Of a DNA stretch of 64,000 nucleotides, positions 1 through 64,000 are shown piece by piece. This stretch comes from Owenia fusiformis (lineage: Eukaryota; Annelida; Polychaeta; Sabellida; Oweniidae). A program made the translations under genes and the position numbers. The stretch's first letter is position 1. Each line of letters starts with the position of its first letter. The DNA lies in contig CAIIXF020000007.1 of assembly GCA_903813345.2 (NCBI GenBank), positions 36,912,759 to 36,976,758 of the forward strand. Reading direction: 5' to 3'. A model generated the notes under the pieces. That model did not search any database and was not told where the DNA came from. It saw only the letters and a list, made by a program, of their open reading frames with translations.

Positions 1-66
1 AGAGACGGACGGACGGACAGACAGACAGATGGACAAGTGAGTGACTGCAAAAATTCACCATGTGAG
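1..66. repeat. Right end of another copy of the 335-bp repeat element
   Basis: Bases 1-66 match 1831-1910: ACGG/ACAG microsatellite, then GTGAGTGACTGC and the CACCATGTGAGC terminus. The element therefore continues left of the window. Confidence 0.6.
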
Positions 67-111
67 CTAAAAAAAACATTCTAATATATTTCTCTGCTTT
101 TCTTCTTTTAC

Positions 112-174
112 CTTATAATTTGCCATTGCCAGCTCATTATGTAGAGATTTCATCTTGGAGGAAAGATCCAGAGC
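112..174 (-). CDS. Coiled-coil exon A (21 aa, short form)
   Basis: Twenty-one codons beginning ALDLSSKMKSLHNELAMA, CACAG acceptor, AAG/GTAAAA donor, phase 0-0. It is a copy of exon C with the same shortened 3' end, and window bases 1-170 repeat 1831-2010, so exon plus element tail were duplicated together. The array continues past the left edge. Confidence 0.55.
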
Positions 175-276
175 CTGTGGTTGAACAAAATATTTTGAAT
201 AAAGGAATCAAATGAAGGTTCAAGTGGCAACATTTATTTATTTAAAAAAATCATTCTTAAATATTTCCTGACATAC

Positions 277-372
277 CTCTGTCTCTGATCTCTGTTTTTC
301 TTCTGCCAGGTTGTTATTTGCCATTGACAGCTCATCCTCTAGAGATTTCACCTTTGAAGTAAGATTCAGAGC
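277..372 (-). CDS. Coiled-coil exon B (32 aa)
   Basis: Thirty-two codons beginning ALNLTSKVKSLEDELSMA, ending in SETE before a GTATGT donor; TTTCAG acceptor, phase 0-0. It is the best preserved full-length form for comparison with short exons A and C. Confidence 0.65.
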
Positions 373-481
373 CTGAAATTCAAAAAAGATTTGAAACATA
401 GAAATCAAATGAATGTGTATGAATGTATACAAGTCTAAATGGCAAAATTTCTATATTAAAAAATAGTACCGTGGGTACTGG

Positions 482-1910
482 GCTCACATGGTGTTGCTCA
501 AAAGTGAAAGATGGCTAAAATGACAGAAAATAAAAAAACGATATATTTTTTTTGCTGATTCTTTGTTACAAAATTATTTCAAGCCACTTGCCACTATTTG
601 GACTGACTGAGAGACAGATGGACAAAGCGATGTTAAGTAAAATTTGCTGAAAAAACGGATATAATTTTTTGCCAATTATTTGTAAAAAAAATTATTTCAT
701 ACAACTACACTTTACAGTGACATGGCTTTTTGCAATGCAGGACACCTGAAATTATTTGTTACGCTAGGAAGTGGGCCAAAATTTAATAACGTGAGACAAA
801 AATGGCAACCATTTTGAAAATAGGCAAGATTTTGAAACAGGAGTCATAGGAGAGTTTTTTGTATTGATGTTGAACAAAAATAACTTGAAACTGGAATCCT
901 ATCGACATCGGTTTAAGGCAAATGGTCCAAAAGAGGATTTAGCGAGACAGACAGATTGACAAATCAATGTTAACTAAAATGGAAGAAAATAAAAAACGGA
1001 TATAATATTTTTCCGATATTTTGTAACAAAATTATTTCATACAACTACTCTCTATAGTGAAATGGCTTTTTACAATGCAGGACAGCTGAAATAATTTGTA
1101 AAGCAAGGAAATGGGCCAAAAGTGAATTTCGCGAGACAAGAATGGCGACCATTTTGAAAATAGGCGAGCTTTTGGACCAAGAGTCATAGGAGAGTTTTTT
1201 GTATTGATGTTGAACAAAATTAACTTAAAACGGGAATCCTATCGACAGAGGGTTTAAGGCCAATGGTCCAAAAGTGGATTTTGTGAGACAGATGGACAAA
1301 TCAATGTTAACTAAAATGGCTGAAAAAAAAAAAAAAATTGATATAATTTTTCGCTGATTTTTCGTAACAAAATTATTTCATACATATACTCTTTACATTG
1401 ACATGGATTTTTACAATGTAGGACACTTGAAATTATTTGTAAAGCTAGGAAATGGGTCAAAAGTGAATTTTGCGAGACAAAAATGGCGGCCATTTTGAAA
1501 ATAGGCGAGCTTTTGAACCAGGAGTCATAGGGGATTTTCGGTATTGATGTTGAACAGAAATAACTTAAAACAGGAATCCTATCGACAGAGGCTTTAAAAC
1601 GTGCCACTGTTGTTGACAGAAAAGTGGATTTCGCGAGTAAGATGGACAAACTACTACTCTTTACATAGACATGGATTTTTAAAATGTAAAACACCTGAAA
1701 TTATTTGTAAAGCTAGAGAATGGGTCAAAAGTGAATTAGGGGAGTTTTCTGTATTGATGTTGAACAGAAATAATTTAAAACAGGACCCCTATCGACAGAG
1801 GTTTTAAAGCGTGCCACTATTGTTGACGGACAGACAGAGAGACGGACGGACGGACAGACAGACAGATGGACAAGTGAGTGACTGCAAAAATTCACCATGT
1901 GAGCTAAAAA
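482..1910. repeat. 335-bp tandem repeat element with CTCACATGGTG ends
   Basis: Between exons B and C lie about 3.5 degenerate copies of a unit of roughly 335 bp, each containing AAATTATTTCATACA, GAATCCTATCGACAGAGG and a CAGATGGACAAATCAATGTTA stretch. The left end reads GCTCACATGGTG and the right end is its inverse, CACCATGTGAGC, so the array is bounded by a 12-bp inverted repeat. The right end carries ACGG/ACAG microsatellite. Partial tails or copies are seen at 1-66, 33600-33700 and 38357-39086. No coding capacity is evident. Confidence 0.6.
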
Positions 1911-1948
1911 AAACATTCTAATATATTTCTCTGCTTTTCTTCTTTTAC

Positions 1949-2011
1949 CTTATAATTTGCCATTGCCAGCTCATTATGTAGAGATTCTATCTTGGAAGAA
2001 CGATTCAGAGC
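1949..2011 (-). CDS. Coiled-coil exon C (21 aa, short form)
   Basis: Twenty-one codons beginning ALNRSSKIESLHNELAMA, TTGCAG acceptor and an AAG/GTAAAA donor, phase 0-0. In the 32-residue sisters the same position codes on through EEKQR; here the original donor region is deleted and an internal GTAAAA has apparently become the donor. The 21-residue product is three full heptads. The repeat element at 482-1910 ends close to the deletion. Confidence 0.55.
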
Positions 2012-2118
2012 CTGCAATTCAAAAAATGTAGAGATATAGAAACCAACTGAATGTTTATAGGTTCAAATGGCAACATTTATTTGTGAAAAAAAACATTTTA
2101 AAATATTTCCCTACATAC

Positions 2119-2146
2119 CCCTGCCTCTGATCTCTGATTTTCTTCT
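2119..2146 (-). pseudogene. Truncated coiled-coil exon D
   Basis: Only the last nine codons (EENQRSEAG) and a GTATGT donor remain; the 5' part of the exon and its acceptor are gone. The break joins sequence that repeats the intron flank of exon E, so it looks like an unequal exchange scar. Confidence 0.5.
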
Positions 2147-2215
2147 AAAGTTCAACTGTCAACCTTTATGTATGAAAAAAACATTTAAAAATATTCCCCT
2201 ACATTCCTTACTCAC

Positions 2216-2311
2216 CTCTGCCTCTGATCTACGTTTTTCTACCGTCAGGTTATTATTTGCCACTGCCAGCACATCTTGTAGAGATTTCACCCTGGACGAA
2301 AGATCCAGAAC
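2216..2311 (-). CDS. Coiled-coil exon E (32 aa)
   Basis: Thirty-two codons beginning VLDLSSRVKSLQDVLAVA, AAAG acceptor, GAG/GTGAGT donor, phase 0-0. A fragment of a sister exon lies directly downstream on the minus strand (2119-2146). Confidence 0.6.
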
Positions 2312-2399
2312 CTTTAGTTGAAAAAAAGATTTGAAGTAATTTAATCTATTGATTCAGATTCAGATAAAAGAAATAATTCTTGCACACTTTATTACATAC

Positions 2400-2495
2400 C
2401 TCTTCCTCTGACCTCTTCTTTTCTTCTGCCAGGTTATTCTTTGCCATTACGAGATCATCTTGCAAAGTTTTTACCTTCGAGGAATGATCTAGAAC
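2400..2495 (-). CDS. Coiled-coil exon F (32 aa)
   Basis: Thirty-two codons beginning VLDHSSKVKTLQDDLVMA, TTGCAG acceptor and GAG/GTATGT donor, phase 0-0. Hydrophobic residues V1, V8, L15 and L22 mark heptad a positions, and L11 and A18 the d positions, the clearest heptad of the array. Confidence 0.7.
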
Positions 2496-2672
2496 CTGCA
2501 ATTGAAAATTGATTCGAAATATAGAACTCAAATGGTTTTGTTGAGGCTCAAATGACAAAATTCAGACAAACAATTGAACAATGATTTGAAATATAGAAAT
2601 CAATTGAATTCGTTGAGGCTCAAATGGCAACATTTAGAAAAACAGTGTGTTCCTCAACAATTCATTAAATAC

Positions 2673-2768
2673 CTCTGCCTCTGATTTCTTCTTTTCTTCT
2701 ACCAGATTTTTATTTGTTATTTCCAACTCATCATGTAGGGTTTTCAGCTTAGAGGAAAGGGCCTCAGT
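2673..2768 (-). CDS. Coiled-coil exon G (32 aa)
   Basis: Thirty-two codons beginning TEALSSKLKTLHDELEIT, TTTACAG acceptor, phase 0-0. The donor is GAG/GTATTT, weaker than consensus but shared with other array members. The frame is open. Confidence 0.6.
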
Positions 2769-2899
2769 CTGTAAATAAAAAGTATTTTACCCAACCATGC
2801 ACATATTTATTTAGTTCTTTTCGTAAACTTTTTCACCAAATATGACTCTTGAAGATTTGTAGACTTTCTTTAAGCAGGATTCAGATACCTCTCGGATAC

Positions 2900-2995
2900 C
2901 TCTGTTCCTGAACTTTGCTGCACTTCCACTAGGTTAATATTTGGTTTTTACAGCTTAACTTGTAAGGTTTTCACCTTGGATGAAAGCTACAGAGC
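2900..2995 (-). pseudogene. Dead coiled-coil exon H
   Basis: The 96-bp unit still aligns with the array exons (SSKVKTLQ is readable), but it has in-frame TAG and TAA codons and the acceptor AG has become GG. The donor side still reads GAG/GTATCC. It is a decayed member that should be skipped in the transcript; being phase 0-0, its loss would not disturb the frame. Confidence 0.6.
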
Positions 2996-3066
2996 CCTCT
3001 ATAAAGGGAGTTTGTTCAAATGGCAAATTTAAACGATAAAAAATTCTAAAATATTAGATTAAGTAC

Positions 3067-3162
3067 CTCTGCCTCTAATTTCTGCTTTTCTTCTGTCAGC
3101 TTATTATTTGCTGCTAACAGCTCATTTTGTTGTGTTTTCAACTTGGCGGAAACATCCCGAAC
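3067..3162 (-). CDS. Coiled-coil exon I (32 aa)
   Basis: Thirty-two codons beginning VRDVSAKLKTQQNELLAA, CTGCAG acceptor, GAG/GTACTT donor, phase 0-0. It is the full-length relative of exon L. Confidence 0.65.
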
Positions 3163-3289
3163 CTGCAGTTTAATAGTAAGTTTAACTGTTGTATTTATGT
3201 ATGTATATGTGCCCCAAATGCAATTATAACAGTTACACAATTCTATAATAACAATATCATAATGCCGTTTTCTACATCTTTGAGAAAAA

Positions 3290-3590
3290 GGAGTGGTATC
3301 GATATGGAGAACTGAATCCAACAATGTTTTTTCTCTTAAATCAATCATTGAAAACATTCTGTAACAAAACACGGTATTTTATGTAATGTTGACTGATTGA
3401 CAAATTTAATGCGAAAATTATTTAGAAATATTTTATATAACTGTTTTTGTTAACATTTTTTATTTGTTTAGTGCAATTGTTTTTGCTCCTTTCTACCAAT
3501 TTTTGAGAATGAAATAAAATGTCTTTTCGAACCTGGTTGGAACAAAATAGTATTTACAACATGTTTTTAGACCTCTCAATATTATAGTTA
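3290..3590. repeat. Dispersed 300-bp repeat (copy 1 of 3)
   Basis: This stretch matches 45465-45775 nearly base for base (for example TTATTTAGAAATATTTTATA) and is present in reverse and shorter form at about 11930-12110. The right part belongs to an inverted repeat: bases 3568-3625 are repeated inverted at 3690-3756. No protein is encoded. Confidence 0.55.
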
Positions 3591-4012
3591 TACAAAGGAA
3601 TTTCTGGTTGATTTTAAAAAAAGTATTCACAAAATTAAAACAAAATCTCCCCATAATAGACAAAAATCAAGATAAACCTTTTATTTCATTAACAAGATAC
3701 TTTTTAAAATCAACCAAAATTTCCTTTGTACAATTACAATATTGTGAGACCTAAACACAAGACAAAATCGTATGGAATAAGTTGCGATAAGCTAGTTATT
3801 AAGCTTGTTATTATGGTCTTACTAGTGGTTATTATTGAGTAATGGTACAGGTATTCGATATGGTATTGCAGCTTACACTTAAGTAATGGTACACGTATCC
3901 TTGGATTTTAGGCCCGAATACCGAGGTTTATTTTTTTAATTATCGTGTATTATTATTTTGTGTAACTATTGGCATGATATGATAACCTTGTTATATTAAT
4001 ATAGCGCATAGG

Positions 4013-4252
4013 CGTAGCCATGGGGATGCGATGTGTGCGATCGCACCCCCCCCCTCCATAACCAATGAAAATAGAACCATTAGATAGAAGAAAAAAGTCT
4101 TAAAATGCTTTTTATTTGAAGCTTCTAGCTCGATTTTGAACGAAGTTGCACCAATTTTTGTAAAATTCAAAACAAATCTCCAAAAACATTTTTTATGCCA
4201 CGATCGCACCCCCCGCCCCCCTCCCCCCGACTGAAAGCTGGCTACGCCACTG
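4013..4252. mobile_element. Short inverted-repeat element with GGCGTAGCCA ends
   Basis: Left end ATAGGCGTAGCCATGG and right end GGCTACGCCACTGT are inverted copies over about 10 bp; poly-C/poly-G tracts with GCGATCGCACC lie just inside both ends. This is the layout of a non-autonomous DNA transposon. A partial copy of the left end is at 8936-8985. No clean target duplication is visible. Confidence 0.5.
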
Positions 4253-5415
4253 TAACGTGTAATCAATACGCTACATTTTGTATGTTCAATTTGTATACTA
4301 AAAACTGTTATTAATCCACAAATTTAGATGAAGACAAGATAAAAATTCGAATCAAGAATGAAAAGGTGTCTAAGTATATGATTCTTAAGGGTAATGCATA
4401 TTTGAATTAAACAGAGGCGGGTTAATTTATATTGTGCTATGAATTACGCTATTATTCAAAATTGCAGCTAAGATGCCTGTTTTACGATACCCTGCGTGCA
4501 GAGGCTAGTTAAACTACACTAAGACGAAGCTCTCTTTTAAGAAGTGAAGTCAAACAAATGCAAAGGGTAGTTTTATGAAAAATATCACGGAAGATGTATT
4601 CTAGATATCAGTAGTATTCTCAGAAATTTATTATCCGAAACGGATAACATCTGGCCACTCAGACAAACAATCGCAGACATAGGCTAAGCTTGTTTATTTA
4701 ACAGTTAGATTTGTTGACTTACCGATCCGTATTTCAATCTCCGGGAAGACGTTCTTTTCACTTTGTATTTGCGTGCAGTGTAATATAAGTCGATACTTTT
4801 GTTCAAAAATGTACTTTTAATGGCCATTTTATGCCTTTTATTTTCAAATTATGTTTTGTTTGGATGTCAGTGTGAAAAGTCAAGAAACGTCAACCCCGAC
4901 TTTAAATTGTTTTAAAATGTTGGTTAATCACTTATGGCAAATCACAAGTTTGATGATGTCAACGGACCATGATTGTGGAAGGCTATCAATATCAGGTGTA
5001 TATCGCATAGAAAATAAATATAGCTAATTTTTCGCACTGATATGATGATGACTATTCTGGCAAATCGAGTAGATATTTCTCAGTTTTTTCCGGTAATAAA
5101 ACTATTCATTTCTATCAATTTTACAAACGGGGTCCTTTGAATGCACATTAAAACTATAAAAGTATTTATTGGGCGTACATACTCGTTCTGTCATGTTACT
5201 TACATTTCATTTGCAAGTTGTCCACATATTAATCCGGCGTTTTGTTTAATCAAATTTCCCGCCCCTTGAGGTTTCCGACTGTAAAACTTAATATTTAATA
5301 CTAACCAATGCATCAGTTAATATTTTCAGAATACAAATTTTCCATTTTTATTTCTCTGATAGATAAAGTCTCATTTTGAATCTGTTCGTGTATTAAAGAG
5401 TATGCTTTTATAATG
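4253..5415. other. Intron sequence, no gene seen
   Basis: No coding exon is supported. About 80 bp near 4490-4570 (CTGCGTGCAGAG..., GAAGTGAAGTC) recurs at 5610-5690, an old direct duplication. Confidence 0.4.
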
Positions 5416-5545
5416 CCGTGGTCACATTTGCTCAGATTTTCAGCACCGGCGCCCGGCCGATGAGTATTTTGTTCAAAATTGTATTCAATTCTGAACAAAA
5501 TACTCAATCGGCCGGGCGCCGTAATGAAAATCGGAACGAATGATA
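5416..5545. mobile_element. GC-rich foldback element, copy 1
   Basis: The stretch folds on itself: a left arm with TCACATTTGCTC and GGCGCCCGGCCGAT, and a right arm with ATCGGCCGGGCGCC. Related hairpins lie at 31746-31853, 32807-32943 and 37776-37911. Too short to encode anything; a MITE-type element. Confidence 0.6.
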
Positions 5546-5959
5546 CCAAGTCATAACTGATGGAAAATCAAATGAGAACATGAACATGGATAATAGGGGA
5601 ACTATTACGCTGCGTGCAGAGTCTAATTGTAAACTACGAAAAGACGAAACTCTCATTAGAGAAGTGAAGTCGAACGAATGCAAATGGTAGGGTACTATAG
5701 AAGGGGATCATATAAAAGCACGATCTATTTCACAACCCCTTTAACTTTTGTTCTTCAACTGTTGCCCTTTGTGCATTTCAAAAATAAAATATCTTAATCT
5801 GATTTGTTCCACCTTTCTTTTCGCTCAGTTCTGCACTATTATTTCCATATGTTGTTTAGGATTATGTCATTTGCGAAATAGCTGTAAGACATTATGAGAA
5901 TGAATATGGGAGTTTCCACGATAATGTTGTTCATTTTATACACATACAGGTACCTGCAT

Positions 5960-6155
5960 AACAATCGGAGACAGAAGTCTTAATATTGTCCAATAAAAAA
6001 TGAGAATCTAACATTTAATGATAACAAAAGGATTAATTGCTTAGTTCTCTTTGTTTTAGTCTTTGTTTTCTTAAATGCGGAAGTGTACCAACATCACCTA
6101 GATTATATAAGAGATCATCTAACAGTCTAAAATTGCTTTTAATTGCAAGTTAATG
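5960..6155. repeat. Direct duplication, left copy
   Basis: Matches 8070-8255 (shared stretches GCGGAAGTGTACCAACATCA and GAGATCATCTAACAGTCTAA). The two copies flank the element at 6294-7896, so that element sits near the junction of a roughly 2-kb tandem duplication. Confidence 0.55.
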
Positions 6156-6293
6156 CATTCCGACCAAAATTTGTATACCTGTAATTGGGGGGGGGCGATG
6201 TTACATCACATAACTACAACGTTCATATAGAAATATACAATAAGCATGTCCGTATAAAAGCTAAAATTATAAAAACTCATTTCAAAGTCAGTA

Positions 6294-7896
6294 GAGAGGT
6301 TAAGCTACACGTATAAATGCAAACCGTGAACCTGAACGCGTAAGTCCACGCTCAAGTACACGTTAAAGAAAATTTTTAGTTAAGCTACACGTCTGAAACC
6401 ATGTCAGTGGACGTGGAGCTATATTTATGTGGCGACTGTGTCTAAAGGTCATGTCTCTATGGTGTAATGGATAGCACTTCGGCAATCTAGCACTTCACGT
6501 ATGTCCGTTAGGCCTGGGTTCGAATCTTGTCGCAATAAAACATTTTGCTTTTTATTTTTTATTTATTTCATATTCAACCACATTTGAAGGGTCTATAGTG
6601 CACTTTCCATTATGATTTCCCCATGAACAAAATGTATCATTTTTAACTGTATATTATAAAGAATACATTGTCACATAATACTTTGAAAAATATTTAAGCG
6701 TTTAGACCCACATTGGCTGAGGTTGAGGTCATTAAGTTCTGCAAGGGTATATTGACTTGACATTGGATGTGTTCTATTGACTTAACATGTGGATACCATC
6801 AGATTCCGATGGAGGCCATTGGTTTCTATTGATTTTCCCAAAAATACACTATGACCTGAATTGATTGCAAATTAAATAATTTCACAATATGACACAAATG
6901 GTATATCACATCAGATGTGCAAATATAAAGTTTGCAATTTATTCAGGTAAAACTTCAAATTAAAAGATAATACATTTTTTCATCATTTTTTCCTACAAAA
7001 TGGCTATAGAAAAATGCTTCAAAAGCAACTTTTACACTTACAAAATCACATACAACTTTGTAAATACAAAGATTATACTGTTATGTTTCATTAATAAATA
7101 ACATATTTGGATAAGATGTAGGGATGTGTAGGATGCAAATGGATTTTGGCAGACACAAAAAGGCTTCATGGTTTGGCATCTCAACCCCTGAACACTAATT
7201 TATGATTGAATATTGGCCCTAATAAGTGGCCCATTCATCAATACAGTGCTGAATACTAGTGTACATATAAATGAAATAATAAAAGCAGTATATTCATTTT
7301 GAAAAATCAGATGAATTTATTTTTGTTCATGGGGAGATCATAGCACACTATAGCTAGATCCTTTCTTGCCCTGGTTGTCATTTCATTTCGTTTAGTATAC
7401 ATATTGAACTAAGCCCCGGGCATCAAATTGGTCTTGCCAATTTATATTGTACGGAATGAACAAGCGATCACATTTCAAGTTGTCATTTACCAATTAAAAT
7501 GTATTCTTATTTCCAATTAAGGATTGGGGTTTACCAATATAACAAGCAAGATTGTCTGTGTCAAATATGGGCTCCAGGGCCATCCTAGAACATAGCTAAA
7601 ATCAATCTTGTAATGAGCGACGTGTGATCACTCATCTACACGTAAAAACCTGTAACTTTCACGCTTACCTGAAGAAAGTAGACTAATCTGACGTCATTTT
7701 CCTGCGCGCGCATTGAAGTACACGTTCATGCTTTGTTGAATACGCGTCTGTAAATTGCACGAATATGGTAATCTCATGTAAAAACCTGTAAACTTCACGC
7801 TGGCCCACAGGAAATAAACAAATCTGACGTCATTTATCTGCGCGCGCATTGAAGTTCACGTTCAAGTTTTGTTAAATACGTGTAGCTTAACCTCTC
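6294..7896. mobile_element. 1.6-kb element with TA target duplication
   Basis: Perfect terminal inverted repeats GAGAGGTTAAGCTACACG / CGTGTAGCTTAACCTCTC are flanked by TA on both sides. The right part has two internal direct copies of about 110 bp (CTGACGTCATTT, TGCGCGCGCATTGAAG). TA duplication suggests the Tc1/mariner group or another TA-targeting transposase; no transposase gene is present. Confidence 0.7.
6450..6534 (+). pseudogene. tRNA-like sequence inside the TA element
   Basis: TGGTGTAATGGATAGCAC resembles a D-arm with A box, and GGTTCGAATCTTG a T-arm with B box. The acceptor stem and anticodon arm do not pair cleanly. It may be a tRNA pseudogene or the head of a SINE. Confidence 0.4.
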
Positions 7897-8069
7897 TATT
7901 CTGTTCATGGAAGCGTCAAGTTATGAAAAACAATGCTAAACACTCAAACAAATCGACTTGATTACCTTTGAAAACTTCTTGAGAGGAAATGGACAAAGGT
8001 ATTTTTCTAACTCATTAGAACGTCTGTCTGATTGAAATACTATTTTTAAATACAAACATAAATGATTTA

Positions 8070-8255
8070 ATCTTGGTCAGAAGTCTGAACATTGTCCAAC
8101 AAAATAATAAGAATCGAACATTTAATGATTACAAAAGGATTAATTGCTATATAGTCTTTGTCTTAGTCTTTGTTTTTCTAACGGCGGAAGTGTACCAACA
8201 TCACCTTGATTACAGAAGAGATCATCTAACAGTCTAAAATTGCTTTTAATTCCCG
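8070..8255. repeat. Direct duplication, right copy
   Basis: Counterpart of 5960-6155, about 85-90 percent alike by eye. Confidence 0.55.
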
Positions 8256-11200
8256 GGTTTTAATTACATTTTATGTATAGACTTTTTTGCCTCTATTCTC
8301 ATTTTTAAACCTGTTTCTGTTTGCTTATTTAACAATTGTGATAAATTATTCAGTTAGTGTCGAAACGAAAACAATTTTCTACATTATAGTCCCCTCCTCT
8401 TGCACTGACTAAATATTAAAATAAGCTAGTCTGATTGCGAATTTACAAATCCTGTAAAAGTAGCTTCAAACCGCCTTTTAATCAGAGAAAACAATAAGTT
8501 AATTCATCTGATTGCGAAAATACGAATCAATCTGATTATCTGATCTCCATGCTATTTGATTCGTGCATTATCTACAAGTCAGTCGGGCAAGAGTGAAATT
8601 GTTTCATTTGAAAACAGAAATAAATATCGGAACCCCTCTAGCATAACTATTCGGAAGAAATTCATACAAAAAATAAGGTACACAACTGATGAAGGGTCGC
8701 ACACAATGCACGCACCCCTCTCCTCCTCCTCCGTGTTTGCCCACACACGACCATATTTGACAATTTTTCTAAAAGCGTTTTCCCCGGGAATATAGGTGTA
8801 GCGGTTGCCAGAAGTCGCACAGCTTGGGAGTCAGGGTATCCTGATCCATGCCTCAACGCCTGACGGGTCTGATATTTAGAGGGGGCGCAAGAATTATTAG
8901 GGGGCGGGGTAAACTTGAAAGTTGCCAAAATATCCATAGGCGTAGCCAGGAGGGGGGGGGGGGGTGCGATGGGTGCGATAACAATAGGCTTTATATATGC
9001 TTCAATGTTTTATTTATCATGATGCTTTTATGTAGGCTATTAATTACAGTTCTTTTTGCAATATAAAACTGGTATGTTTATGCAAATTCCGATTGGACTA
9101 ATATAAAGGGATATTGTTTCATTATGTGGACTTGAGAAAGTCCGACATACTCATTGCTTTCAACCCAAAACTTAAAATAGGAAGTTATCAAGATCCCAAG
9201 AACACGATCGCTAATTAAACAATACGTTTGTAAAATCCCGGCGATCGAAATGCAATCAAACTTTCGCAATCAGGTGCCTAATTAGTCTTTTGATCTCTAA
9301 AGTTTTACGACTGAACGTTTCAATGAACTCGTGAGAAGCAAACGCAATCATCTAAACATTTTTCTAGTAAATTTAAAATAGAGTAAAACCCAGGGAAAAA
9401 GATCGCGTGTTCATAGGAATTAGGCATATTTCAATTTTGAAATAACAAAAGTCAGTCTCGGAAGAATTTTCCAAGCATTCCCTGCTTCGATGCGTTTTTA
9501 TTGCAAGGGCCGTTTAGCGCCGATATGAATTCATTATAGGGCATTAGGGTTGTGCTTTATTTGTTTTATTTATATAAATGTTATAAAATGTGTACGACAC
9601 TTTTATGAATTATTTTTAGGGTTACAATGCATATTTGACTTTTCCCTCTAAACGTTTAAAATTCATATTTTCTTAGTTTGCTTCAATAAAATTAACATTG
9701 GATCCCAGACAGTTATCAAATTCTCAGACATTTGATTAATATAGATATTTGTACTTCCTTTGACCAGTGGTGCTGGTGTGACTGAGATTCGAATCTAATC
9801 TGTTTCATTTTTATGTAAATTGAGAGGAATAAAGTTTTATTTTCAGCGTTTTAACAATCTTAACGTTTGGCGTGCAGCTCAACTTAATACACAATCAAAG
9901 GTCAGAATACAGAAATAGCTCGAGCTCGAGTAATATTCCCGTTATAAAACCAAAATAACTGCGGTTAGGTACCATATCTTGATTACGGTAAAGACAGGCC
10001 ATCTCATTCTGGTATGCCAGAGTCACTCTTATCTGCCGATTGTGGAAAGATAAAGACAAAGGGGTCGCGGCTATCGCGATGAGGCCATCTTATTTCTAGG
10101 AATTATTTCTGCCTCTCATTCCTTAAACCGGCTTCGTTAAACAGTGCCAAAATATATAAGTCGGAGCCAAAAACAAGATTATTTTTATATTTAAATCCCC
10201 TCACCTTGTCAATGTCTATGCCTGCATCTGGTTTTATACAGATATATACACATAGATTACTTACTGGCCATGGACAGGGGGGGGGGGGGCACAGAAACGA
10301 ACATTCTGGGGTCATAAGGGATACTTGGGGAAGTGGGAGAGGTGGTGGTGAATAGTAAAGTCCGGGAGTGAAGTTAATGGGTACTGAAATCTTTCTTTTG
10401 ATATTTAGTGCTTGAATGGAGACTTGTTTCCATTCCCCGCATTCTAGTAGAATTTAAATATTTGATCCAAAGGAGTTATTTTAAATCAAACTTGCATTCC
10501 GATTAATTAACACTCCAATGATTGTACCGCTTCACTATTGTCTAAGATAATTATAATGAATTCACGGGACACTATAGTCTTCCTTTTAAACTTTAGTGGT
10601 TGAATGGAGACTTGTTTCCCCACCCCGTACACTAGTAAATTTGTAAATTTTAAATATTTGATTTAGGGAGGTATTTGCAATCCAACTCTGATGGTGCAAG
10701 ACTAGTCAGCCAAGACTAAATTATGAAGTTATTATCATTTAGACTATTGAGTTCATTAAATTATAATTCCATAGATATCATATTTAATCCTGTCAACACA
10801 ATAATGGTATTAATTGGCATGATATGTAGTCAGAGACGGTTTAAAAAGTTGTTTAGTATAGATAGTATTAGGAAAAAAGTTTTTGTTCTCTCTCAATCCA
10901 GAGCAAACCACTCGCCGGGCAAGCATTCTTTAAAAACGTGAAGTTTTGACCATGTTCGACAGTTTTGAAAATTGTCCAATTTGAACCATCGCCTTGTATA
11001 TTTCTGTAACTGCCCCCCCCCCCTTGACACTCGAGTGTAAAAATCCTTTCCACACTGTCAATGGTTTTACAAAATAGTTCATGTCAGGAAGGGGGAGGGG
11101 TGAGTGTGGAGAACAATCACTGACTGCGATTTGTATGATTGAACATTATACACTTATCATAGATTCGTAAAGAATAGTTTTAAAATAAACAGCTTGTTTT

Positions 11201-12130
11201 ATGTTATGATTGGAGTGATGTATGCATAGAAGAATGACACTGGTTTTGAAATATCTTAATTATCCCATTGAATGAACCCATCCGTCCCTCTGTCCATTCT
11301 TAACTCATACTTGTGGACTGATTTGATTTAAAGGAGAAGTCTCGGTGTAGAACGTGTACACACTAGTGGGAACGAATTTTACTCATTTCTATTTAGGATT
11401 CGTTCATATACTAGCGGGGCTTTAGAGCATTTACAAACGCACGAATTGTATTGTTTTAAGGCAACTTTTATGACATATAATGTATTTAAAGCTGATTAAT
11501 TTTAGATTATATTCGGTTCAATTTTACAAATAATGAATAGTATTACAGTATATCGAAAAATATACAATGATTTACATTAAATTGCTCAGACTGCAAACAA
11601 TGTACATGGTTGGCGAATTTGCATACGCGTTCTTGATAATAAGAATTAAAGGTTGAACTTAAAAATCAAACATTTTCTTTTTTAAACATAATAAATCTTT
11701 AAATCAAGAAAATAAAAATAAGATTGATGATTGAGCTTTTCATAGTCAACTGCGACTGTGTCGACGCATGTTTATTTACTTAGCTAATTAGATATGTAAA
11801 ATTGTTAATGGCCGCAACGGATAATACGTACATGTAAGTTGTTCGGATAAGACATTTCTATATGATTAATAACAAATCCCGGGAAGAATGTTATTCAACA
11901 GTAACTGATCTTATTAGTTATTATTCAATTTGGATAATAAATCTATTATCTCGTCGTATTGATGTTTATTATATAGTGTTTCTCGTTGTGAAACATGTTG
12001 TGTTTATGTCGTTTTGTTCCAATGAGGTTCGTAAAGATGTTTCATTTCACTCGGGAAACATGATACCAAGAACAAAACAAGTGTTTGATGTGTTTTCTAA
12101 AACAATATAGATGAAAGTCAAATTATATTG
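8256..12130. other. Intron sequence with repeat relics
   Basis: No coding exon is supported. Contents seen: a partial GGCGTAGCCA element with a long G run (8936-8985); a duplication of about 95 bp (10380-10475 and 10565-10660, sharing GAATGGAGACTTGTTTCC); homopolymer G or C runs at 10278 and 11013; and a reverse copy of the 300-bp dispersed repeat (about 11930-12110). Confidence 0.4.
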
Positions 12131-12259
12131 TTGCCATTCAAAGATGACCATTAAATTGACGATGTGTCAAATTTTTATTACTGGTTTAAGTTATCCATAT
12201 CGATACCCATACATTAGAGAAAGATCCCCAATTGTTTTGCAAATTATTCGTCTAAATAC

Positions 12260-12334
12260 CTTAGTCTTAGATTTTCTCTCAACATCTTTCAGCTTGTTTT
12301 TTGACTCCAACAGTTCCTGCTTAAGCTCCTGAAC
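12260..12334 (-). CDS. Coiled-coil exon J (25 aa)
   Basis: Twenty-five codons beginning VQELKQELLESKNKLKDV, TATAG acceptor, AAG/GTATTT donor, phase 0-0. It is a near copy of exon M. It is the last array exon before a 9.1-kb intron that leads to exon I. Confidence 0.6.
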
Positions 12335-12664
12335 CTATAAACATTTTTAAACATGTTGGTCATTTTGTGAGTAAAAGGCTTAGTCATTTAACTGCCACAA
12401 TGGTTGACAAAATGTTCGGAAAAGAATGAATACTGCTGATACGATCCAGCGTGGATACATGATACCAGTCGAGGTCAACAATAAACTCAATGTTTTCAAT
12501 AGAGGTAGACAGTCAATACATTATATGTTGCCATTAAAGCTTGTGATTTTAGGCGTTTATCTCGGAGGAAAGTAAAGGTAAAGGTTTGAGTATTGTCAAG
12601 AAATGCCCATCAGCAAAAGAATTATTGTTTTGTAAACATTATGTAAAGCATAAAACATAAATAC

Positions 12665-12760
12665 CTCAGTCTTAGCTTTTATTTCTGCATCTTTCTTATT
12701 TTTACTTGACTCTGCCAGTTTCCGTTGAAGGGATTTGATCTTCAAAGAAAGCTCCTTAAC
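12665..12760 (-). CDS. Coiled-coil exon K (32 aa)
   Basis: Thirty-two codons beginning VKELSLKIKSLQRKLAES, TTTTAG acceptor, GAG/GTATTT donor, phase 0-0. It is Lys-rich and more diverged than the other 32-residue exons; no close sister copy is seen in the window. Confidence 0.6.
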
Positions 12761-12874
12761 CTAAAACAACTTATTTTTTATTATTTTTATGAATGCCATA
12801 GAAATCAAATGAATGTATAGTCGGTTCGAATGGCTTTAAACGAAAAAACAATTCTAAAATATATAATTAAGTAC

Positions 12875-12949
12875 CTCTGCCTCTAATTTCTGCTTTTCTT
12901 CTGTCAGGATACTATTTGCTGCTAACATCTTGGAGGAAACATCTCGAAC
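12875..12949 (-). CDS. Coiled-coil exon L (25 aa, shortened copy of exon I)
   Basis: Twenty-five codons beginning VRDVSSKMLAANSILTEE, GTAG acceptor, GAG/GTACTT donor, phase 0-0. Compared with exon I it lacks 21 bp, exactly seven codons, so the frame and the heptad register survive. Both flanks are alike to those of exon I over about 200 bp, so the copies share a segmental origin although they now lie 9.8 kb apart. Confidence 0.6.
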
Positions 12950-13126
12950 CTACAGTTTAACAGTAACTTTAAATGTTTTATTTATGTATGTATGTGCCCC
13001 AAATGCAATTATAACAGTTACACAACTCTATAATAAGGATTTTATAACGCCATTTTCTACATCTTTGAGAGAATTTATATTTGTAGAAAGATCCGAAATT
13101 GTTTTGCAAATCATTCGTCTAAATAC

Positions 13127-13201
13127 CTTAGTCTTAGATTTCAGCTCAACATCTTTCAGCTTGTTTTTTGACTCCAAAAGTTCCTGCTTAAGCGCTTGGA
13201 C
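13127..13201 (-). CDS. Coiled-coil exon M (25 aa)
   Basis: Twenty-five codons beginning VQALKQELLESKNKLKDV, with a TATAG acceptor and AAG/GTATTT donor, phase 0-0. It is a duplicate of exon J; the intron sequence to its right (about 13230-13390) matches that of J (12350-12515) closely, including the stretch GATACGATCCAGCGTGG. Confidence 0.6.
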
Positions 13202-13695
13202 CTATACAATTTTATAAAAATGACCTTTTTAAATATGTTGGTCATTTTGTGAGTATAGGGCTTAGTCATTTTATTGCCACAATGGTTGACAAAGTGTTCG
13301 GAAAAGAATGAATACTGCTGATACGATCCAGCGTGGATACATGATACCAGTCGAGGTCAACAATAAACTCAATGTTTTCAATAGAGGTATACAGCCAATG
13401 TTGCCATTAAAGCTTATGTTTTTAATTTACACAAAACAGTAAAATACTATGCATTCATTTGATTTATGTGGCATTCCTTTACGAAAGTCTCTGTAGCTTT
13501 CATGCAAAGTGAAAACTTGAAAGTTGAGCTGTTTGATTAACATCGATGTACCTACTAAATTTAATTACATTCTACAACATTAACTGATTCTTTAATAACA
13601 AATAAAAATATCGTGCTCGATTATTTGTATAAATATTTACGATCTCCCAAAGGTACTATATGTTTTAGATTCGATAATATTGCATGAATAAATAC

Positions 13696-13791
13696 CTCTG
13701 CTTCTGATTTTAGTTCGTCTTCCACAAGCCTATCATGCGCCATTGACAGGTCTTCCTTGAGTGTGTTCACTTTTGATGAAAGATCTTGAGC
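13696..13791 (-). CDS. Coiled-coil exon N (32 aa)
   Basis: Thirty-two codons beginning AQDLSSKVNTLKEDLSMA, CTAG acceptor, GAG/GTATTT donor, phase 0-0. It is the sister of exon O and differs from it at only a few codons. The frame is fully open in both copies, which suggests that selection keeps both. Confidence 0.65.
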
Positions 13792-14754
13792 CTAGAATTA
13801 AATGATAATTTCCAGGTTATTTGACAGTATGAATAAATGAAATAAAATGTACCTTATAATATCAATCACTGGAGTACAATATGAAGCATTTGCGGTCAAA
13901 GGCATAGACTAGATGCAAGTAGAAATAATCTTGATTTATGTCACTATTCAAAATTAGGCCATTAGAAGTAGATTCTTTGTTTTGCGTCCTGATAAAATCC
14001 AAATCATGCAAGGGTACAAGGAAAACAAACACAAACTCAAGAAAAAACATAAACTTGTTTGCTGAGAAATGAAAACATATCAAGGGCATAAAAAGGGATG
14101 ACATACCAATTTGTAGTGACAACAAACACATATCTATTCATGTTATACATTATATTTAAACATATAGCTATTATTCAAGGGTAAAAATAAGAAAATAAAC
14201 AATATATGCCAAAGTAATCAATAACACTGTCAATTTTGACGCACATCAAATTATCTGATTGAATGAAATGCGATGGTACTTTCAGACCACTGTGATTGCT
14301 ATTTGGATGTGTTTGTTTTTACTGATTTACTTAAAATCGTGCAAGCAAGGGTACGCTAAACAAAGAATCTACTTCTTATGGCCTTACATTTACTTACATG
14401 TAGAAATGTGGTTTAAAAATTATTAATTAACTTTGTGAATTTATTTTTCTTTAAAAATGTGACTTCTAGGTCGGGGAGATTTCCAATGACAAAGTGTGAA
14501 ATATACTTTCTTGCGCACCTCGTTTAGATACTGCAATATGATTTGTTATAGGTTACTTGTAATCAGAGAACCCAATATTCTGCCCTTTCTGAAAACCGAT
14601 GAATATTTTTTATCATCTGGCCCTTTTGAGAAAATATTGGTGAGGAGACTATTTTTGAAGAATTCCCGTAAAGAATTTCTTTTCACTTCAACTTGAGAAT
14701 TGGTCGTCCGAGTCGTGTTCGATTATTTGTGTAAATAGTTACGATCTCCCAAAG

Positions 14755-15076
14755 GTCCACCCATGTAGCTCAGCGGTAGCGCAGGTACCTCTTACGCAAT
14801 AGGTCCCGGTTCAGGCAAGACTAAATTTGCTTGTTTGCGTGAAGTACTTCAGGGTGTTTGACTGAGTGGTCCGCAACTCGTACAAAAGGCTGTGGTGTGT
14901 ACTTATATGTCTATGTATAAGTGCACATAAAAAGAACACAGGGCTCCTTCAAGGAGGGGTTTCTGGGTCTATCTTCCATGTTAATTACGTAAATTACGAC
15001 CGTATATATACGGGACATACCCAAGAGGTATTGCTCACCTTCATTGGTGGTAAACAAAATACAATACAATACAATA
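14755..15076 (+). mobile_element. tRNA-derived SINE, copy 1
   Basis: The head GTAGCTCAGCGGTAGCGC is a tRNA-like A-box region; the B box has been lost by a small deletion compared with the copy at 46029-46337. A body of about 200 bp follows and the tail is AATACAATACAATACAAT. The duplicate locus near 13650 (CTCCCAAAGGTACTATATG) is the empty site. Confidence 0.75.
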
Positions 15077-15113
15077 TACATTTTAGTTTAGATATTAAAG
15101 CATGAATAAATAC

Positions 15114-15209
15114 CTCTGCTTCTGATTTTAGTTCTTCTTCCACAAGCCTATCATGCGCCATTGACAGGTCTTCTTGGAGTGTGTTTACTTTTGATGAAAA
15201 ATCTTGAGC
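15114..15209 (-). CDS. Coiled-coil exon O (32 aa)
   Basis: Thirty-two codons, CTAG acceptor and GAG/GTATTT donor, phase 0-0; it begins AQDFSSKVNTLQEDLSMA. It is nearly identical to exon N, and the flanks of both are alike over about 1 kb, so the two arose by a recent tandem duplication. A SINE ends just left of this exon's donor side and is missing at exon N. Confidence 0.65.
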
Positions 15210-15737
15210 CTAGAATTAAATGATAATTGCCAGTTTACATGGTGTTATTTTCTCCACACCTTTGAATAGTTTTGATTTGACATAATGAATAAATGAAATA
15301 GAATGTACCTTATACTATCAATCACCAGACTACAATATGAAGCATTTACGGTCAAAGGCAGAGACTAGATACAAGTAGAAATAATCTTGATTTACGACAT
15401 GAAACATTTAAAAAGTCAAAGTGATATCACATTGAAGTCTCTATAAAAAACCTACATCGAGAAATGTGGTTTCAACATGTTTCATCAATGTTGTAATTTT
15501 CTTTGAAATTGTGAAATCAAGGTCAGGGAAATTTCCAAATGACAAAGTGTGAAATATATTTTTTATGAACCTAGTTCAGACATTGCCATATGATCGATTT
15601 GCTTGTAATTAGCAATAGTCTACCCTTTTCTGAAAACAGGTGGATATTTTTTTTATTATCTGACCCTTTTGAGAAAACATTAACTTCACTTCAACTTGAG
15701 TATTATAGTCGTCCGAGTTCAAGTTCTGAATATGTAC

Positions 15738-15800
15738 CTTTTTATTTGCTAGCTCCAGTGATTGCTTCGCTTCTTCAAGTTCATTCCTCAGTTTGTGAAT
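15738..15800 (-). CDS. Coiled-coil exon P (21 aa)
   Basis: Twenty-one codons between a TTTTTTAG acceptor and an AAG/GTACAT donor, phase 0-0. The peptide IHKLRNELEEAKQSLELANK has leucines in heptad spacing. It is the first array exon seen after the nucleotidyltransferase exon; a Tc1-like element (15845-18104) fills most of the intron between them. Confidence 0.6.
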
Positions 15801-15844
15801 CTAAAAAATTGATATATTTATTGAGTTATTTTTCTTCAATTATA

Positions 15845-18104
15845 TACAGGGTGAGCCAAAAAGGTAGTGCACAAATGTTAATAACTCAGCCATCGAGCAT
15901 TGTTTTAGAGTCGAAGATAATACAATTAAATCCTTTCAAATGTTATTTCATTCTACCAAGTTCTAAGGTCTATTCTTAATGGTCACGATTTGATGCCCAT
16001 TTTGAGAGCATGCCCAAAATGCGGAGAAATCACCCTAGATATAAAATCTCAAACTTTTATCTTTAAGGCTATTTTAAAGATATTGTCCGCCCTTACAATA
16101 CAACTCCAAAACCAAGGGACAGGGAAAGCTCCCATTCGCCATGAACCCCTTTCCTTATTAAACAAACGACAGCTGGGAACAAGCTCCTTTTCTAAAAGAT
16201 CAACAAACTGAAGGACGGGAACGAACGCCACTAAAATATTTCTGCAAATATGGTGTTATAACCTGGGTCAAGTCCCTCTAATATTATTTTTTAGATATTT
16301 TAATTCTCATTAAATGATATGGACTATTTAAAGCACATTGTAGTGACCTCTGTAAACATGGAAATTTAACTACTATATAGCTAGGTTAATATGACATTTT
16401 AACCTTAATAAATTGTGATATGGATATTTTGATCTGTGTCCCAAATTTTTCAATTCAGAACCTTTTTTCTCAGGAACCACATATTATACATCTGAATCAG
16501 ATACTCATTTATTTTTATTGTAATTAAGAACTACTATATAGTATTACTGCTATGTGAATCTTCTTCTTAACTTGATACTTATGAATGGGTGAAACCGATC
16601 ACTTAGACTTACAGCCTCGTCTATTTTAAACTTGAGTTGTTGTGTTTTTGTTTGTTTTTTGCTTTGCGTCTTCTTAGAAATTTTGAATATGCATCTAAAC
16701 CACATGCTTATCTATATAATAACAAATGTGTAATTATAGTACTGTTGTATAAATCAGGTAAATCAAATTTATTCTATTTATTCTGCTGCCCTTTCAGGAT
16801 AGCTCTCCAAAGTCAGACAGAGAGCCTTTATTCGCAGACAGTCATACTACAAATATGATCTTGAATGTGATCCCTCTTTCATTTGTGATTTAGTTAGCAC
16901 ATACGAATATATTCAAAATAGGCCCCTAAGGCAACCTAGACATTATAGAATTCCCTCTCCAATTAGTAATTCATTCAAAAAATCAACAATTCTCAGGGCT
17001 CTGACCCTGTGGGATGAAATATCATTCGCTGACAGGAAAGGCCAACCAATCTCCAGATTTAAAAGGTTAGTAAGAGGAAACGGGAGCCCCGACTCTCGTG
17101 TTTCTACTACAAAAATGAATATGACAATGCCAAGGAATATTGAGATTTTGTTTAATAGATTTAGAGATGGTCTGATTTTAAAATCTCATCTATATGCCCA
17201 TAACTTTGCGACAGTAAATTACCCATTTTGTATATGTGGTGCTAAACAGCAAACAACACATCATATTTCTTAAACTGTCCTCTGCTGCAACAAGAAAGAT
17301 GCACTCTCCTAGCAGGACTAAAAACCTTAGGATTTCTCAACAGTTTCCAAAACTTAAACTCCAATGAAAAAATTCAATTTTTATTATTTGGAGACAGAAA
17401 TCTAACAGTAACGGAGAATGAACAAATTATTCAAATAGTTAGCCATTACATCTGTTTAGCTCTTGATATTTTAGACTAACCCCCCCCCCCCCCAAAGGCC
17501 TCTAACATTTTTCACCATCCATATTGCGGACCAAATCTATTGTATTTCCAGTATTTCCAGTTTGACATGATTTGTATATTGCCGACAATGTTGAAAAACG
17601 TAGGCAATAATATTGTATTGTATTTTTATATATTATATATGGCATAAATGAGAAACGAAGAAAAAACACTCTCAGAAACATGACTATTTTCCTCGAACAA
17701 TGAATCACACGTTTGTACTAGCTAGCTATCTAATGAGTGTGCATACTTTATTCTGTAATTCAATTGTTTTGTTGACACCGTTGCCATCTTGCGACCCCAC
17801 ATCTTCCCTCCCCCTTCCATCCCCTTCACCTTGACCCCCCCTCGCTATGAAACGAACCCCTAGGCCCATGTAGTCAGAACAACTTCACCTAGTGCGTTCA
17901 AATTTGCCTTCACAGTTGAGGACGGCATTTTTGGGGTGCTCGGTAAAATAGCCATAAAATCTTTGTTAATAGCAATAGACCAATAAAACTTAATACAATG
18001 AAAGAATATTTAACAAAATCCATTTGGGACAGATATGATGTTAAACCCATGCTGGATGACCGGGTTATTAACATTTATTCGGGTTACCTTTTTGGCTCAC
18101 CCTG
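15845..18104. mobile_element. Tc1/mariner-like element interrupted by a LINE
   Basis: Inverted ends CAGGGTGAGCCAAAAAGGTA are flanked by TA on both sides, and similarity of the ends continues for about 60 bp (ATGTTAATAAC, CCATC). TA duplication and CAGGG ends are typical of the IS630-Tc1-mariner group. No transposase is recognisable. About 1 kb in the middle is a LINE fragment. Lone ends of related type occur at 43824 (TACAGGGTGTTCC) and 46380 (TACAGGGTGG). Confidence 0.7.
16640..17640 (+). pseudogene. LINE reverse transcriptase C-terminal fragment
   Basis: Reading forward with at least two frameshifts, the text includes RALTLWDEISFADRKGQP, RFKRLVRGNGSPDS, then a CIC...HH...C cysteine/histidine knuckle (about 17228-17285) and a short C-terminus ending ALDILD. 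This is the usual end of non-LTR (CR1/jockey-type) polymerases. The 3' end carries a TATTGTATTG tail. The copy is 5' truncated and dead. Confidence 0.7.
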
Positions 18105-18345
18105 TACTTTCAGATAAAATGTATGCGTTACTTTATTGACAATATAATATTGATTTAACTGGAAGACATGCCAGCTTAAGTGGTTTTACAAGCTCTGAAG
18201 CCTTTTAGAATATAGTTTTATGTTTTACGTAACTTAATGATTTTCAGAGCAGAAAATACATTTTACGCAAATATTATTTTTCTGGAAATTCTAAGAAATC
18301 GTCGAAAAAGATTTTTATCACAAAATATAACATGTATGAGCTCAC

Positions 18346-20463
18346 CTCTGCTAATGCTGGATGTTTATTCAAGAGGTCTTCTTTTTTTGCTGTCTCCCCG
18401 CCCTCCTCATACACTGACAGCAAAAGTGTTAACGAATTGATGTCTTGAGGCGATTCCTCAACACTTGTCTCTAGTACTTCAATAGCTTCTCCAATGTCAC
18501 CCGTTCGTTGGCGGGAGACACTATATGTATTCATGATGTCTGGGTCTTTACTTTCAACGACTTTAGTTTTTAACTTGTCCAGGAAAGGCTTGCTTATATT
18601 GTCATCCTCGATGTACATATTGCACAGAATATGCAAAATCAGTTGTGTTGTCTCAGAGCTCTCATATGTTTTGTTTGCTTTCATCAAGTGTTCCTTGGCC
18701 TTTTCTTGATTTTGCATCAGCATGTAGGCGATTGCATTATTCAGGTCAGATGGATCATATAATGATGTTTGTCCAATTTTTTCCACCGTGTCTCTTGATT
18801 TCTCTTCCTCAATTGCATAGACAAGTGGTATAGCGGTTTGGTAGTAGCGCAAAATGAGATCTGTACTGAACGTTGTTTGTTCAATGCCATCTTTGAGAAG
18901 TAGCTTTGGTAACAGTTGGCCTTTCTTTTCGTCTACTTGACCATTGTTTTCTGTGTAACATCTTAGTCGTAGTTCTGCAGCGTTGGTTAGAATCATTTTC
19001 AAGTTATGTACGTTCTTCCTATCCAACCCTTCTAGTTTTATAATGTCCCATATGCAATCTGCATTACTGGTCATTAAGTGGAGTAAGTTGTTTATTACAA
19101 CACTTGGCAACCGGTAAATTTCTTTCTTTACATGGAGTGATTTTTTCTCTATCAGTTTTTTCTCGTATTTACCGTCATACATTTTCTTTATACAGGAGTG
19201 TTCGACCAAGTCTTCATTGAGTTGATTTTTAATGAGCCTTAGAATTATTTTTCGACGATTCTCATTTTCCTTGAATTTTTTTTTCAAATGTTCCTCAACA
19301 GATTCGTCTCCATATAGTGTCGTAAAGTCCCCTTTGAAGAAAAATAGTCCCCTTTTTAGATCACTTTCTTCCATTTCACAATAGTTCGCTATGAATGCGG
19401 CCTTTGTATTTGTCAATCGGAAGCCATCATATTGAGGACAGTTGTAGTATGGTGTTTTGTTGGCATTTGGCATCAGACCATCAAATGAGATTCCCTGTTT
19501 TGTTTTTACATAATGTCGTAAGTCAAAGTACCAGTCCTTTGTTTTGTCATTGCGGTCAACGTCATTAAGTGACGGTACTGACATTGCTGGAAGGATGGTT
19601 TCACCAAATGCTAGTAACTTCAGGTGAAGGATCATAACCATCTTGTTTATGGTTTCTCTGTATTCAGGCTGCATTTCTAAATCATTAATATTCTGCACTA
19701 CAGCAAATTCTACATCGGAGAAAGGTGTTGTTTCTTTTCTTGAGAATGACCCAAACGCGATTAAGGCAAAGTCCTTATCGTGGAAATTGAGGGGATCAAT
19801 ACTCTGCTGTACCAGACTCGATATGAATTTTTTCATTTCCTGAAAGATCCACTTAAAAATCTCTCCAATTTGTCTTATTCTTTCTGCTTCACGTTCTAGT
19901 CTTTCGTCATCTGTGATCCCAGCTTTATAACAGTAACATTCCTTGCTCTTATCAAGCCTTAGGATTCTATCCCTCAGTTCATTTCGTATTGCTTTAAGTT
20001 TTTCTTTATTCTTTCTCTCATCTTCAGAGTATCCTTCTGGCATTTCTTTCCCGACGTAACTTCTGAAGAAAAGTTTAAGAGCAGATGTTTTTGCATCATT
20101 ATATTTTAATAACTCACTTGATAGTTCGTCTCCACACTGCACTATTCCTGTTTCATAAATGCTGATTGCTTTCACATATCCCATCGGTTTATTTTCGATT
20201 TCAGCAATGTCTCTATGAAGATTACCAAGTTGCCTCAACAGCTGCACATGTTCCAGTCTATTTTTTTGCCATTCATCTTCAGAAACCTCCCCTGGATTCG
20301 TTTGTAAATTCGTGTTTATTGATGGAATCTTTTTAAGCGATTTTGTTATTTCAAGTTCTTCTCTTTTGAGTTGGTCGAGCTTTAGTTTCTTGTCTGGATA
20401 TTGTTCCCTTAACATTCTGATGTATGTTTGTAATTGCTCGATGGCAGCGACATTTTGGGACAC
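18346..20463 (-). CDS. GlnD/DUF294-type nucleotidyltransferase with TPR-like C-terminus (706-aa exon)
   Basis: One exon of 2118 bp, TTGCAG acceptor and GAG/GTGAGC donor, phase 0 at both ends. Residues 1-220 are helical and charged. Residues 230-256 hold the polymerase-beta superfamily signature: G238-S239, then D250 and E252 in PFSDVEF, the pattern of GlnD and DUF294 nucleotidyltransferases. A further motif GISFDGLMP near 324-332 may give the third carboxylate. The last 130 residues contain TPR-like helices (RTGDIGEAIEVLETSVEESP). The catalytic residues look intact, so an active nucleotidyl transfer is possible; the substrate is unknown. GlnD uridylylates PII in bacteria, but animals lack that system. 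No start codon lies in the exon, which fits an internal exon. Confidence 0.85.
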
Positions 20464-20604
20464 CTGCAATTCATGCAGTATGATAAAACTGGTAATAACT
20501 TATCAAATTTTGCTTTACCCTAATATGTGCAGAGGGGGTCAATCTATTATTCTGACAGATGTGATGTACTGAATAACATGATAATTTTTTATTGACAATA
20601 TATA

Positions 20605-21649
20605 ATGACCGAGACAAAAGTGTCAATTCTGTATATTTACTCTCATTTCCTCACTTTTAAGATTAAAGTCACCACATTTGAAATACATATTCCAAGGAGA
20701 TATCCTAACATTCTGTCATTGGTTTCGATTTGATTTATCAGTAAAAAATAGAGAAACATTTTATTTTGACTGGTCTATAACCAGTTGCCAATTTGTGCAA
20801 CATATGCAACATTTTGACGAAACTAATAAAAGTCTCTACTTTTGGTGTAATAACTTCGAAATGACAAAATGTTTTTTATTCAGCAAAAGTGTAACTTTTT
20901 TAGGTAATTCAGACACTTCCAAGAAAAATGGAATGCAGAAACATGATATTTTAAATAAAACGGGAGCAAAAAACTACCCCTGAAGATGCCTGCATTATTG
21001 GCGACTCGGGCGTGTTTCAGTGGCATGGAAAATGGATGGAGTAAGGGTGTGGCATACATTTTGAGCTTATTCAAGTTACCATTTTAATAAAATTAATGAT
21101 GGCATATTTGGTATCATCTTTAAGCTTGTGACGTGTGCTTCAATTTGGTTCCTATATAATGATGTCAGGTGATATATTATAACATAACAGCGATACCAAA
21201 CGACCTTAAATGGAAAAAGAAGCACCATAAATGCGGCAAAATAATGCTGCGAATCCAAACATTCTTTGGAATTTCCTACATGCCACATTCAATCAATCCA
21301 AATCTCATTGAGGTACACTTCCAATGCATGGTTTGATGACTGGCCAAAAATAACTAGAGTGATAGTTATTGACAATTACATAAGATACACCATATTGTAT
21401 CTGTCATTTATAACATCGATTTTTATTAATTACGTAAAAATGTTGCATTTGTTGCACAAAATGGTGATAAAAGACCAATAAAAATGAAATGTTTCCCTAT
21501 TTTTAACAAATTAATTATAATCAAAACTAATGAAATTCTATGTTAGGATTCCTCCAATGAATATGTAGGCACAATGTGGTAACTTAACTCTTAAAAGTGA
21601 AGAAATGAGAGAAATTATACAGACTTGGGACTTCTGTTGTCTCGGTTAT
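20605..21649. mobile_element. 1.05-kb element with long terminal inverted repeats
   Basis: About 85 bp at the left (ATGACCGAGACAAAAGTG..., CTCTCATTTCCTCACTTTTAAG) recur inverted at the right end (CTTAAAAGTGAAGAAATGAGAG..., GTCTCGGTTAT). No transposase is seen. The target duplication is not clear. Confidence 0.55.
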
Positions 21650-24193
21650 CAAATTCTCATTTTACATTCTGAAAATATCATAACACACTAAGATTATAAT
21701 TTGAATCATGAATATTTTCTTATCATAAAAGCAATTGTATAATTACTTTCGATTCATTCTCTCCGAGAAAAGTATACCATCATAATTAGGTTTATCAAAA
21801 ATGGCATAAACCCCACGCGTATCTGCAGGGGGTGGGAGTGATCAAATCGTCAAATCGACCCCAATGTTTTTTAATAGTGTTTTGCAAGTTTTTGTGGCTC
21901 TGTCATTTTCAGCTTTAGCCACGGAAAGATAATACTTTGTGCCTTAAAATCAAAGGTAAATGGGGGCAAAGGGGCAAAGTTTTGACGGTCGGAAGTTGAT
22001 GCCAATAAAAATTGAATTCATAAATTCCCTTTGTAACATGGTTTAACTATGTTATGAATGTCAAAGGTAAAATGCAGTTATAATCGCCTTTCAAAAACGA
22101 CTTGAAGCAAACCTCGGATTTGTTTTGCAATGTACAGGCTTATTGTTTCTGAATGCTTATGCGGTATCGGCTCTATAATGATAACTCTCTCCAAGTTGTG
22201 GGTATAATTTTGTCTTGTCCCCTACCCCATGATTTTTGTTTTATTGGAAAGATGTTATGTGCACTGGTACTCACCTAGTTACGCCGACGATATGTCAGCG
22301 TAACAAGATGGAAGAACTTCCGGGCTTCGTTTTCGGTAAGATATTTTTATTTCTCGATTCTACACCACTTATAAGTTAAGTTGTGGACAATAATTTGGCT
22401 AAAAGTTAAGGAAGATAGTCTAGTTTGAGAATACGCAGGCGGCTCTATGTTTGGTATATTAACGAAGACGCAATTCACATATTTAGTCCCCCGCTTTTGT
22501 TACGTTGACAATTTTCATGAATATTGTCACATTGGCAATATGCTTCAGTTTCGTGTTTAGAACGGGAGATTGGCAATCTCACGTTGGTGTCAACGGGAAT
22601 CAGTATACTCATGTCTATTGAATACTATTCTGGCAATTTCGATTTCGATGCACTGCGTAATGCTTTTTGAAGAAAATGATATATGTACAATTATTTACGT
22701 GAGGAAACTACATGCATTTGTATAGGGCAACGTATGCGTACAGGTTGACGTTTCAATTTTATATGCATCGCTTAAAGTCTCTAATATGTTACCCCAACGT
22801 CGTATGACGTCCAGTTTGCTAAAAGCCACGTTTACTTCGTAGATTTGTTTCACGATGTGCAACCTAAATGCATCTTTATCCACTCTGAAGCTTTTTATTC
22901 ACCTTGGAACACTCCGCAAACTTGTGCAAATTTTTAGAAGTAGATGTAAGAGGGTTATTGAGATGTCAGGTGGCGAAGTACGGCCATTTTTATGCCCACC
23001 CGGTACATCGTATACTGGAAACTGACTTAATATTTAAAACAATATGTGTCAAGTAACAACGATCGAAGTTGATTTTGTGGAATATAACCGACGATGAAAG
23101 AAGATCAGTATGTATGCTACTTTTTTGCTCTCGAAATTGTTGATTTACAGCCTGTCCTGACATCATCAATTGAAATGCGGCCTCGTTGAAACCTTTTAAA
23201 ATCATCCATTCTCAATAACTAGGCACACTTGATGTCGCCAGGCTCAGTCTTAGTAATAACATTACTGACATCAATTTTTGATGTGTTTACAAGTAGTATA
23301 TATGACCCTCTACCAAGCACGTATGTAATATATGATTTCTAAGTTACACATATTTTATTATATGTACTCGAATATGCCTATTCATAATTTACGTGACTGT
23401 CGCCATATCAAAAATCAGGATTGTATGGTGTCATTGAAGAACTTTTTATACGTAACATCCCATATAAAGTGGTTTCTTATACACAAGATGATCCTAGCTT
23501 CTAGTCAAATGATAGAAACGATCATTTTGACATTTTCACCTTACCAAAAATATTCCCAAGCAAATGTCGCCAGTCTTTTTTATGTTTACCCCCTTGTGCT
23601 ATGAATTATATAAAGATGGTGAAAAAATAATGTATTCAATGTGCTCTATATTTTTCTGGATTCACATGTAAATAATTGTTAGAAAGTCGTACAAGTTGCA
23701 GTTGGAAACGTGAAGATTTGGGCATTAGAAAATTATAATCACAGTTTTTCATGAAGTTATAGATAAGAAAATCATTTACGTGATCAATGTTTCCACGGTC
23801 AATACGTAGTTGAGCATATTCATGTTATATCAACTAATTGTATGGTAGGGGTGTACCTGATTAATCACTATGTTCAACCAATTTAACTTTGTTTGAATAC
23901 AATACAGCAGCGAGAGTGTCGTTTGCATCATTTACTATACCATCATTTTCGATACCTTGTGGTACGAAAATAACTATTACCATACTCCTAGCTCTGAATA
24001 AAGTTTATAACGAGGGAAATTTAAGCTCACAAATTGGTTTGAATCTGAATCAAGAAAGTCTACCACTTTTTCGGAGTAAAACCACGCAATTTAAGGTATG
24101 TATTACACCCTATATAGTATCTCTTATGTAAACGAATATATGTTGTTAATTTAATGTTAACTATGGCATAAACATTGTTAGAATAAATGTGAA
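21650..24193. other. Intron sequence, no gene proven
   Basis: Short open stretches are present but none is supported. A possible exon at about 23910-24097 ends KTTQFK before GTATGT on the plus strand, but its start is unclear. At 23203-23226 the 24-bp stretch CATTCTCAATAACTAGGCAC recurs inverted at 31641-31660. Confidence 0.35.
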
Positions 24194-24381
24194 AAATGTA
24201 TTTATTCACGGTTGAATCACGAAGTATGAATTAGTGTATAAATAATTTCTGTACGGTCAAGGTGATTTGAAATGATCTAATAATAGAACGAGGTCATGTA
24301 TGAGTGGATTGTTTTCTTGGGTATTGAAAGGTTTGTAGGCGTCATCTCGGTTCTAAACGCCAAAGCGGGTGGACTAAACTT
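24194..24381 (+). repeat. DIRS split direct repeat A1
   Basis: 188 bp identical by eye to 28964-29151. It ends six bases before the gag start codon. Confidence 0.9.
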
Positions 24382-24386
24382 CCATC

Positions 24387-25100
24387 ATGGAACAGAACAT
24401 AGAACTCATGAATTATTTTGATCAAAAATTCTCTGACCTAAACGAGAAGATGGAGAATATGAAGAGAAAGTTACCAGACGAAGAAGAAAGCATCTTAGCA
24501 GCAGCAAAAAGACAGCATAAAGAACCAGAATATGAATTCAAGAGAACGGGACACAAAGAGCAGTTCAAGGTCAACAAAGAGATTCTAGAACAATTACACG
24601 TGGCTAACGATGCTCTGAAGTCTGGAAATGCAGAATTGGCGACCGAAAAGGTCGCCAAAGGTATGTCAATTTTGAATAATAGAAATAAACTTCTCATTTT
24701 GGCAGACAGCAGTGAAGCTGGTTGGGGTGCTGTAGACGAGTACCGTAAATATTCAATAGCTAGCGATAGTGATGATGACAAAAAATTAAAAAGAGCTCAA
24801 TCTTTTGCCATTCGTACTGTTAACAGAAAACGTGTTCAAAAAAGGGCACAAAATTTAAGAAAAAACAATAGTTTCAGTGGTCAACAAAACCGGTTCCAAG
24901 GCAACAGCAACGCAGGGTGCGGTAACAGCGGCCGTAACGGCTGTAACGGCAACACCGGATGGGCCCAGAAACAACAGCAGTTCAAGTCGAATACCACACG
25001 AGGACCAAGGCCGACTGACTCATGTTTTGCCTGCGGCGGCAGGGGGCACTGGAGTCGAGAGTGCACGGCGGCAACAGGGGGAAATGCAGGAGGGCAGTAA
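24387..25100 (+). CDS. gag: DIRS element gag-like protein (237 aa)
   Basis: The protein has a charged, helical N-terminus, a Glu/Lys-rich middle with LILADSSEAGWGAVDEY, a Gly/Asn/Gln-rich linker and a CCHC zinc knuckle C-x2-C-x4-H-x4-C (CFACGGRGHWSREC) near residues 213-226. Such knuckles bind RNA in particle proteins. The ATG directly follows repeat A1. The end overlaps the reverse transcriptase frame by up to 224 bp. Confidence 0.8.
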   Translation: MEQNIELMNYFDQKFSDLNEKMENMKRKLPDEEESILAAAKRQHKEPEYEFKRTGHKEQFKVNKEILEQLHVANDALKSGNAELATEKVAKGMSILNNRNKLLILADSSEAGWGAVDEYRKYSIASDSDDDKKLKRAQSFAIRTVNRKRVQKRAQNLRKNNSFSGQQNRFQGNSNAGCGNSGRNGCNGNTGWAQKQQQFKSNTTRGPRPTDSCFACGGRGHWSRECTAATGGNAGGQ

Positions 25101-26670
25101 CACAGAAAAGATAAGTAAAATTGTAAATACATGTGGTATTGATAATGTGTCTCAAAAGGTGAAAGGTAATCTCAGAAGGCATGTCAAATTTTGGACAGAA
25201 ATAGGTGCAAATAGCACTATTATAGATATAGTAGAAAATGGCTATGTTATACCATTAAAATCAGAACCAGGTGTCGTAGATCTTAAGAATAACAAATCTG
25301 CTATAGAAAATGGTGATTTCGTGACAAAAGAAATTCAAAATTTGATAGAAGGTGGTTTTGTTTGCGAAGTAGAACAAAAGCCAAGGGTGATTAATCCGCT
25401 CACTGTAGCAATAAATGCAAAGGGCAAAAAACGCTTAGTTTTGGATCTTAGACACGTTAATCCACATGTGTGGATCGAAAAAATGAAATATGAAGACATT
25501 AACACAGCTATGCCTTATTTCAAAAAAGGAGGTCACATGAGCACATTTGATATTAAAAGTGGCTATCACCATTTGGATATCAGGCAAAATCAGTGGCAAT
25601 ATTTAGGTTTCAAGTGGCAATTTGAAAACGGGCAAATCAAGTATTTCTGCTTCAAGGTTTTACCGTTTGGAATAAAAACGGGAGGTTTGGTTTTTTCAAA
25701 GGTCGTACGGGCTCTAGTAAAATATTGGAGGTCAAACAATGTAAGAATTGTTACGTATTTAGATGATGGGATTATTATTGGCAACAATAGGCAAGAAACA
25801 AAGTTACAGGCAATGTTCGTAAGGGCAACGCTAAAAAGGGCAGGTTTTATAGAAAATGTGCAAAAGTCTCAGTGGGAACCAGCTCAAAAAGTAGAATGGT
25901 TAGGCTTTGTAATAGACCTCACAAAATTTGAAATTCGCATACCAGAATCGAAAGTCGACAATTATATCCAATGCTTAGAAAATATTCTGCAACGTAAAGT
26001 GATAGTTACTGCTAGACGGTTGGCTTCGTTTGTAGGCAAAATAAATTCTGCATGTCCAGCTTTGGGTAATGTCACAAAACTCATGACAAAATATTCACAC
26101 GCACAAATAAATCAGAGTTGCGCTTGGGATCAGGTAGTGGTTCTCAACGGGCATAGCATTTCAGAGCTAAATTACTGGGTGAACAATTTAAAAAACTTGA
26201 ATGGTAAGGCGATAGTAGATACTCCGAAGCTAAGGAAGGTTGTGTTTTCAGACGCAAGTGATAGTGGTTGTGCAGGCTATGTAGTCGAAGCGGATCAGGA
26301 AATATGTTATAAAACATGGACGAGTTCAGAGGTTGGTCAGAGTTCCACTTGGAGAGAATTAAAAGGTGTACATGTGGTACTTCAGTCTTTAATGAACAAA
26401 CTTGAGGGTCAAGCTATCAAGTGGTTCACAGATAACAAAAACATTGTCAGTATAGTCTCAAATGGAAGCATGAAAGAGCATTTGCAGGCTTTGGCGATAG
26501 ATATTTTCACTTTGTGTGCAAGGTTCCATGTGGATTTAAACATTCAGTGGATTCCTAGGTCTTTAAATGAGAAGGCAGATTATTACAGCAAAATAGTAGA
26601 TTTTGACGATTGGAGTGTTTCAAAAAGCACTTTTAGAGATCTCGATCAGGCATGGGGCCTCATTCGATAG
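24877..26670 (+). CDS. DIRS element reverse transcriptase - RNase H
   Basis: Open frame +1 to gag. Reverse transcriptase motifs: LVLDLRHVNPHV, FDIKSGYHHLDI, LPFGIKTGGLVFSK and the catalytic YLDDG at 25756-25770. RNase H motifs follow: FSDASDSG, WRELKGVH, WFTDNKN and NEKADYYSK. No ATG lies near the frame start; translation probably comes by frameshift from gag or by an internal start near the gag stop. The conserved C-terminal part lies in another frame from about 26655, where one G appears to be missing from a G run, so this copy or its assembly has a 1-bp frameshift. Confidence 0.85.
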   Translation: MVNKTGSKATATQGAVTAAVTAVTATPDGPRNNSSSSRIPHEDQGRLTHVLPAAAGGTGVESARRQQGEMQEGSNTEKISKIVNTCGIDNVSQKVKGNLRRHVKFWTEIGANSTIIDIVENGYVIPLKSEPGVVDLKNNKSAIENGDFVTKEIQNLIEGGFVCEVEQKPRVINPLTVAINAKGKKRLVLDLRHVNPHVWIEKMKYEDINTAMPYFKKGGHMSTFDIKSGYHHLDIRQNQWQYLGFKWQFENGQIKYFCFKVLPFGIKTGGLVFSKVVRALVKYWRSNNVRIVTYLDDGIIIGNNRQETKLQAMFVRATLKRAGFIENVQKSQWEPAQKVEWLGFVIDLTKFEIRIPESKVDNYIQCLENILQRKVIVTARRLASFVGKINSACPALGNVTKLMTKYSHAQINQSCAWDQVVVLNGHSISELNYWVNNLKNLNGKAIVDTPKLRKVVFSDASDSGCAGYVVEADQEICYKTWTSSEVGQSSTWRELKGVHVVLQSLMNKLEGQAIKWFTDNKNIVSIVSNGSMKEHLQALAIDIFTLCARFHVDLNIQWIPRSLNEKADYYSKIVDFDDWSVSKSTFRDLDQAWGLIR

Positions 26671-27038
26671 ATAGATTTGCATCATGTGATAACAAACAAG
26701 TGACAAGGTTCAATTCAAAGTTCTGGAACCCGGGTACAGAGGCCGTAGACGCCTTTACACAAAATTGGTCTTGTGAAAACAACTGGTGTGTGCCACCTTT
26801 GTATTTAGTGCCAAACGTCATAGCGTACATGAAACAGCAGGGTGCTGAGGGAACTTTAATGGTACCCAGGTGGCAATCAGCGTCATTTTGGCCATTGATA
26901 CATAACGGCAATGTGTTCAAGTACTTTGTGAAAGATATTGTAGAATACTCAAATGCAAAATACGTCTTAAACAAGTGTTCACAGAACAACAGTGTCTTCA
27001 CAAGGGACAATTTCAATAAGGTACAATGTTGGCATTAA
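26652..27038 (+). CDS. Displaced C-terminal part of the DIRS polymerase (frame 3)
   Basis: The text GPHSIDRFASCDNKQVTRF, then NWCVPPLYLVPNVI and TLMVPRWQSASFWP, is typical of what follows RNase H in DIRS-like polymerases. It continues the previous frame after a one-base shift. Near 27020 the sequence AATAAG/GTACAA resembles a splice donor and TTTTTTCCAG/GTCC at about 27824 an acceptor, so the 800-bp gap to the recombinase may be an intron. Confidence 0.7.
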   Translation: MGPHSIDRFASCDNKQVTRFNSKFWNPGTEAVDAFTQNWSCENNWCVPPLYLVPNVIAYMKQQGAEGTLMVPRWQSASFWPLIHNGNVFKYFVKDIVEYSNAKYVLNKCSQNNSVFTRDNFNKVQCWH

Positions 27039-27369
27039 AAATCAGATTTTAAATAAAAAATGTATAAAATGAATATAAGTAGATCAGACCAATAAAACAT
27101 TACATTCAAGTAGAAAAAACCAAGAGCAAATACGATGTTCATATCATATATCACAGTTTATACGTATAGCTTCAGTGTAACTTAATTAAAATGTTTGCAT
27201 GTGATTTGTTTATACTTTGTTCATGTTTTTAGACACAGAAAGGTGTGGTCTCATATGCGAAGTAATGAAGGACATCATAAGCATAAAATCTTTTAATTTA
27301 TCGTTAGGTCTAAATGCATGTCAGGGTTCTGGCAAGTGGCAATCTAGCTTGATGAACATGATCTCAAGT

Positions 27370-27680
27370 AACGCGACGTCGAAGTGACGACGATTGTTAA
27401 GTGTGAATCGTAGCTTGATATTGACGATATCAAGTAAGACCGTGGTGACGACGATACCACTAGTTTGATGACGATGATATCAAACGGAGCCGTGGTGACG
27501 ACGATACCACTAGAGCATGTGTTATTATTTGCATGATTTTATTGTAAGGAAATCAAACAGAGTCCTGGTGACGATGATACCACTATGGTGACGATGATAC
27601 CAATATGGCAATGTTATTGCAGATGTTGATGAGGGCGACATCAAAGAGAAACGTGGTAACGATCATGGATGATACATTGT
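27370..27680 (+). repeat. GACGATACCA-rich degenerate repeat inside the DIRS element
   Basis: Between polymerase and recombinase the motif TGGTGACGACGATACCACTA and shorter versions recur about six times. No frame stays open. It could be an RNA packaging or recombination signal, or a simple repeat; the sequence does not decide. Confidence 0.5.
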
Positions 27681-27841
27681 GGCAACTGATATGGAATATA
27701 TTTTGTTTTAGCATAATGAAAAGCAGTGTTGACCTGAACAATATAGGTTTTTATATGTTTTGTACATTTTAGGCGTATTATTTAAACACGGTCTAATCGT
27801 TTCGCGTTCATTACTTTTTTCCAGGTCCGTTTAAAAGACTG

Positions 27842-28837
27842 ATGAGCGATACATTGGTTAAAAGTGAAAAACTTAAGGAACCAAAACAGAAACTACCAAC
27901 AGTTTTATTAAAATCCAAGGAGCCCAAAACAATTGAGGCTTATAATTACGCTTACAAAAAGTGGGAGAACTGGGCACAACAATTCGAAGAAGTGACCTGC
28001 TTGCCAGCAAATCCAGTTTACATAGCATTATATTTGGTGAGCATGATACAACAAAGCAACACGGCGAGTCCTTTGGTTAACGTCGTCTACGCCATTGCTG
28101 CGGCACATGACTTTGCAAATCTGAGCAATCCATGTAATAGCAACCTTGTTAAAATGACTTTAGAATCGGCAAAGAGAATTTTAGCCAAACCAAAAACCAA
28201 GAAATTACCAATCACGCCAGAAATGTTGGCCCTTATCGTAGACAGATTCGCACCTAACATCACTGAAACATGTTTGAAAGGTTTGAGGTTGGCTACATTT
28301 GTCTTGCTGGGTTATTCAGGCTTCTTTAGGTTTGATGAGCTGTCTAGTATACAATTAGGAGATATTATGTTCTACGATACTCACATGAGCATCTTTCTGG
28401 AGCATTCTAAGACAGACGTGTACAGAGATGGTAGAAATTGTATTATTGCAAGAACAGGTACAAAACTTTGTCCAGTCAGTTTGCTCAGTAGATATTTGAC
28501 ACAGGCTAACGTTGTCCAACACGATCATTACATATTCAGGGCTCTTACCTTTTTAAAATCAAAAAACGAGTATGTGTTAAGGGCAGATAACAAGAAGTTA
28601 AGTTATACAAGGTGTCGTGAAATTCTCTTGGAATGTCTCAAAGAGTTGGGTTATAATGAAAAATTGTACTCTTTACACTCAATGAGAGCTGGAGCCAGTA
28701 CTGCCGCAGCGAATCAAGGAGTGAGTGACAGGTTGTTTAAACGGCACGGAAGGTGGAAGTCAGAAACCGCAAAAGATGGTTATATCGAAGATAGCATCAA
28801 AGATTTGCTTTCTGTAACTCAAAACATTGGATTGTAG
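27842..28837 (+). CDS. DIRS element tyrosine recombinase (331 aa)
   Basis: The C-terminal half has the tyrosine recombinase residues in order: R163 in GFFRFDEL, K190 in the beta hairpin (HSKTD), H279-x2-R282 in LHSMRAGA, H302 in RHGRW and the nucleophile Y314 in DGYIED. The N-terminal half resembles a core-binding domain. It would insert the circular cDNA, replacing the integrase of LTR elements. The frame is intact with a normal ATG and a TAG stop just before repeat B1. Confidence 0.9.
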   Translation: MSDTLVKSEKLKEPKQKLPTVLLKSKEPKTIEAYNYAYKKWENWAQQFEEVTCLPANPVYIALYLVSMIQQSNTASPLVNVVYAIAAAHDFANLSNPCNSNLVKMTLESAKRILAKPKTKKLPITPEMLALIVDRFAPNITETCLKGLRLATFVLLGYSGFFRFDELSSIQLGDIMFYDTHMSIFLEHSKTDVYRDGRNCIIARTGTKLCPVSLLSRYLTQANVVQHDHYIFRALTFLKSKNEYVLRADNKKLSYTRCREILLECLKELGYNEKLYSLHSMRAGASTAAANQGVSDRLFKRHGRWKSETAKDGYIEDSIKDLLSVTQNIGL

Positions 28838-28881
28838 ATTCATATTTACATATTTCGATTCAAAAGGCCCTAACTTTGTTA

Positions 28882-28965
28882 TCTCGGCGCTTGGCGCAGA
28901 ACCATACCTAAGAGGATGTGTGTTAAGTTTTTTATTGAGAATGAAGAAGCTTTGTTAGGACAGAA
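28882..28965 (+). repeat. DIRS split direct repeat B1
   Basis: 84 bp, begins TCTCGGCGCTTGGCGCAG, identical by eye to 29593-29676. It abuts A2. Confidence 0.9.
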
Positions 28966-29151
28966 ATGTATTTATTCACGGTTGAATCACGAAGTATGAA
29001 TTAGTGTATAAATAATTTCTGTACGGTCAAGGTGATTTGAAATGATCTAATAATAGAACGAGGTCATGTATGAGTGGATTGTTTTCTTGGGTATTGAAAG
29101 GTTTGTAGGCGTCATCTCGGTTCTAAACGCCAAAGCGGGTGGACTAAACTT
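28964..29151 (+). repeat. DIRS split direct repeat A2
   Basis: 188 bp copy of A1; follows B1 with a 2-bp overlap, the junction that templates the circular intermediate in models for this group. Confidence 0.9.
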
Positions 29152-29592
29152 AAAGTATCACATTATCTTAGAAGAACGCGTATTTAGTTTATTGTAATGT
29201 TTAAACGGTGTTATTGTGATGTTTAAAATAATTACCATGGTTGTTAGGCAAATACTTGTAACAGTTAAAATCCTCACACTGCTCCTTTTCATGGGGAGGT
29301 GGACCTCCCTATTGAATTTTCTGTAAAATACGCGCTGGTGTATTGCAGTTTTTATATAAAGGGTTGGGTTCCCGGATCAGGAGCCGGTGCAACAGTTGTA
29401 TCGTTAACAATTTTGGTCACAGACAAACCATTTTATTCAAGTGCAAAATAGCAACTCTTGTATTAGCATAACAGTTAGTAGATGCCAATTAAATAATCGA
29501 TAAAGATCGCATTGTAATATTGTTAATTAATGTTGAAAGATAAAGATGATATTGTATTTGTCAGTTGGAATAAACGGTTACTGCAGCTCCAC

Positions 29593-29676
29593 TCTCGGCG
29601 CTTGGCGCAGAACCATACCTAAGAGGATGTGTGTTAAGTTTTTTATTGAGAATGAAGAAGCTTTGTTAGGACAGAA
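29593..29676 (+). repeat. DIRS split direct repeat B2
   Basis: 84 bp copy of B1 and right boundary of the element. Confidence 0.9.
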
Positions 29677-31640
29677 TGAACATAAAAACACGTTTCTATC
29701 ATTGTTTTTGTATTGAAGCTCTGGCCCTGTGTTTTTATATGATAACTTACGTTACCGATGGTAACGTTGTTGATGAACTCTGCTGCACACATTTGTTTGC
29801 CGTCAAAACTTTACCGGCTATATTTATTTATCAAAATGTACACTCTGTAGATGGGAGAGACTAGTGCAGAAATTCAAAAATACTATCATGAGAGGAAAAA
29901 ACAAAATAGGTGGATCATACATGACCAAAGAAAGTGTTCAATAATTTTATTGCCCCAATAGCTGCAATGCCATCTGAAAAAATAAAGAGGTCGTTTTAAG
30001 AATGAATAAATAGCCTAACAGCAAGAAAAAACAAAAGAAAAATCAGAGAAGATACTATTGGCAGCTAATGACCCCAGTGATGCCGAAATAATCATTGTGA
30101 CACAAGCGGCTATGACAGTGTTTCATGATCAAGTAACTCATTAAACATGAATTTTGCAAGAGGACAACAAAACGGGACTGTGTACCCGACGGTTGTCACA
30201 GGCAAAGGGACATAGGCTACCTTGGTCAACGCAAATAAATCGTGTCAAAGCCGAACCGCACACAGGTTTATGGATATACAAGAAGATACAACAACACCTT
30301 TCAAGAGTGTTAATGTCAGAGACATGCATACTGACAGTGAAGATATTGGGGTACACGTTGACGAATATGTCACTGCAGTTTATGATAACCGCTGATTTAA
30401 ATATTTTTTGTAATAATATTGTAGATACTAATGATAGGGAAATTATTTTATGGAGAAGCAAAATGTGTCTTCTTCCTCTAAAAAGTGACATTATTTGTCT
30501 GAAAATCTCCAATACCAATATTTTATCTGAAATGGAGAAGCCAACCCCAAGGCTATTCGAACTGAGTCCTGAGATGCAAACTTGGTCCAGGATATATATG
30601 ACAAAGTAAAGGTAATGGAGGAATAAGTTAAGTTTTTAGTAGTTATGTATCGTATGATATCAGGAGACACTTAGCGCTTATTCTTGACGATACTCACATA
30701 TTTTATACTAAATAGTATTGATTCCCCGATTGTGAGTTTTGTATCTTTTACGTTACAAAGGATTTTAGCATTTAAAATGTGTAAAGAAAGAAAAAGTAAC
30801 TTTAAGCCTGCATTTTTTCTTTAAAACATATAGCGCATGTTGCACTTAGTTAATTACATATGTGCTGCATACATAGTTGAGGTTGGTGGTAGCTTTAATG
30901 TAGCTATTTTAGAATTTAGTGACTTTCACCATCATTTACGTAACATGATTAGGCATTGGACTATTTCTGTTTCAAGTGTTATTATTGCTTTAACTTCAGT
31001 GTAAACATGATATAAGAAACACCAGTTGATATTTTGCAATTATTCATAAAGAAATAACTATTTTTGAATCATATACGTTACCAAGGGTGTCATGATATAT
31101 ACATCTCAATTAAATCATGCCTCCTGTGTCAAACACCAAAATGTAGCTATCATTTTATTCTTCATACTATCCATCATCAGAAAAGAAAGCTAAGTGTAAC
31201 GTAGTTAGACTGATTTTCTTCAAAATTGAAATGACGTGTAGCTCTTAGGATTTGTTCGTGAAAGGGAATAATAAGTTCATCTGTGATTTCCGTCTTTAAT
31301 GTGAGTCTGTTTCAATTATATATCTTCAAAATTTCTGATATATGATTCATTATCAAGGCAAAATATATCCTTATTTTTAGATGCAAAAGTAAACATGAGA
31401 ATATTGCTTTGGCTCAAAATACAGGTCTCTTGATATGACACCCCACTATAACGTTAATGACAGAGACTTGCATTTTTAAGATAATATCATATGCGCTTCG
31501 ACATGCAAATTTTTCATGAAGGAGTTTGAGATTGATGAAGATATTTGCGGTTTAGCTACTTGACATATATTCAAATAATAAAACATCAAATTGAAACCAT
31601 TTAAACCAACTTCACTTTTGGTCCATTTCACTCATGGAAA
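29677..31640. other. Intron sequence with a faint gene relic
   Basis: Near 30147-30400, in one frame, protein-like text (NFARGQQNGTVYPTVVTG, later NVRDMHTDSEDIGVHVDE) is interrupted by a stop. It may be a pseudogene fragment of unknown origin. The rest shows nothing. Confidence 0.35.
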
Positions 31641-31745
31641 TGTGCCTAGTTATTGAGAATGGATGCAATGTCTAATGCAGTAAAAGCTTTCATGATCGTT
31701 TCCATATGTAGCGCTGCGGTCCTCAACATCTTCTTTTATACAGTG

Positions 31746-31853
31746 GTTACATTTGCTCCGATTTTCACTATGGCGCCTGGCCGATTGAGAAATTACTCAT
31801 ACTCATCGGCCGGGCGCCGGTGCTGGAAATCGGAGCAAATGTGACGACAGCAT
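31746..31853. mobile_element. GC-rich foldback element, copy 2
   Basis: Arms ACATTTGCTCCGATTTT and AAATCGGAGCAAATGT enclose GGCGCC and CGGCCGATGAGT blocks; about 108 bp, nearly complete hairpin. Confidence 0.65.
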
Positions 31854-32149
31854 TGTGTGTGTCCATTTTTCAATGATATCTTAAAACAAAGTCTCTGTTC
31901 TCTAAGTTTTGAATAACCCTTGTTTCCTTCTTCATGCGACTAAAGCTAGCCATAAACTTGACAAAAATTGTTTGACTTTGTCTGTTTCTCCATTTTGTCA
32001 GAGTTTGTCTGATGTTGTCTGAGGTTGTTGTCCAGATGAAAGAATTGACATGTTCATTCTTTTCACCGGATACAAACAGACAAGCTCAGACAAAAACGGA
32101 CAAATTTCAATTGAAATATAACAATACCTGTCAACTAAAAATTATTAAA

Positions 32150-32575
32150 GTTGGGATATTTTATTCTAAAATCTGGAGAAATCGGGATATTTTGAAAGAA
32201 AATCGGTCTTTATTTTAGGAAATCGGAGAAAGTCTGGATTTAAAAAGAATTGGAAAAAATCTGGAAATAATAAGTTAAATGGGAGAAAATTCGGGGTGAC
32301 AAAGACTTAATCAATACTTCTTAAAAATCGGGAGAACATCGGGATATCTCAATAATCGGAATAAAAAAAACTAAATCAATAAATCTAAAAGGTTGGGAGA
32401 ATATAACTAAAAATCAGAGAAAATCGGGATTGTTTAAGATGATCGGGAGAAAATTTGGAGTTCATAATAAATTCGGGAGAAAATCTGAGTCGGGAACGTT
32501 CAGAATGGTGAAGACGAATCGGGAGAAAATCGTGGTTTTCAAAAAATTATCGGGAGAAAATCGGGATGGCTTAAC
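32150..32575. repeat. Degenerate AATCGGGAGAAAATCGGGAT repeat
   Basis: The motif CGGGAGAAAATCGGGAT and variants recur more than ten times at irregular spacing of 20-40 bp. No frame or structure is evident; an eroded minisatellite. Confidence 0.55.
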
Positions 32576-32806
32576 ATAAATCAGCACATTACTTGCAATG
32601 GTTAAATACTTGTAGTCATCACATAATCAATTATCTTTCTGGTAAAGCAAATCAGATTGAAATCGCATCATGGATAAGTGTTTGTGTTACATGAAGTCAA
32701 AGAACACGCTGTCAATAAAAAACATATATATGCGTTGTAGTGGGTTGTATTAAATCCATATCAATATAAATGAGACAAAATTGAAGTTTGTGAAATAGTC
32801 GAGTGT

Positions 32807-32943
32807 GGTCACAATTGCTCAGATTTTCACTACGGCGCCAGGCCGATTTGGGTATTTTATTGAATTGTTGAAATTGAATACAATATAGAACAAAACACTC
32901 AATCGGCTGCAGGGCGCCGGCCGATGGATCGGAGCATATGTGA
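32807..32943. mobile_element. GC-rich foldback element, copy 3
   Basis: Left arm GGTCACAATTGCTCAGATTT, right arm GATCGGAGCATATGTGACC. It ends 17 bp before the coil exon 32960-33142, next to its donor. Confidence 0.65.
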
Positions 32944-32959
32944 CCAAGGCATTAATTAC

Positions 32960-33142
32960 CCTCTTTTCTTCCTCCTTCCTTCTTGCCTCCTCTGCCCTTT
33001 GTGTTTCTTCTTCTGCCCTCTTTCTTAGTTCTTCCACTCTTTTTCTTTCTGTCTCGAAATGTTTTTTATCATCTTTTGATTGGTCGCTCAGGCTCTGTAG
33101 TAACTGGGATACCTCTTCATCCAAAGTTGTCAGAGAAAGGAA
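32960..33142 (-). CDS. Coiled-coil exon, 61 aa, phase 0-0
   Basis: A CAG acceptor (TCCTTTCAG) and a GTAATT donor border 61 open codons. The sequence begins FLSLTTLDEEVSQLLQSL and then becomes extremely charged (repeated EEARRKEEEKR-type Glu/Arg/Lys runs), a strong coiled coil. It sits between the RING exon and the nucleotidyltransferase exon on the same strand, and reading phase is kept on both sides. In TRIM-like proteins a coil after the RING drives dimer formation, which is the expected role here. The donor lies at the edge of a foldback element (32807-32943), so that element inserted almost at the splice site. Confidence 0.7.
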
Positions 33143-33360
33143 CTGAAAGGAAATGCATAATAACAGTTTTTATTATATCACCGTCATATTCCTCACTCTC
33201 TTATTGGTCCATGTCCTACACGTGACTAAAAAATAACTAGCGATATTCAACGGAAGTAACGTGACTTACTGTGAATATCAAATGATATTCAACGGTCATG
33301 ACTTATACATCCCCGGGGTTGACTTAGTCCAGTGTAATTTTCATTTTATATATACGAAAG

Positions 33361-33591
33361 ATGTCGGAAACAATAACAAAAGAACTAGGAATAAATCAGG
33401 AGAATGAGCCATGTAGTGATTTAGATGATATAAAATTGGACAATAACCCTATAGGCCTAGCCAATGACCTCAATTATGATTTCGAATTAGATCCACTAAC
33501 AGCATCTCAAGAAAAGGAGATACTGGAGTTATGTGAGCTACCAAGTGTTAATGGCAGTGCTAACACGGAGTCATCTCAGAATGGACATTGA
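33361..33591 (+). CDS. Short acidic open frame, unrecognised (76 aa)
   Basis: Begins MSETITKELGINQENEPCSD, acidic, stop after SSQNGH; a TATATATA stretch lies just upstream of the ATG. The text is protein-like and may be the first exon of the relic at 34131-34850, but no donor is obvious and a copy of the 335-bp repeat follows directly. Function unknown. Confidence 0.35.
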   Translation: MSETITKELGINQENEPCSDLDDIKLDNNPIGLANDLNYDFELDPLTASQEKEILELCELPSVNGSANTESSQNGH

Positions 33592-33594
33592 AAA

Positions 33595-33705
33595 AACATT
33601 ACCAACCAAAATAACTTGAAACTGGAATCCTATCGGCAGAGGTTTTAAGCAAATGGTCCGAAAGAGGATTTCGCGAGACAGATGGACAAATCAATGTTAA
33701 AGGGT
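33595..33705. repeat. Fragment of the 335-bp repeat
   Basis: Contains TAACTTGAAACTGGAATCCTA and CGAGACAGATGGACAAATCA blocks as at 880-960. Confidence 0.6.
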
Positions 33706-34130
33706 GACGCACATCGTTTAGCAAATCGAACGCTCGTTTCTGGTGTTGCTCACCGTTTAGTATAAACACTGTGGCTAGTCGATCAATGTGGATGCAGTCA
33801 TGTATATGCAATGTTTCGTGGGTTCTCGCGTACATTATAGTGAATGGGGTCGTTGAAAAAATATGACAGAAAATCGAGGTAAGTGATCTCAGAGTTTCTA
33901 CTTAACATATTGACTTGAAATCTTGCATACATATTCAATATACATAGTATGACAATGTGTGAAAGTTTCAGCTAGCATATTCCTGTTATAGGGAAGATAT
34001 TTGAACAACATTTCGTAAACGTCAACATATATGTATCAAATGGATTCAACTATGTATCATTTGGATTCAGAACGGTAACAAATGGATGCTATAATAAATT
34101 ATGCTTTTATCATGATGATTTATTTACAGA

Positions 34131-34850
34131 TGGACAACTGGGCAGATTTTCTTTGTATCCATTGTTCGGATAAACATTCCTTATTCAGTGAAGTAATTAG
34201 CCACACCATTACAATACACCCTCGTGAAGAATTGAAAATTGATAGACTTTATATAGACCCGTCAACTGGAAAATGCCATTACAGAAGGAAAAACTATGGT
34301 TTCATCCCTAATACTGTTAATTTGAAAAACGGGTCCATTAACATGTAATGATGACAATGAAGATGTTGAAATTAGGTACGCCAATCAAGTGAATTCAGAG
34401 CCCAAGAACCATCAACCCACTGAAATACCCGCAGATCAAGTTTCAGAGCTATTAACATTCCTTGAAAGTGACAATGAGCAGCCAACAGATGGACCATCTG
34501 TAAATCTTGGTGATTTTGTCAGCTCAGCTGAAAGAGCCTACAGATTTCTTGAAACAAATGACCCAAATTCAAGAATTATATCATCTATTTACAATTTTTT
34601 TGAAATCGTGGTAAGTGGAATCTTTCCAATTACCAATATAGGATTATTATTGTTTTTTGACACTGTGGACTATTTCACAGCTCCATGTGCCAAACAAGTA
34701 AGATACAGAAAGGAAACTAAATACTTTTGGTTCATGGACTTTCGTCTGTTTCATGGGAAGTTTCTGACTTCATTCATTCTGACTTCATTCATTTTTACTT
34801 TTAATTCTTATGATAACAAAATAAATCTAGACTCCAGATCTAGACTTTTT
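34131..34850 (+). pseudogene. Frameshifted zinc-finger protein relic
   Basis: A TTATTTACAG acceptor precedes MDNWADFLCIHCSDKHSL, a C-x2-C-x12-H-x5-H finger, then IDPSTGKCHYRRKNYG. Near 34335 the frame shifts by one base and continues as CNDDNEDVEIRYANQVNSEP, later PADQVSELLTFLESDNE and finally KETKYFWFMDFRLFHGKFL. This last block recalls poorly described multi-copy invertebrate proteins linked to transposons; that is a memory-based impression. The exon lies in the first intron of the RING gene on the opposite strand. Confidence 0.5.
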
Positions 34851-34852
34851 TA

Positions 34853-34946
34853 AGCCCAGTCATCCAGAATAAGCCGAGTCATCCAGAATAAGCGGAGTCA
34901 TCCAGAATAAGCCGAGTCATCCAGAATAAACTGAGTCATCCAGAAA
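34853..34946. repeat. Five-copy GAGTCATCCAGAATAAGCC minisatellite
   Basis: About 18-19 bp unit repeated five times. Confidence 0.75.
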
Positions 34947-35305
34947 AAGATGGATGGATGGATGGATGAAATAGGAAGGAGGGATAGGATAGAATAGGAA
35001 GGAACAATAGGATAGAATAGGAAAGGATGAGATAGAATAGAATAGAATAGCAAGGAATGATAGAATAGGAAGGAAAGGAAAGGATAGGAAGGAAGGATAG
35101 ATAAGAAGGATAGGATAGGATAATATGGGATAGGATAGGAAGGATAGGATAGAATAAGAAGGAACGATAGGATAGAGTAGGAAAGAAGGATAGGATAGAA
35201 TAGGAAGGATAGGATAGGAAGGAAAAGATATGAAGGAAAGATAGATAGATAGAAGGAAGGATAAGATAGGAAGGATGGGTGGAAGGATGGATGGATGGAT
35301 TTTTC
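34947..35305. repeat. GGATAGGATAGAA / GGAT microsatellite
   Basis: Purine-rich simple repeat on the plus strand with GGATGGAT ends. Confidence 0.85.
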
Positions 35306-35339
35306 AACATTTTCTTCACTTCTCTTGACTTTCTATCAG

Positions 35340-36620
35340 GATATCATAAGATCGATTTTTCTCGAAATTTCAAAACGCCATAACATAAGTCGGATCGAAA
35401 TTTGGTTTGCAGATTTAGATCCCTTAGAAAATTCTATCCTTAATTCATAACTCATACGTTAAATTTAGAGAAGCTTTTATTTTGACCTACTTTTCAGACA
35501 CCATATCTCAAAAGTGGGTCAAAATATTTTCTGACAGCAAAAAGCTAACACTATTAGCACACTCTTGGCTACATATATACCAAATTTCGAATAGAATATA
35601 ATTAAAGTGTAGTGTCAGAATCGAAAAAATGAGGAAAAGCTTTGAATTTGACCTAGATTTTGACCTAGGCCCTGGACTGGACTTGGACCTAGACTTGACT
35701 TGGACCTAGACAAACAATGGACTTGGACCTGGACTGGACCTTGACTTGAACCTGGAAATGGACTGGAAAGGTATTTTTTCAATTTTTTCACTTTTCTTGA
35801 CTTTCTATAAGGGTATCATCAGATCGATTTTTCTCGAAATTTCAAAGCGCCATAACTTCCGAACCGGAAGTCGGGTCAAAATTTGGTTTGCAGATTTGGA
35901 TTCCTGAGAAAATTCTATTCTTAATTCATAACTCATACGTTGAATTTGGAGAATTTTTTATTTTGACCTACTTTTCGGACGCCATATCTCAAAAGTGGGT
36001 CAAAATACTTTCTGACGGCAAAAGGCTAACACTATTAGCACACTCTTTGCTACTTGTATACATCACTTCGAAGAATATAATTAAAGTGTAGTGTCAGAAT
36101 CGCAAAAATAAGAAAAAACTTTGAATTTGACCTAGATTTTGACCTAGGCATTTTGGTGTCCAAATTTTGAAGCTAGATGGCTTTTGAGGTTCCATTCTTT
36201 TAAAAGCTTTTGTTGTATTGAGCTGAACTCAGTCTATATTTCGTATTTTTCACTTCAAAAAAATCTTTTTTCCCATTGACTTAACATGGGCACCAAATTT
36301 AGCGATTTTTGAGCTGTCAAAACGCAATAACTTCCGAAACGGGAGTCCGATCCCGATTTGGTTTGCAGATTCGGATTTCTGAGATCATTCTACACTTATT
36401 TCATAACTCACATATTGAATTTGGAGAATCTTTTGTTCCGACCTATTTTCCGGACACCATATCTCAAAATCGGTAACAGTAATCAAAAATCTGATGGCCA
36501 ATTAATGAAAGGGCTGTTTCTAAGCTACATGGTGAAAAAAAGACAAAGTTGTTTCGATAAATAACGACGAAGATAATAGACAGATTTAAGATTTGACCTA
36601 GTTCTTGACCTTTGACCTAG
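35340..36620. repeat. Repeat block of about 460-bp units
   Basis: Three diverged direct copies begin near 35340, 35815 and 36295 and share CGCCATAACTTCCGAA, TTTGGTTTGCAGATT, CATAACTCATA and CCATATCTCAAAA. A fourth, shorter relative is at 55790-55950. Between units lie GACCTAGACTTG-type short repeats. No coding potential is supported. Confidence 0.6.
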
Positions 36621-36783
36621 ATAAAAAAAATTGACCCAGTTTCCGAGAAACTAGATACTGGACCTAAATTGACTATATACAGGACTTGATTCAATGTCTT
36701 CTAGTTAAGGAGAAAACGTGTGTAGAAGAATAAAGAAGAAGAATACTGACAAAAGCTATAGACTCCAGATTTACATCTGGAAT

Positions 36784-36972
36784 CTAATAAAAATGGTCCT
36801 GATCAACACAGGCTTCGCTAAAGGTATTGCAGTAGCACATTGGTGGAGGAGGCCATGGTTCTTTACCATGCGTTTTTAGTGCGCTTTTGCTATTGAAAAG
36901 GTTGCCGCATTCATCGCACATGTGGCGTGTTGGGGCAGTTTCCTCCACTGGCTGTACGACAACCAGATCCAT
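36784..36972 (-). CDS. Orphan C2H2 zinc-finger exon
   Basis: A TTTTTTGTAG acceptor precedes MDLVVVQPVEETAPTRHM, followed by a finger core C-x2-C-x(12)-H: CDECGNLFNSKSALKTH. A GTAAAG donor may follow the H in phase 1; otherwise the frame runs on to a stop at 36784. The second histidine is missing unless supplied by a next exon. Its phase does not fit the neighbouring RING gene exons, so it is likely a separate gene fragment. Confidence 0.4.
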   Translation of the reverse strand: MDLVVVQPVEETAPTRHMCDECGNLFNSKSALKTHGKEPWPPPPMCYCNTFSEACVDQDHFY

Positions 36973-37775
36973 CTACAAAAAAGTTGTGATATATATTGAA
37001 AATAAAATCAAGATGTCCATCATCTTGAGTAAACATCAGAATATCGTCGGGCATCAAATATTCACCATATACTACTGTAAAATTATATTTTTGTTGAATT
37101 ATTGTCCCAACTCAAGTTTATATGTAACCATATTTGTTTCTTCCTAGTGTATCCAATGAGAGCGTTTAAGAAATATATGTAAAATATTAAAAATACACAC
37201 ATTCAAAATGATTCAATTAAAACCTAGCCAGTCTGTTCATTGAATCCAATTAGAACGTCTACTAATCCACATGATACATCATAATTAAATTGCTTTTTTA
37301 AAGCGGATATTTCATACCATAACCCCAAAAATATTATAAAATGCGTTGTATTTGTATTTTACTTCACACAGACATATTTGTGTACGTGAAATAATTATTT
37401 GAAAGTTTTATTCCCCATTATAAGGTTAACCTATGGCAATTATACATACCTTCTCACAGCTATGAGCGAGGTGATAAAACTGGTCGAGTGAACTCGTTTG
37501 AGTTATCTATTCGCTGTAAAATTATCAGAGAATGTGTGTTTATAGCGTTGCTTTGGTTTGGTAAATCAATGAAGTATGATATACACGGATGAGTAAATGT
37601 AGAACAAAAGTGCAAATTTCTTCCATTGAAAAGTACAGAGGCGGGTACTCACGAAACATTACATGTGCTTGACTGCATCCACATAGATCGACTAGCCACA
37701 GTGATAAAAGGCCCGATCCCGGAATAATACTCAAGGGTTCACAGGTTCGAGGTCGTTGTGTCAACACCTCTCATA

Positions 37776-37911
37776 CCCCAGTCACATATGCTGCGATTCA
37801 TCGGCCGGCGCCCGCCCGATTGAGTATTTTGTTCAAACCTGAATACAATTCTGAACAATATACTCAATCGGCCGGGCGCCGACCGATAAATCGCAGCATA
37901 TGTGACTGGGG
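37776..37911. mobile_element. GC-rich foldback element, copy 4, with TA duplication
   Basis: Arms CCCCAGTCACATATGCTGCG and its inverse are flanked by TA on both sides, and GGCCGG/GGGCGCC blocks lie inside. It is the most complete copy (136 bp) and defines the element ends. Confidence 0.75.
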
Positions 37912-38356
37912 TATAACTGTTATATAGCATAAGTATAGTATAGATTGTCACACATTTATAAAAGAGTGATTTTTATTTTGACAAATCAATTTCACATTTA
38001 TGGGTGAAGTTTCAGGATCTTCTGTTTGTGTATGATAAGGAAAATTGGCATCTAAATTTCCCCATAACGTAATAGCACACAGCTTGGCATATGAAATATC
38101 CTACAAATGAAACCAAGCAAGACAAACCGGTTTCTAATACAAGGATTTATATTGGCTGTTGTACATGTATTCTTTGAACGCAATCACTCTTTGGATAACG
38201 TTTTCAAAATCATTATAAACGGATTACTTTATCTCAAAGACAATTTCAATGAACTGGATTTTACAGAACTCCCCTTATTTCTTAAAAATGGACTGACCCA
38301 GTTGATTCGCCTGGAGCCGCCATATTTTTTTATACGGGATGCTAATCGGAACCCTT

Positions 38357-39086
38357 TAACTAAAATGGCTGAAAATAAAAAAAACGGATATAATATTTTG
38401 CCGATTTTTTGTAAGAAAATTATTTCATACAACTACTCTTTACATTGACATGGATTTTTACAATGTAGGACACTTGAAATTATTTGTAAAGCTAGGAAAT
38501 GGGTCAAAAGTGAATTTCGCGAGACAAAATGGCGTCCATTTTGAAAAAAGGCGACCCTTTGAACAAGGAGTCATGGGGGAGTTTTCTGTATTGATGTTCA
38601 ACAGAAAGAACTTAAAACAGGAATCCTATCGACAGAGGTTTTAAAACGTGCCACTGTTGTTGACGGAAAGGTGGATTTCGCGAGTCAGATGGACAAATCA
38701 ATGTTAACTAAAATGGCTGAAAATAAAGAAATGGATACAATCGCTGATTTTTTGTAACAAAATTATTTCATATATTTACTCTTTACATTGACATGGATTT
38801 TTACAATGTACGACACCTGAAATTATTTGTAAAGCTAGGAAATGGGTCAAAAGTGAATTTCGCGAGACAAAAATGGCAGCCATTTTGAAAATAGGCAAGC
38901 TTTTAAACCAGGAGTCATAGGGGAGTTTTCTGTATTGATGTTGAACAGGAATAACTTAAAACAGGAATCCTATCGACAGAGGTTTTAAAACGTGCCACTA
39001 TTGTTGACGGACGGACGCACGGGCGAAACGGACGGACAGACAGACGGACAAGTGAGTGATTGCAAAAGCTCACCATGTGAGCTAAA
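38357..39086. repeat. 335-bp repeat element, two units
   Basis: Two units of about 347 bp start at 38357 and 38704 and end with ACGG/ACAG microsatellite and CACCATGTGAGCT. Around it, CGGTTTCTAATACAAGGATT (38130) and CGGTTTCTAATGCAGGATTT (39105) are alike, so flanking DNA is duplicated too. Confidence 0.65.
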
Positions 39087-39284
39087 AAGGACAGTTCTCG
39101 AAGAATCGGTTTCTAATGCAGGATTTATATTCATTGCAAATAAATGGGCCAACGTATTCACCTTCGGGTGTAGTCAATATAATCATGTTATCAAATAGTT
39201 ATTGTTAACATGATCAAGTTGTCACGATGTAAAATGTCAAAATGTCATGAAGTATAGCATGATCTCCTTCATGACAATATAAGG

Positions 39285-39625
39285 ATTTTCTCAAGGTCAT
39301 GTATGATGGCATGTAAAGCAAACCTAATTTCTATCTGAATATCTACTTGTGGAAGGACACAATCAGAAAAAGCAGCATCACAAAACAATACAATTGCAAC
39401 TGCCATTTGTAGCTAGAACTTGTTTTTCTCAAGGTTAACTTACGATAATGTAGAGTCTTATTTTTATCTGATTATATCCCCAGGAGGGTCACCACTCACC
39501 ATCCAAAGAGGTGGCATCACAAGATAAAACAATTGCAACTCATGTCTAGAACTTGATTTTCTCAAGGTCAATATATGTTAGTGTATCAAGAATCTAACTA
39601 TTATCTGAATATCGACCTGGGGAGA
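39285..39625. repeat. Degenerate tandem repeat, unit about 140 bp
   Basis: About 2.5 copies share TTTTCTCAAGGT, TATCTGAATATC and ACAATTGCAACT in the same order. Confidence 0.5.
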
Positions 39626-42033
39626 TATGGAGCAAAAGCCAAATGATTCGAAGTTCATTTAGATTGTCTAAATACGTTTGGATAGGCACGTTCTCATGTT
39701 CCTAGTTTTTTACTTTCACAATATTCTGAATTTGAAGAAACTTTAAGAAGTGTTAAACAAAAATTTGAAGTTGTCTTTAACGCATATTTCCTACAAAAAT
39801 TGGCTGCGTTTTCTTCATGAATTTAAGAGAAAAACGTTTTCCTAAAATATTTGATGTGCAAATTGTAGTGGAAGGTTTAGAATGATAACTAGTATCTTGT
39901 ATTCATTTTTAAAAATAAAATTGTCCCCTCTTTCTCGCGCGTTAGTTTTCAACTTCATTAATCCGACTTATGTGCCGTTGCTTGTTAGCTGTTAAAGTAT
40001 TTGTGTATTACCTAATTATATCCATTGGCGTCGGAAGGGGGAGGGAGTTGGGGCGACCGCCCCCCCCCCCGTTTCCCAGATTTTTTTTCTTCCCAGATTC
40101 CAAACCGATCCTAGAATTGAAAGCTCTAGAGCTTATTAAAGTCAACGTGTAATAATGACAAAAATGATTCTATGTCAGTATATAGTAGTCTTGTCAATTT
40201 ACAGCAAAAAACACTGTTCGATTAAATGCAGATTTGACGGTTAAAGTCGGTTAACTGACAAAAAGAATTACTGATTTTAGAAGGTTTTTGAACAAATAAA
40301 ATAAAAATATTATCGGAATAATGTGAAAATGATCAAATGATCTAGCTGCTGATTGGTTAATTATGAGGGACTTGTTTTCAGCGCCGAAAATGTCAAGCTA
40401 GTGTCATTGATTGCGCTTATATTGAGACTCTGACATCTGTGACATCTGATTTCTGTGCGTCTGTGAGTGTTACGTCTGGATTCATTTATACACTTTAGAT
40501 GTTGAATTCATGTATTTCTAATCATTTGAAAGGTTTGAAGCATCGTTATAAGCACATTATATCTTGTGATATATCATTCGGGTTATATTACACTATACTT
40601 AAGAGAAGTTGCATTGTCTTTATGTCACCAACCTGCCTAAAACAATCTACTACAGGGTTCAGCTTGACTAACAATATGTTTTAAGTACTTTTTTGAATTT
40701 GGGTAATGTAATTTTGTATGCATAAAGTCACGTCGTCAACAGTCCAGTATGTGAACCGCACGTCGCAAGTTATTTCGATGAACATGTTATCAACTGTCAT
40801 TTTTTAATTTTAGATATATTTGTGACAACAACCTTGAACGGTTTTCAATTGTTTTCTGATAGATTCATTCATTTAAAACACATTCCTGGTGAATTTGAAG
40901 GTAGTGGTTATCAAAATTAATTCAAAACAATTACAGCCAGTCGTCACATTATTCACTAAGTTTTGATTTACTAAATCTTCGAAAATGAGCTTGAAATATA
41001 AATAAAGGACCCGTGCCTCATAGTGTACATACAAGAACTTAGAAATTTATTGAAAATGGTAAAATGGAATTCCAGAATTATTTTTATGCAATTTGAATCT
41101 TTATTAAGTATATTTTCAACAAATAACAAAAATAGTCTGAAAATGTGATAAACACGTGTTTTTAACACATGTCATGTTATTTGTACCATCAGGTACATTT
41201 GGTAAATGGTTCTTTATTATTTTCATGTTGCGATACTCGTTTTGGTCAGTCATATACAATTTGACTAAAAAATACTTAGCGGTATTCCTTTAATATGCCA
41301 GAAAATATGTATTCTTCAAAAATACCAGCACGTATTCAACGATCGTGACGTCACAACTAAAATCCCCGGGAAATTGTTCACGTAAGCATCAATTTATTTT
41401 CGTTACAATTTAACCTCCGGATTGCAAGTAAAAATACTATTACAATTTTTGTAATTTGTAGACTTGAGAAGTCACCTAAAGTAATGTTTTACGGACTTTT
41501 ACATGAAAAGTCCAAATCTGATTTTTATCCATTGCTTAACATACTCTGACGGAAATCTTGAATTTCAACAGTATATCGGCAAACGTTTGAAAGTATGTTG
41601 AAAGTACGGATAATGGGGATGTAATAAAACAAATATTGAATGATGTGATCTTTGGATATCAGTTATTTTTCCATGATGGTAAGATTCCCTGCAATCTGAT
41701 TGGTTCATGTGACTTAAATATATTCTGTATTTACACGCACCATCCACTCATCAATGTTGGATAAAGAGTGAAAATGACGTCAGCGTTGGAATACGGTCCA
41801 GTATCCCAACGTCCACGATTTTCATTCAGGATATGACAATTACTGAAAAAACAATGGCGATCAGTTTACACCAATGCGTGCCTATCTGCATTTTGCTAGA
41901 TATCTGATTTAAATATCAGGAAATGATATTGTGATCATCACGATTTATAATTTTAGCATACTTGTGTAAATATAATAAATCAATTTGAAGCACCAACATT
42001 GCTTCATGAACTAGTAAAAATTCAATTTGGCAG
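39626..42033. other. Intron sequence, no gene seen
   Basis: A poly-C element end is at 40020-40075. The block at 41245-41375 (CTAAAAAATACTTAGCG, TCCCCGGG) is related to 33215-33320. Nothing else is supported. Confidence 0.35.
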
Positions 42034-42186
42034 ACGAAAGTTGAAAAAACGTTTCACTACACTGCACTTCCAGCTGATGAAATTGAAGAGAAAATAAAGA
42101 ACATGAAACGTCCCGTAAAACACAATAAAAGCAAAAAGCAAGACCGAAAAGATATTGAAGGAATGTCGATCAAAAACATCGATGCG
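42034..42186 (+). CDS. Orphan 51-aa exon, phase 0-0
   Basis: TTTGGCAG acceptor and GCG/GTGAGA donor bound 51 open codons: a basic, Lys-rich peptide beginning TKVEKTFHYTALPADEIEEK and containing KRPVKHNKSKKQDRK. It lies on the strand opposite to the RING gene, in its first intron. No partner exon was found and the family is not recognised. It could be a retained piece of an old gene or element. Confidence 0.35.
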
Positions 42187-42362
42187 GTGAGAAGGTTGAT
42201 TTATTTATCCAGTCCCAAGCCAAGGATATTGACTTGATTTCAGGAGAGTTTGAGTAATTATGGAAAAAACGTTAATTTATGATTTTACGTGAAATACAGA
42301 AAATATTCTCCCCTTGAACGTCTAGTGCATTTCACTCGTGAAATACAGACCTTCTCGGGAAG

Positions 42363-43513
42363 CAGGGTATTTCCTAAGCGCCGGACCGTCGGACCAGACC
42401 GACCAATTTTCGTACGGTCCTAAAAAAATTGAATATTACCGGACCGCGTGACCGATGGCTTAACTGGACAGTGTAAACATACTTTCCAAGTCATGTCCGA
42501 CGATTGGAAGCTGACTTTTCCAAAGTATAAACTAATGACAACTCTGATTAATGCAAAAAATTAAATAAATGTTTCAAATTTTGCAAATACATTTTGTTTT
42601 CAAGACAAGAGATAAATTTAGGATCGTTGTTTTGTAATATCGGCAACAGCGTGAAGGTCACGCACAAGGGGAATCCCCTATAATCTTTGACATACATTTA
42701 TTCTCTTGACTTTTGTCATTAATTTCGTAAACGTAGGACACCTGAGGATTCCTAGGGGAACTCAAACTCTGCTTAAAATCATATTAACGATCATGACCAT
42801 AAACATTTAATAATTGCTATAGTTTACCTGTTCAAATACACCAAATCATGTAAATTATAAAGAAATTTCATTTTCGATTTTCACTTCCGGTTTATCTGCA
42901 AGGATAATTTGCACAATATAACTCAAATACTGATGGTTATGTGTCAGTTTCACTTCATACACATCTTCTCCAAGGTAGTTGACTTCATCTTCTTTTACTT
43001 TGCTTATGTTTTGAGTTGAATTAATTAGCGTTATCATGTTCATGTATTTAGGATTCCTCAATTGGTGATGAGTTGAGATTTTTTAAACATTTTTTCTAAA
43101 AATGTTTTCAACCAAGCGCAACGCTCCATCTAGGTGCAAACTAGGCGGAGTTATGAGTTACATGTACGCTTGGTACAGTGCCAAGTGAAAGGGGTCTTGG
43201 GAGATCATAGTAGTACCTATATGGCTCTGGTTCTGATTTAGAGTAGAATGCCAGTGGCTTATAGTATTGATCAATAGGGTTGTGATGCTGATCTTGAAAT
43301 CTTACAACATAGGCTTATCCGATGTTTCAAAATTTTAGAGGCATTAGAAAATCCCTGATAAATTTATTTACGGTCTGATTGATGTTGATACGGACCGGAC
43401 ATGTTTTAAAAGTACAGGTCCGTATGTCCGGCAAACGATGGTACGGACCAGAGATAATCTGAAATCACAGTTCCGTATGTCCGGCAAGCAATTTTTCCTT
43501 AGGAAATACCCTG
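42363..43513. mobile_element. hAT-like element with 8-bp target duplication
   Basis: Ends CAGGGTATTTCCTAAG and its inverse are flanked by a perfect 8-bp direct repeat TCGGGAAG (42355-42362 and 43514-43521). Eight-base duplications and C-A-ended inverted repeats fit the hAT group. Subterminal CGGACC/GGTCCG motifs repeat near both ends, as hAT transposases often need. Inside, a short minus-strand frame (42855-43061, ending VKIENEISL) is not recognised as transposase, so the element is non-autonomous. Confidence 0.8.
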
Positions 43514-44670
43514 TCGGGAAGAATATTTTCTGTATTTCACTCGATCATTGAATGACTTGATAATTTAAAACATTTCTGTGAAGGATGTATTCAACTCAGC
43601 CTCTGGGCACCGTCGAATACACCCTCGGAAATATATACAGATATTCGTCTCCACATCATTCAATAATTGTATGATATTCCTTTTCCCTATATAAGGAAAT
43701 CTGACCTGTCAAAAAATGTCTTCATCCTTTTTCACAAGTCAGAAGGTGATGAAATAAGGGAATGGCAAATAACTACTTTAAATATATTTTTAGGGTATTT
43801 TCTTTACTTATTTCCAATGATATACAGGGTGTTCCATATGCTTCTATAAACTGTGAAAAGTCAATGTTACACCCGGTGTATATTCGTAGACAGTACCCCG
43901 GGTCACAAAGCTCAACCGTATGTATGAAATGAAGAGTGGACTTGAACATTGGAATGGACGATCCTGTAATATTTTGGTGAGTTTTTATGTTCGAATCGTA
44001 ATATAGACCTCAAATTAGGTGTATTATCGTCGAAAACACCCCCTAGGACTAGGCAGAAAAGCTTTCGAAAGAGATTTTAATTTCTTAAAGAGATCGAGTC
44101 GTCTAGACAACCAAAAGAACAACCAACTGTCAGAATTGAACGCAATAAGTGGAGAACAGAATACAGTGTTCTTTGGGGATTTATCTATATTGTAACCCAT
44201 AAGAAGATATAAATATGGCTTCTCTAAGGCAAAATAATCTGAAGGAAAAAGCCAATCAGACTGGAACAAATTTGAGCGGGCTTTTTAAATTTGAATTTGA
44301 ATTTCTATTGATGTAAATGGAAATTCATGGCTAGGAATAATCATCGAATTGATACTGTTAACGAATTAATTTAAGCCTTAGAATTGATAAGTTGATAAAC
44401 AAACTTGTTTTACATCTAATAACACGAAAAAATAGGGGGTTACTCTTATTGTGTTTTTAGGAGACCCGCTATCTATTATACAAAATGTAGTACTTGATGA
44501 GAGAGTAGATTAAACTCATATCTTATTAATGACTAAAGATATTTTATGTCATTGAAAACACTCATTTGGTGATAAAAAGTGAGAAAGAAAATAAAAATAA
44601 TCAGGACAGGTGACACCAAAGTCTTGTTTAACACATTGAAATTATTGATTGATTTTCTTTTGGTACTCAC

Positions 44671-44862
44671 CTTGAACTGCTCCACCCCTTCGGGAACACG
44701 ACTTTCCTTTTTGCATTTTGGACAGTGGATACGTTTATTCGACGATTTATTTTCGCTGATTAGCCTTTGTAGGCATCCAAAACAGCAAATGTGCTGGCAA
44801 TCTAATTGTTTTGATTCTTTCGCTGTATCATTACATGACGCACAAATATTTTCTTCTTCCAT
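44671..44862 (-). CDS. RING-HC finger exon, probable first coding exon (64 aa)
   Basis: The exon opens with ATG and ends at a GTGAGT donor in phase 0. It encodes a RING-HC finger with ligands C7, C10, C22, H24, C27, C30, C47 and C50, in the spacing C-x2-C-x11-C-x-H-x2-C-x2-C-x16-C-x2-C. The residues after the last cysteine pair (RVPEGVEQF) resemble the end of TRIM-family RINGs. RING domains recruit a ubiquitin-loaded E2, so an E3 ligase role is likely from the family. No other coding exon is evident just upstream, and an in-frame ATG starts immediately before the finger, so this start was chosen. Linking it to the coil exon at 32960-33142 rests on order, strand and phase. Confidence 0.85.
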
Positions 44863-45464
44863 GGTGTTTATTCGTGTCCTGTGCTACCTCAAATGATATC
44901 ATGTGATTTTGAATCGTATATAAAGTCTCATATTGTCTTTTAGCAACGTTTCTTGAAATAAGTTAATAAGTATCTAAAACAGTGTTACTATTAAGGTTTG
45001 TCCCAACAGCCAATTCAAATGATTGATAAACATGAATAACGAATAAATACCCATTCTCCATGTTTTAGCAAAGTAACATACATTTTAGTCTCACATTTTC
45101 TGATCTAAAAGGGTTGGAACAATACAATCCAAGAACAAATTTATACGGTTTGATGCAGAAGACAAAAGTATGTTTAGATTTTTTAGGGTAGTTCTTGATA
45201 ATATATTGTGACTTGGTTTTAATATCGTCGGCGGTGCCTTTATTTCCAATACTAATTGCCCGTGTTTGGCAAGTTATGACATCAGAGCTTGCAAAAATCT
45301 AAAATAATCATCATTTTTGCATTTCAGTGCAATATCAGAATTATACTTTCTGAACTAGTTTTGTACATTACTTCTACGCAATGACAAACTAATGGATATG
45401 ATTCAATTATTCATTGACACCAGGGGTGCCATGTGCGACCAGAATTAAAAAATTTAAAATTCCC

Positions 45465-45775
45465 AAAGGATAGGTATCGATATGGAAAACGGAATTCGAC
45501 AATGTTTTTTCTCTTAAACCAGTCATTGAAAACATTCTGTAAAAAACATGGTATTTTATGTAATGTTGACTGATTGACAACAATTCAATGCGAAAATTAT
45601 TTAGAAATATTTTATATAACTGTTTTTGTTAACATTTTTTGTTTTTTTAGTGCAATTGTTTTTGCTCCTTTCTACGGATTTTTGAGAATGAAATAAAATG
45701 TCTTTCCGAACCTTGTTGGAACAAAATAGCATATACAACATGTTTTTCGACCTCTCAATATTAGCACTCAATATG
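45465..45775. repeat. Dispersed 300-bp repeat (copy 2 of 3)
   Basis: Same orientation as 3290-3590 and nearly identical. Confidence 0.6.
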
Positions 45776-46028
45776 CTTGACTGAATCATCGTAAATTTAT
45801 TTAAGAGTAATACACAATTGATAATAAGTTAAAAATTAATTGCTCAATTTGTACTATACTTGTATTTTACCTTTTCAAAGGTTCCAAAGTTCAAATTTCC
45901 CTCCATTTTCCACAATTTTGGAAATCCGCAGTGAATAATTTGGTCGCTCGTGAAGAGAATTATTATTAAAAATAATTATATTAAGTAGACTAACTAAATT
46001 TTGAAACACCTGTTTCTCTGAACCACGT

Positions 46029-46337
46029 TATTGTATTGTATTGTATTTTGTTTACCACCAATGAAGGTGAGCAATACCTCTTGGGTATGTGACGTATATA
46101 CGGTCGTAATTTTACGTAATTAACATGGAAGGAGGAGCCCTGTGTTCTTTTATGTGCACTTAAACATAGACATACAAGTACACACCACAGCCTTTTGTAC
46201 GAGTTGCGGACCACTCAGTCAAACACCCTGAAGTACTTCACGCAAACAAGCAAATTTAGTCTTGCCTGAACCGGGGATCGAATCCGGGACCTATTGCGTA
46301 AGAGGTACCTGCGCTACCGCTGAGCTACACGGGTGGA
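46029..46337 (-). mobile_element. tRNA-derived SINE, copy 2
   Basis: Read on the minus strand: GTGTAGCTCAGCGGTAGCGC (A box), GATTCGATCCCCGG (B box), a body shared with 14755-15076 and an AATACAATACAATA tail. Both polymerase III promoter boxes are present in this copy. Compared with copy 1 it lacks about 15 bp in the body (the TTCTGGGTCTATC region). Confidence 0.8.
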
Positions 46338-47706
46338 CGATAATGGATGGATGATTTTCTCACCAATTTATCAACCAATATACAGGGTGGTTTTTTTTGG
46401 GCCAAAAAACAATACCCAAGTTTTAAGATGAATGATTTATATGACATATGTTAAATCATGCCATGTATTATATATCATTTTAAGGATAAATAAAATGTCA
46501 CCATCCAATTGAAAAGCTTTTGTTTTCTCGTGGAGTTAGAGACCAAAATTGACATCAGGGGTGCCACGAGCGACCGACAATTCCAAAATTTTCTTCCATA
46601 TTGCAGTCACAGCTGCACTCGAAATGCTTGACTGAATCATCATAAATTTATTTAAGAGTAATACATAATTGATAATTAGTTTAAAATATACAAGTATTAT
46701 TGCTCAATTTTGCACTATGCTTGTATCAATTTTTGGCACCAACAATTTATTGTGAAAGAAAATTGACAATCTATCACAAAATATCAAAAATATTCACCCC
46801 TCGGTCACGTTGACCACGATTTGACCTTTGTTGACCTACTTTTTAAGAGACAAAACTTTTTGAAGAGATAATTGAATAAGGTTTACAACAATACCAACAC
46901 TAATGAAATCAGGCAAGAAATAAAAAAAATCGCAGAGGGGGTCCAAATGACCCCCTTCTTGCGACTTAGTGTTATAAAAAAGGTTGCAAACAGTAGGGTT
47001 AACTCACGAACTCTCGATAGGCAGCAAATTGTGACACAAGTCAGACTTCAAAAATGTAAACAAGGAGGATTGACTCCCAGAGTTCCATCTCGATATTCTG
47101 CCGTCGTAATTTTAAAATTCGAATTCATATAATTTTGCGCTATTTGTTCACTTCAGAAATTGAATCGTGAATTTTGGTCATATTTTCAAACAGGTGCAAT
47201 CTTAAGGTCTTTAACATGGATGTGTTCAACATACTCTGATTTGGTTTTTTTAAGGTATTCGTTATTATTGTTTACAACATTCTACATAATTGTCCTCGGC
47301 ATGTATTCACGGTGTTATAGCATGACGGTTACGTCAAGGGGATTTGCAAAATTTTGCGGTAATGATAACAAAAAATGGCGGATGGGAAAGACAGCATGTC
47401 CGCTTTCTCAGATAAGATTTCCTTTTCAACTAGTTCCATTCCGTGACGTATATATGGATGGTTCTAAAGACTGGGTCAAATCTGCCAGGTGGTTTACTAG
47501 AAGCGGAATATAAGCTGTAAACTTACCGACTGAGATAACCAATTTCATATTTTTTAGTCCATTCTCGTGATTTCTCAGTATATGTGCCTCAGAGCCACAC
47601 AAACTATAAACAGTGAGTAAACTGTGTATAAAAAAGCCATGAAATGACAAATCCAGAACAGAAACGTAGTCATCTTGTAAATAATAAGGTTTCAAACGCA
47701 ATGTCG

Positions 47707-48241
47707 TTAGACGACTACGTATTAATTCTATGGACGGTAATGTATTGTATTAGAAGTACATTTGATATTTAGCGGATGGTTATCAAGTACTGATGAATAC
47801 GAGCTTCGCGTAACCGCCAATCAATTGTTTGCGTAACCGCAAATTAAAAATACAATATTATGGCTTAAGTAGAACATATTAGGTGGTTTCCAATGCTCAA
47901 TTGGTTTTTTATGATCGTACGTAGGTTACATCTATATACCACGAGGTCGTTAGGCATTGTAGACCATGCCCTAACGACAAAAAATAAACAAATTACTAAA
48001 TTTTGTGTAGTTTTGAATTTCAAACTCACCAGTTTTTCGCTTATTTCATGTTATCCCTGGGCATCAATTTGCAAAGAATACGTTCAAAATATAAATTACT
48101 AAATGCATCACCGAATGCGATGCCTACATAAATCGTTCATCCTTTCCTTGATACACAGTAGAAGAAAATAATGCACCAACCTTAGTTTTCTGTTCCATCG
48201 CGGCCGTTTTATTGGATAAATCAGTGATCGTAGTCGTCTAA
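47707..48241. mobile_element. Putative element with TTAGACGACTACG ends
   Basis: Thirteen-base inverted repeats TTAGACGACTACG / CGTAGTCGTCTAA bound 535 bp with no coding potential. The target duplication is not clear. Confidence 0.4.
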
Positions 48242-48394
48242 TCTCGTTTTCAGAGGTGTCGTAAACGTCATGTTATAACACCGTGGTACTGCAAAACATT
48301 CATTGTTTCAACGTTTTCTATATTATAGGAAGAGAATTTGTAGCATATGTTCAACAACGGTTTAACATCGACATAAGCAGATTGAGTGACACAG

Positions 48395-48573
48395 AACTAT
48401 TGATGCTTCAGTAGAATTTGGAAATCTAACATTTGCGGGATTCATCAAAGAAACTGACCTTAGACTTGTAACGAAAACAACTCCAGCCCGAGAGGTCACC
48501 TACTACAGAAATACAAAATACAAAGGCGTTGGGTATGCTCTATTGTCTAACGCTGATGTCGATCTTGACGGAG
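48395..48573 (+). CDS. Penultimate exon of an unrecognised gene
   Basis: Open text includes DASVEFGNLTFAGFIKETDL and VTYYRNTKYKGVGYALL and ends at G/GTAAGT in phase 1. Two acceptors are possible (ACAG at 48394, TTCAG at 48411). Upstream, a further piece (EFVAYVQQRFNIDISRL) is in another frame and meets a stop, so the gene may be decayed or have one more exon. Beta-strand-like, non-membrane composition. Confidence 0.5.
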
Positions 48574-48812
48574 GTAAGTATTGTTGTCTCTGTGAAATGG
48601 ACTACTAGCATGTTAATTTATGATTTTATTCATCTTTTTTATTTCTGTGGATCTCAGGGCTTTGCAAGAGATCATATTCCAATTGTTATCATCCTATTTT
48701 AACTGACGGACAGGTTAAAAAAATTAAGTGGCGAGAGTAATCCATACAGAGGAACAATATTTTGTGTTCACGTATAAACTTAAGCTGTGTAGCTTAACCT
48801 ATTTATTTACAG

Positions 48813-48997
48813 GAGAGTGGACTGGAGTGATGCCGAAAGATTCAGCTATATATTCAGACAACGCTATATTAGTTGGCAATGAATGCGATTTTAAAGAAGA
48901 AACACATTTGTTGAAAATCCGTTCACTCGATGTCCACCCGGCTAAGTTCTACAATGGTGAATATACTGGAGTAAATACATTGGAGGCTGAAGTCTAG
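48813..48997 (+). CDS. Last exon of the same unrecognised gene
   Basis: A TTATTTACAG acceptor in matching phase is followed by GEWTGVMPKDSAIYSDNAIL, then a cysteine in GNECDFKEE and the C-terminus NGEYTGVNTLEAEV with a TAG stop. The phase match and a downstream polyA signal support a real 3' end. The family is not recognised. Confidence 0.6.
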
Positions 48998-49183
48998 TCC
49001 AGTATATATGGTTATGGCCCACAATATTCTATTCATGTGCATGAAGCTTACGTTGATACTTTTCTTAACGTTTTTAATGTTGCTTGATTAGACATTACAC
49101 ATGCACGATGTACAGTGTTGCCATTCAAGAGTCAGATAGTTTATTTGTCATCGTATCATATTTTGTCATTACGAACTATTGAA

Positions 49184-49189
49184 ATAAAT
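49184..49189 (+). terminator. AATAAA polyA signal
   Basis: Canonical hexamer 187 bp after the stop codon at 48997. Confidence 0.5.
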
Positions 49190-51974
49190 TGCATTTATAT
49201 GAAATGAAAGCCTCTTGTTAGTTAAAATGTATCATCTGCTATAAAAATTGAATCTCTGTGATATATCTATTTGTCCCACATCAAATTCTAAAATCTCTAA
49301 TGATATAGACTATTCAAATACATTCGATGAATAATTTGCCCCTGTCAATGCTAACTTGGCTAAAAAAAGATATGAAATTATGATAAATCATCAGCTGAAC
49401 TGTGATAACCCAACAGATTTACTTATTTGTTTGCTGATATTCAGTAATGTCAGTTCGATGTCTCACCACTGTTGGGTTTCACTTAATGTTGTTTATATAC
49501 TCACATACATGTTTAGATCGTTATTATCCACTAAAGTGTCATATTCTAGTAATTTGTGGATATTGTTAGTTATGTTCGTACTTTTAGCGTAATTCTCGAA
49601 CTATTCTTAGTTCCGTTCATACTTTTGACGTAACAAGGTCAAGGGTTACTGTCGTAGTTTTCTGGTCTAAATTTCACCCTGTTTACTATGTTTTGTCATT
49701 AATCTAGTAGGATATGCACCTAATACGTAAATTAAGCCCTCTATAGGTAGTTTAAACTTTGCAATCGGTCCTGTATTGGCGAAGTTATGGCCGTTTTTGT
49801 GGATTTACATAAGTTCGTAATTTATGTCGGTCGCTGCGCATGCGCAGAAGACAGGTAGCCATCTTATGATTTTCGAGTAAATCATTCGTGATTTGCTCCG
49901 CTATCTTCACTCAAAATGTCGCTATTGTTGACCGTCCGTCCACATGAGGTGATTACAACAGGATTTGCACGAAGTCTGACCCCCAAATCAGGCTTGAAGT
50001 TTGAGGTTCACCCCTCCCGCATGACTTGCAATTGTCAGCACGTCTGTCAAATGGCGAACTACATACAACCAACAACCAACCTCTCATATGCTGATGCAAA
50101 TACCTCATGTGGATGGACACCCTACACCTCATTTCAAGCTGTAAGCACTCTATGTATCGAGTGTGTCAAATTGGCAAGTATTACATTTGGATTTTGGATT
50201 TGACTTGTTAATGCTAAAAAGCACATTGGAATTATTTGACCTAGATTTGGTTTGCATTGTTGTTGATCAATACCCAGTTTGATCATGTCAGTTCACCTCA
50301 TTGTTGATGATCAATACCCAAATTGATCATGTTTTGGTACACTGCAAACTACCCTGTGCAGTTGAATGTTACGTTATGTCTCGCTTGTATGTAGTCGGCT
50401 TATGGAGTTCAAGTCTTTCTGTTGGGCAACAGTTAGTATCAGATAGATGATGGTGTTGAGTTAAACCCTGATGGAACCCTAGTTTATGGTCTAGCCTGAT
50501 ACTAGTTTTGAACTTGAACTGTTCTATTGTTTATCGATGGTTGGAGTGTCGGTTTTATTGTATCGTTGCGTTAAGGTCGTACTATAATTTATATACTGTA
50601 TGCATGTATGGCTTTCCCCAAAGCCACCCTAGGGAGATACAGTTTGTTCCACCCAATATTACCAAAGGGAATACAAGTTGTTGCACTCACCCTTATGTTG
50701 TGTCATGGAATATTATAAGTTGGTGATGTACTACTACCAACTTGGGTATACAGTTTCACTCATGTTCATGATTGATCACTTACTACATAACATGCACCCA
50801 CTTGTTACATAGCATGTACCCACATGATGTGTAATCGCACCCATATGTCATGTAGCACGCGTCGGCATATTTCATAGCAGGCGCCCACTAGTTACGTGAC
50901 ATGTATATCCATGTCATGTGATTGCATCCACATGTTATATGACATTAATTTTCCTAGCATGTTACATAATGAGCAGTCATGTATAAATTCTTATCACTAA
51001 TTGGTATGTTGAATCAAATGTTGTACAAGTTATTGTTATTGTCATTATTTGGTATGTTTCACCCAAACTTGTGAATACATAATGTTACGTTGATCTTTTT
51101 AGTCGGTCTTACATTTTGTCAGTGGTTGTAATTCGGTTCTTTGCGTCATGTCGTACACTCCAAGGTGCCAGTTGTTGTTGTTCTCATTGTCAAAGGTTGT
51201 TGCAAAGTCATGGTAATACATATTGCTATGTATGTTTATTTGGTCACCAGTTGTGTCACACACTCTCCCAGATGAAAGTATTGTATGTTATATGTGTAGT
51301 TAATGTAGGATTTATGAATATGAGCTCAATAATGTGTAATTGCAGTATCAGCTTCTTGGTAATTATGTAATCTTACTTGAGTATGTATTGTACTTGATAG
51401 GAAATACTGTGTATATTATCGTAACCACATTTCAGGGATCTTAGTTGCATAACGATCCACCTTTGTGCGTAATCCTTGAATATGGGTACCCGTTGCCATT
51501 GAGTAACGCTGCACCATATATCATCCATGTGTCACAATATCAGAACTTTTATTCATATATATATATTTCCACACTATGTGTGTTATTGTCATAATTACCA
51601 TACTCAATTTATAATCACATTGTAAATAAACCCATAATCATGTTTTCATTTATATTTAAACTAAATCATCTGTTTTGTCAGTTAGGTGTATGTTTTATGT
51701 CGCAGTGCGACATATTCAGCCATTTTGCCATTCAACCAATCATGTCTGTAAAACCATCGAGAGCGCATACAATCACAACACGGACCCAGTAATAATGTGA
51801 CGATTCTTCCACTCACTCTTCAACCCTTTAACGCTACCAATACCTTTTGCACTTACCATGCAGAGTGAGGGTCGTTACAGAACTTAGGAGTAAATTCTAT
51901 GTTTTAAATACCAGTAACTTGATGATAGTATGTGAGTAAGCTTCCTGATGTTCATATAATGCCATGAAGTTTAT
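49190..51974. other. Intergenic, no gene proven
   Basis: An open frame at 49916-50140 (beginning MSLLLTVRPHEVITTGFARS) ends at a GTAAGC donor-like site after FQA and could be a first exon, but nothing supports it further. From 50770 to 50960 CATGTTACATAGCATG-type motifs recur as a degenerate repeat. Confidence 0.35.
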
Positions 51975-52872
51975 TGACGTGTCGCAAAAAGCTCGCGCAC
52001 GCATTGTTACACATTTTGTGGCGTAATCCAGAGGATCCTCGCTTTTAACATGATAGAATGTGACGTTTTTGAGAAAAATGTACACACATGAAAATCCTTT
52101 CGTCCTCCACATTTACCTCTATATCTCAAAACATTTTAGACGAATAACTCTGATATCATATATATATTGTTAATGGGCTAGGAGCATCATAACACACGAA
52201 TCAATTGATATTTTAGGTGAAATAAATATACGTGTTGCTGTGCTTGAAAATAGGCGAATGGCGTAAATTAGCCCTATTTTAATGAATTTTGAAAATCTTT
52301 CGTCCTCCTCTTTTCCACATACAACAGAAAACACATACTTTTGTGAACATAATCAACTATTTATTAGTAAACTAGAGTTTAGGAGCAAAATAATCATGTA
52401 TGATTTATTAAAAATTGATCTCGTATTTTTTGTTTAATGTACACCTGAAAAGTTGAAGGTACCAAAAAATGAGCAAAAAAGGTCGCTGTCAACAGATTCT
52501 ATGACGTCACAATATGGGACGCTTACTAAAATTCATCCTTTGAAATAAAACTTCCATGTACCTTTATCAAGACGAAAAATAAGTATAATAGTCATATATT
52601 GTTTGAGTTATGAGCGTTTAAAGACGAAAAATAATTCAAAATGTAACGTGTCAACATGGGATATTTGCCAGATGTTTTGGTAAAAAACTCTTTTTTAAAA
52701 ACGAACGCGCAAAAAATGTGAACGGAGATTAGTTGATCTAAAATCTTCATCGAAACAGCTTTAAAATGATATATAACTTTAATTAGAATATTATCTTATA
52801 ATCCGGGGAATCAAAGTTACATTCACGCGATACCCTTAAAAAACAAATGCGCCACCTTTTTGCGACACGTCA
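51975..52872. mobile_element. 0.9-kb element with TGACGTGTCGCAAAAAG ends
   Basis: Seventeen-base inverted repeats lie at both ends. Inside, CTTTCGTCCTCC occurs twice about 200 bp apart. No transposase is seen. Confidence 0.55.
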
Positions 52873-53166
52873 TTACATCTATTCATATTAATTAATCAAA
52901 TACTCCTGGAGTCAGGATATAATTCCCGCATTATATGTTAATGACTTAAATACAGAGCATTCTGGGTTAAGTGTGAAAATGTAATAAAACAAAAATTCAT
53001 TCAAGGATGTCCATTTTCCAAATTCTACATCCAAAACCAACGCACATACACGTACATAGCTTGCCTTCGTCAATACACGTTAAGAAATCACCGTCATTTT
53101 ACCATGAGGTTCGACAAACAGTCATGCATATGATTTCCTGGATTGATACGAGCCTCGGCTGCCTCT

Positions 53167-53652
53167 CACGATTTATTCACTTTAGTATGTGTAACGTGTT
53201 AATAAATACTATTTGGCTACATACTGTCAAAGTGTACAGCGCATTGACACGATTTATTCACTTTAGTATGTGTAACGTGTTAATAAATACTATTTGGCTA
53301 CATACTGTCAAAGTGTACAGCGCATTGACACGATTTATTCACTTTAGTATGTGTAACGTGTTAATAAATACTATTTGGCTACATACTGTCAAAGTGTACA
53401 GCGCATTGACACGATTTATTCACTTTAGTATGTGTAACGTGTTAATAAATACTATTTGGCTACATACCGTCAAAGTGTACAGCGCATTGACACGATTTAT
53501 TCACTTTAGTATGTGTAACGTGTTAATAAATACTATTTGGCTACATACCGTCAAAGTGTACAGCGCATTGACACGATTTATTCACTTTAGTATGTGTAAC
53601 GTGTTAATAAATACTATTTGGCTACATACTGTCAAAGTGTACAGCGCATTGA
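53167..53652. repeat. 81-bp satellite, six copies
   Basis: The unit CACGATTTATTCACTTTAGT...GCGCATTGA repeats six times head to tail at exact 81-bp steps with only single-base variants (CATACTG/CATACCG), followed by a partial seventh. Because 81 is a multiple of three, one frame stays open throughout (27-residue repeat with IHFSMCNVLINTIWLHTV), but codon content gives no sign of a real protein. Confidence 0.9.
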
Positions 53653-54411
53653 CACGATTATATACAGCCTGTCTGTCAGTTATATATTATCAAAATTATC
53701 AATCTCACTCTAAAGTGAGAATTCAGATGTCGATATCCAAATATTTTAGGAAAACAAAAAAAAAGCATACTGACGTGAATTACAAAGTCATGCATACCCT
53801 GTGTTTTGTAACTGCATTGGAAACAGTTTAACGGGGGGTGGGTGGTGGCTGGTGTACAACGTTTCAGTCTAAAGGGTTGACTGGCGAAGGTCTTATTTTT
53901 CAGTTTCATCTATTGTTCGAAACAAAATGGTTTAAATGAACGGTGCAGCGTGTAATTTTGGAATACGTTTAACATCGAAATAAGAAAAAGTATCTGTTAG
54001 TTATAAAACTAAAAATGCATATGTTGACGTGTTGGTATAAAGCCCACGGCAAGAAAATATCTCGATATAGTGAACATTTTTGGCAACATTGTCATTAACC
54101 AAGTTCGGGGTTACAGACCAGCGTACAATTCATGATTGATATATCTAAAATACAGCATTAAGTCCTTTGTTTAAATTCTTCCCCTACGTGACAAAAACAC
54201 TGAAAATAGTAAAAAATGAAACAGATATTTATTTAGCCTACTCGTGTAAATCAAAATGCCACTGTCCAGTAATTTGAAATTTGAAATTGCATATAACGAA
54301 GCACAACATTTTAAAGTTGTGCAAATAGCAAAAATAAGCATTCCGTTTAAATATAAAAAAATATATACATGTACTTTATAATCTAAGCACCTTCGTGTAT
54401 CTAAAATATGT
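53653..54411. other. 3' flank of gene 2
   Basis: AT-rich, no feature supported. Confidence 0.4.
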
Positions 54412-54412
54412 T

Positions 54413-54418
54413 TTTATT
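54413..54418 (-). terminator. AATAAA polyA signal of gene 2
   Basis: Canonical hexamer on the minus strand about 95 bp after the proposed stop codon. Confidence 0.5.
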
Positions 54419-54511
54419 ATTATGAAATTGTAGTGTTCCGATGTGTGGAAAATTGTTAGACCAAGCACTCCATATAGGTTTCCATTGTTGTCGTGAAATA
54501 AAGTATTACAC

Positions 54512-54649
54512 TCAATTTGCATAATTGTCCGCTATCCTTATTTCACCATTGTCTTGTGCAATCGTTTTTGTTGAATGCCTGATTTCAGGGATTCTTTTCA
54601 CAGGCCGCCCGTCGAACTGGACTTTGGCCCAGTAGGGTTTGGTGACGAT
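54512..54649 (-). CDS. Proposed last exon of gene 2 (45 aa and stop)
   Basis: TTTACTTGCAG acceptor and 45 open codons beginning IVTKPYWAKVQFDGRPVKR, ending IRIADNYAN and TGA. This frame needs phase 0 entry. The transmembrane exon ends in phase 2, so either the microexon 54820-54847 lies between, or the frame here is another one (16 codons). The basic tail fits a cytoplasmic C-terminus. Confidence 0.45.
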   Translation of the reverse strand: MVTKPYWAKVQFDGRPVKRIPEIRHSTKTIAQDNGEIRIADNYAN

Positions 54650-54819
54650 CTGCAAGTAAATTTGAAATATATCGAACACTAAGACGTTAAAACGATTGCC
54701 ATTACAGAAATAGCCTTGTAAATCATAAACGTATTAAAATGTGATGTTCTTTATTTATTGTATTTCATTCAAATCAAAAGTTTCCCTTAGAAATAACTCT
54801 AAGTTGATGATATACTAAC

Positions 54820-54847
54820 CCGAACATGATATTCACCATTGAAGACA
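54820..54847 (-). CDS. Possible 28-bp microexon of gene 2
   Basis: GAGTTAG acceptor and CGG/GTTAGT donor enclose 28 bp (VFNGEYHVR) that enters in phase 2 and leaves in phase 0, exactly what is needed to connect 56299-56550 to 54512-54649. The small size and weak donor make this tentative. Confidence 0.35.
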
Positions 54848-54979
54848 CTAACTCAATACAGATTTATAATGGGCTATAGAGTTTTTAAAATATCAAGTTT
54901 ATTTCAGATTCAATACAATGATGTAATAACCTAAATATTGATGATATAACTAATAAATAATCACATGCAATCCTAAGAA

Positions 54980-55330
54980 ATGTTTCATGTATTTTGTTAT
55001 AGAATGTCACCTTTATGAGACTGAGAGGAGAGAGCTTTTGCATAAGGCCAGGTCGCTAATAGGGAATGACTTTGATACCACTAGTCTAGGACAGTATTGC
55101 TTACTTATGAATTGTGAATTGCTGCAACGTTCCCTAGCAAAGACTGTAATTAAACTCTGTATGAAACGTCGAACATTCTTATATTAACTTATTAATCGAA
55201 TTGTTGTTAAGTGTCTCATATGCCGACATCGGCAGGGCCAATGTTTTTAATATCGTTTTAGTACTATGTAATATTTTATGGCGTGACACTATAATAAATA
55301 ATAAATACAATACAATACAATATAAAAAAA
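54980..55330 (+). pseudogene. LINE 3' end remnant
   Basis: The text VIECHLYETERRELLHKARS, then MNCELLQRSLAKTVIKLC, is the C-terminal end of a non-LTR reverse transcriptase. A 3' untranslated part of about 130 bp follows, with a tail AATACAATACAATACAAT, the same tail as the SINE copies. It lies in an intron of gene 2 in the opposite sense. Confidence 0.65.
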
Positions 55331-56298
55331 GATTTATAACATTTGCATATAAAATGCACCAGCTCTCACCAAGGCTAGACATTTTTATGACATCTGAGTC
55401 CTAACAGTTTTCTTTTTTGGAAATGAAGGATTGTAATTTACCATCTGTTTTTCCACCTACACTCCCCTCAATAAGTTTGGCAACCACAGCTCCCCCATTG
55501 GACTAAGTGTTAAAGCCTCTTTACCTTTGAATATTTATTTACTTAACCTGCGATAAAAATACTTATACTATTGATGGGGACGTAATTTGACTTTATTTCC
55601 AATACGTCCAAATTTTCTAAAAAAAATTTCTCAATTACAATAAGTCGAATATTGATGATAAATTGGATGATTTTTTGAAAATCCACATTCCCATGTTCAC
55701 CAATTAGAAATGCTGGGCCTGATTTTCATCTTTTTGTCGGGGCCATTGACTAAACATTGGGATATCAACATCTTGTATTGTTTTTTCGAGGTTTCTTAAG
55801 GTCATATATCCTGAACCGGAAGTCAAATTTCAAATCTGATTTCGGATTTGGGATTCCAAGGAGATTTACTTTCAAACCAATTTTGTTGGAGATCTTTTTG
55901 TTGACCAATTTTCTGGACTATGATATCTCAAAATCGATTCAAGATATCAACAATTATTTTGTTCTTGATTCTCTTTATGAGGAAAACAAAAAATGTTGAA
56001 GGATGACAGAGAAATCAACAAAAAAGTTGGAAAATACAAGATTTTACATTCTTAGTGAGGCCGTTTCTTTAAATTCCTTCAATATCGCGGGTATTTGAAC
56101 ATTTTCTTGTGGCTGTTTAAAATCAAAGCTTTATAAGTTTGCTTGGTAGAACACCCAGATTCAACTTAGTTGAGCTTAAATCGGAAGTTTAATGAAAACT
56201 AAAGAATTTTGGCCACAATTTTGAATGATACTTACTGCAGTTATAATCATCCAGTAGTGGAACAGTGAATTCGTCTACACACAACATATTGTACTTAC
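55331..56298. other. Intron of gene 2
   Basis: Contains a relative of the 460-bp repeat (55790-55950, CCTGAACCGGAAGTCAAATT). No exon is supported. Confidence 0.4.
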
Positions 56299-56550
56299 TT
56301 GGATCGAATTTGCTTAGCAAGCATTGTTGAGTTGTATCCGAATACAGACATATCCCTGTCGTCATCATCATTATTATAAGAAGTTGACTGGACTCTTTTC
56401 CTCCTTTGCATGGCACAATAGCATGCAGAAATGATCCCTATAATACATACAGCACTGACCGCCACACACACTATTATAATGATGGTGGTGTTGGTCGATT
56501 CCCCAACCGTAGAGTTGCCACAACGAGGACCTCGGTAGCCTGGATTGCAC
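56299..56550 (-). CDS. Gene 2: end of EGF domain, transmembrane helix, start of tail
   Basis: The exon completes the EGF fold (KCNPGYRGPRCG), then about ten polar residues, a membrane segment (TTIIIIVCVAVSAVCIIGII, continuing to SACYC) and a stop-transfer run QRRKRV. The tail is acidic (NNDDDDRD) with Tyr and Ser. Orientation is N-terminus outside. The exon ends at GTAAGT in phase 2; without splicing a TAA would end the protein at QIRSK, which is a possible alternative short form. Confidence 0.8.
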
Positions 56551-57317
56551 CTGGAGTACATACAAAGGTATAATAACTATAAATCTACACTCTCTTCCAA
56601 AAGTCTGGAAACCGGAAGTCATTCTTATCGAGGGGAGTGTATATCGATGATGTGATAAATGACGTATATGGCGTATACAACGTTTACATTCATAGTCGGT
56701 TCTAGAATAAAAGAGGGATTCAAAAATCAATGTATCAAGATGGTAACGATTAAAAGCTAGATTAGAACTAGTGGATTGGGGTCATATTAAAGTTGGATTG
56801 GATCCGGAATCTTCAAAATAGGGATTTTCTTGGAAATATGGAAATTCTATTGAACTCCCTCTAGGAAAATTGGTGCTCTCCTCACTCCCACAATGTCAAA
56901 TAATAGATGAAATGTTATTTAGCTTTGATGGGCAGACTGGTTTAAAGATCCATATCATCTGTTTTAAGTCTAACAGAACATAGCAGAAAAGTAAAAGTAT
57001 TCAAGTAGTGTTGATTTGTCCTGATTCCTCAGGGACCCGAGCGAGTGACAACAAAATTCTTTTAGGGAAATGCTTTGAGGGAGATCAATAGAAAAAAATC
57101 TTGTTAGAAATTCCATATTTTGAAAATTTCCGATCCAATCCACCTTTTATATAAATCCAATCCTTTCGATTCAATCCACATTTTAATATTTACCCTAAAG
57201 ATATTAATACAAACTAAAGTAAACAATCCAAATAAATGCGTTATGTTATGTCTGCTGTAGTACATAGTTATAGTCACTTTTCGACAATTCTGAATGTCGA
57301 TTATATGAATCACATAC

Positions 57318-57393
57318 TTGCAAGTAGTTTTCTGGTCATCATATATGCATTTTCCATTTCCACCACAGTCTATGTCCTGGCAAGGATCTACGC
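57318..57393 (-). CDS. Gene 2: EGF domain exon
   Basis: TTTTTTAG acceptor (phase 1), GTATGT donor (phase 2). It encodes DPCQDIDCGGNGKCIYDDQK and the next cysteine; with the following exon all six EGF cysteines are present in normal spacing. No calcium-binding N-terminal signature is complete. Confidence 0.85.
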
Positions 57394-57670
57394 CTAAAAA
57401 AGAAATTCACTTATCCGTTTTACTTAGCCAAGAAAGACATAATTTAATTTCCTCAAAATTTACATTCAGTTTAAAAATGGGTAAACTTTTAAAGCCTCTT
57501 ATTTAAGACTTACATGTACGTCCAGTTTCATTAGTACTGACATCCCAGATCAAAACGAATATGGTGTATCTCATATGCATCATACATTTTAAATAATATA
57601 CTAGTACAGTACATTCCAAAGTAAACTTGACAATTATCATATCATGCAGTTATTACTGCTAAATACTCAC

Positions 57671-57837
57671 TAACAACTAGACTATCATTTTTGATAGTAA
57701 TATTTTCTTTCTCTCCTACGATCGTGTAGTTTACAGTCTCCAAGTATTTTTTCAAAACATCACAGGTTTGATTTGCCGTTTTATTGTCAGCCTTCTCAGT
57801 CATTAAGATTCCTAGTTTAACAATTACACTGCCAGGC
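57671..57837 (-). CDS. Gene 2: SEA domain, second half
   Basis: CTGCAG acceptor, A/GTGAGT donor. It starts PGSVIVKLGILM: the G-S-V-I-V sequence is the SEA self-cleavage site, where the chain breaks between G and S and the halves stay bound. The rest (QTCDVLKKYLETVNYTI) is the C-terminal helix and strand, followed by a short linker to the EGF. Confidence 0.8.
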
Positions 57838-58084
57838 CTGCAGGTATGAATGTATTTTAAAACAGAAGTGCGAGTTTTAAGCATAACGGTTTCTCTTTGA
57901 ATCTTTGCAAAGACTAATTTCACGTCTCGAGCACGGATGGAAACATGTGTGTGTAAAATAATAGTAAACGTCCGTACCCTAATTACTAAAGCTATAGCTA
58001 CTCTCCCACAAATATTTACAGAAATTTGCCTCGTATTTATTATATTTTTTGACAAATGGGGTAAATGTTTTGTCTCATACAAAC

Positions 58085-58143
58085 CTTAAATTGTCTATGA
58101 TGACTTTTAAAATATTTGGCACCCCTTGGAATGCATCGTATAA
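58085..58143 (-). CDS. Gene 2: SEA domain, middle exon
   Basis: TTTTTTCAG acceptor, AG/GTTTGT donor in phase 2. Twenty codons, LYDAFQGVPNILKVIIDNLR, the helix and strand just before the SEA cleavage loop. Confidence 0.75.
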
Positions 58144-58325
58144 CTGAAAAAAATAAAACAGGTTGTTTGTTAAAGTATTAAAGTGAAAATTAAGAGCTGT
58201 GAACAATTTACTACAATTTTTTACACATCTTAATATCATTTCTAAATGGGAAATACATGTTTGAACTTCATAGCTAAATATATATGTTGTGTTGATTGTC
58301 GCAATTATACCCATTGAATCCATTT

Positions 58326-58494
58326 ATATCACTGGTGGATCCAAAAGTTGTCAAAGGAGGGATTTTGAGTAAGCCAAAAATGTCCGGCCCCTTAAACCAA
58401 AAATCGGGCCCAAATTTTGAAAATTTAAAGCCAATTTTTTTACCAAGGTGGGGGGCACCCCCCCCCCCGGATCCGCCAGTGTATATCAAGAAAT
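58326..58494. mobile_element. Short element with CACTGGNGGATCC ends
   Basis: Ends ATCACTGGTGGATCC and GGATCCGCCAGTGTAT are inverted copies, with a poly-C run near the right end. It sits in a SEA-domain intron. Confidence 0.55.
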
Positions 58495-58668
58495 GCTGGT
58501 TAACAATCTCAGGTTCAAGCTATATGGCCCAATAATGATAAATTCACGTCTACGTTATTGGTCAAACTGACATATATGTTGTTTGCCTCTTAGTTTTCAT
58601 TAATGTTTTGATGTAATGTTCAGAATATCGTTTCCAAGGCTCTTCAGGATAATTGTGATACGACTTAC

Positions 58669-58775
58669 TAGTCGCAATATTAAATCTGTCAAACTGCTTG
58701 TTTCAGGAGCATTGACATTACTGAACACGGCCTTCCACAGCATATTCAACGTCAACAACAAAGAAAGCAACCCAG
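58669..58775 (-). CDS. Gene 2: SEA domain, first exon
   Basis: AATTTCAG acceptor, CTA/GTAAGT donor. Text GLLSLLLTLNMLWKAVFSNV followed by SLTDLILRL matches the first strand and helix of SEA domains. Entry phase fits either 59156-59263 or a direct join to the large exon. Confidence 0.7.
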
Positions 58776-59155
58776 CTGAAATTAAATTAAATATATGCAT
58801 TATTCATTATCATGTATGTATGCACAACCAACGATACAGTGATACTCACTTTCTATTATATATCATCTTGCACTTACATGTGTTGTGCAATTTAACAATA
58901 AACATATTATCATCAATACGTGAAATCACCAATTTACTTTGCAACTATTACCATTCAAATTAGCAAGAATTGAAAAAATATTACGTATTTACCATCGGAT
59001 ACACACTCCATAGATTCTAAATGAAGTTGGTATCAAATACTCTTCGGTTTTCCCATTTTGCATAAATCAAGATTTTCTGTTTATCATAACTATATTCCTC
59101 CGTGATTTACAATTGCAGCTGATTTTATGTGATGAACTTGTTACTATGTACACAC

Positions 59156-59263
59156 CAGTGACAAAGGGAAAATACATGAACTTAGTACAGAGCCCAGCAA
59201 GAAAAATGAAATATCTAAGTGTACTCTGGTCATAAAATGCATTTCCACTTTGAAACAAAAAAT
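59156..59263 (-). CDS. Gene 2: possible extra exon before the SEA domain
   Basis: GTTACAG acceptor, G/GTGTGT donor, phases compatible. The peptide (LFQSGNAFYDQSTLRYFIF...) is hydrophobic and not SEA-like; skipping it also keeps the frame. It may be optional or spurious. Confidence 0.35.
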
Positions 59264-59397
59264 CTGTAACACAAATTAAATGGAACTTGTATAAAATTAG
59301 AATAAACTAGACTATAATTTTTAATGCAATATGCAAACACAATGCCATTAACAAACATAATACCATTAACAAATACAATGTCGTAAAAAACACTCAC

Positions 59398-61281
59398 AAT
59401 TTTTGGAAGGAGTTGATGATCCAGAAGTCACTGTAGGCTTCATGGATATCGTTGTGTCAGGTGTTTTTGAATAATTTTCTTCAAAAGTGGACCCAAGAAC
59501 CGTAGTTGCTGAGTGTGTAACATTGCTGTAGATGTCAGTTGTAGTTTGTTCTGTATGGGTTATCCCGTCTGTGGTTTCGATTGTATGGTCGGGTGTGGTT
59601 GCATTTGCAGTTCTATTAATAGTAGATATCATTGGAGTACTTTCTGTATGGATTATTCCATCTGTGGTGTTGTCTGTGTGACTGGTTGTTGCTGCATTTG
59701 TGGTGCTCTTAGTCGCATATGTGAAAGTAGTACGTTCCGTATGGGTTATCCCAACTGTGGTTTCAACTGTGTAATTGAATGTTGTTGCCCTTGTGGTTGT
59801 ACTAGAAGCAGGTGTCGCTGTAGTAAGTTCTAGATGGACTGTTGCATTTTTAGTTTCAGCCGTGTGATGAGATGTCATTGCTTTTGTTGTTATATCAGCA
59901 GTTTCAAATATTACATCAATTACACTAATACTTTTCCTTGATGGAATTCCATCATCTTCAACACCAACGTGGATAGTTTCTTTGCCAATCAATGATTCAA
60001 TATTTTGAACTGCTGTGATAACACCACTGCTGCTATCAATTTGGAAATAGTCAGAATTTTCAATTAAGATAAACCTGATACCATCATTGTCAGTATCAGT
60101 TGCATCAATGGTGGAAATATACTGTTTCTCATATATTGGGAGTTTAACCTCAATTGATGTGATTGACTCATTCACTTTTGGATCATGGTTATTGATGGGA
60201 CCAACAATAAATGTGTAGTTGTGAAACGCTTGGTCCAAGGCCCATGGGCAATGGTCGAATAAATGACCAAATAGTGAATCCTCTATATGCCATGTCATCC
60301 AGGCATTTTCTGGTCGTATAAGTTCATTTCTATCATGTCTTGTGACCTGAAGTAAGTGGTTGTCAACATCTAGTTCAATGTCATGCTCAAAACGTGCATA
60401 CAGCCAATCGGTACAGTTCCAGTTGAGAGGAACATTGACATATATGTATTTATACTCTTTACCTGACCAATGTTTGTTCGCTCTTTCATATGTCACATTT
60501 AGACTTACGAACACTGGCTCCTTGGATTGGTCCTTGCTATTATACACAACATCGGGCATATCCAGTCCATCAATCTCATCATTAACAAGGAAATCCCGGA
60601 ACCCATCATCAGACTGGGTTATATTACTTCGCATTCGAACCAAGTGAATCAAGTCATGGTACTCAAGAACATCTAACACGGAAAGTTCAGGGTCACCCAG
60701 AGGATTTATGTTCTCAAACGTTGCACTGAAGTTGAAGAATTTCCCTTTAAGCGAACATTCCAGAAGCCATCGGGCAGTTTTTGTCTGATGGGGGCCTATA
60801 TCACCAAAATCTATCGTCAAAGATGGTAATATATCTGCATTACCCAATTGTGCAGCAATAATCTTGAATGACACCAATAATCCTTTTTCATTTTCGATTA
60901 TTTCAGGTTGAGCTGATGTTATCTTAAACTCTTTCGCTATACCATTGCCCGTATTTGTTATCATTACAGCCAAGCTAAATGGAATAGATGGCTCAACAAC
61001 ATCTTTTGTGAATGGATCATCAGCTTCAACATACTTCTCATGAAAGTAATGAATGTGCAGCCGTGGGTCAGGTTTCACAGTTACGCTATCAGCAAGCAGC
61101 GGGGCAGTAAAATTAGCTCCATCAACAAAGTAGGTGAGCACACCTCCGATGTCGTATAGGACGTCCTCAGTTGGCGCAGCTGTTGAATAAGGGATGATCA
61201 ACCATTCGGCAGACCCACTTTTCCCTTTAGCTAGACTCCCCGAACCATCCACCGCGCTTATTCCGTTCAGATCTGGATCTC
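59398..61281 (-). CDS. Gene 2: large extracellular exon (bacterial-like region, cadherin-like repeat, mucin stalk)
   Basis: A 1884-bp exon (TTGACAG acceptor, GTGAGT donor, 627 full codons). The first about 390 residues hold a beta-rich region with GISAVDGSGSLAKGKSGSAE, YDIGGVLTYFVDG, EPSIPFSLAVMITNTGNG and GDIGPHQTKTARWLLE; from memory this style occurs in bacterial surface proteins. Next is a cadherin-like repeat (ATDTDNDGIRF, FQIDSSSGVITA, VGVEDDGIPSR). Then about 150 Thr/Ser-rich residues with repeated TTDGITHTE-type units, a likely O-glycosylated stalk. Several N-x-T/S sites occur. The protein is probably at the cell surface. Confidence 0.85.
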
Positions 61282-61502
61282 CTGTCAACAAAGATGTCTG
61301 TTTCAAGATTCAATCAAGACTAGATTACATCTTGTTTTGTAAAGAAGTTACAGCCAAAAGTACAGAGAAACAAAGAATCAAAGTATATTGCATAATTGTA
61401 AATGTTGTATTCCAACGATTCAAATAAAATACGATTTTATAATGTTATATAACCATTTTTATTAAGACATATTTATATAACCAGTAGCTACGAGCTTCAT
61501 AC

Positions 61503-61695
61503 CTATTGCAAAATGCTCTATCATATGTTCTTGAGTTACATCTTCCGATTTGAAGATGTGAAGCTCCACTTTAATATTTGTTAAAGCAGAATTCTCGCCA
61601 TTTTCAATCTCAAGCTTTCCATTGAATGCATCTCGTGTAAGAACTGCTTCTTGTACTATTCGTATTCTCACTCTGGCACATACACCCTCTTCTTT
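61503..61695 (-). CDS. Gene 2: exon before the large exon
   Basis: CATCTAG acceptor phase 0, G/GTATGA donor phase 1, 64 codons. It begins KEEGVCARVRIRIVQEAVLT and contains FNGKLEIENGENSALTNIKV, a beta-sandwich-like stretch continuous with the next exon (IEHFAIG joins DPDLNGIS). Confidence 0.8.
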
Positions 61696-61799
61696 CTAGA
61701 TGAAGTTATAAATATACAGGATAGTATTATCAATATTTAGAATTTGCAATACTTGCATTTCATGTTACGGGATAAACGCGATACAAATATATGTCTTAT

Positions 61800-62340
61800 T
61801 CCGCAACGAATATGGCATATTTACTTTTGGTGTATGACCGATTCACCTGTGGTATATGGCTTTCTCACTAACTAATGAGATTGTGATACGGAAGTACGGA
61901 ATTGTCAATTGCATCGATTGAACGAACAGGTAAAATGTTGTAAATTATCATAATGACTACTGAATCAACAGTAAAGTGCATTGGATATATCAACTAATGC
62001 AGAAGTATCACTCAGCAACTTCACGTGTAGAGTAACTCAATCAATCCAGGATTCATACATAAGTACTCGAAGCACCAACTATATCGGTAATACAGCGACG
62101 TTTTACATTTAGAGTCGATTCTCACAGCCAATCAAACCAATGCTTTCTGTATCACGTTTCAACCTGCGGTATATGCCAAACTCACCTGTGGTATATGACA
62201 TATTCTGCAAGTGAGTATGACATATTCCGCAGGTGAGTATCGGGTATTCGCTGAAATCAATGAATCGCATATTCACTGCGGAATATGCCATATACCGCGG
62301 GTGGGTATGGCATATTCAGCCGTATCACAAATACAGCGCA
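61800..62340. repeat. GGAATATGCCATATACCGC-type degenerate repeats in intron
   Basis: ACCTGTGGTATATG, GACATATTCCGCAGGTGAGTA and inverse forms recur in both orientations; a patch of short inverted repeats able to pair. No exon in between. Confidence 0.5.
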
Positions 62341-62486
62341 ACCATGAATAAATGCCATGTTCCGCGCAACATTTCATTGTGTACGTGCTGTATTACAAGG
62401 TGAACTTATACAGTAATTATGAAAAATAATTAAAACGCCTTTGAGAATATGATGTGCGTAGCTTTGATATCATTGTTGAGTATTAC

Positions 62487-62561
62487 CTTTTGGTTTTCGA
62501 ACTTATCCCTTACTGCTACGTAGGCATTGTCGAACTCGGCGAACACGTTGTCGAATCCTCT
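62487..62561 (-). CDS. Gene 2: 25-aa exon
   Basis: ACATTTCAG acceptor, AAG/GTAATA donor, phase 0-0: RGFDNVFAEFDNAYVAVRDK and five more residues; amphipathic helix. Confidence 0.65.
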
Positions 62562-62752
62562 CTGAAATGTACAACTCAGTGATTCAATTTTGCTCCTGCT
62601 CCAGATACGCGATTATAAATACGTATGTCCGATTCTTTATCACTGAAGACAATAGCAATGTATGATCAATAAGACATACAGATTTACAAATATGACACAA
62701 TACTTTCTCATATTTTTACAAATTAACTCTAAAGAAATTGTCATAGGCTTAC

Positions 62753-63038
62753 CTCTACAGATTTATGATGTTCTTCTGTGAATTTCTTCATGGTCTCTTC
62801 AAGCTGTGACTTTGAAATTATATCAAGACTTTGCGAAGGTTCTGTCACACCATTCCTCCAGGAATTAACACTGTTGTTCCATCGCTGAAGGAACTCGGAA
62901 ACCAAAGCATGATCGGTTTCATTTATATATTGTAACACGTTAGCTGATTCGTTTAATGATAAAGATGTCCCCAGATCGCTGTTGTCAGATATACTCTCTT
63001 CAAACTCTTGATACCATAACCCAAGACCAAGGTTAAAC
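62753..63038 (-). CDS. Gene 2: most upstream exon seen (95 codons)
   Basis: TTTTTATTAG acceptor (enters phase 2), GAG/GTAAGC donor (phase 0). It begins FNLGLGLWYQEFEESISDNS and contains WNNSVNSWRNGVTEPSQSLD; helical, acidic, with N-glycosylation sites. The exon or exons with the start codon and signal peptide must lie further right, outside the window or within the unresolved last kilobase. Confidence 0.65.
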
Positions 63039-63499
63039 CTAATAAAAAACAAGCTGCGATAACATTGGTACCTGTTACACTGCTGGGTTGAGTCTAACGA
63101 AGCATTTTTGTAACGAAGGTTAGCGAAAAAATTGTGTCCACACTGGCTTTATCCAACCCTAACGAAGCAATTATTTGGTGTTACACTGCACTTAAAATGC
63201 TTCGTGAATGTGATCATTCCGTACACATGTCCATACATTTTTCCTATCATTTCGATTTTTATATATTTCAGCTGTCAATACGATTACAAGTACCGTTTTC
63301 ATTTTCTATCATTTCCTTAGGAAAACATATGGAATAAAAATAGGCCTATGTTAATTACTAGGAGGAATTGGATTTGGGGTTTATACAGACGACTAGTATG
63401 TAAAATCGTATAAAAACGTTCAATTTCCAAATGGACTTCTCAGTTATATTTCAAATAGTGTAGCCATTACTAAAATACCTCGGTGTTCGGCTGATGGTT
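63039..63499. other. Intron of gene 2, nothing recognised
   Basis: Two related stretches (CTAACGAAGCATTTTTG and CTAACGAAGCAATTATTTGG) form a short direct repeat; otherwise no feature. Confidence 0.4.
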
Positions 63500-63504
63500 T
63501 AACT

Positions 63505-63912
63505 CACGCGGTCCTAACTTCGATCGTTAATTTGAATTTTCGACCTACCAGATGCTTGAAAATCAAGGATTGCGAGTCTTATACTGCACCGTTTTTCTTC
63601 AAACCTATACCATTAAAAGCAAAACAAAATTGCCTTTATGTCGGTGCATTACTTTATTGTAAAGAGTCCCTCGTTCTAGCAGCGTTTTGGTCCCCAGCTG
63701 TTAGAAGGCCTTCTTACAGCTTGGGACAAAAATGCCGCTGGAAGTAGGGACTCTGTTTAAGAGAATAATGTACCATCAGAAAGGGATTTTTGTTATGCTT
63801 TGAATGGTACAATTTGGAAGAAAAACGTTGCAGTATGAGACTCATAATCCTTGATTTTCAAACATCCGGTAGGTCAAAAATTCAAATTAACGGTCGAAGT
63901 TAGGACCGCGTG
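63505..63912. mobile_element. 408-bp palindromic element, 5-bp target duplication
   Basis: The whole element is an imperfect inverted repeat with arms of about 200 bp meeting at AGAAGGCCTTCT (about 63704-63715). Ends read CACGCGGTCCTAACTTCG. It is flanked by TAACT on both sides (63500-63504, 63913-63917). No protein. CAC termini with 5-bp duplications are seen in the Transib/RAG-like group, among others, so that affiliation is a hypothesis. Confidence 0.8.
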
Positions 63913-64000
63913 TAACTACTATTTCATGACCAATTCATTTTAATATGAATATTACCCGTCTCGCCAATACATGCATATTTGAGTGAGTTATAAATAGTAT

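Follow-up and report, generated by a model that had tools for sequence, protein, structure and literature searches.

A candidate RING–nucleotidyltransferase–NHL gene family with a hypervariable propeller face in Owenia fusiformis

A central part of animal antiviral defence falls to ubiquitin ligases whose recognition domains evolve fast, and finTRIM and TRIM5-type ligases carry a fast-evolving B30.2 domain. NHL propellers are known from developmental regulators, in which they bind RNA or protein. The GlnD signature contains D-x-D. GlnD (protein-PII uridylyltransferase) and DUF294 are named in bacteria in passages of PMC3710099, which do not mention the layout described below.

The locus described here resembles two known systems. 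With the TRIM-NHL ligases (TRIM2, TRIM3, TRIM71/LIN41, Brat and Thin; class VII TRIMs) it shares an N-terminal RING, a putative coil and a C-terminal NHL propeller, but no B-box was found in it, and a nucleotidyltransferase with a TPR-like end as well as a long rod encoded by an exon array are inserted. With GlnD/DUF294 it shares the GS...D-x-[DE] signature and the surrounding profile. Unlike GlnD, it has D-x-E, is without an HD or ACT match, and would place the domain inside an animal RING-NHL protein.

Organisation of the gene and its family

The original prediction for the window (the whole stretch of 64,000 nucleotides analysed) was a RING exon, a coil exon, a 706-aa exon and an array of coil exons, all on one strand and in phase 0, and at the exon level this was confirmed. 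The features, in exon order, are as follows (window positions unless C7 is given).

44671..44862, (-) strand: RING exon, encoding a C3HC4 finger in 64 codons from the start ATG to the phase-0 donor GTGAGT
32960..33142, (-) strand: putative coiled-coil exon FLSLTTLDEEVSQLL..., 61 codons, phase 0
18346..20463, (-) strand: exon of exactly 706 codons with AG and GT flanks; helical region, DUF294/GlnD-like nucleotidyltransferase, TPR-like end
19708..19752, (-) strand: signature G238-S239 ... D250-x-E252 (alignment A1)
15738..15800, (-) strand: short coil exon IHKLRNELEEAKQSLELANKK, acceptor and donor read; 70% alike in the paralog C7_3705
15114..15209, (-) strand: 96-nt coil exon, intact unit
13696..13791, (-) strand: 96-nt coil exon, intact unit
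13127..13201, (-) strand: 75-nt coil exon VQALKQELLESKNKLKDVELKSKTK, by eye
12665..12760, (-) strand: 96-nt coil exon, intact unit
12260..12334, (-) strand: 75-nt coil exon VQELKQELLESKNKLKDVERKSKTK, by eye
3067..3162, (-) strand: 96-nt coil exon, intact unit
2673..2768, (-) strand: 96-nt coil exon, intact unit
2400..2495, (-) strand: 96-nt coil exon, intact unit
2216..2311, (-) strand: 96-nt coil exon, intact unit
277..372, (-) strand: 96-nt coil exon, intact unit, leftmost in the window
C7:36896483-36897280, (-) strand: terminal NHL exon, ending with a stop codon; window position -15.5 to -16.3 kb; last exon found

The gene as drawn spans about 61 kb (C7:36896483-36957620), passing the left window edge and running 16 kb further to the terminal NHL beta-propeller exon, so that the encoded domain order would be RING, coil, nucleotidyltransferase/TPR, coil rod and NHL. 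Two introns of the window copy are long: 11.5 kb between the RING and coil exons, and 12.5 kb between the coil and nucleotidyltransferase exons. Long stretches were read for five genes only, two of which, the window gene and C7_3705, are free of gaps from RING to NHL.

A 96-nt coil exon consists of 32 codons between AG and GT, the GTx triplet that follows being the splice donor. There are 8 intact units inside the window, and across the whole gene 22 of 26 are intact; the last lies at about -5.9 kb, and none was found on the opposite strand of the array stretch. By eye, the coil exons look charged and helical.

As in TRIM proteins, the RING finger is of the C3HC4 type (Pfam zf-C3HC4, E 3.5e-6). 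All eight zinc ligands are present by eye in each of the 8 RING copies, each of which is closed by an in-frame GT (GTGAGT in 7), and RING dN/dS against the window copy is 0.20–0.35 (5 comparisons). With its ligands intact, the RING is predicted to have E3 ubiquitin ligase activity. The coil exon FLSLTTLDEEVSQLL stands between the RING and nucleotidyltransferase exons in all four paralogs fetched over that part, and upstream of the nucleotidyltransferase exon in a fifth, C9_2822. The one or two B-boxes that follow the RING of TRIM proteins were not found: at E 0.1, Pfam zf-B_box matches neither the RING exon nor the coil exon, and a B-box-type pattern, which is weaker than a profile, is absent from the RING-to-coil interval in 5/5 genes. 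As a control, the pattern recovered one box in L068, which may have two zinc boxes.

The nucleotidyltransferase exon occurs in the genome in 12 close copies. On the same strand, a RING exon lies upstream of 8 and an NHL exon downstream of 11. Since the RING exon recurs in this way, the grouping is more than chance. At 8 loci, which lie on two chromosomes and an unplaced contig, the exons retain their order, strand, phase and splice signals even where identity falls to 54%; AG and GT flanks are in the same phase in all 11 close copies with a complete nucleotidyltransferase exon (in the twelfth, C381, the exon ends at the contig end), and an in-phase AG precedes the NHL exon in 12/12 copies. We infer that the RING, nucleotidyltransferase and NHL exons are spliced into one mRNA. 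The original prediction was of one gene whose layout was not known from a described gene; the layout is supported, whereas the single odd gene gives way to a clustered multigene family with nucleotidyltransferase and NHL at at least 11 loci, 8 of them with RING.

The four loci where no RING was found are C29, which starts at the exon, C7_3616 and C381, where 10 kb of upstream sequence gave no match that could be used, and C9_2822, which has a RING remnant of 16 residues. For ten further copies (43–56% identity), the matches listed include nothing like RING or NHL within 300 kb, so the RING/NHL layout belongs to a single clade. A total of 53 matches to DUF294 occur in this genome; in five more distant frames that were scanned, two of which are cut off by the locus end, DUF294 is joined to TPRs, which we take to be kinesin-light-chain-like, and no RING is among the families listed (25 at most for two of the frames).

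The nucleotidyltransferase exon

The 706-codon exon belongs to Pfam DUF294 (PF03445) by a match of 22.5 bits over residues 193–287, against a cut-off of 21. NCBIfam GlnD models match at E 1.8e-6 and weaker, far under their full-length cut-offs: the score is 26.2 bits against an equivalog cut-off of 1299, and the match is limited to the nucleotidyltransferase part, so that the exon is not assigned to GlnD itself. Neither HD nor ACT domains are among the Pfam matches, while a weak TPR match lies at the end of the exon. No Mab21 or OAS1_C profile, as expected of cGAS/OAS-like receptors, matched in Pfam at E 0.1 or 1; the nucleotidyltransferase superfold may be common to those receptors and this exon.

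The motif of the window copy is GSFSRKETTPFSDVEF, and G238, S239, R242, E244, D250 and E252 are invariant in all 16 rows of A1, which reach down to 41% identity with the window copy. A PDB profile search with A1 returned mainly TPR and other helical-repeat chains, with kanamycin nucleotidyltransferase at the motif (E 0.74), and PADLOC placed PDC-S09 over the motif at 1.1e-4. AlphaFold2 on residues 190–520, as a single sequence with no alignment, gave a useless model (pLDDT 34.5). The motif and the weak profile matches point to a nucleotidyltransferase fold, in which no third catalytic acid was found, and with its signature intact the domain is predicted to transfer a nucleotide (AMP or UMP).

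A start codon directly at the 706-aa exon, which would speak against the original prediction, is unlikely, because the open frame has no in-frame ATG ahead of the exon and the first Met is not conserved. This Met is residue 17 and is missing in 4 of the 10 closest A1 rows (V in L019, L in L018, S in L002 and T in L006). Compared with the window copy, the nucleotidyltransferase exon has a dN/dS of 0.15–0.38 in the 10 cases where dS can be computed; an eleventh, C9_18, is saturated. The RING and nucleotidyltransferase exons are therefore under purifying selection. Together with recurrence and conserved splice sites, this supports the predicted joining of a RING and a GlnD-like domain in one gene; in such a protein, ubiquitin ligation may be coupled to nucleotide transfer.

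The NHL propeller and its variable face

As in class VII TRIM-NHL proteins, the C-terminal domain is an NHL propeller (Pfam NHL, 5e-15), and its best PDB matches are TRIM71 (E 2.4e-42), then Thin, TRIM2/3 and Brat. The DrLIN41 RNA-contact residues, taken from passages of PMC5908797, were mapped through the 6fpt alignment to 24 equivalent positions. The blade register was placed by eye, and the landmark proline is missing in blades 1–3. Among 10 copies, 21 of the 24 contact-equivalent positions are hypervariable, against 10 of 242 other positions and at most 9 of 24 in shifted control sets. The hypervariability of the NHL is thus concentrated on the presumed ligand face, unlike in LIN41-type proteins, where the upper-face contact residues are conserved.

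The dN/dS of the face codons is 2.26 in the seven C7/C29 copies (C7 group) and 3.44 in three C9 copies. Face dN in the C7 group is 0.42, which is 2.3 times the dS of the face codons and about 8 times that of the remaining codons. The rest of the NHL exon has a dN/dS of 0.77 (C7) and 0.91 (C9), or 0.44 over all 12 copies, and the lower turns 0.26 (C7) and 1.31 (C9), so that, by this measure, recent copies show no clear constraint on the NHL body. The pair C7_3705 and C7_3680 differs at 18 of 24 face residues, with dN 0.002 and dS 0.019 in the nucleotidyltransferase. At fourfold sites, face codons are more divergent than the remaining codons (0.074 vs 0.038 in the C7 group; 4/41 vs 8/305 in the C9 group). 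None of the 12 NHL exons contains a stop codon. Broken NHL fragments occur at C8:2.23-2.24 Mb.

Two sources of the different faces are not supported. Diversity-generating retroelements change adenines, and 187 of 645 invariant nucleotide columns in the seven C7/C29 NHL copies are adenine. As for short-tract shuffling, the face residues of these seven copies, a small number, match independently even where they adjoin (correlation -0.04, null 0.00 +/- 0.06).

A variable face recurs in single-exon TRIM-NHL genes of this genome, and comparable variable propellers follow EGF, TSP1 and PAN-like exons. Placed there, they may be extracellular.

Interpretation and comparison with known systems

Of the explanations considered, we favour, as probable, one long gene (RING, coil, nucleotidyltransferase/TPR-like, rod and NHL) encoding a diversified recognition protein with constant effectors. 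A long coiled-coil rod of repeated 32-residue exons would carry a C-terminal six-bladed NHL propeller, whose upper face, selected to differ among copies, would be the recognition part and may have a foreign or variable target. The rod would set the reach and serve oligomerisation. Whatever the face captures would be modified by the RING with ubiquitin and by the nucleotidyltransferase with AMP or UMP on a protein, or else the two would modify their own protein as a signal. An innate immune role, which the original prediction offered as a possibility, gains indirect support from the NHL propeller, a domain absent from that prediction; the variability of its face is the argument for such a role.

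It is very unlikely that separate neighbours, namely a small gene for the RING, one for DUF294-TPR and one for the NHL, were mistaken for a single gene. The RING exon does have its own ATG, the two introns are long, no RING was found at 4 of 12 loci, and neither the ten distant copies nor the five DUF294-TPR frames show the layout among the matches listed; against this, the arrangement with its splice signals is kept at 8 loci, donors lie directly on open frames with no stop at exon ends, and the first Met of the 706-aa exon varies. We find it rather unlikely, too, that the RING is the sole active part, as it would be in a TRIM-NHL ligase, and that the nucleotidyltransferase serves as a scaffold, either catalytically dead or sensing nucleotides. 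D-x-E where GlnD has D-x-D, the missing HD and ACT matches and the weak profile scores would fit such a scaffold, whereas the invariant signature in 16/16 rows and the purifying selection on the exon speak against it.

Developmental RNA binding, as by LIN41 or Brat, with different RNA targets for different copies, would agree with the best PDB matches and with variable sites equivalent to RNA contacts. Most LIN41 RNA-contact residues are identical between species according to passages of PMC5908797, whereas here no part of the domain varies more than these sites, even when very recent duplicates are compared, and similar variable propellers are perhaps outside cells, so we consider this quite improbable. 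That the face merely reflects relaxed constraint, pseudogenes or alignment error is extremely unlikely. Broken fragments exist, the rest of the exon has a dN/dS near 1 in recent copies, and fourfold sites are more divergent in the face; however, all 12 NHL exons are free of stops, loss of constraint cannot lift dN above dS as in the C7 group, and the face sites were picked independently of the alignment.

If the diversified-recognition reading is true, this animal would use the NHL as a diversified module for recognition, with one NHL class pairing a bacterial-type nucleotidyltransferase with a ligase, so that recognition could yield two different covalent marks. Near-identical effector parts with different faces offer a direct test case, as their targets can be compared. 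More speculatively, and in our view doubtfully, the NHL propeller could do in this animal what immunoglobulin or LRR domains do in others, as a hypervariable receptor domain fitted to more than one kind of chassis: to cytosolic TRIM ligases, to RING-nucleotidyltransferase proteins and to EGF/TSP1/PAN proteins that are secreted or in the membrane. Targeted germline or somatic diversification would then renew its face faster than duplication and ordinary selection allow, and the RING-nucleotidyltransferase class would convert recognition to ubiquitin and nucleotide marks.

Neither a RING-nucleotidyltransferase-NHL gene nor hypervariable NHL faces were found described in the titles and abstract openings of the open-licence literature for the few terms used. 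The combination of a variable NHL with constant RING and nucleotidyltransferase looks like a diversified recognition system. It is reminiscent of the finTRIM and TRIM5-type ligases, which likewise join an E3 chassis to a C-terminal recognition domain with diversifying binding loops in a clustered, expanded family; the present family would differ from them in having an NHL propeller in place of B30.2, and a second enzyme.

Exons and domains of the window gene

The window corresponds to C7:36912759-36976758 of the assembly. According to the original prediction, its minus strand encodes a RING in one exon, a coil in a second, a 706-aa nucleotidyltransferase in a third, and further coils in an exon array; every part is present. 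The individual exons are as follows.

RING exon: 44671-44862 of the window, (-) strand, 64 codons from ATG to a GTGAGT donor
Coil exon: 32960-33142 of the window, (-) strand, phase 0
Nucleotidyltransferase exon: 18346-20463 of the window, (-) strand, exactly 706 codons bounded by AG and GT
Terminal NHL exon: C7:36896483-36897280, (-) strand, acceptor, 266 codons, stop

The RING, coil and nucleotidyltransferase exons are all in phase 0. In Pfam, the RING exon matches zf-C3HC4 (3.5e-6), and residues 193-287 of the nucleotidyltransferase exon match DUF294 (22.5 bits vs a cut-off of 21), with weak TPR at the end of the exon. The NCBIfam GlnD models hit the same DUF294 region (best 1.8e-6), with scores far under their full-length cut-offs. 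The array is built of 96-nt exons (AG, 32 codons, GT), eight intact within the window and 22 of 26 over the whole gene, and none lies on the strand opposite the array. Comparison with the paralogous locus C7_3705 (C7:37.05 Mb) revealed that an open exon is conserved on the 3' side of the array; this terminal exon encodes an NHL propeller (Pfam 5e-15; PDB match TRIM71, 2.4e-42).

The intron separating the coil and nucleotidyltransferase exons carries a retrotransposon (window 24378-28837, + strand) with RVT_1 (reverse transcriptase/RNase H, 7e-16), Phage_integrase (tyrosine recombinase, 3e-6) and, by eye, a zinc-knuckle-like ORF, a DIRS-like combination. The window also contains a tandem repeat (53167-53659; unit 81 bp, 6.1 copies, 99% alike) and an open frame of 647 aa (59366-61309, - strand) with Thr/Ser-rich repeats, probably a secreted or surface protein, which has no Pfam match at E 1.

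Copies across the genome

At least 53 matches to DUF294 occur in the 498-Mb assembly. Counting the window exon, there are 22 strong copies of the 706-aa exon, with many on C7 and C9. Among the 12 nearest copies (at least 54% identity over the exon; C381 partial, 77%), a RING exon lies on the same strand within 40 kb upstream in 8, and an NHL exon on the same strand within 60 kb downstream in 11. No RING was found at C29, where the contig starts; the 10 kb read upstream gave no usable match at C7_3616 and no match at C381, where the contig ends and no NHL was found. At C9_2822 the coil exon is kept and the RING is a 16-residue remnant (E 0.009); reading of this locus (C9:28211000-28223280; stretches L050, L018) found that coil, nucleotidyltransferase and NHL exons remain while the RING seems reduced.

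Assuming even scatter of the 141 RING-like and 145 NHL-like matches over 498 Mb, the chance figures are 5e-16 for RING upstream and 3e-22 for NHL downstream; clustering of these families and common descent of the copies mean that the figures exclude only accident, not inherited neighbouring genes. The order RING, coil, nucleotidyltransferase recurs in all four paralogs retrieved over that part, and splice sites are conserved among the close copies. The array is present in four of five genes (22/26, 16/17, 22/25 and 12/14 units intact), with no units in the stretch retrieved for C9_3013. None of the RING-like or NHL-like matches listed lies less than 300 kb from any of the other ten strong copies (43-56% identity), so that the layout belongs to one clade.

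Searched from the other end, the 12 top-scoring NHL matches are 58-100% identical, and 11 sit on the same strand downstream of a close nucleotidyltransferase copy; that at C7:39.38 Mb has none nearby among the matches listed. Here (C7:39381992-39452931) a family NHL exon on the plus strand accompanies two family RING exons on the minus strand, perhaps a rearranged locus. The thirteenth match lies on C8 and is fragmentary, with two stops. A cluster at C8:2234272-2243896 consists of NHL pieces (50-80% identity), the majority interrupted by stops, and looks like a graveyard of such exons. DUF294 is combined with many TPRs in long open frames, up to 2129 aa as read, on C10, C6, C2, C8 and C3 (L044-L048); upstream of one, a short frame (L047:1173-1511, + strand) carries an NPGP motif of the 2A type.

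Conserved predicted enzyme domains and a variable propeller face

With the window copy as reference, Nei-Gojobori dN/dS (by script) is 0.15-0.38 for the nucleotidyltransferase in 10 comparisons, C9_18 being saturated; the RING gives 0.20-0.35 (5 comparisons, omitting C9_18 and C413, alignable only in part). Sixteen of the 22 strong copies were aligned, and the signature residues G, S, R, E, D and E are invariant among them; the alignment left out C7_3705, C29, C3_392 and the copies at C9:0.29, C4:11.57 and C4:11.67 Mb. The C29 exon has one stop within the part counted.

For the whole NHL exon, C7 and C29 copies compared with the window copy give dN/dS of 1.1-1.7, with dS no higher than 0.05-0.09, whereas their nucleotidyltransferase exons have dS of 0.29-0.54: the history of the 3' part is younger or homogenised. 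Amino-acid changes concentrate in two upper loops per blade: at least four residues occur among 10 copies (excluding the more distant C9_1839 and C413) at 27 of 48 face sites vs 4 of 218 others, the 48-site windows having been picked post hoc with the alignment already seen. Face codons give dN/dS of 2.26 in the C7 group and 3.44 in the C9 group; the corresponding values are 0.77 and 0.91 for the remaining codons, and 0.26 and 1.31 in the lower turns, where changes are very few. Over all 12 copies the three classes give 1.45, 0.44 and 0.39. The face is thus beyond neutrality, the rest being only mildly constrained among recent copies.

A definition independent of our alignment came from the ten RNA-contact residues of DrLIN41, as described in PMC5908797. 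Mapped by hand (6fpt chain numbering + 415), these correspond to four blade positions, two preceding the inner strand (-4 and -2) and two following VAD (+1 and +2), which, extended over six blades, define 24 sites. Of these, 21 are hypervariable vs 10 of 242 others; when the set was slid by 1-8 residues in both directions, at most 9 of 24 were. In human TRIM-NHL proteins the binding site lies at the top opening and is diverse there between family members, according to PMC9634614.

Silent change is also higher in face codons, though far below their amino-acid change: fourfold sites differ at 0.074 vs 0.038 in the C7 group, and at 4 of 41 vs 8 of 305 in the C9 group. Between the window gene and C7_3705, the intron pieces aligned close to the NHL exon share 85-94% identity. 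In the clearest pair, C7_3705/C7_3680, the nucleotidyltransferase has dN 0.002 and dS 0.019, while NHL dS is 0.050 outside the 24 sites and 18 of 24 face residues differ. Their NHL exon is therefore older or faster than the nucleotidyltransferase, so genes may also have exchanged NHL exons.

Sixteen further NHL exons, chosen as close neighbours from 133 further matches, were compared. In 22 pairs with 10-18% difference elsewhere, 50-91% of contact-equivalent sites differ, 3.7-6.3 times more (C11_2075 and C11_2134 are identical, so four of these pairs duplicate others); in 12 wider pairs (35-37% elsewhere) the excess is 2.2-2.8-fold. The two closest pairs have no excess, one being identical and the other differing at 2 of 23 contact-equivalent sites vs 7 of 234 elsewhere. 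Three members have a single exon and encode ordinary TRIM-NHL proteins that include a RING and a B-box. Paired or rowed single-exon TRIM-NHL genes with hypervariable faces were seen at C2:6.42-6.45 Mb, C10:29.89 Mb and C11:22.02 Mb (L052-L059, L068-L070). Upstream of one NHL exon (in L040/L041; L040 is C7:37424900-37434399) are EGF and, by eye, hydrophobic-stretch frames, and upstream of another (in L042, C11:1741600-1751400) TSP1 and PAN-like frames, the PAN-like match scoring 20.6 bits, under the cut-off of 21.4. We infer, on order and strand only, that these frames would be spliced to NHL; the L040 and L042 exons could possibly belong to extracellular receptors.

Comparison with known systems

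A face that varies between copies, together with enzymes that are kept, is the pattern of a diversified recognition protein with constant effectors, and on sequence grounds the RING-nucleotidyltransferase-NHL family looks like a candidate for such a protein, its RING and nucleotidyltransferase being the predicted effectors, perhaps in immunity. A role in regulating RNA during development, with a face that varies, to which the correspondence with DrLIN41 contacts might point, is possible but less likely than diversified recognition. Among the titles and abstract openings listed by full-text search of the open-licence literature, none describes a RING-nucleotidyltransferase-NHL gene, and animal protein databases may hold this architecture under automatically assigned names. 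The protein differs from the TRIM family in that no B-box was found, and from GlnD in length and accessory domains. In its predicted mode of working, it may be likened to a TRIM ligase whose recognition end evolves.
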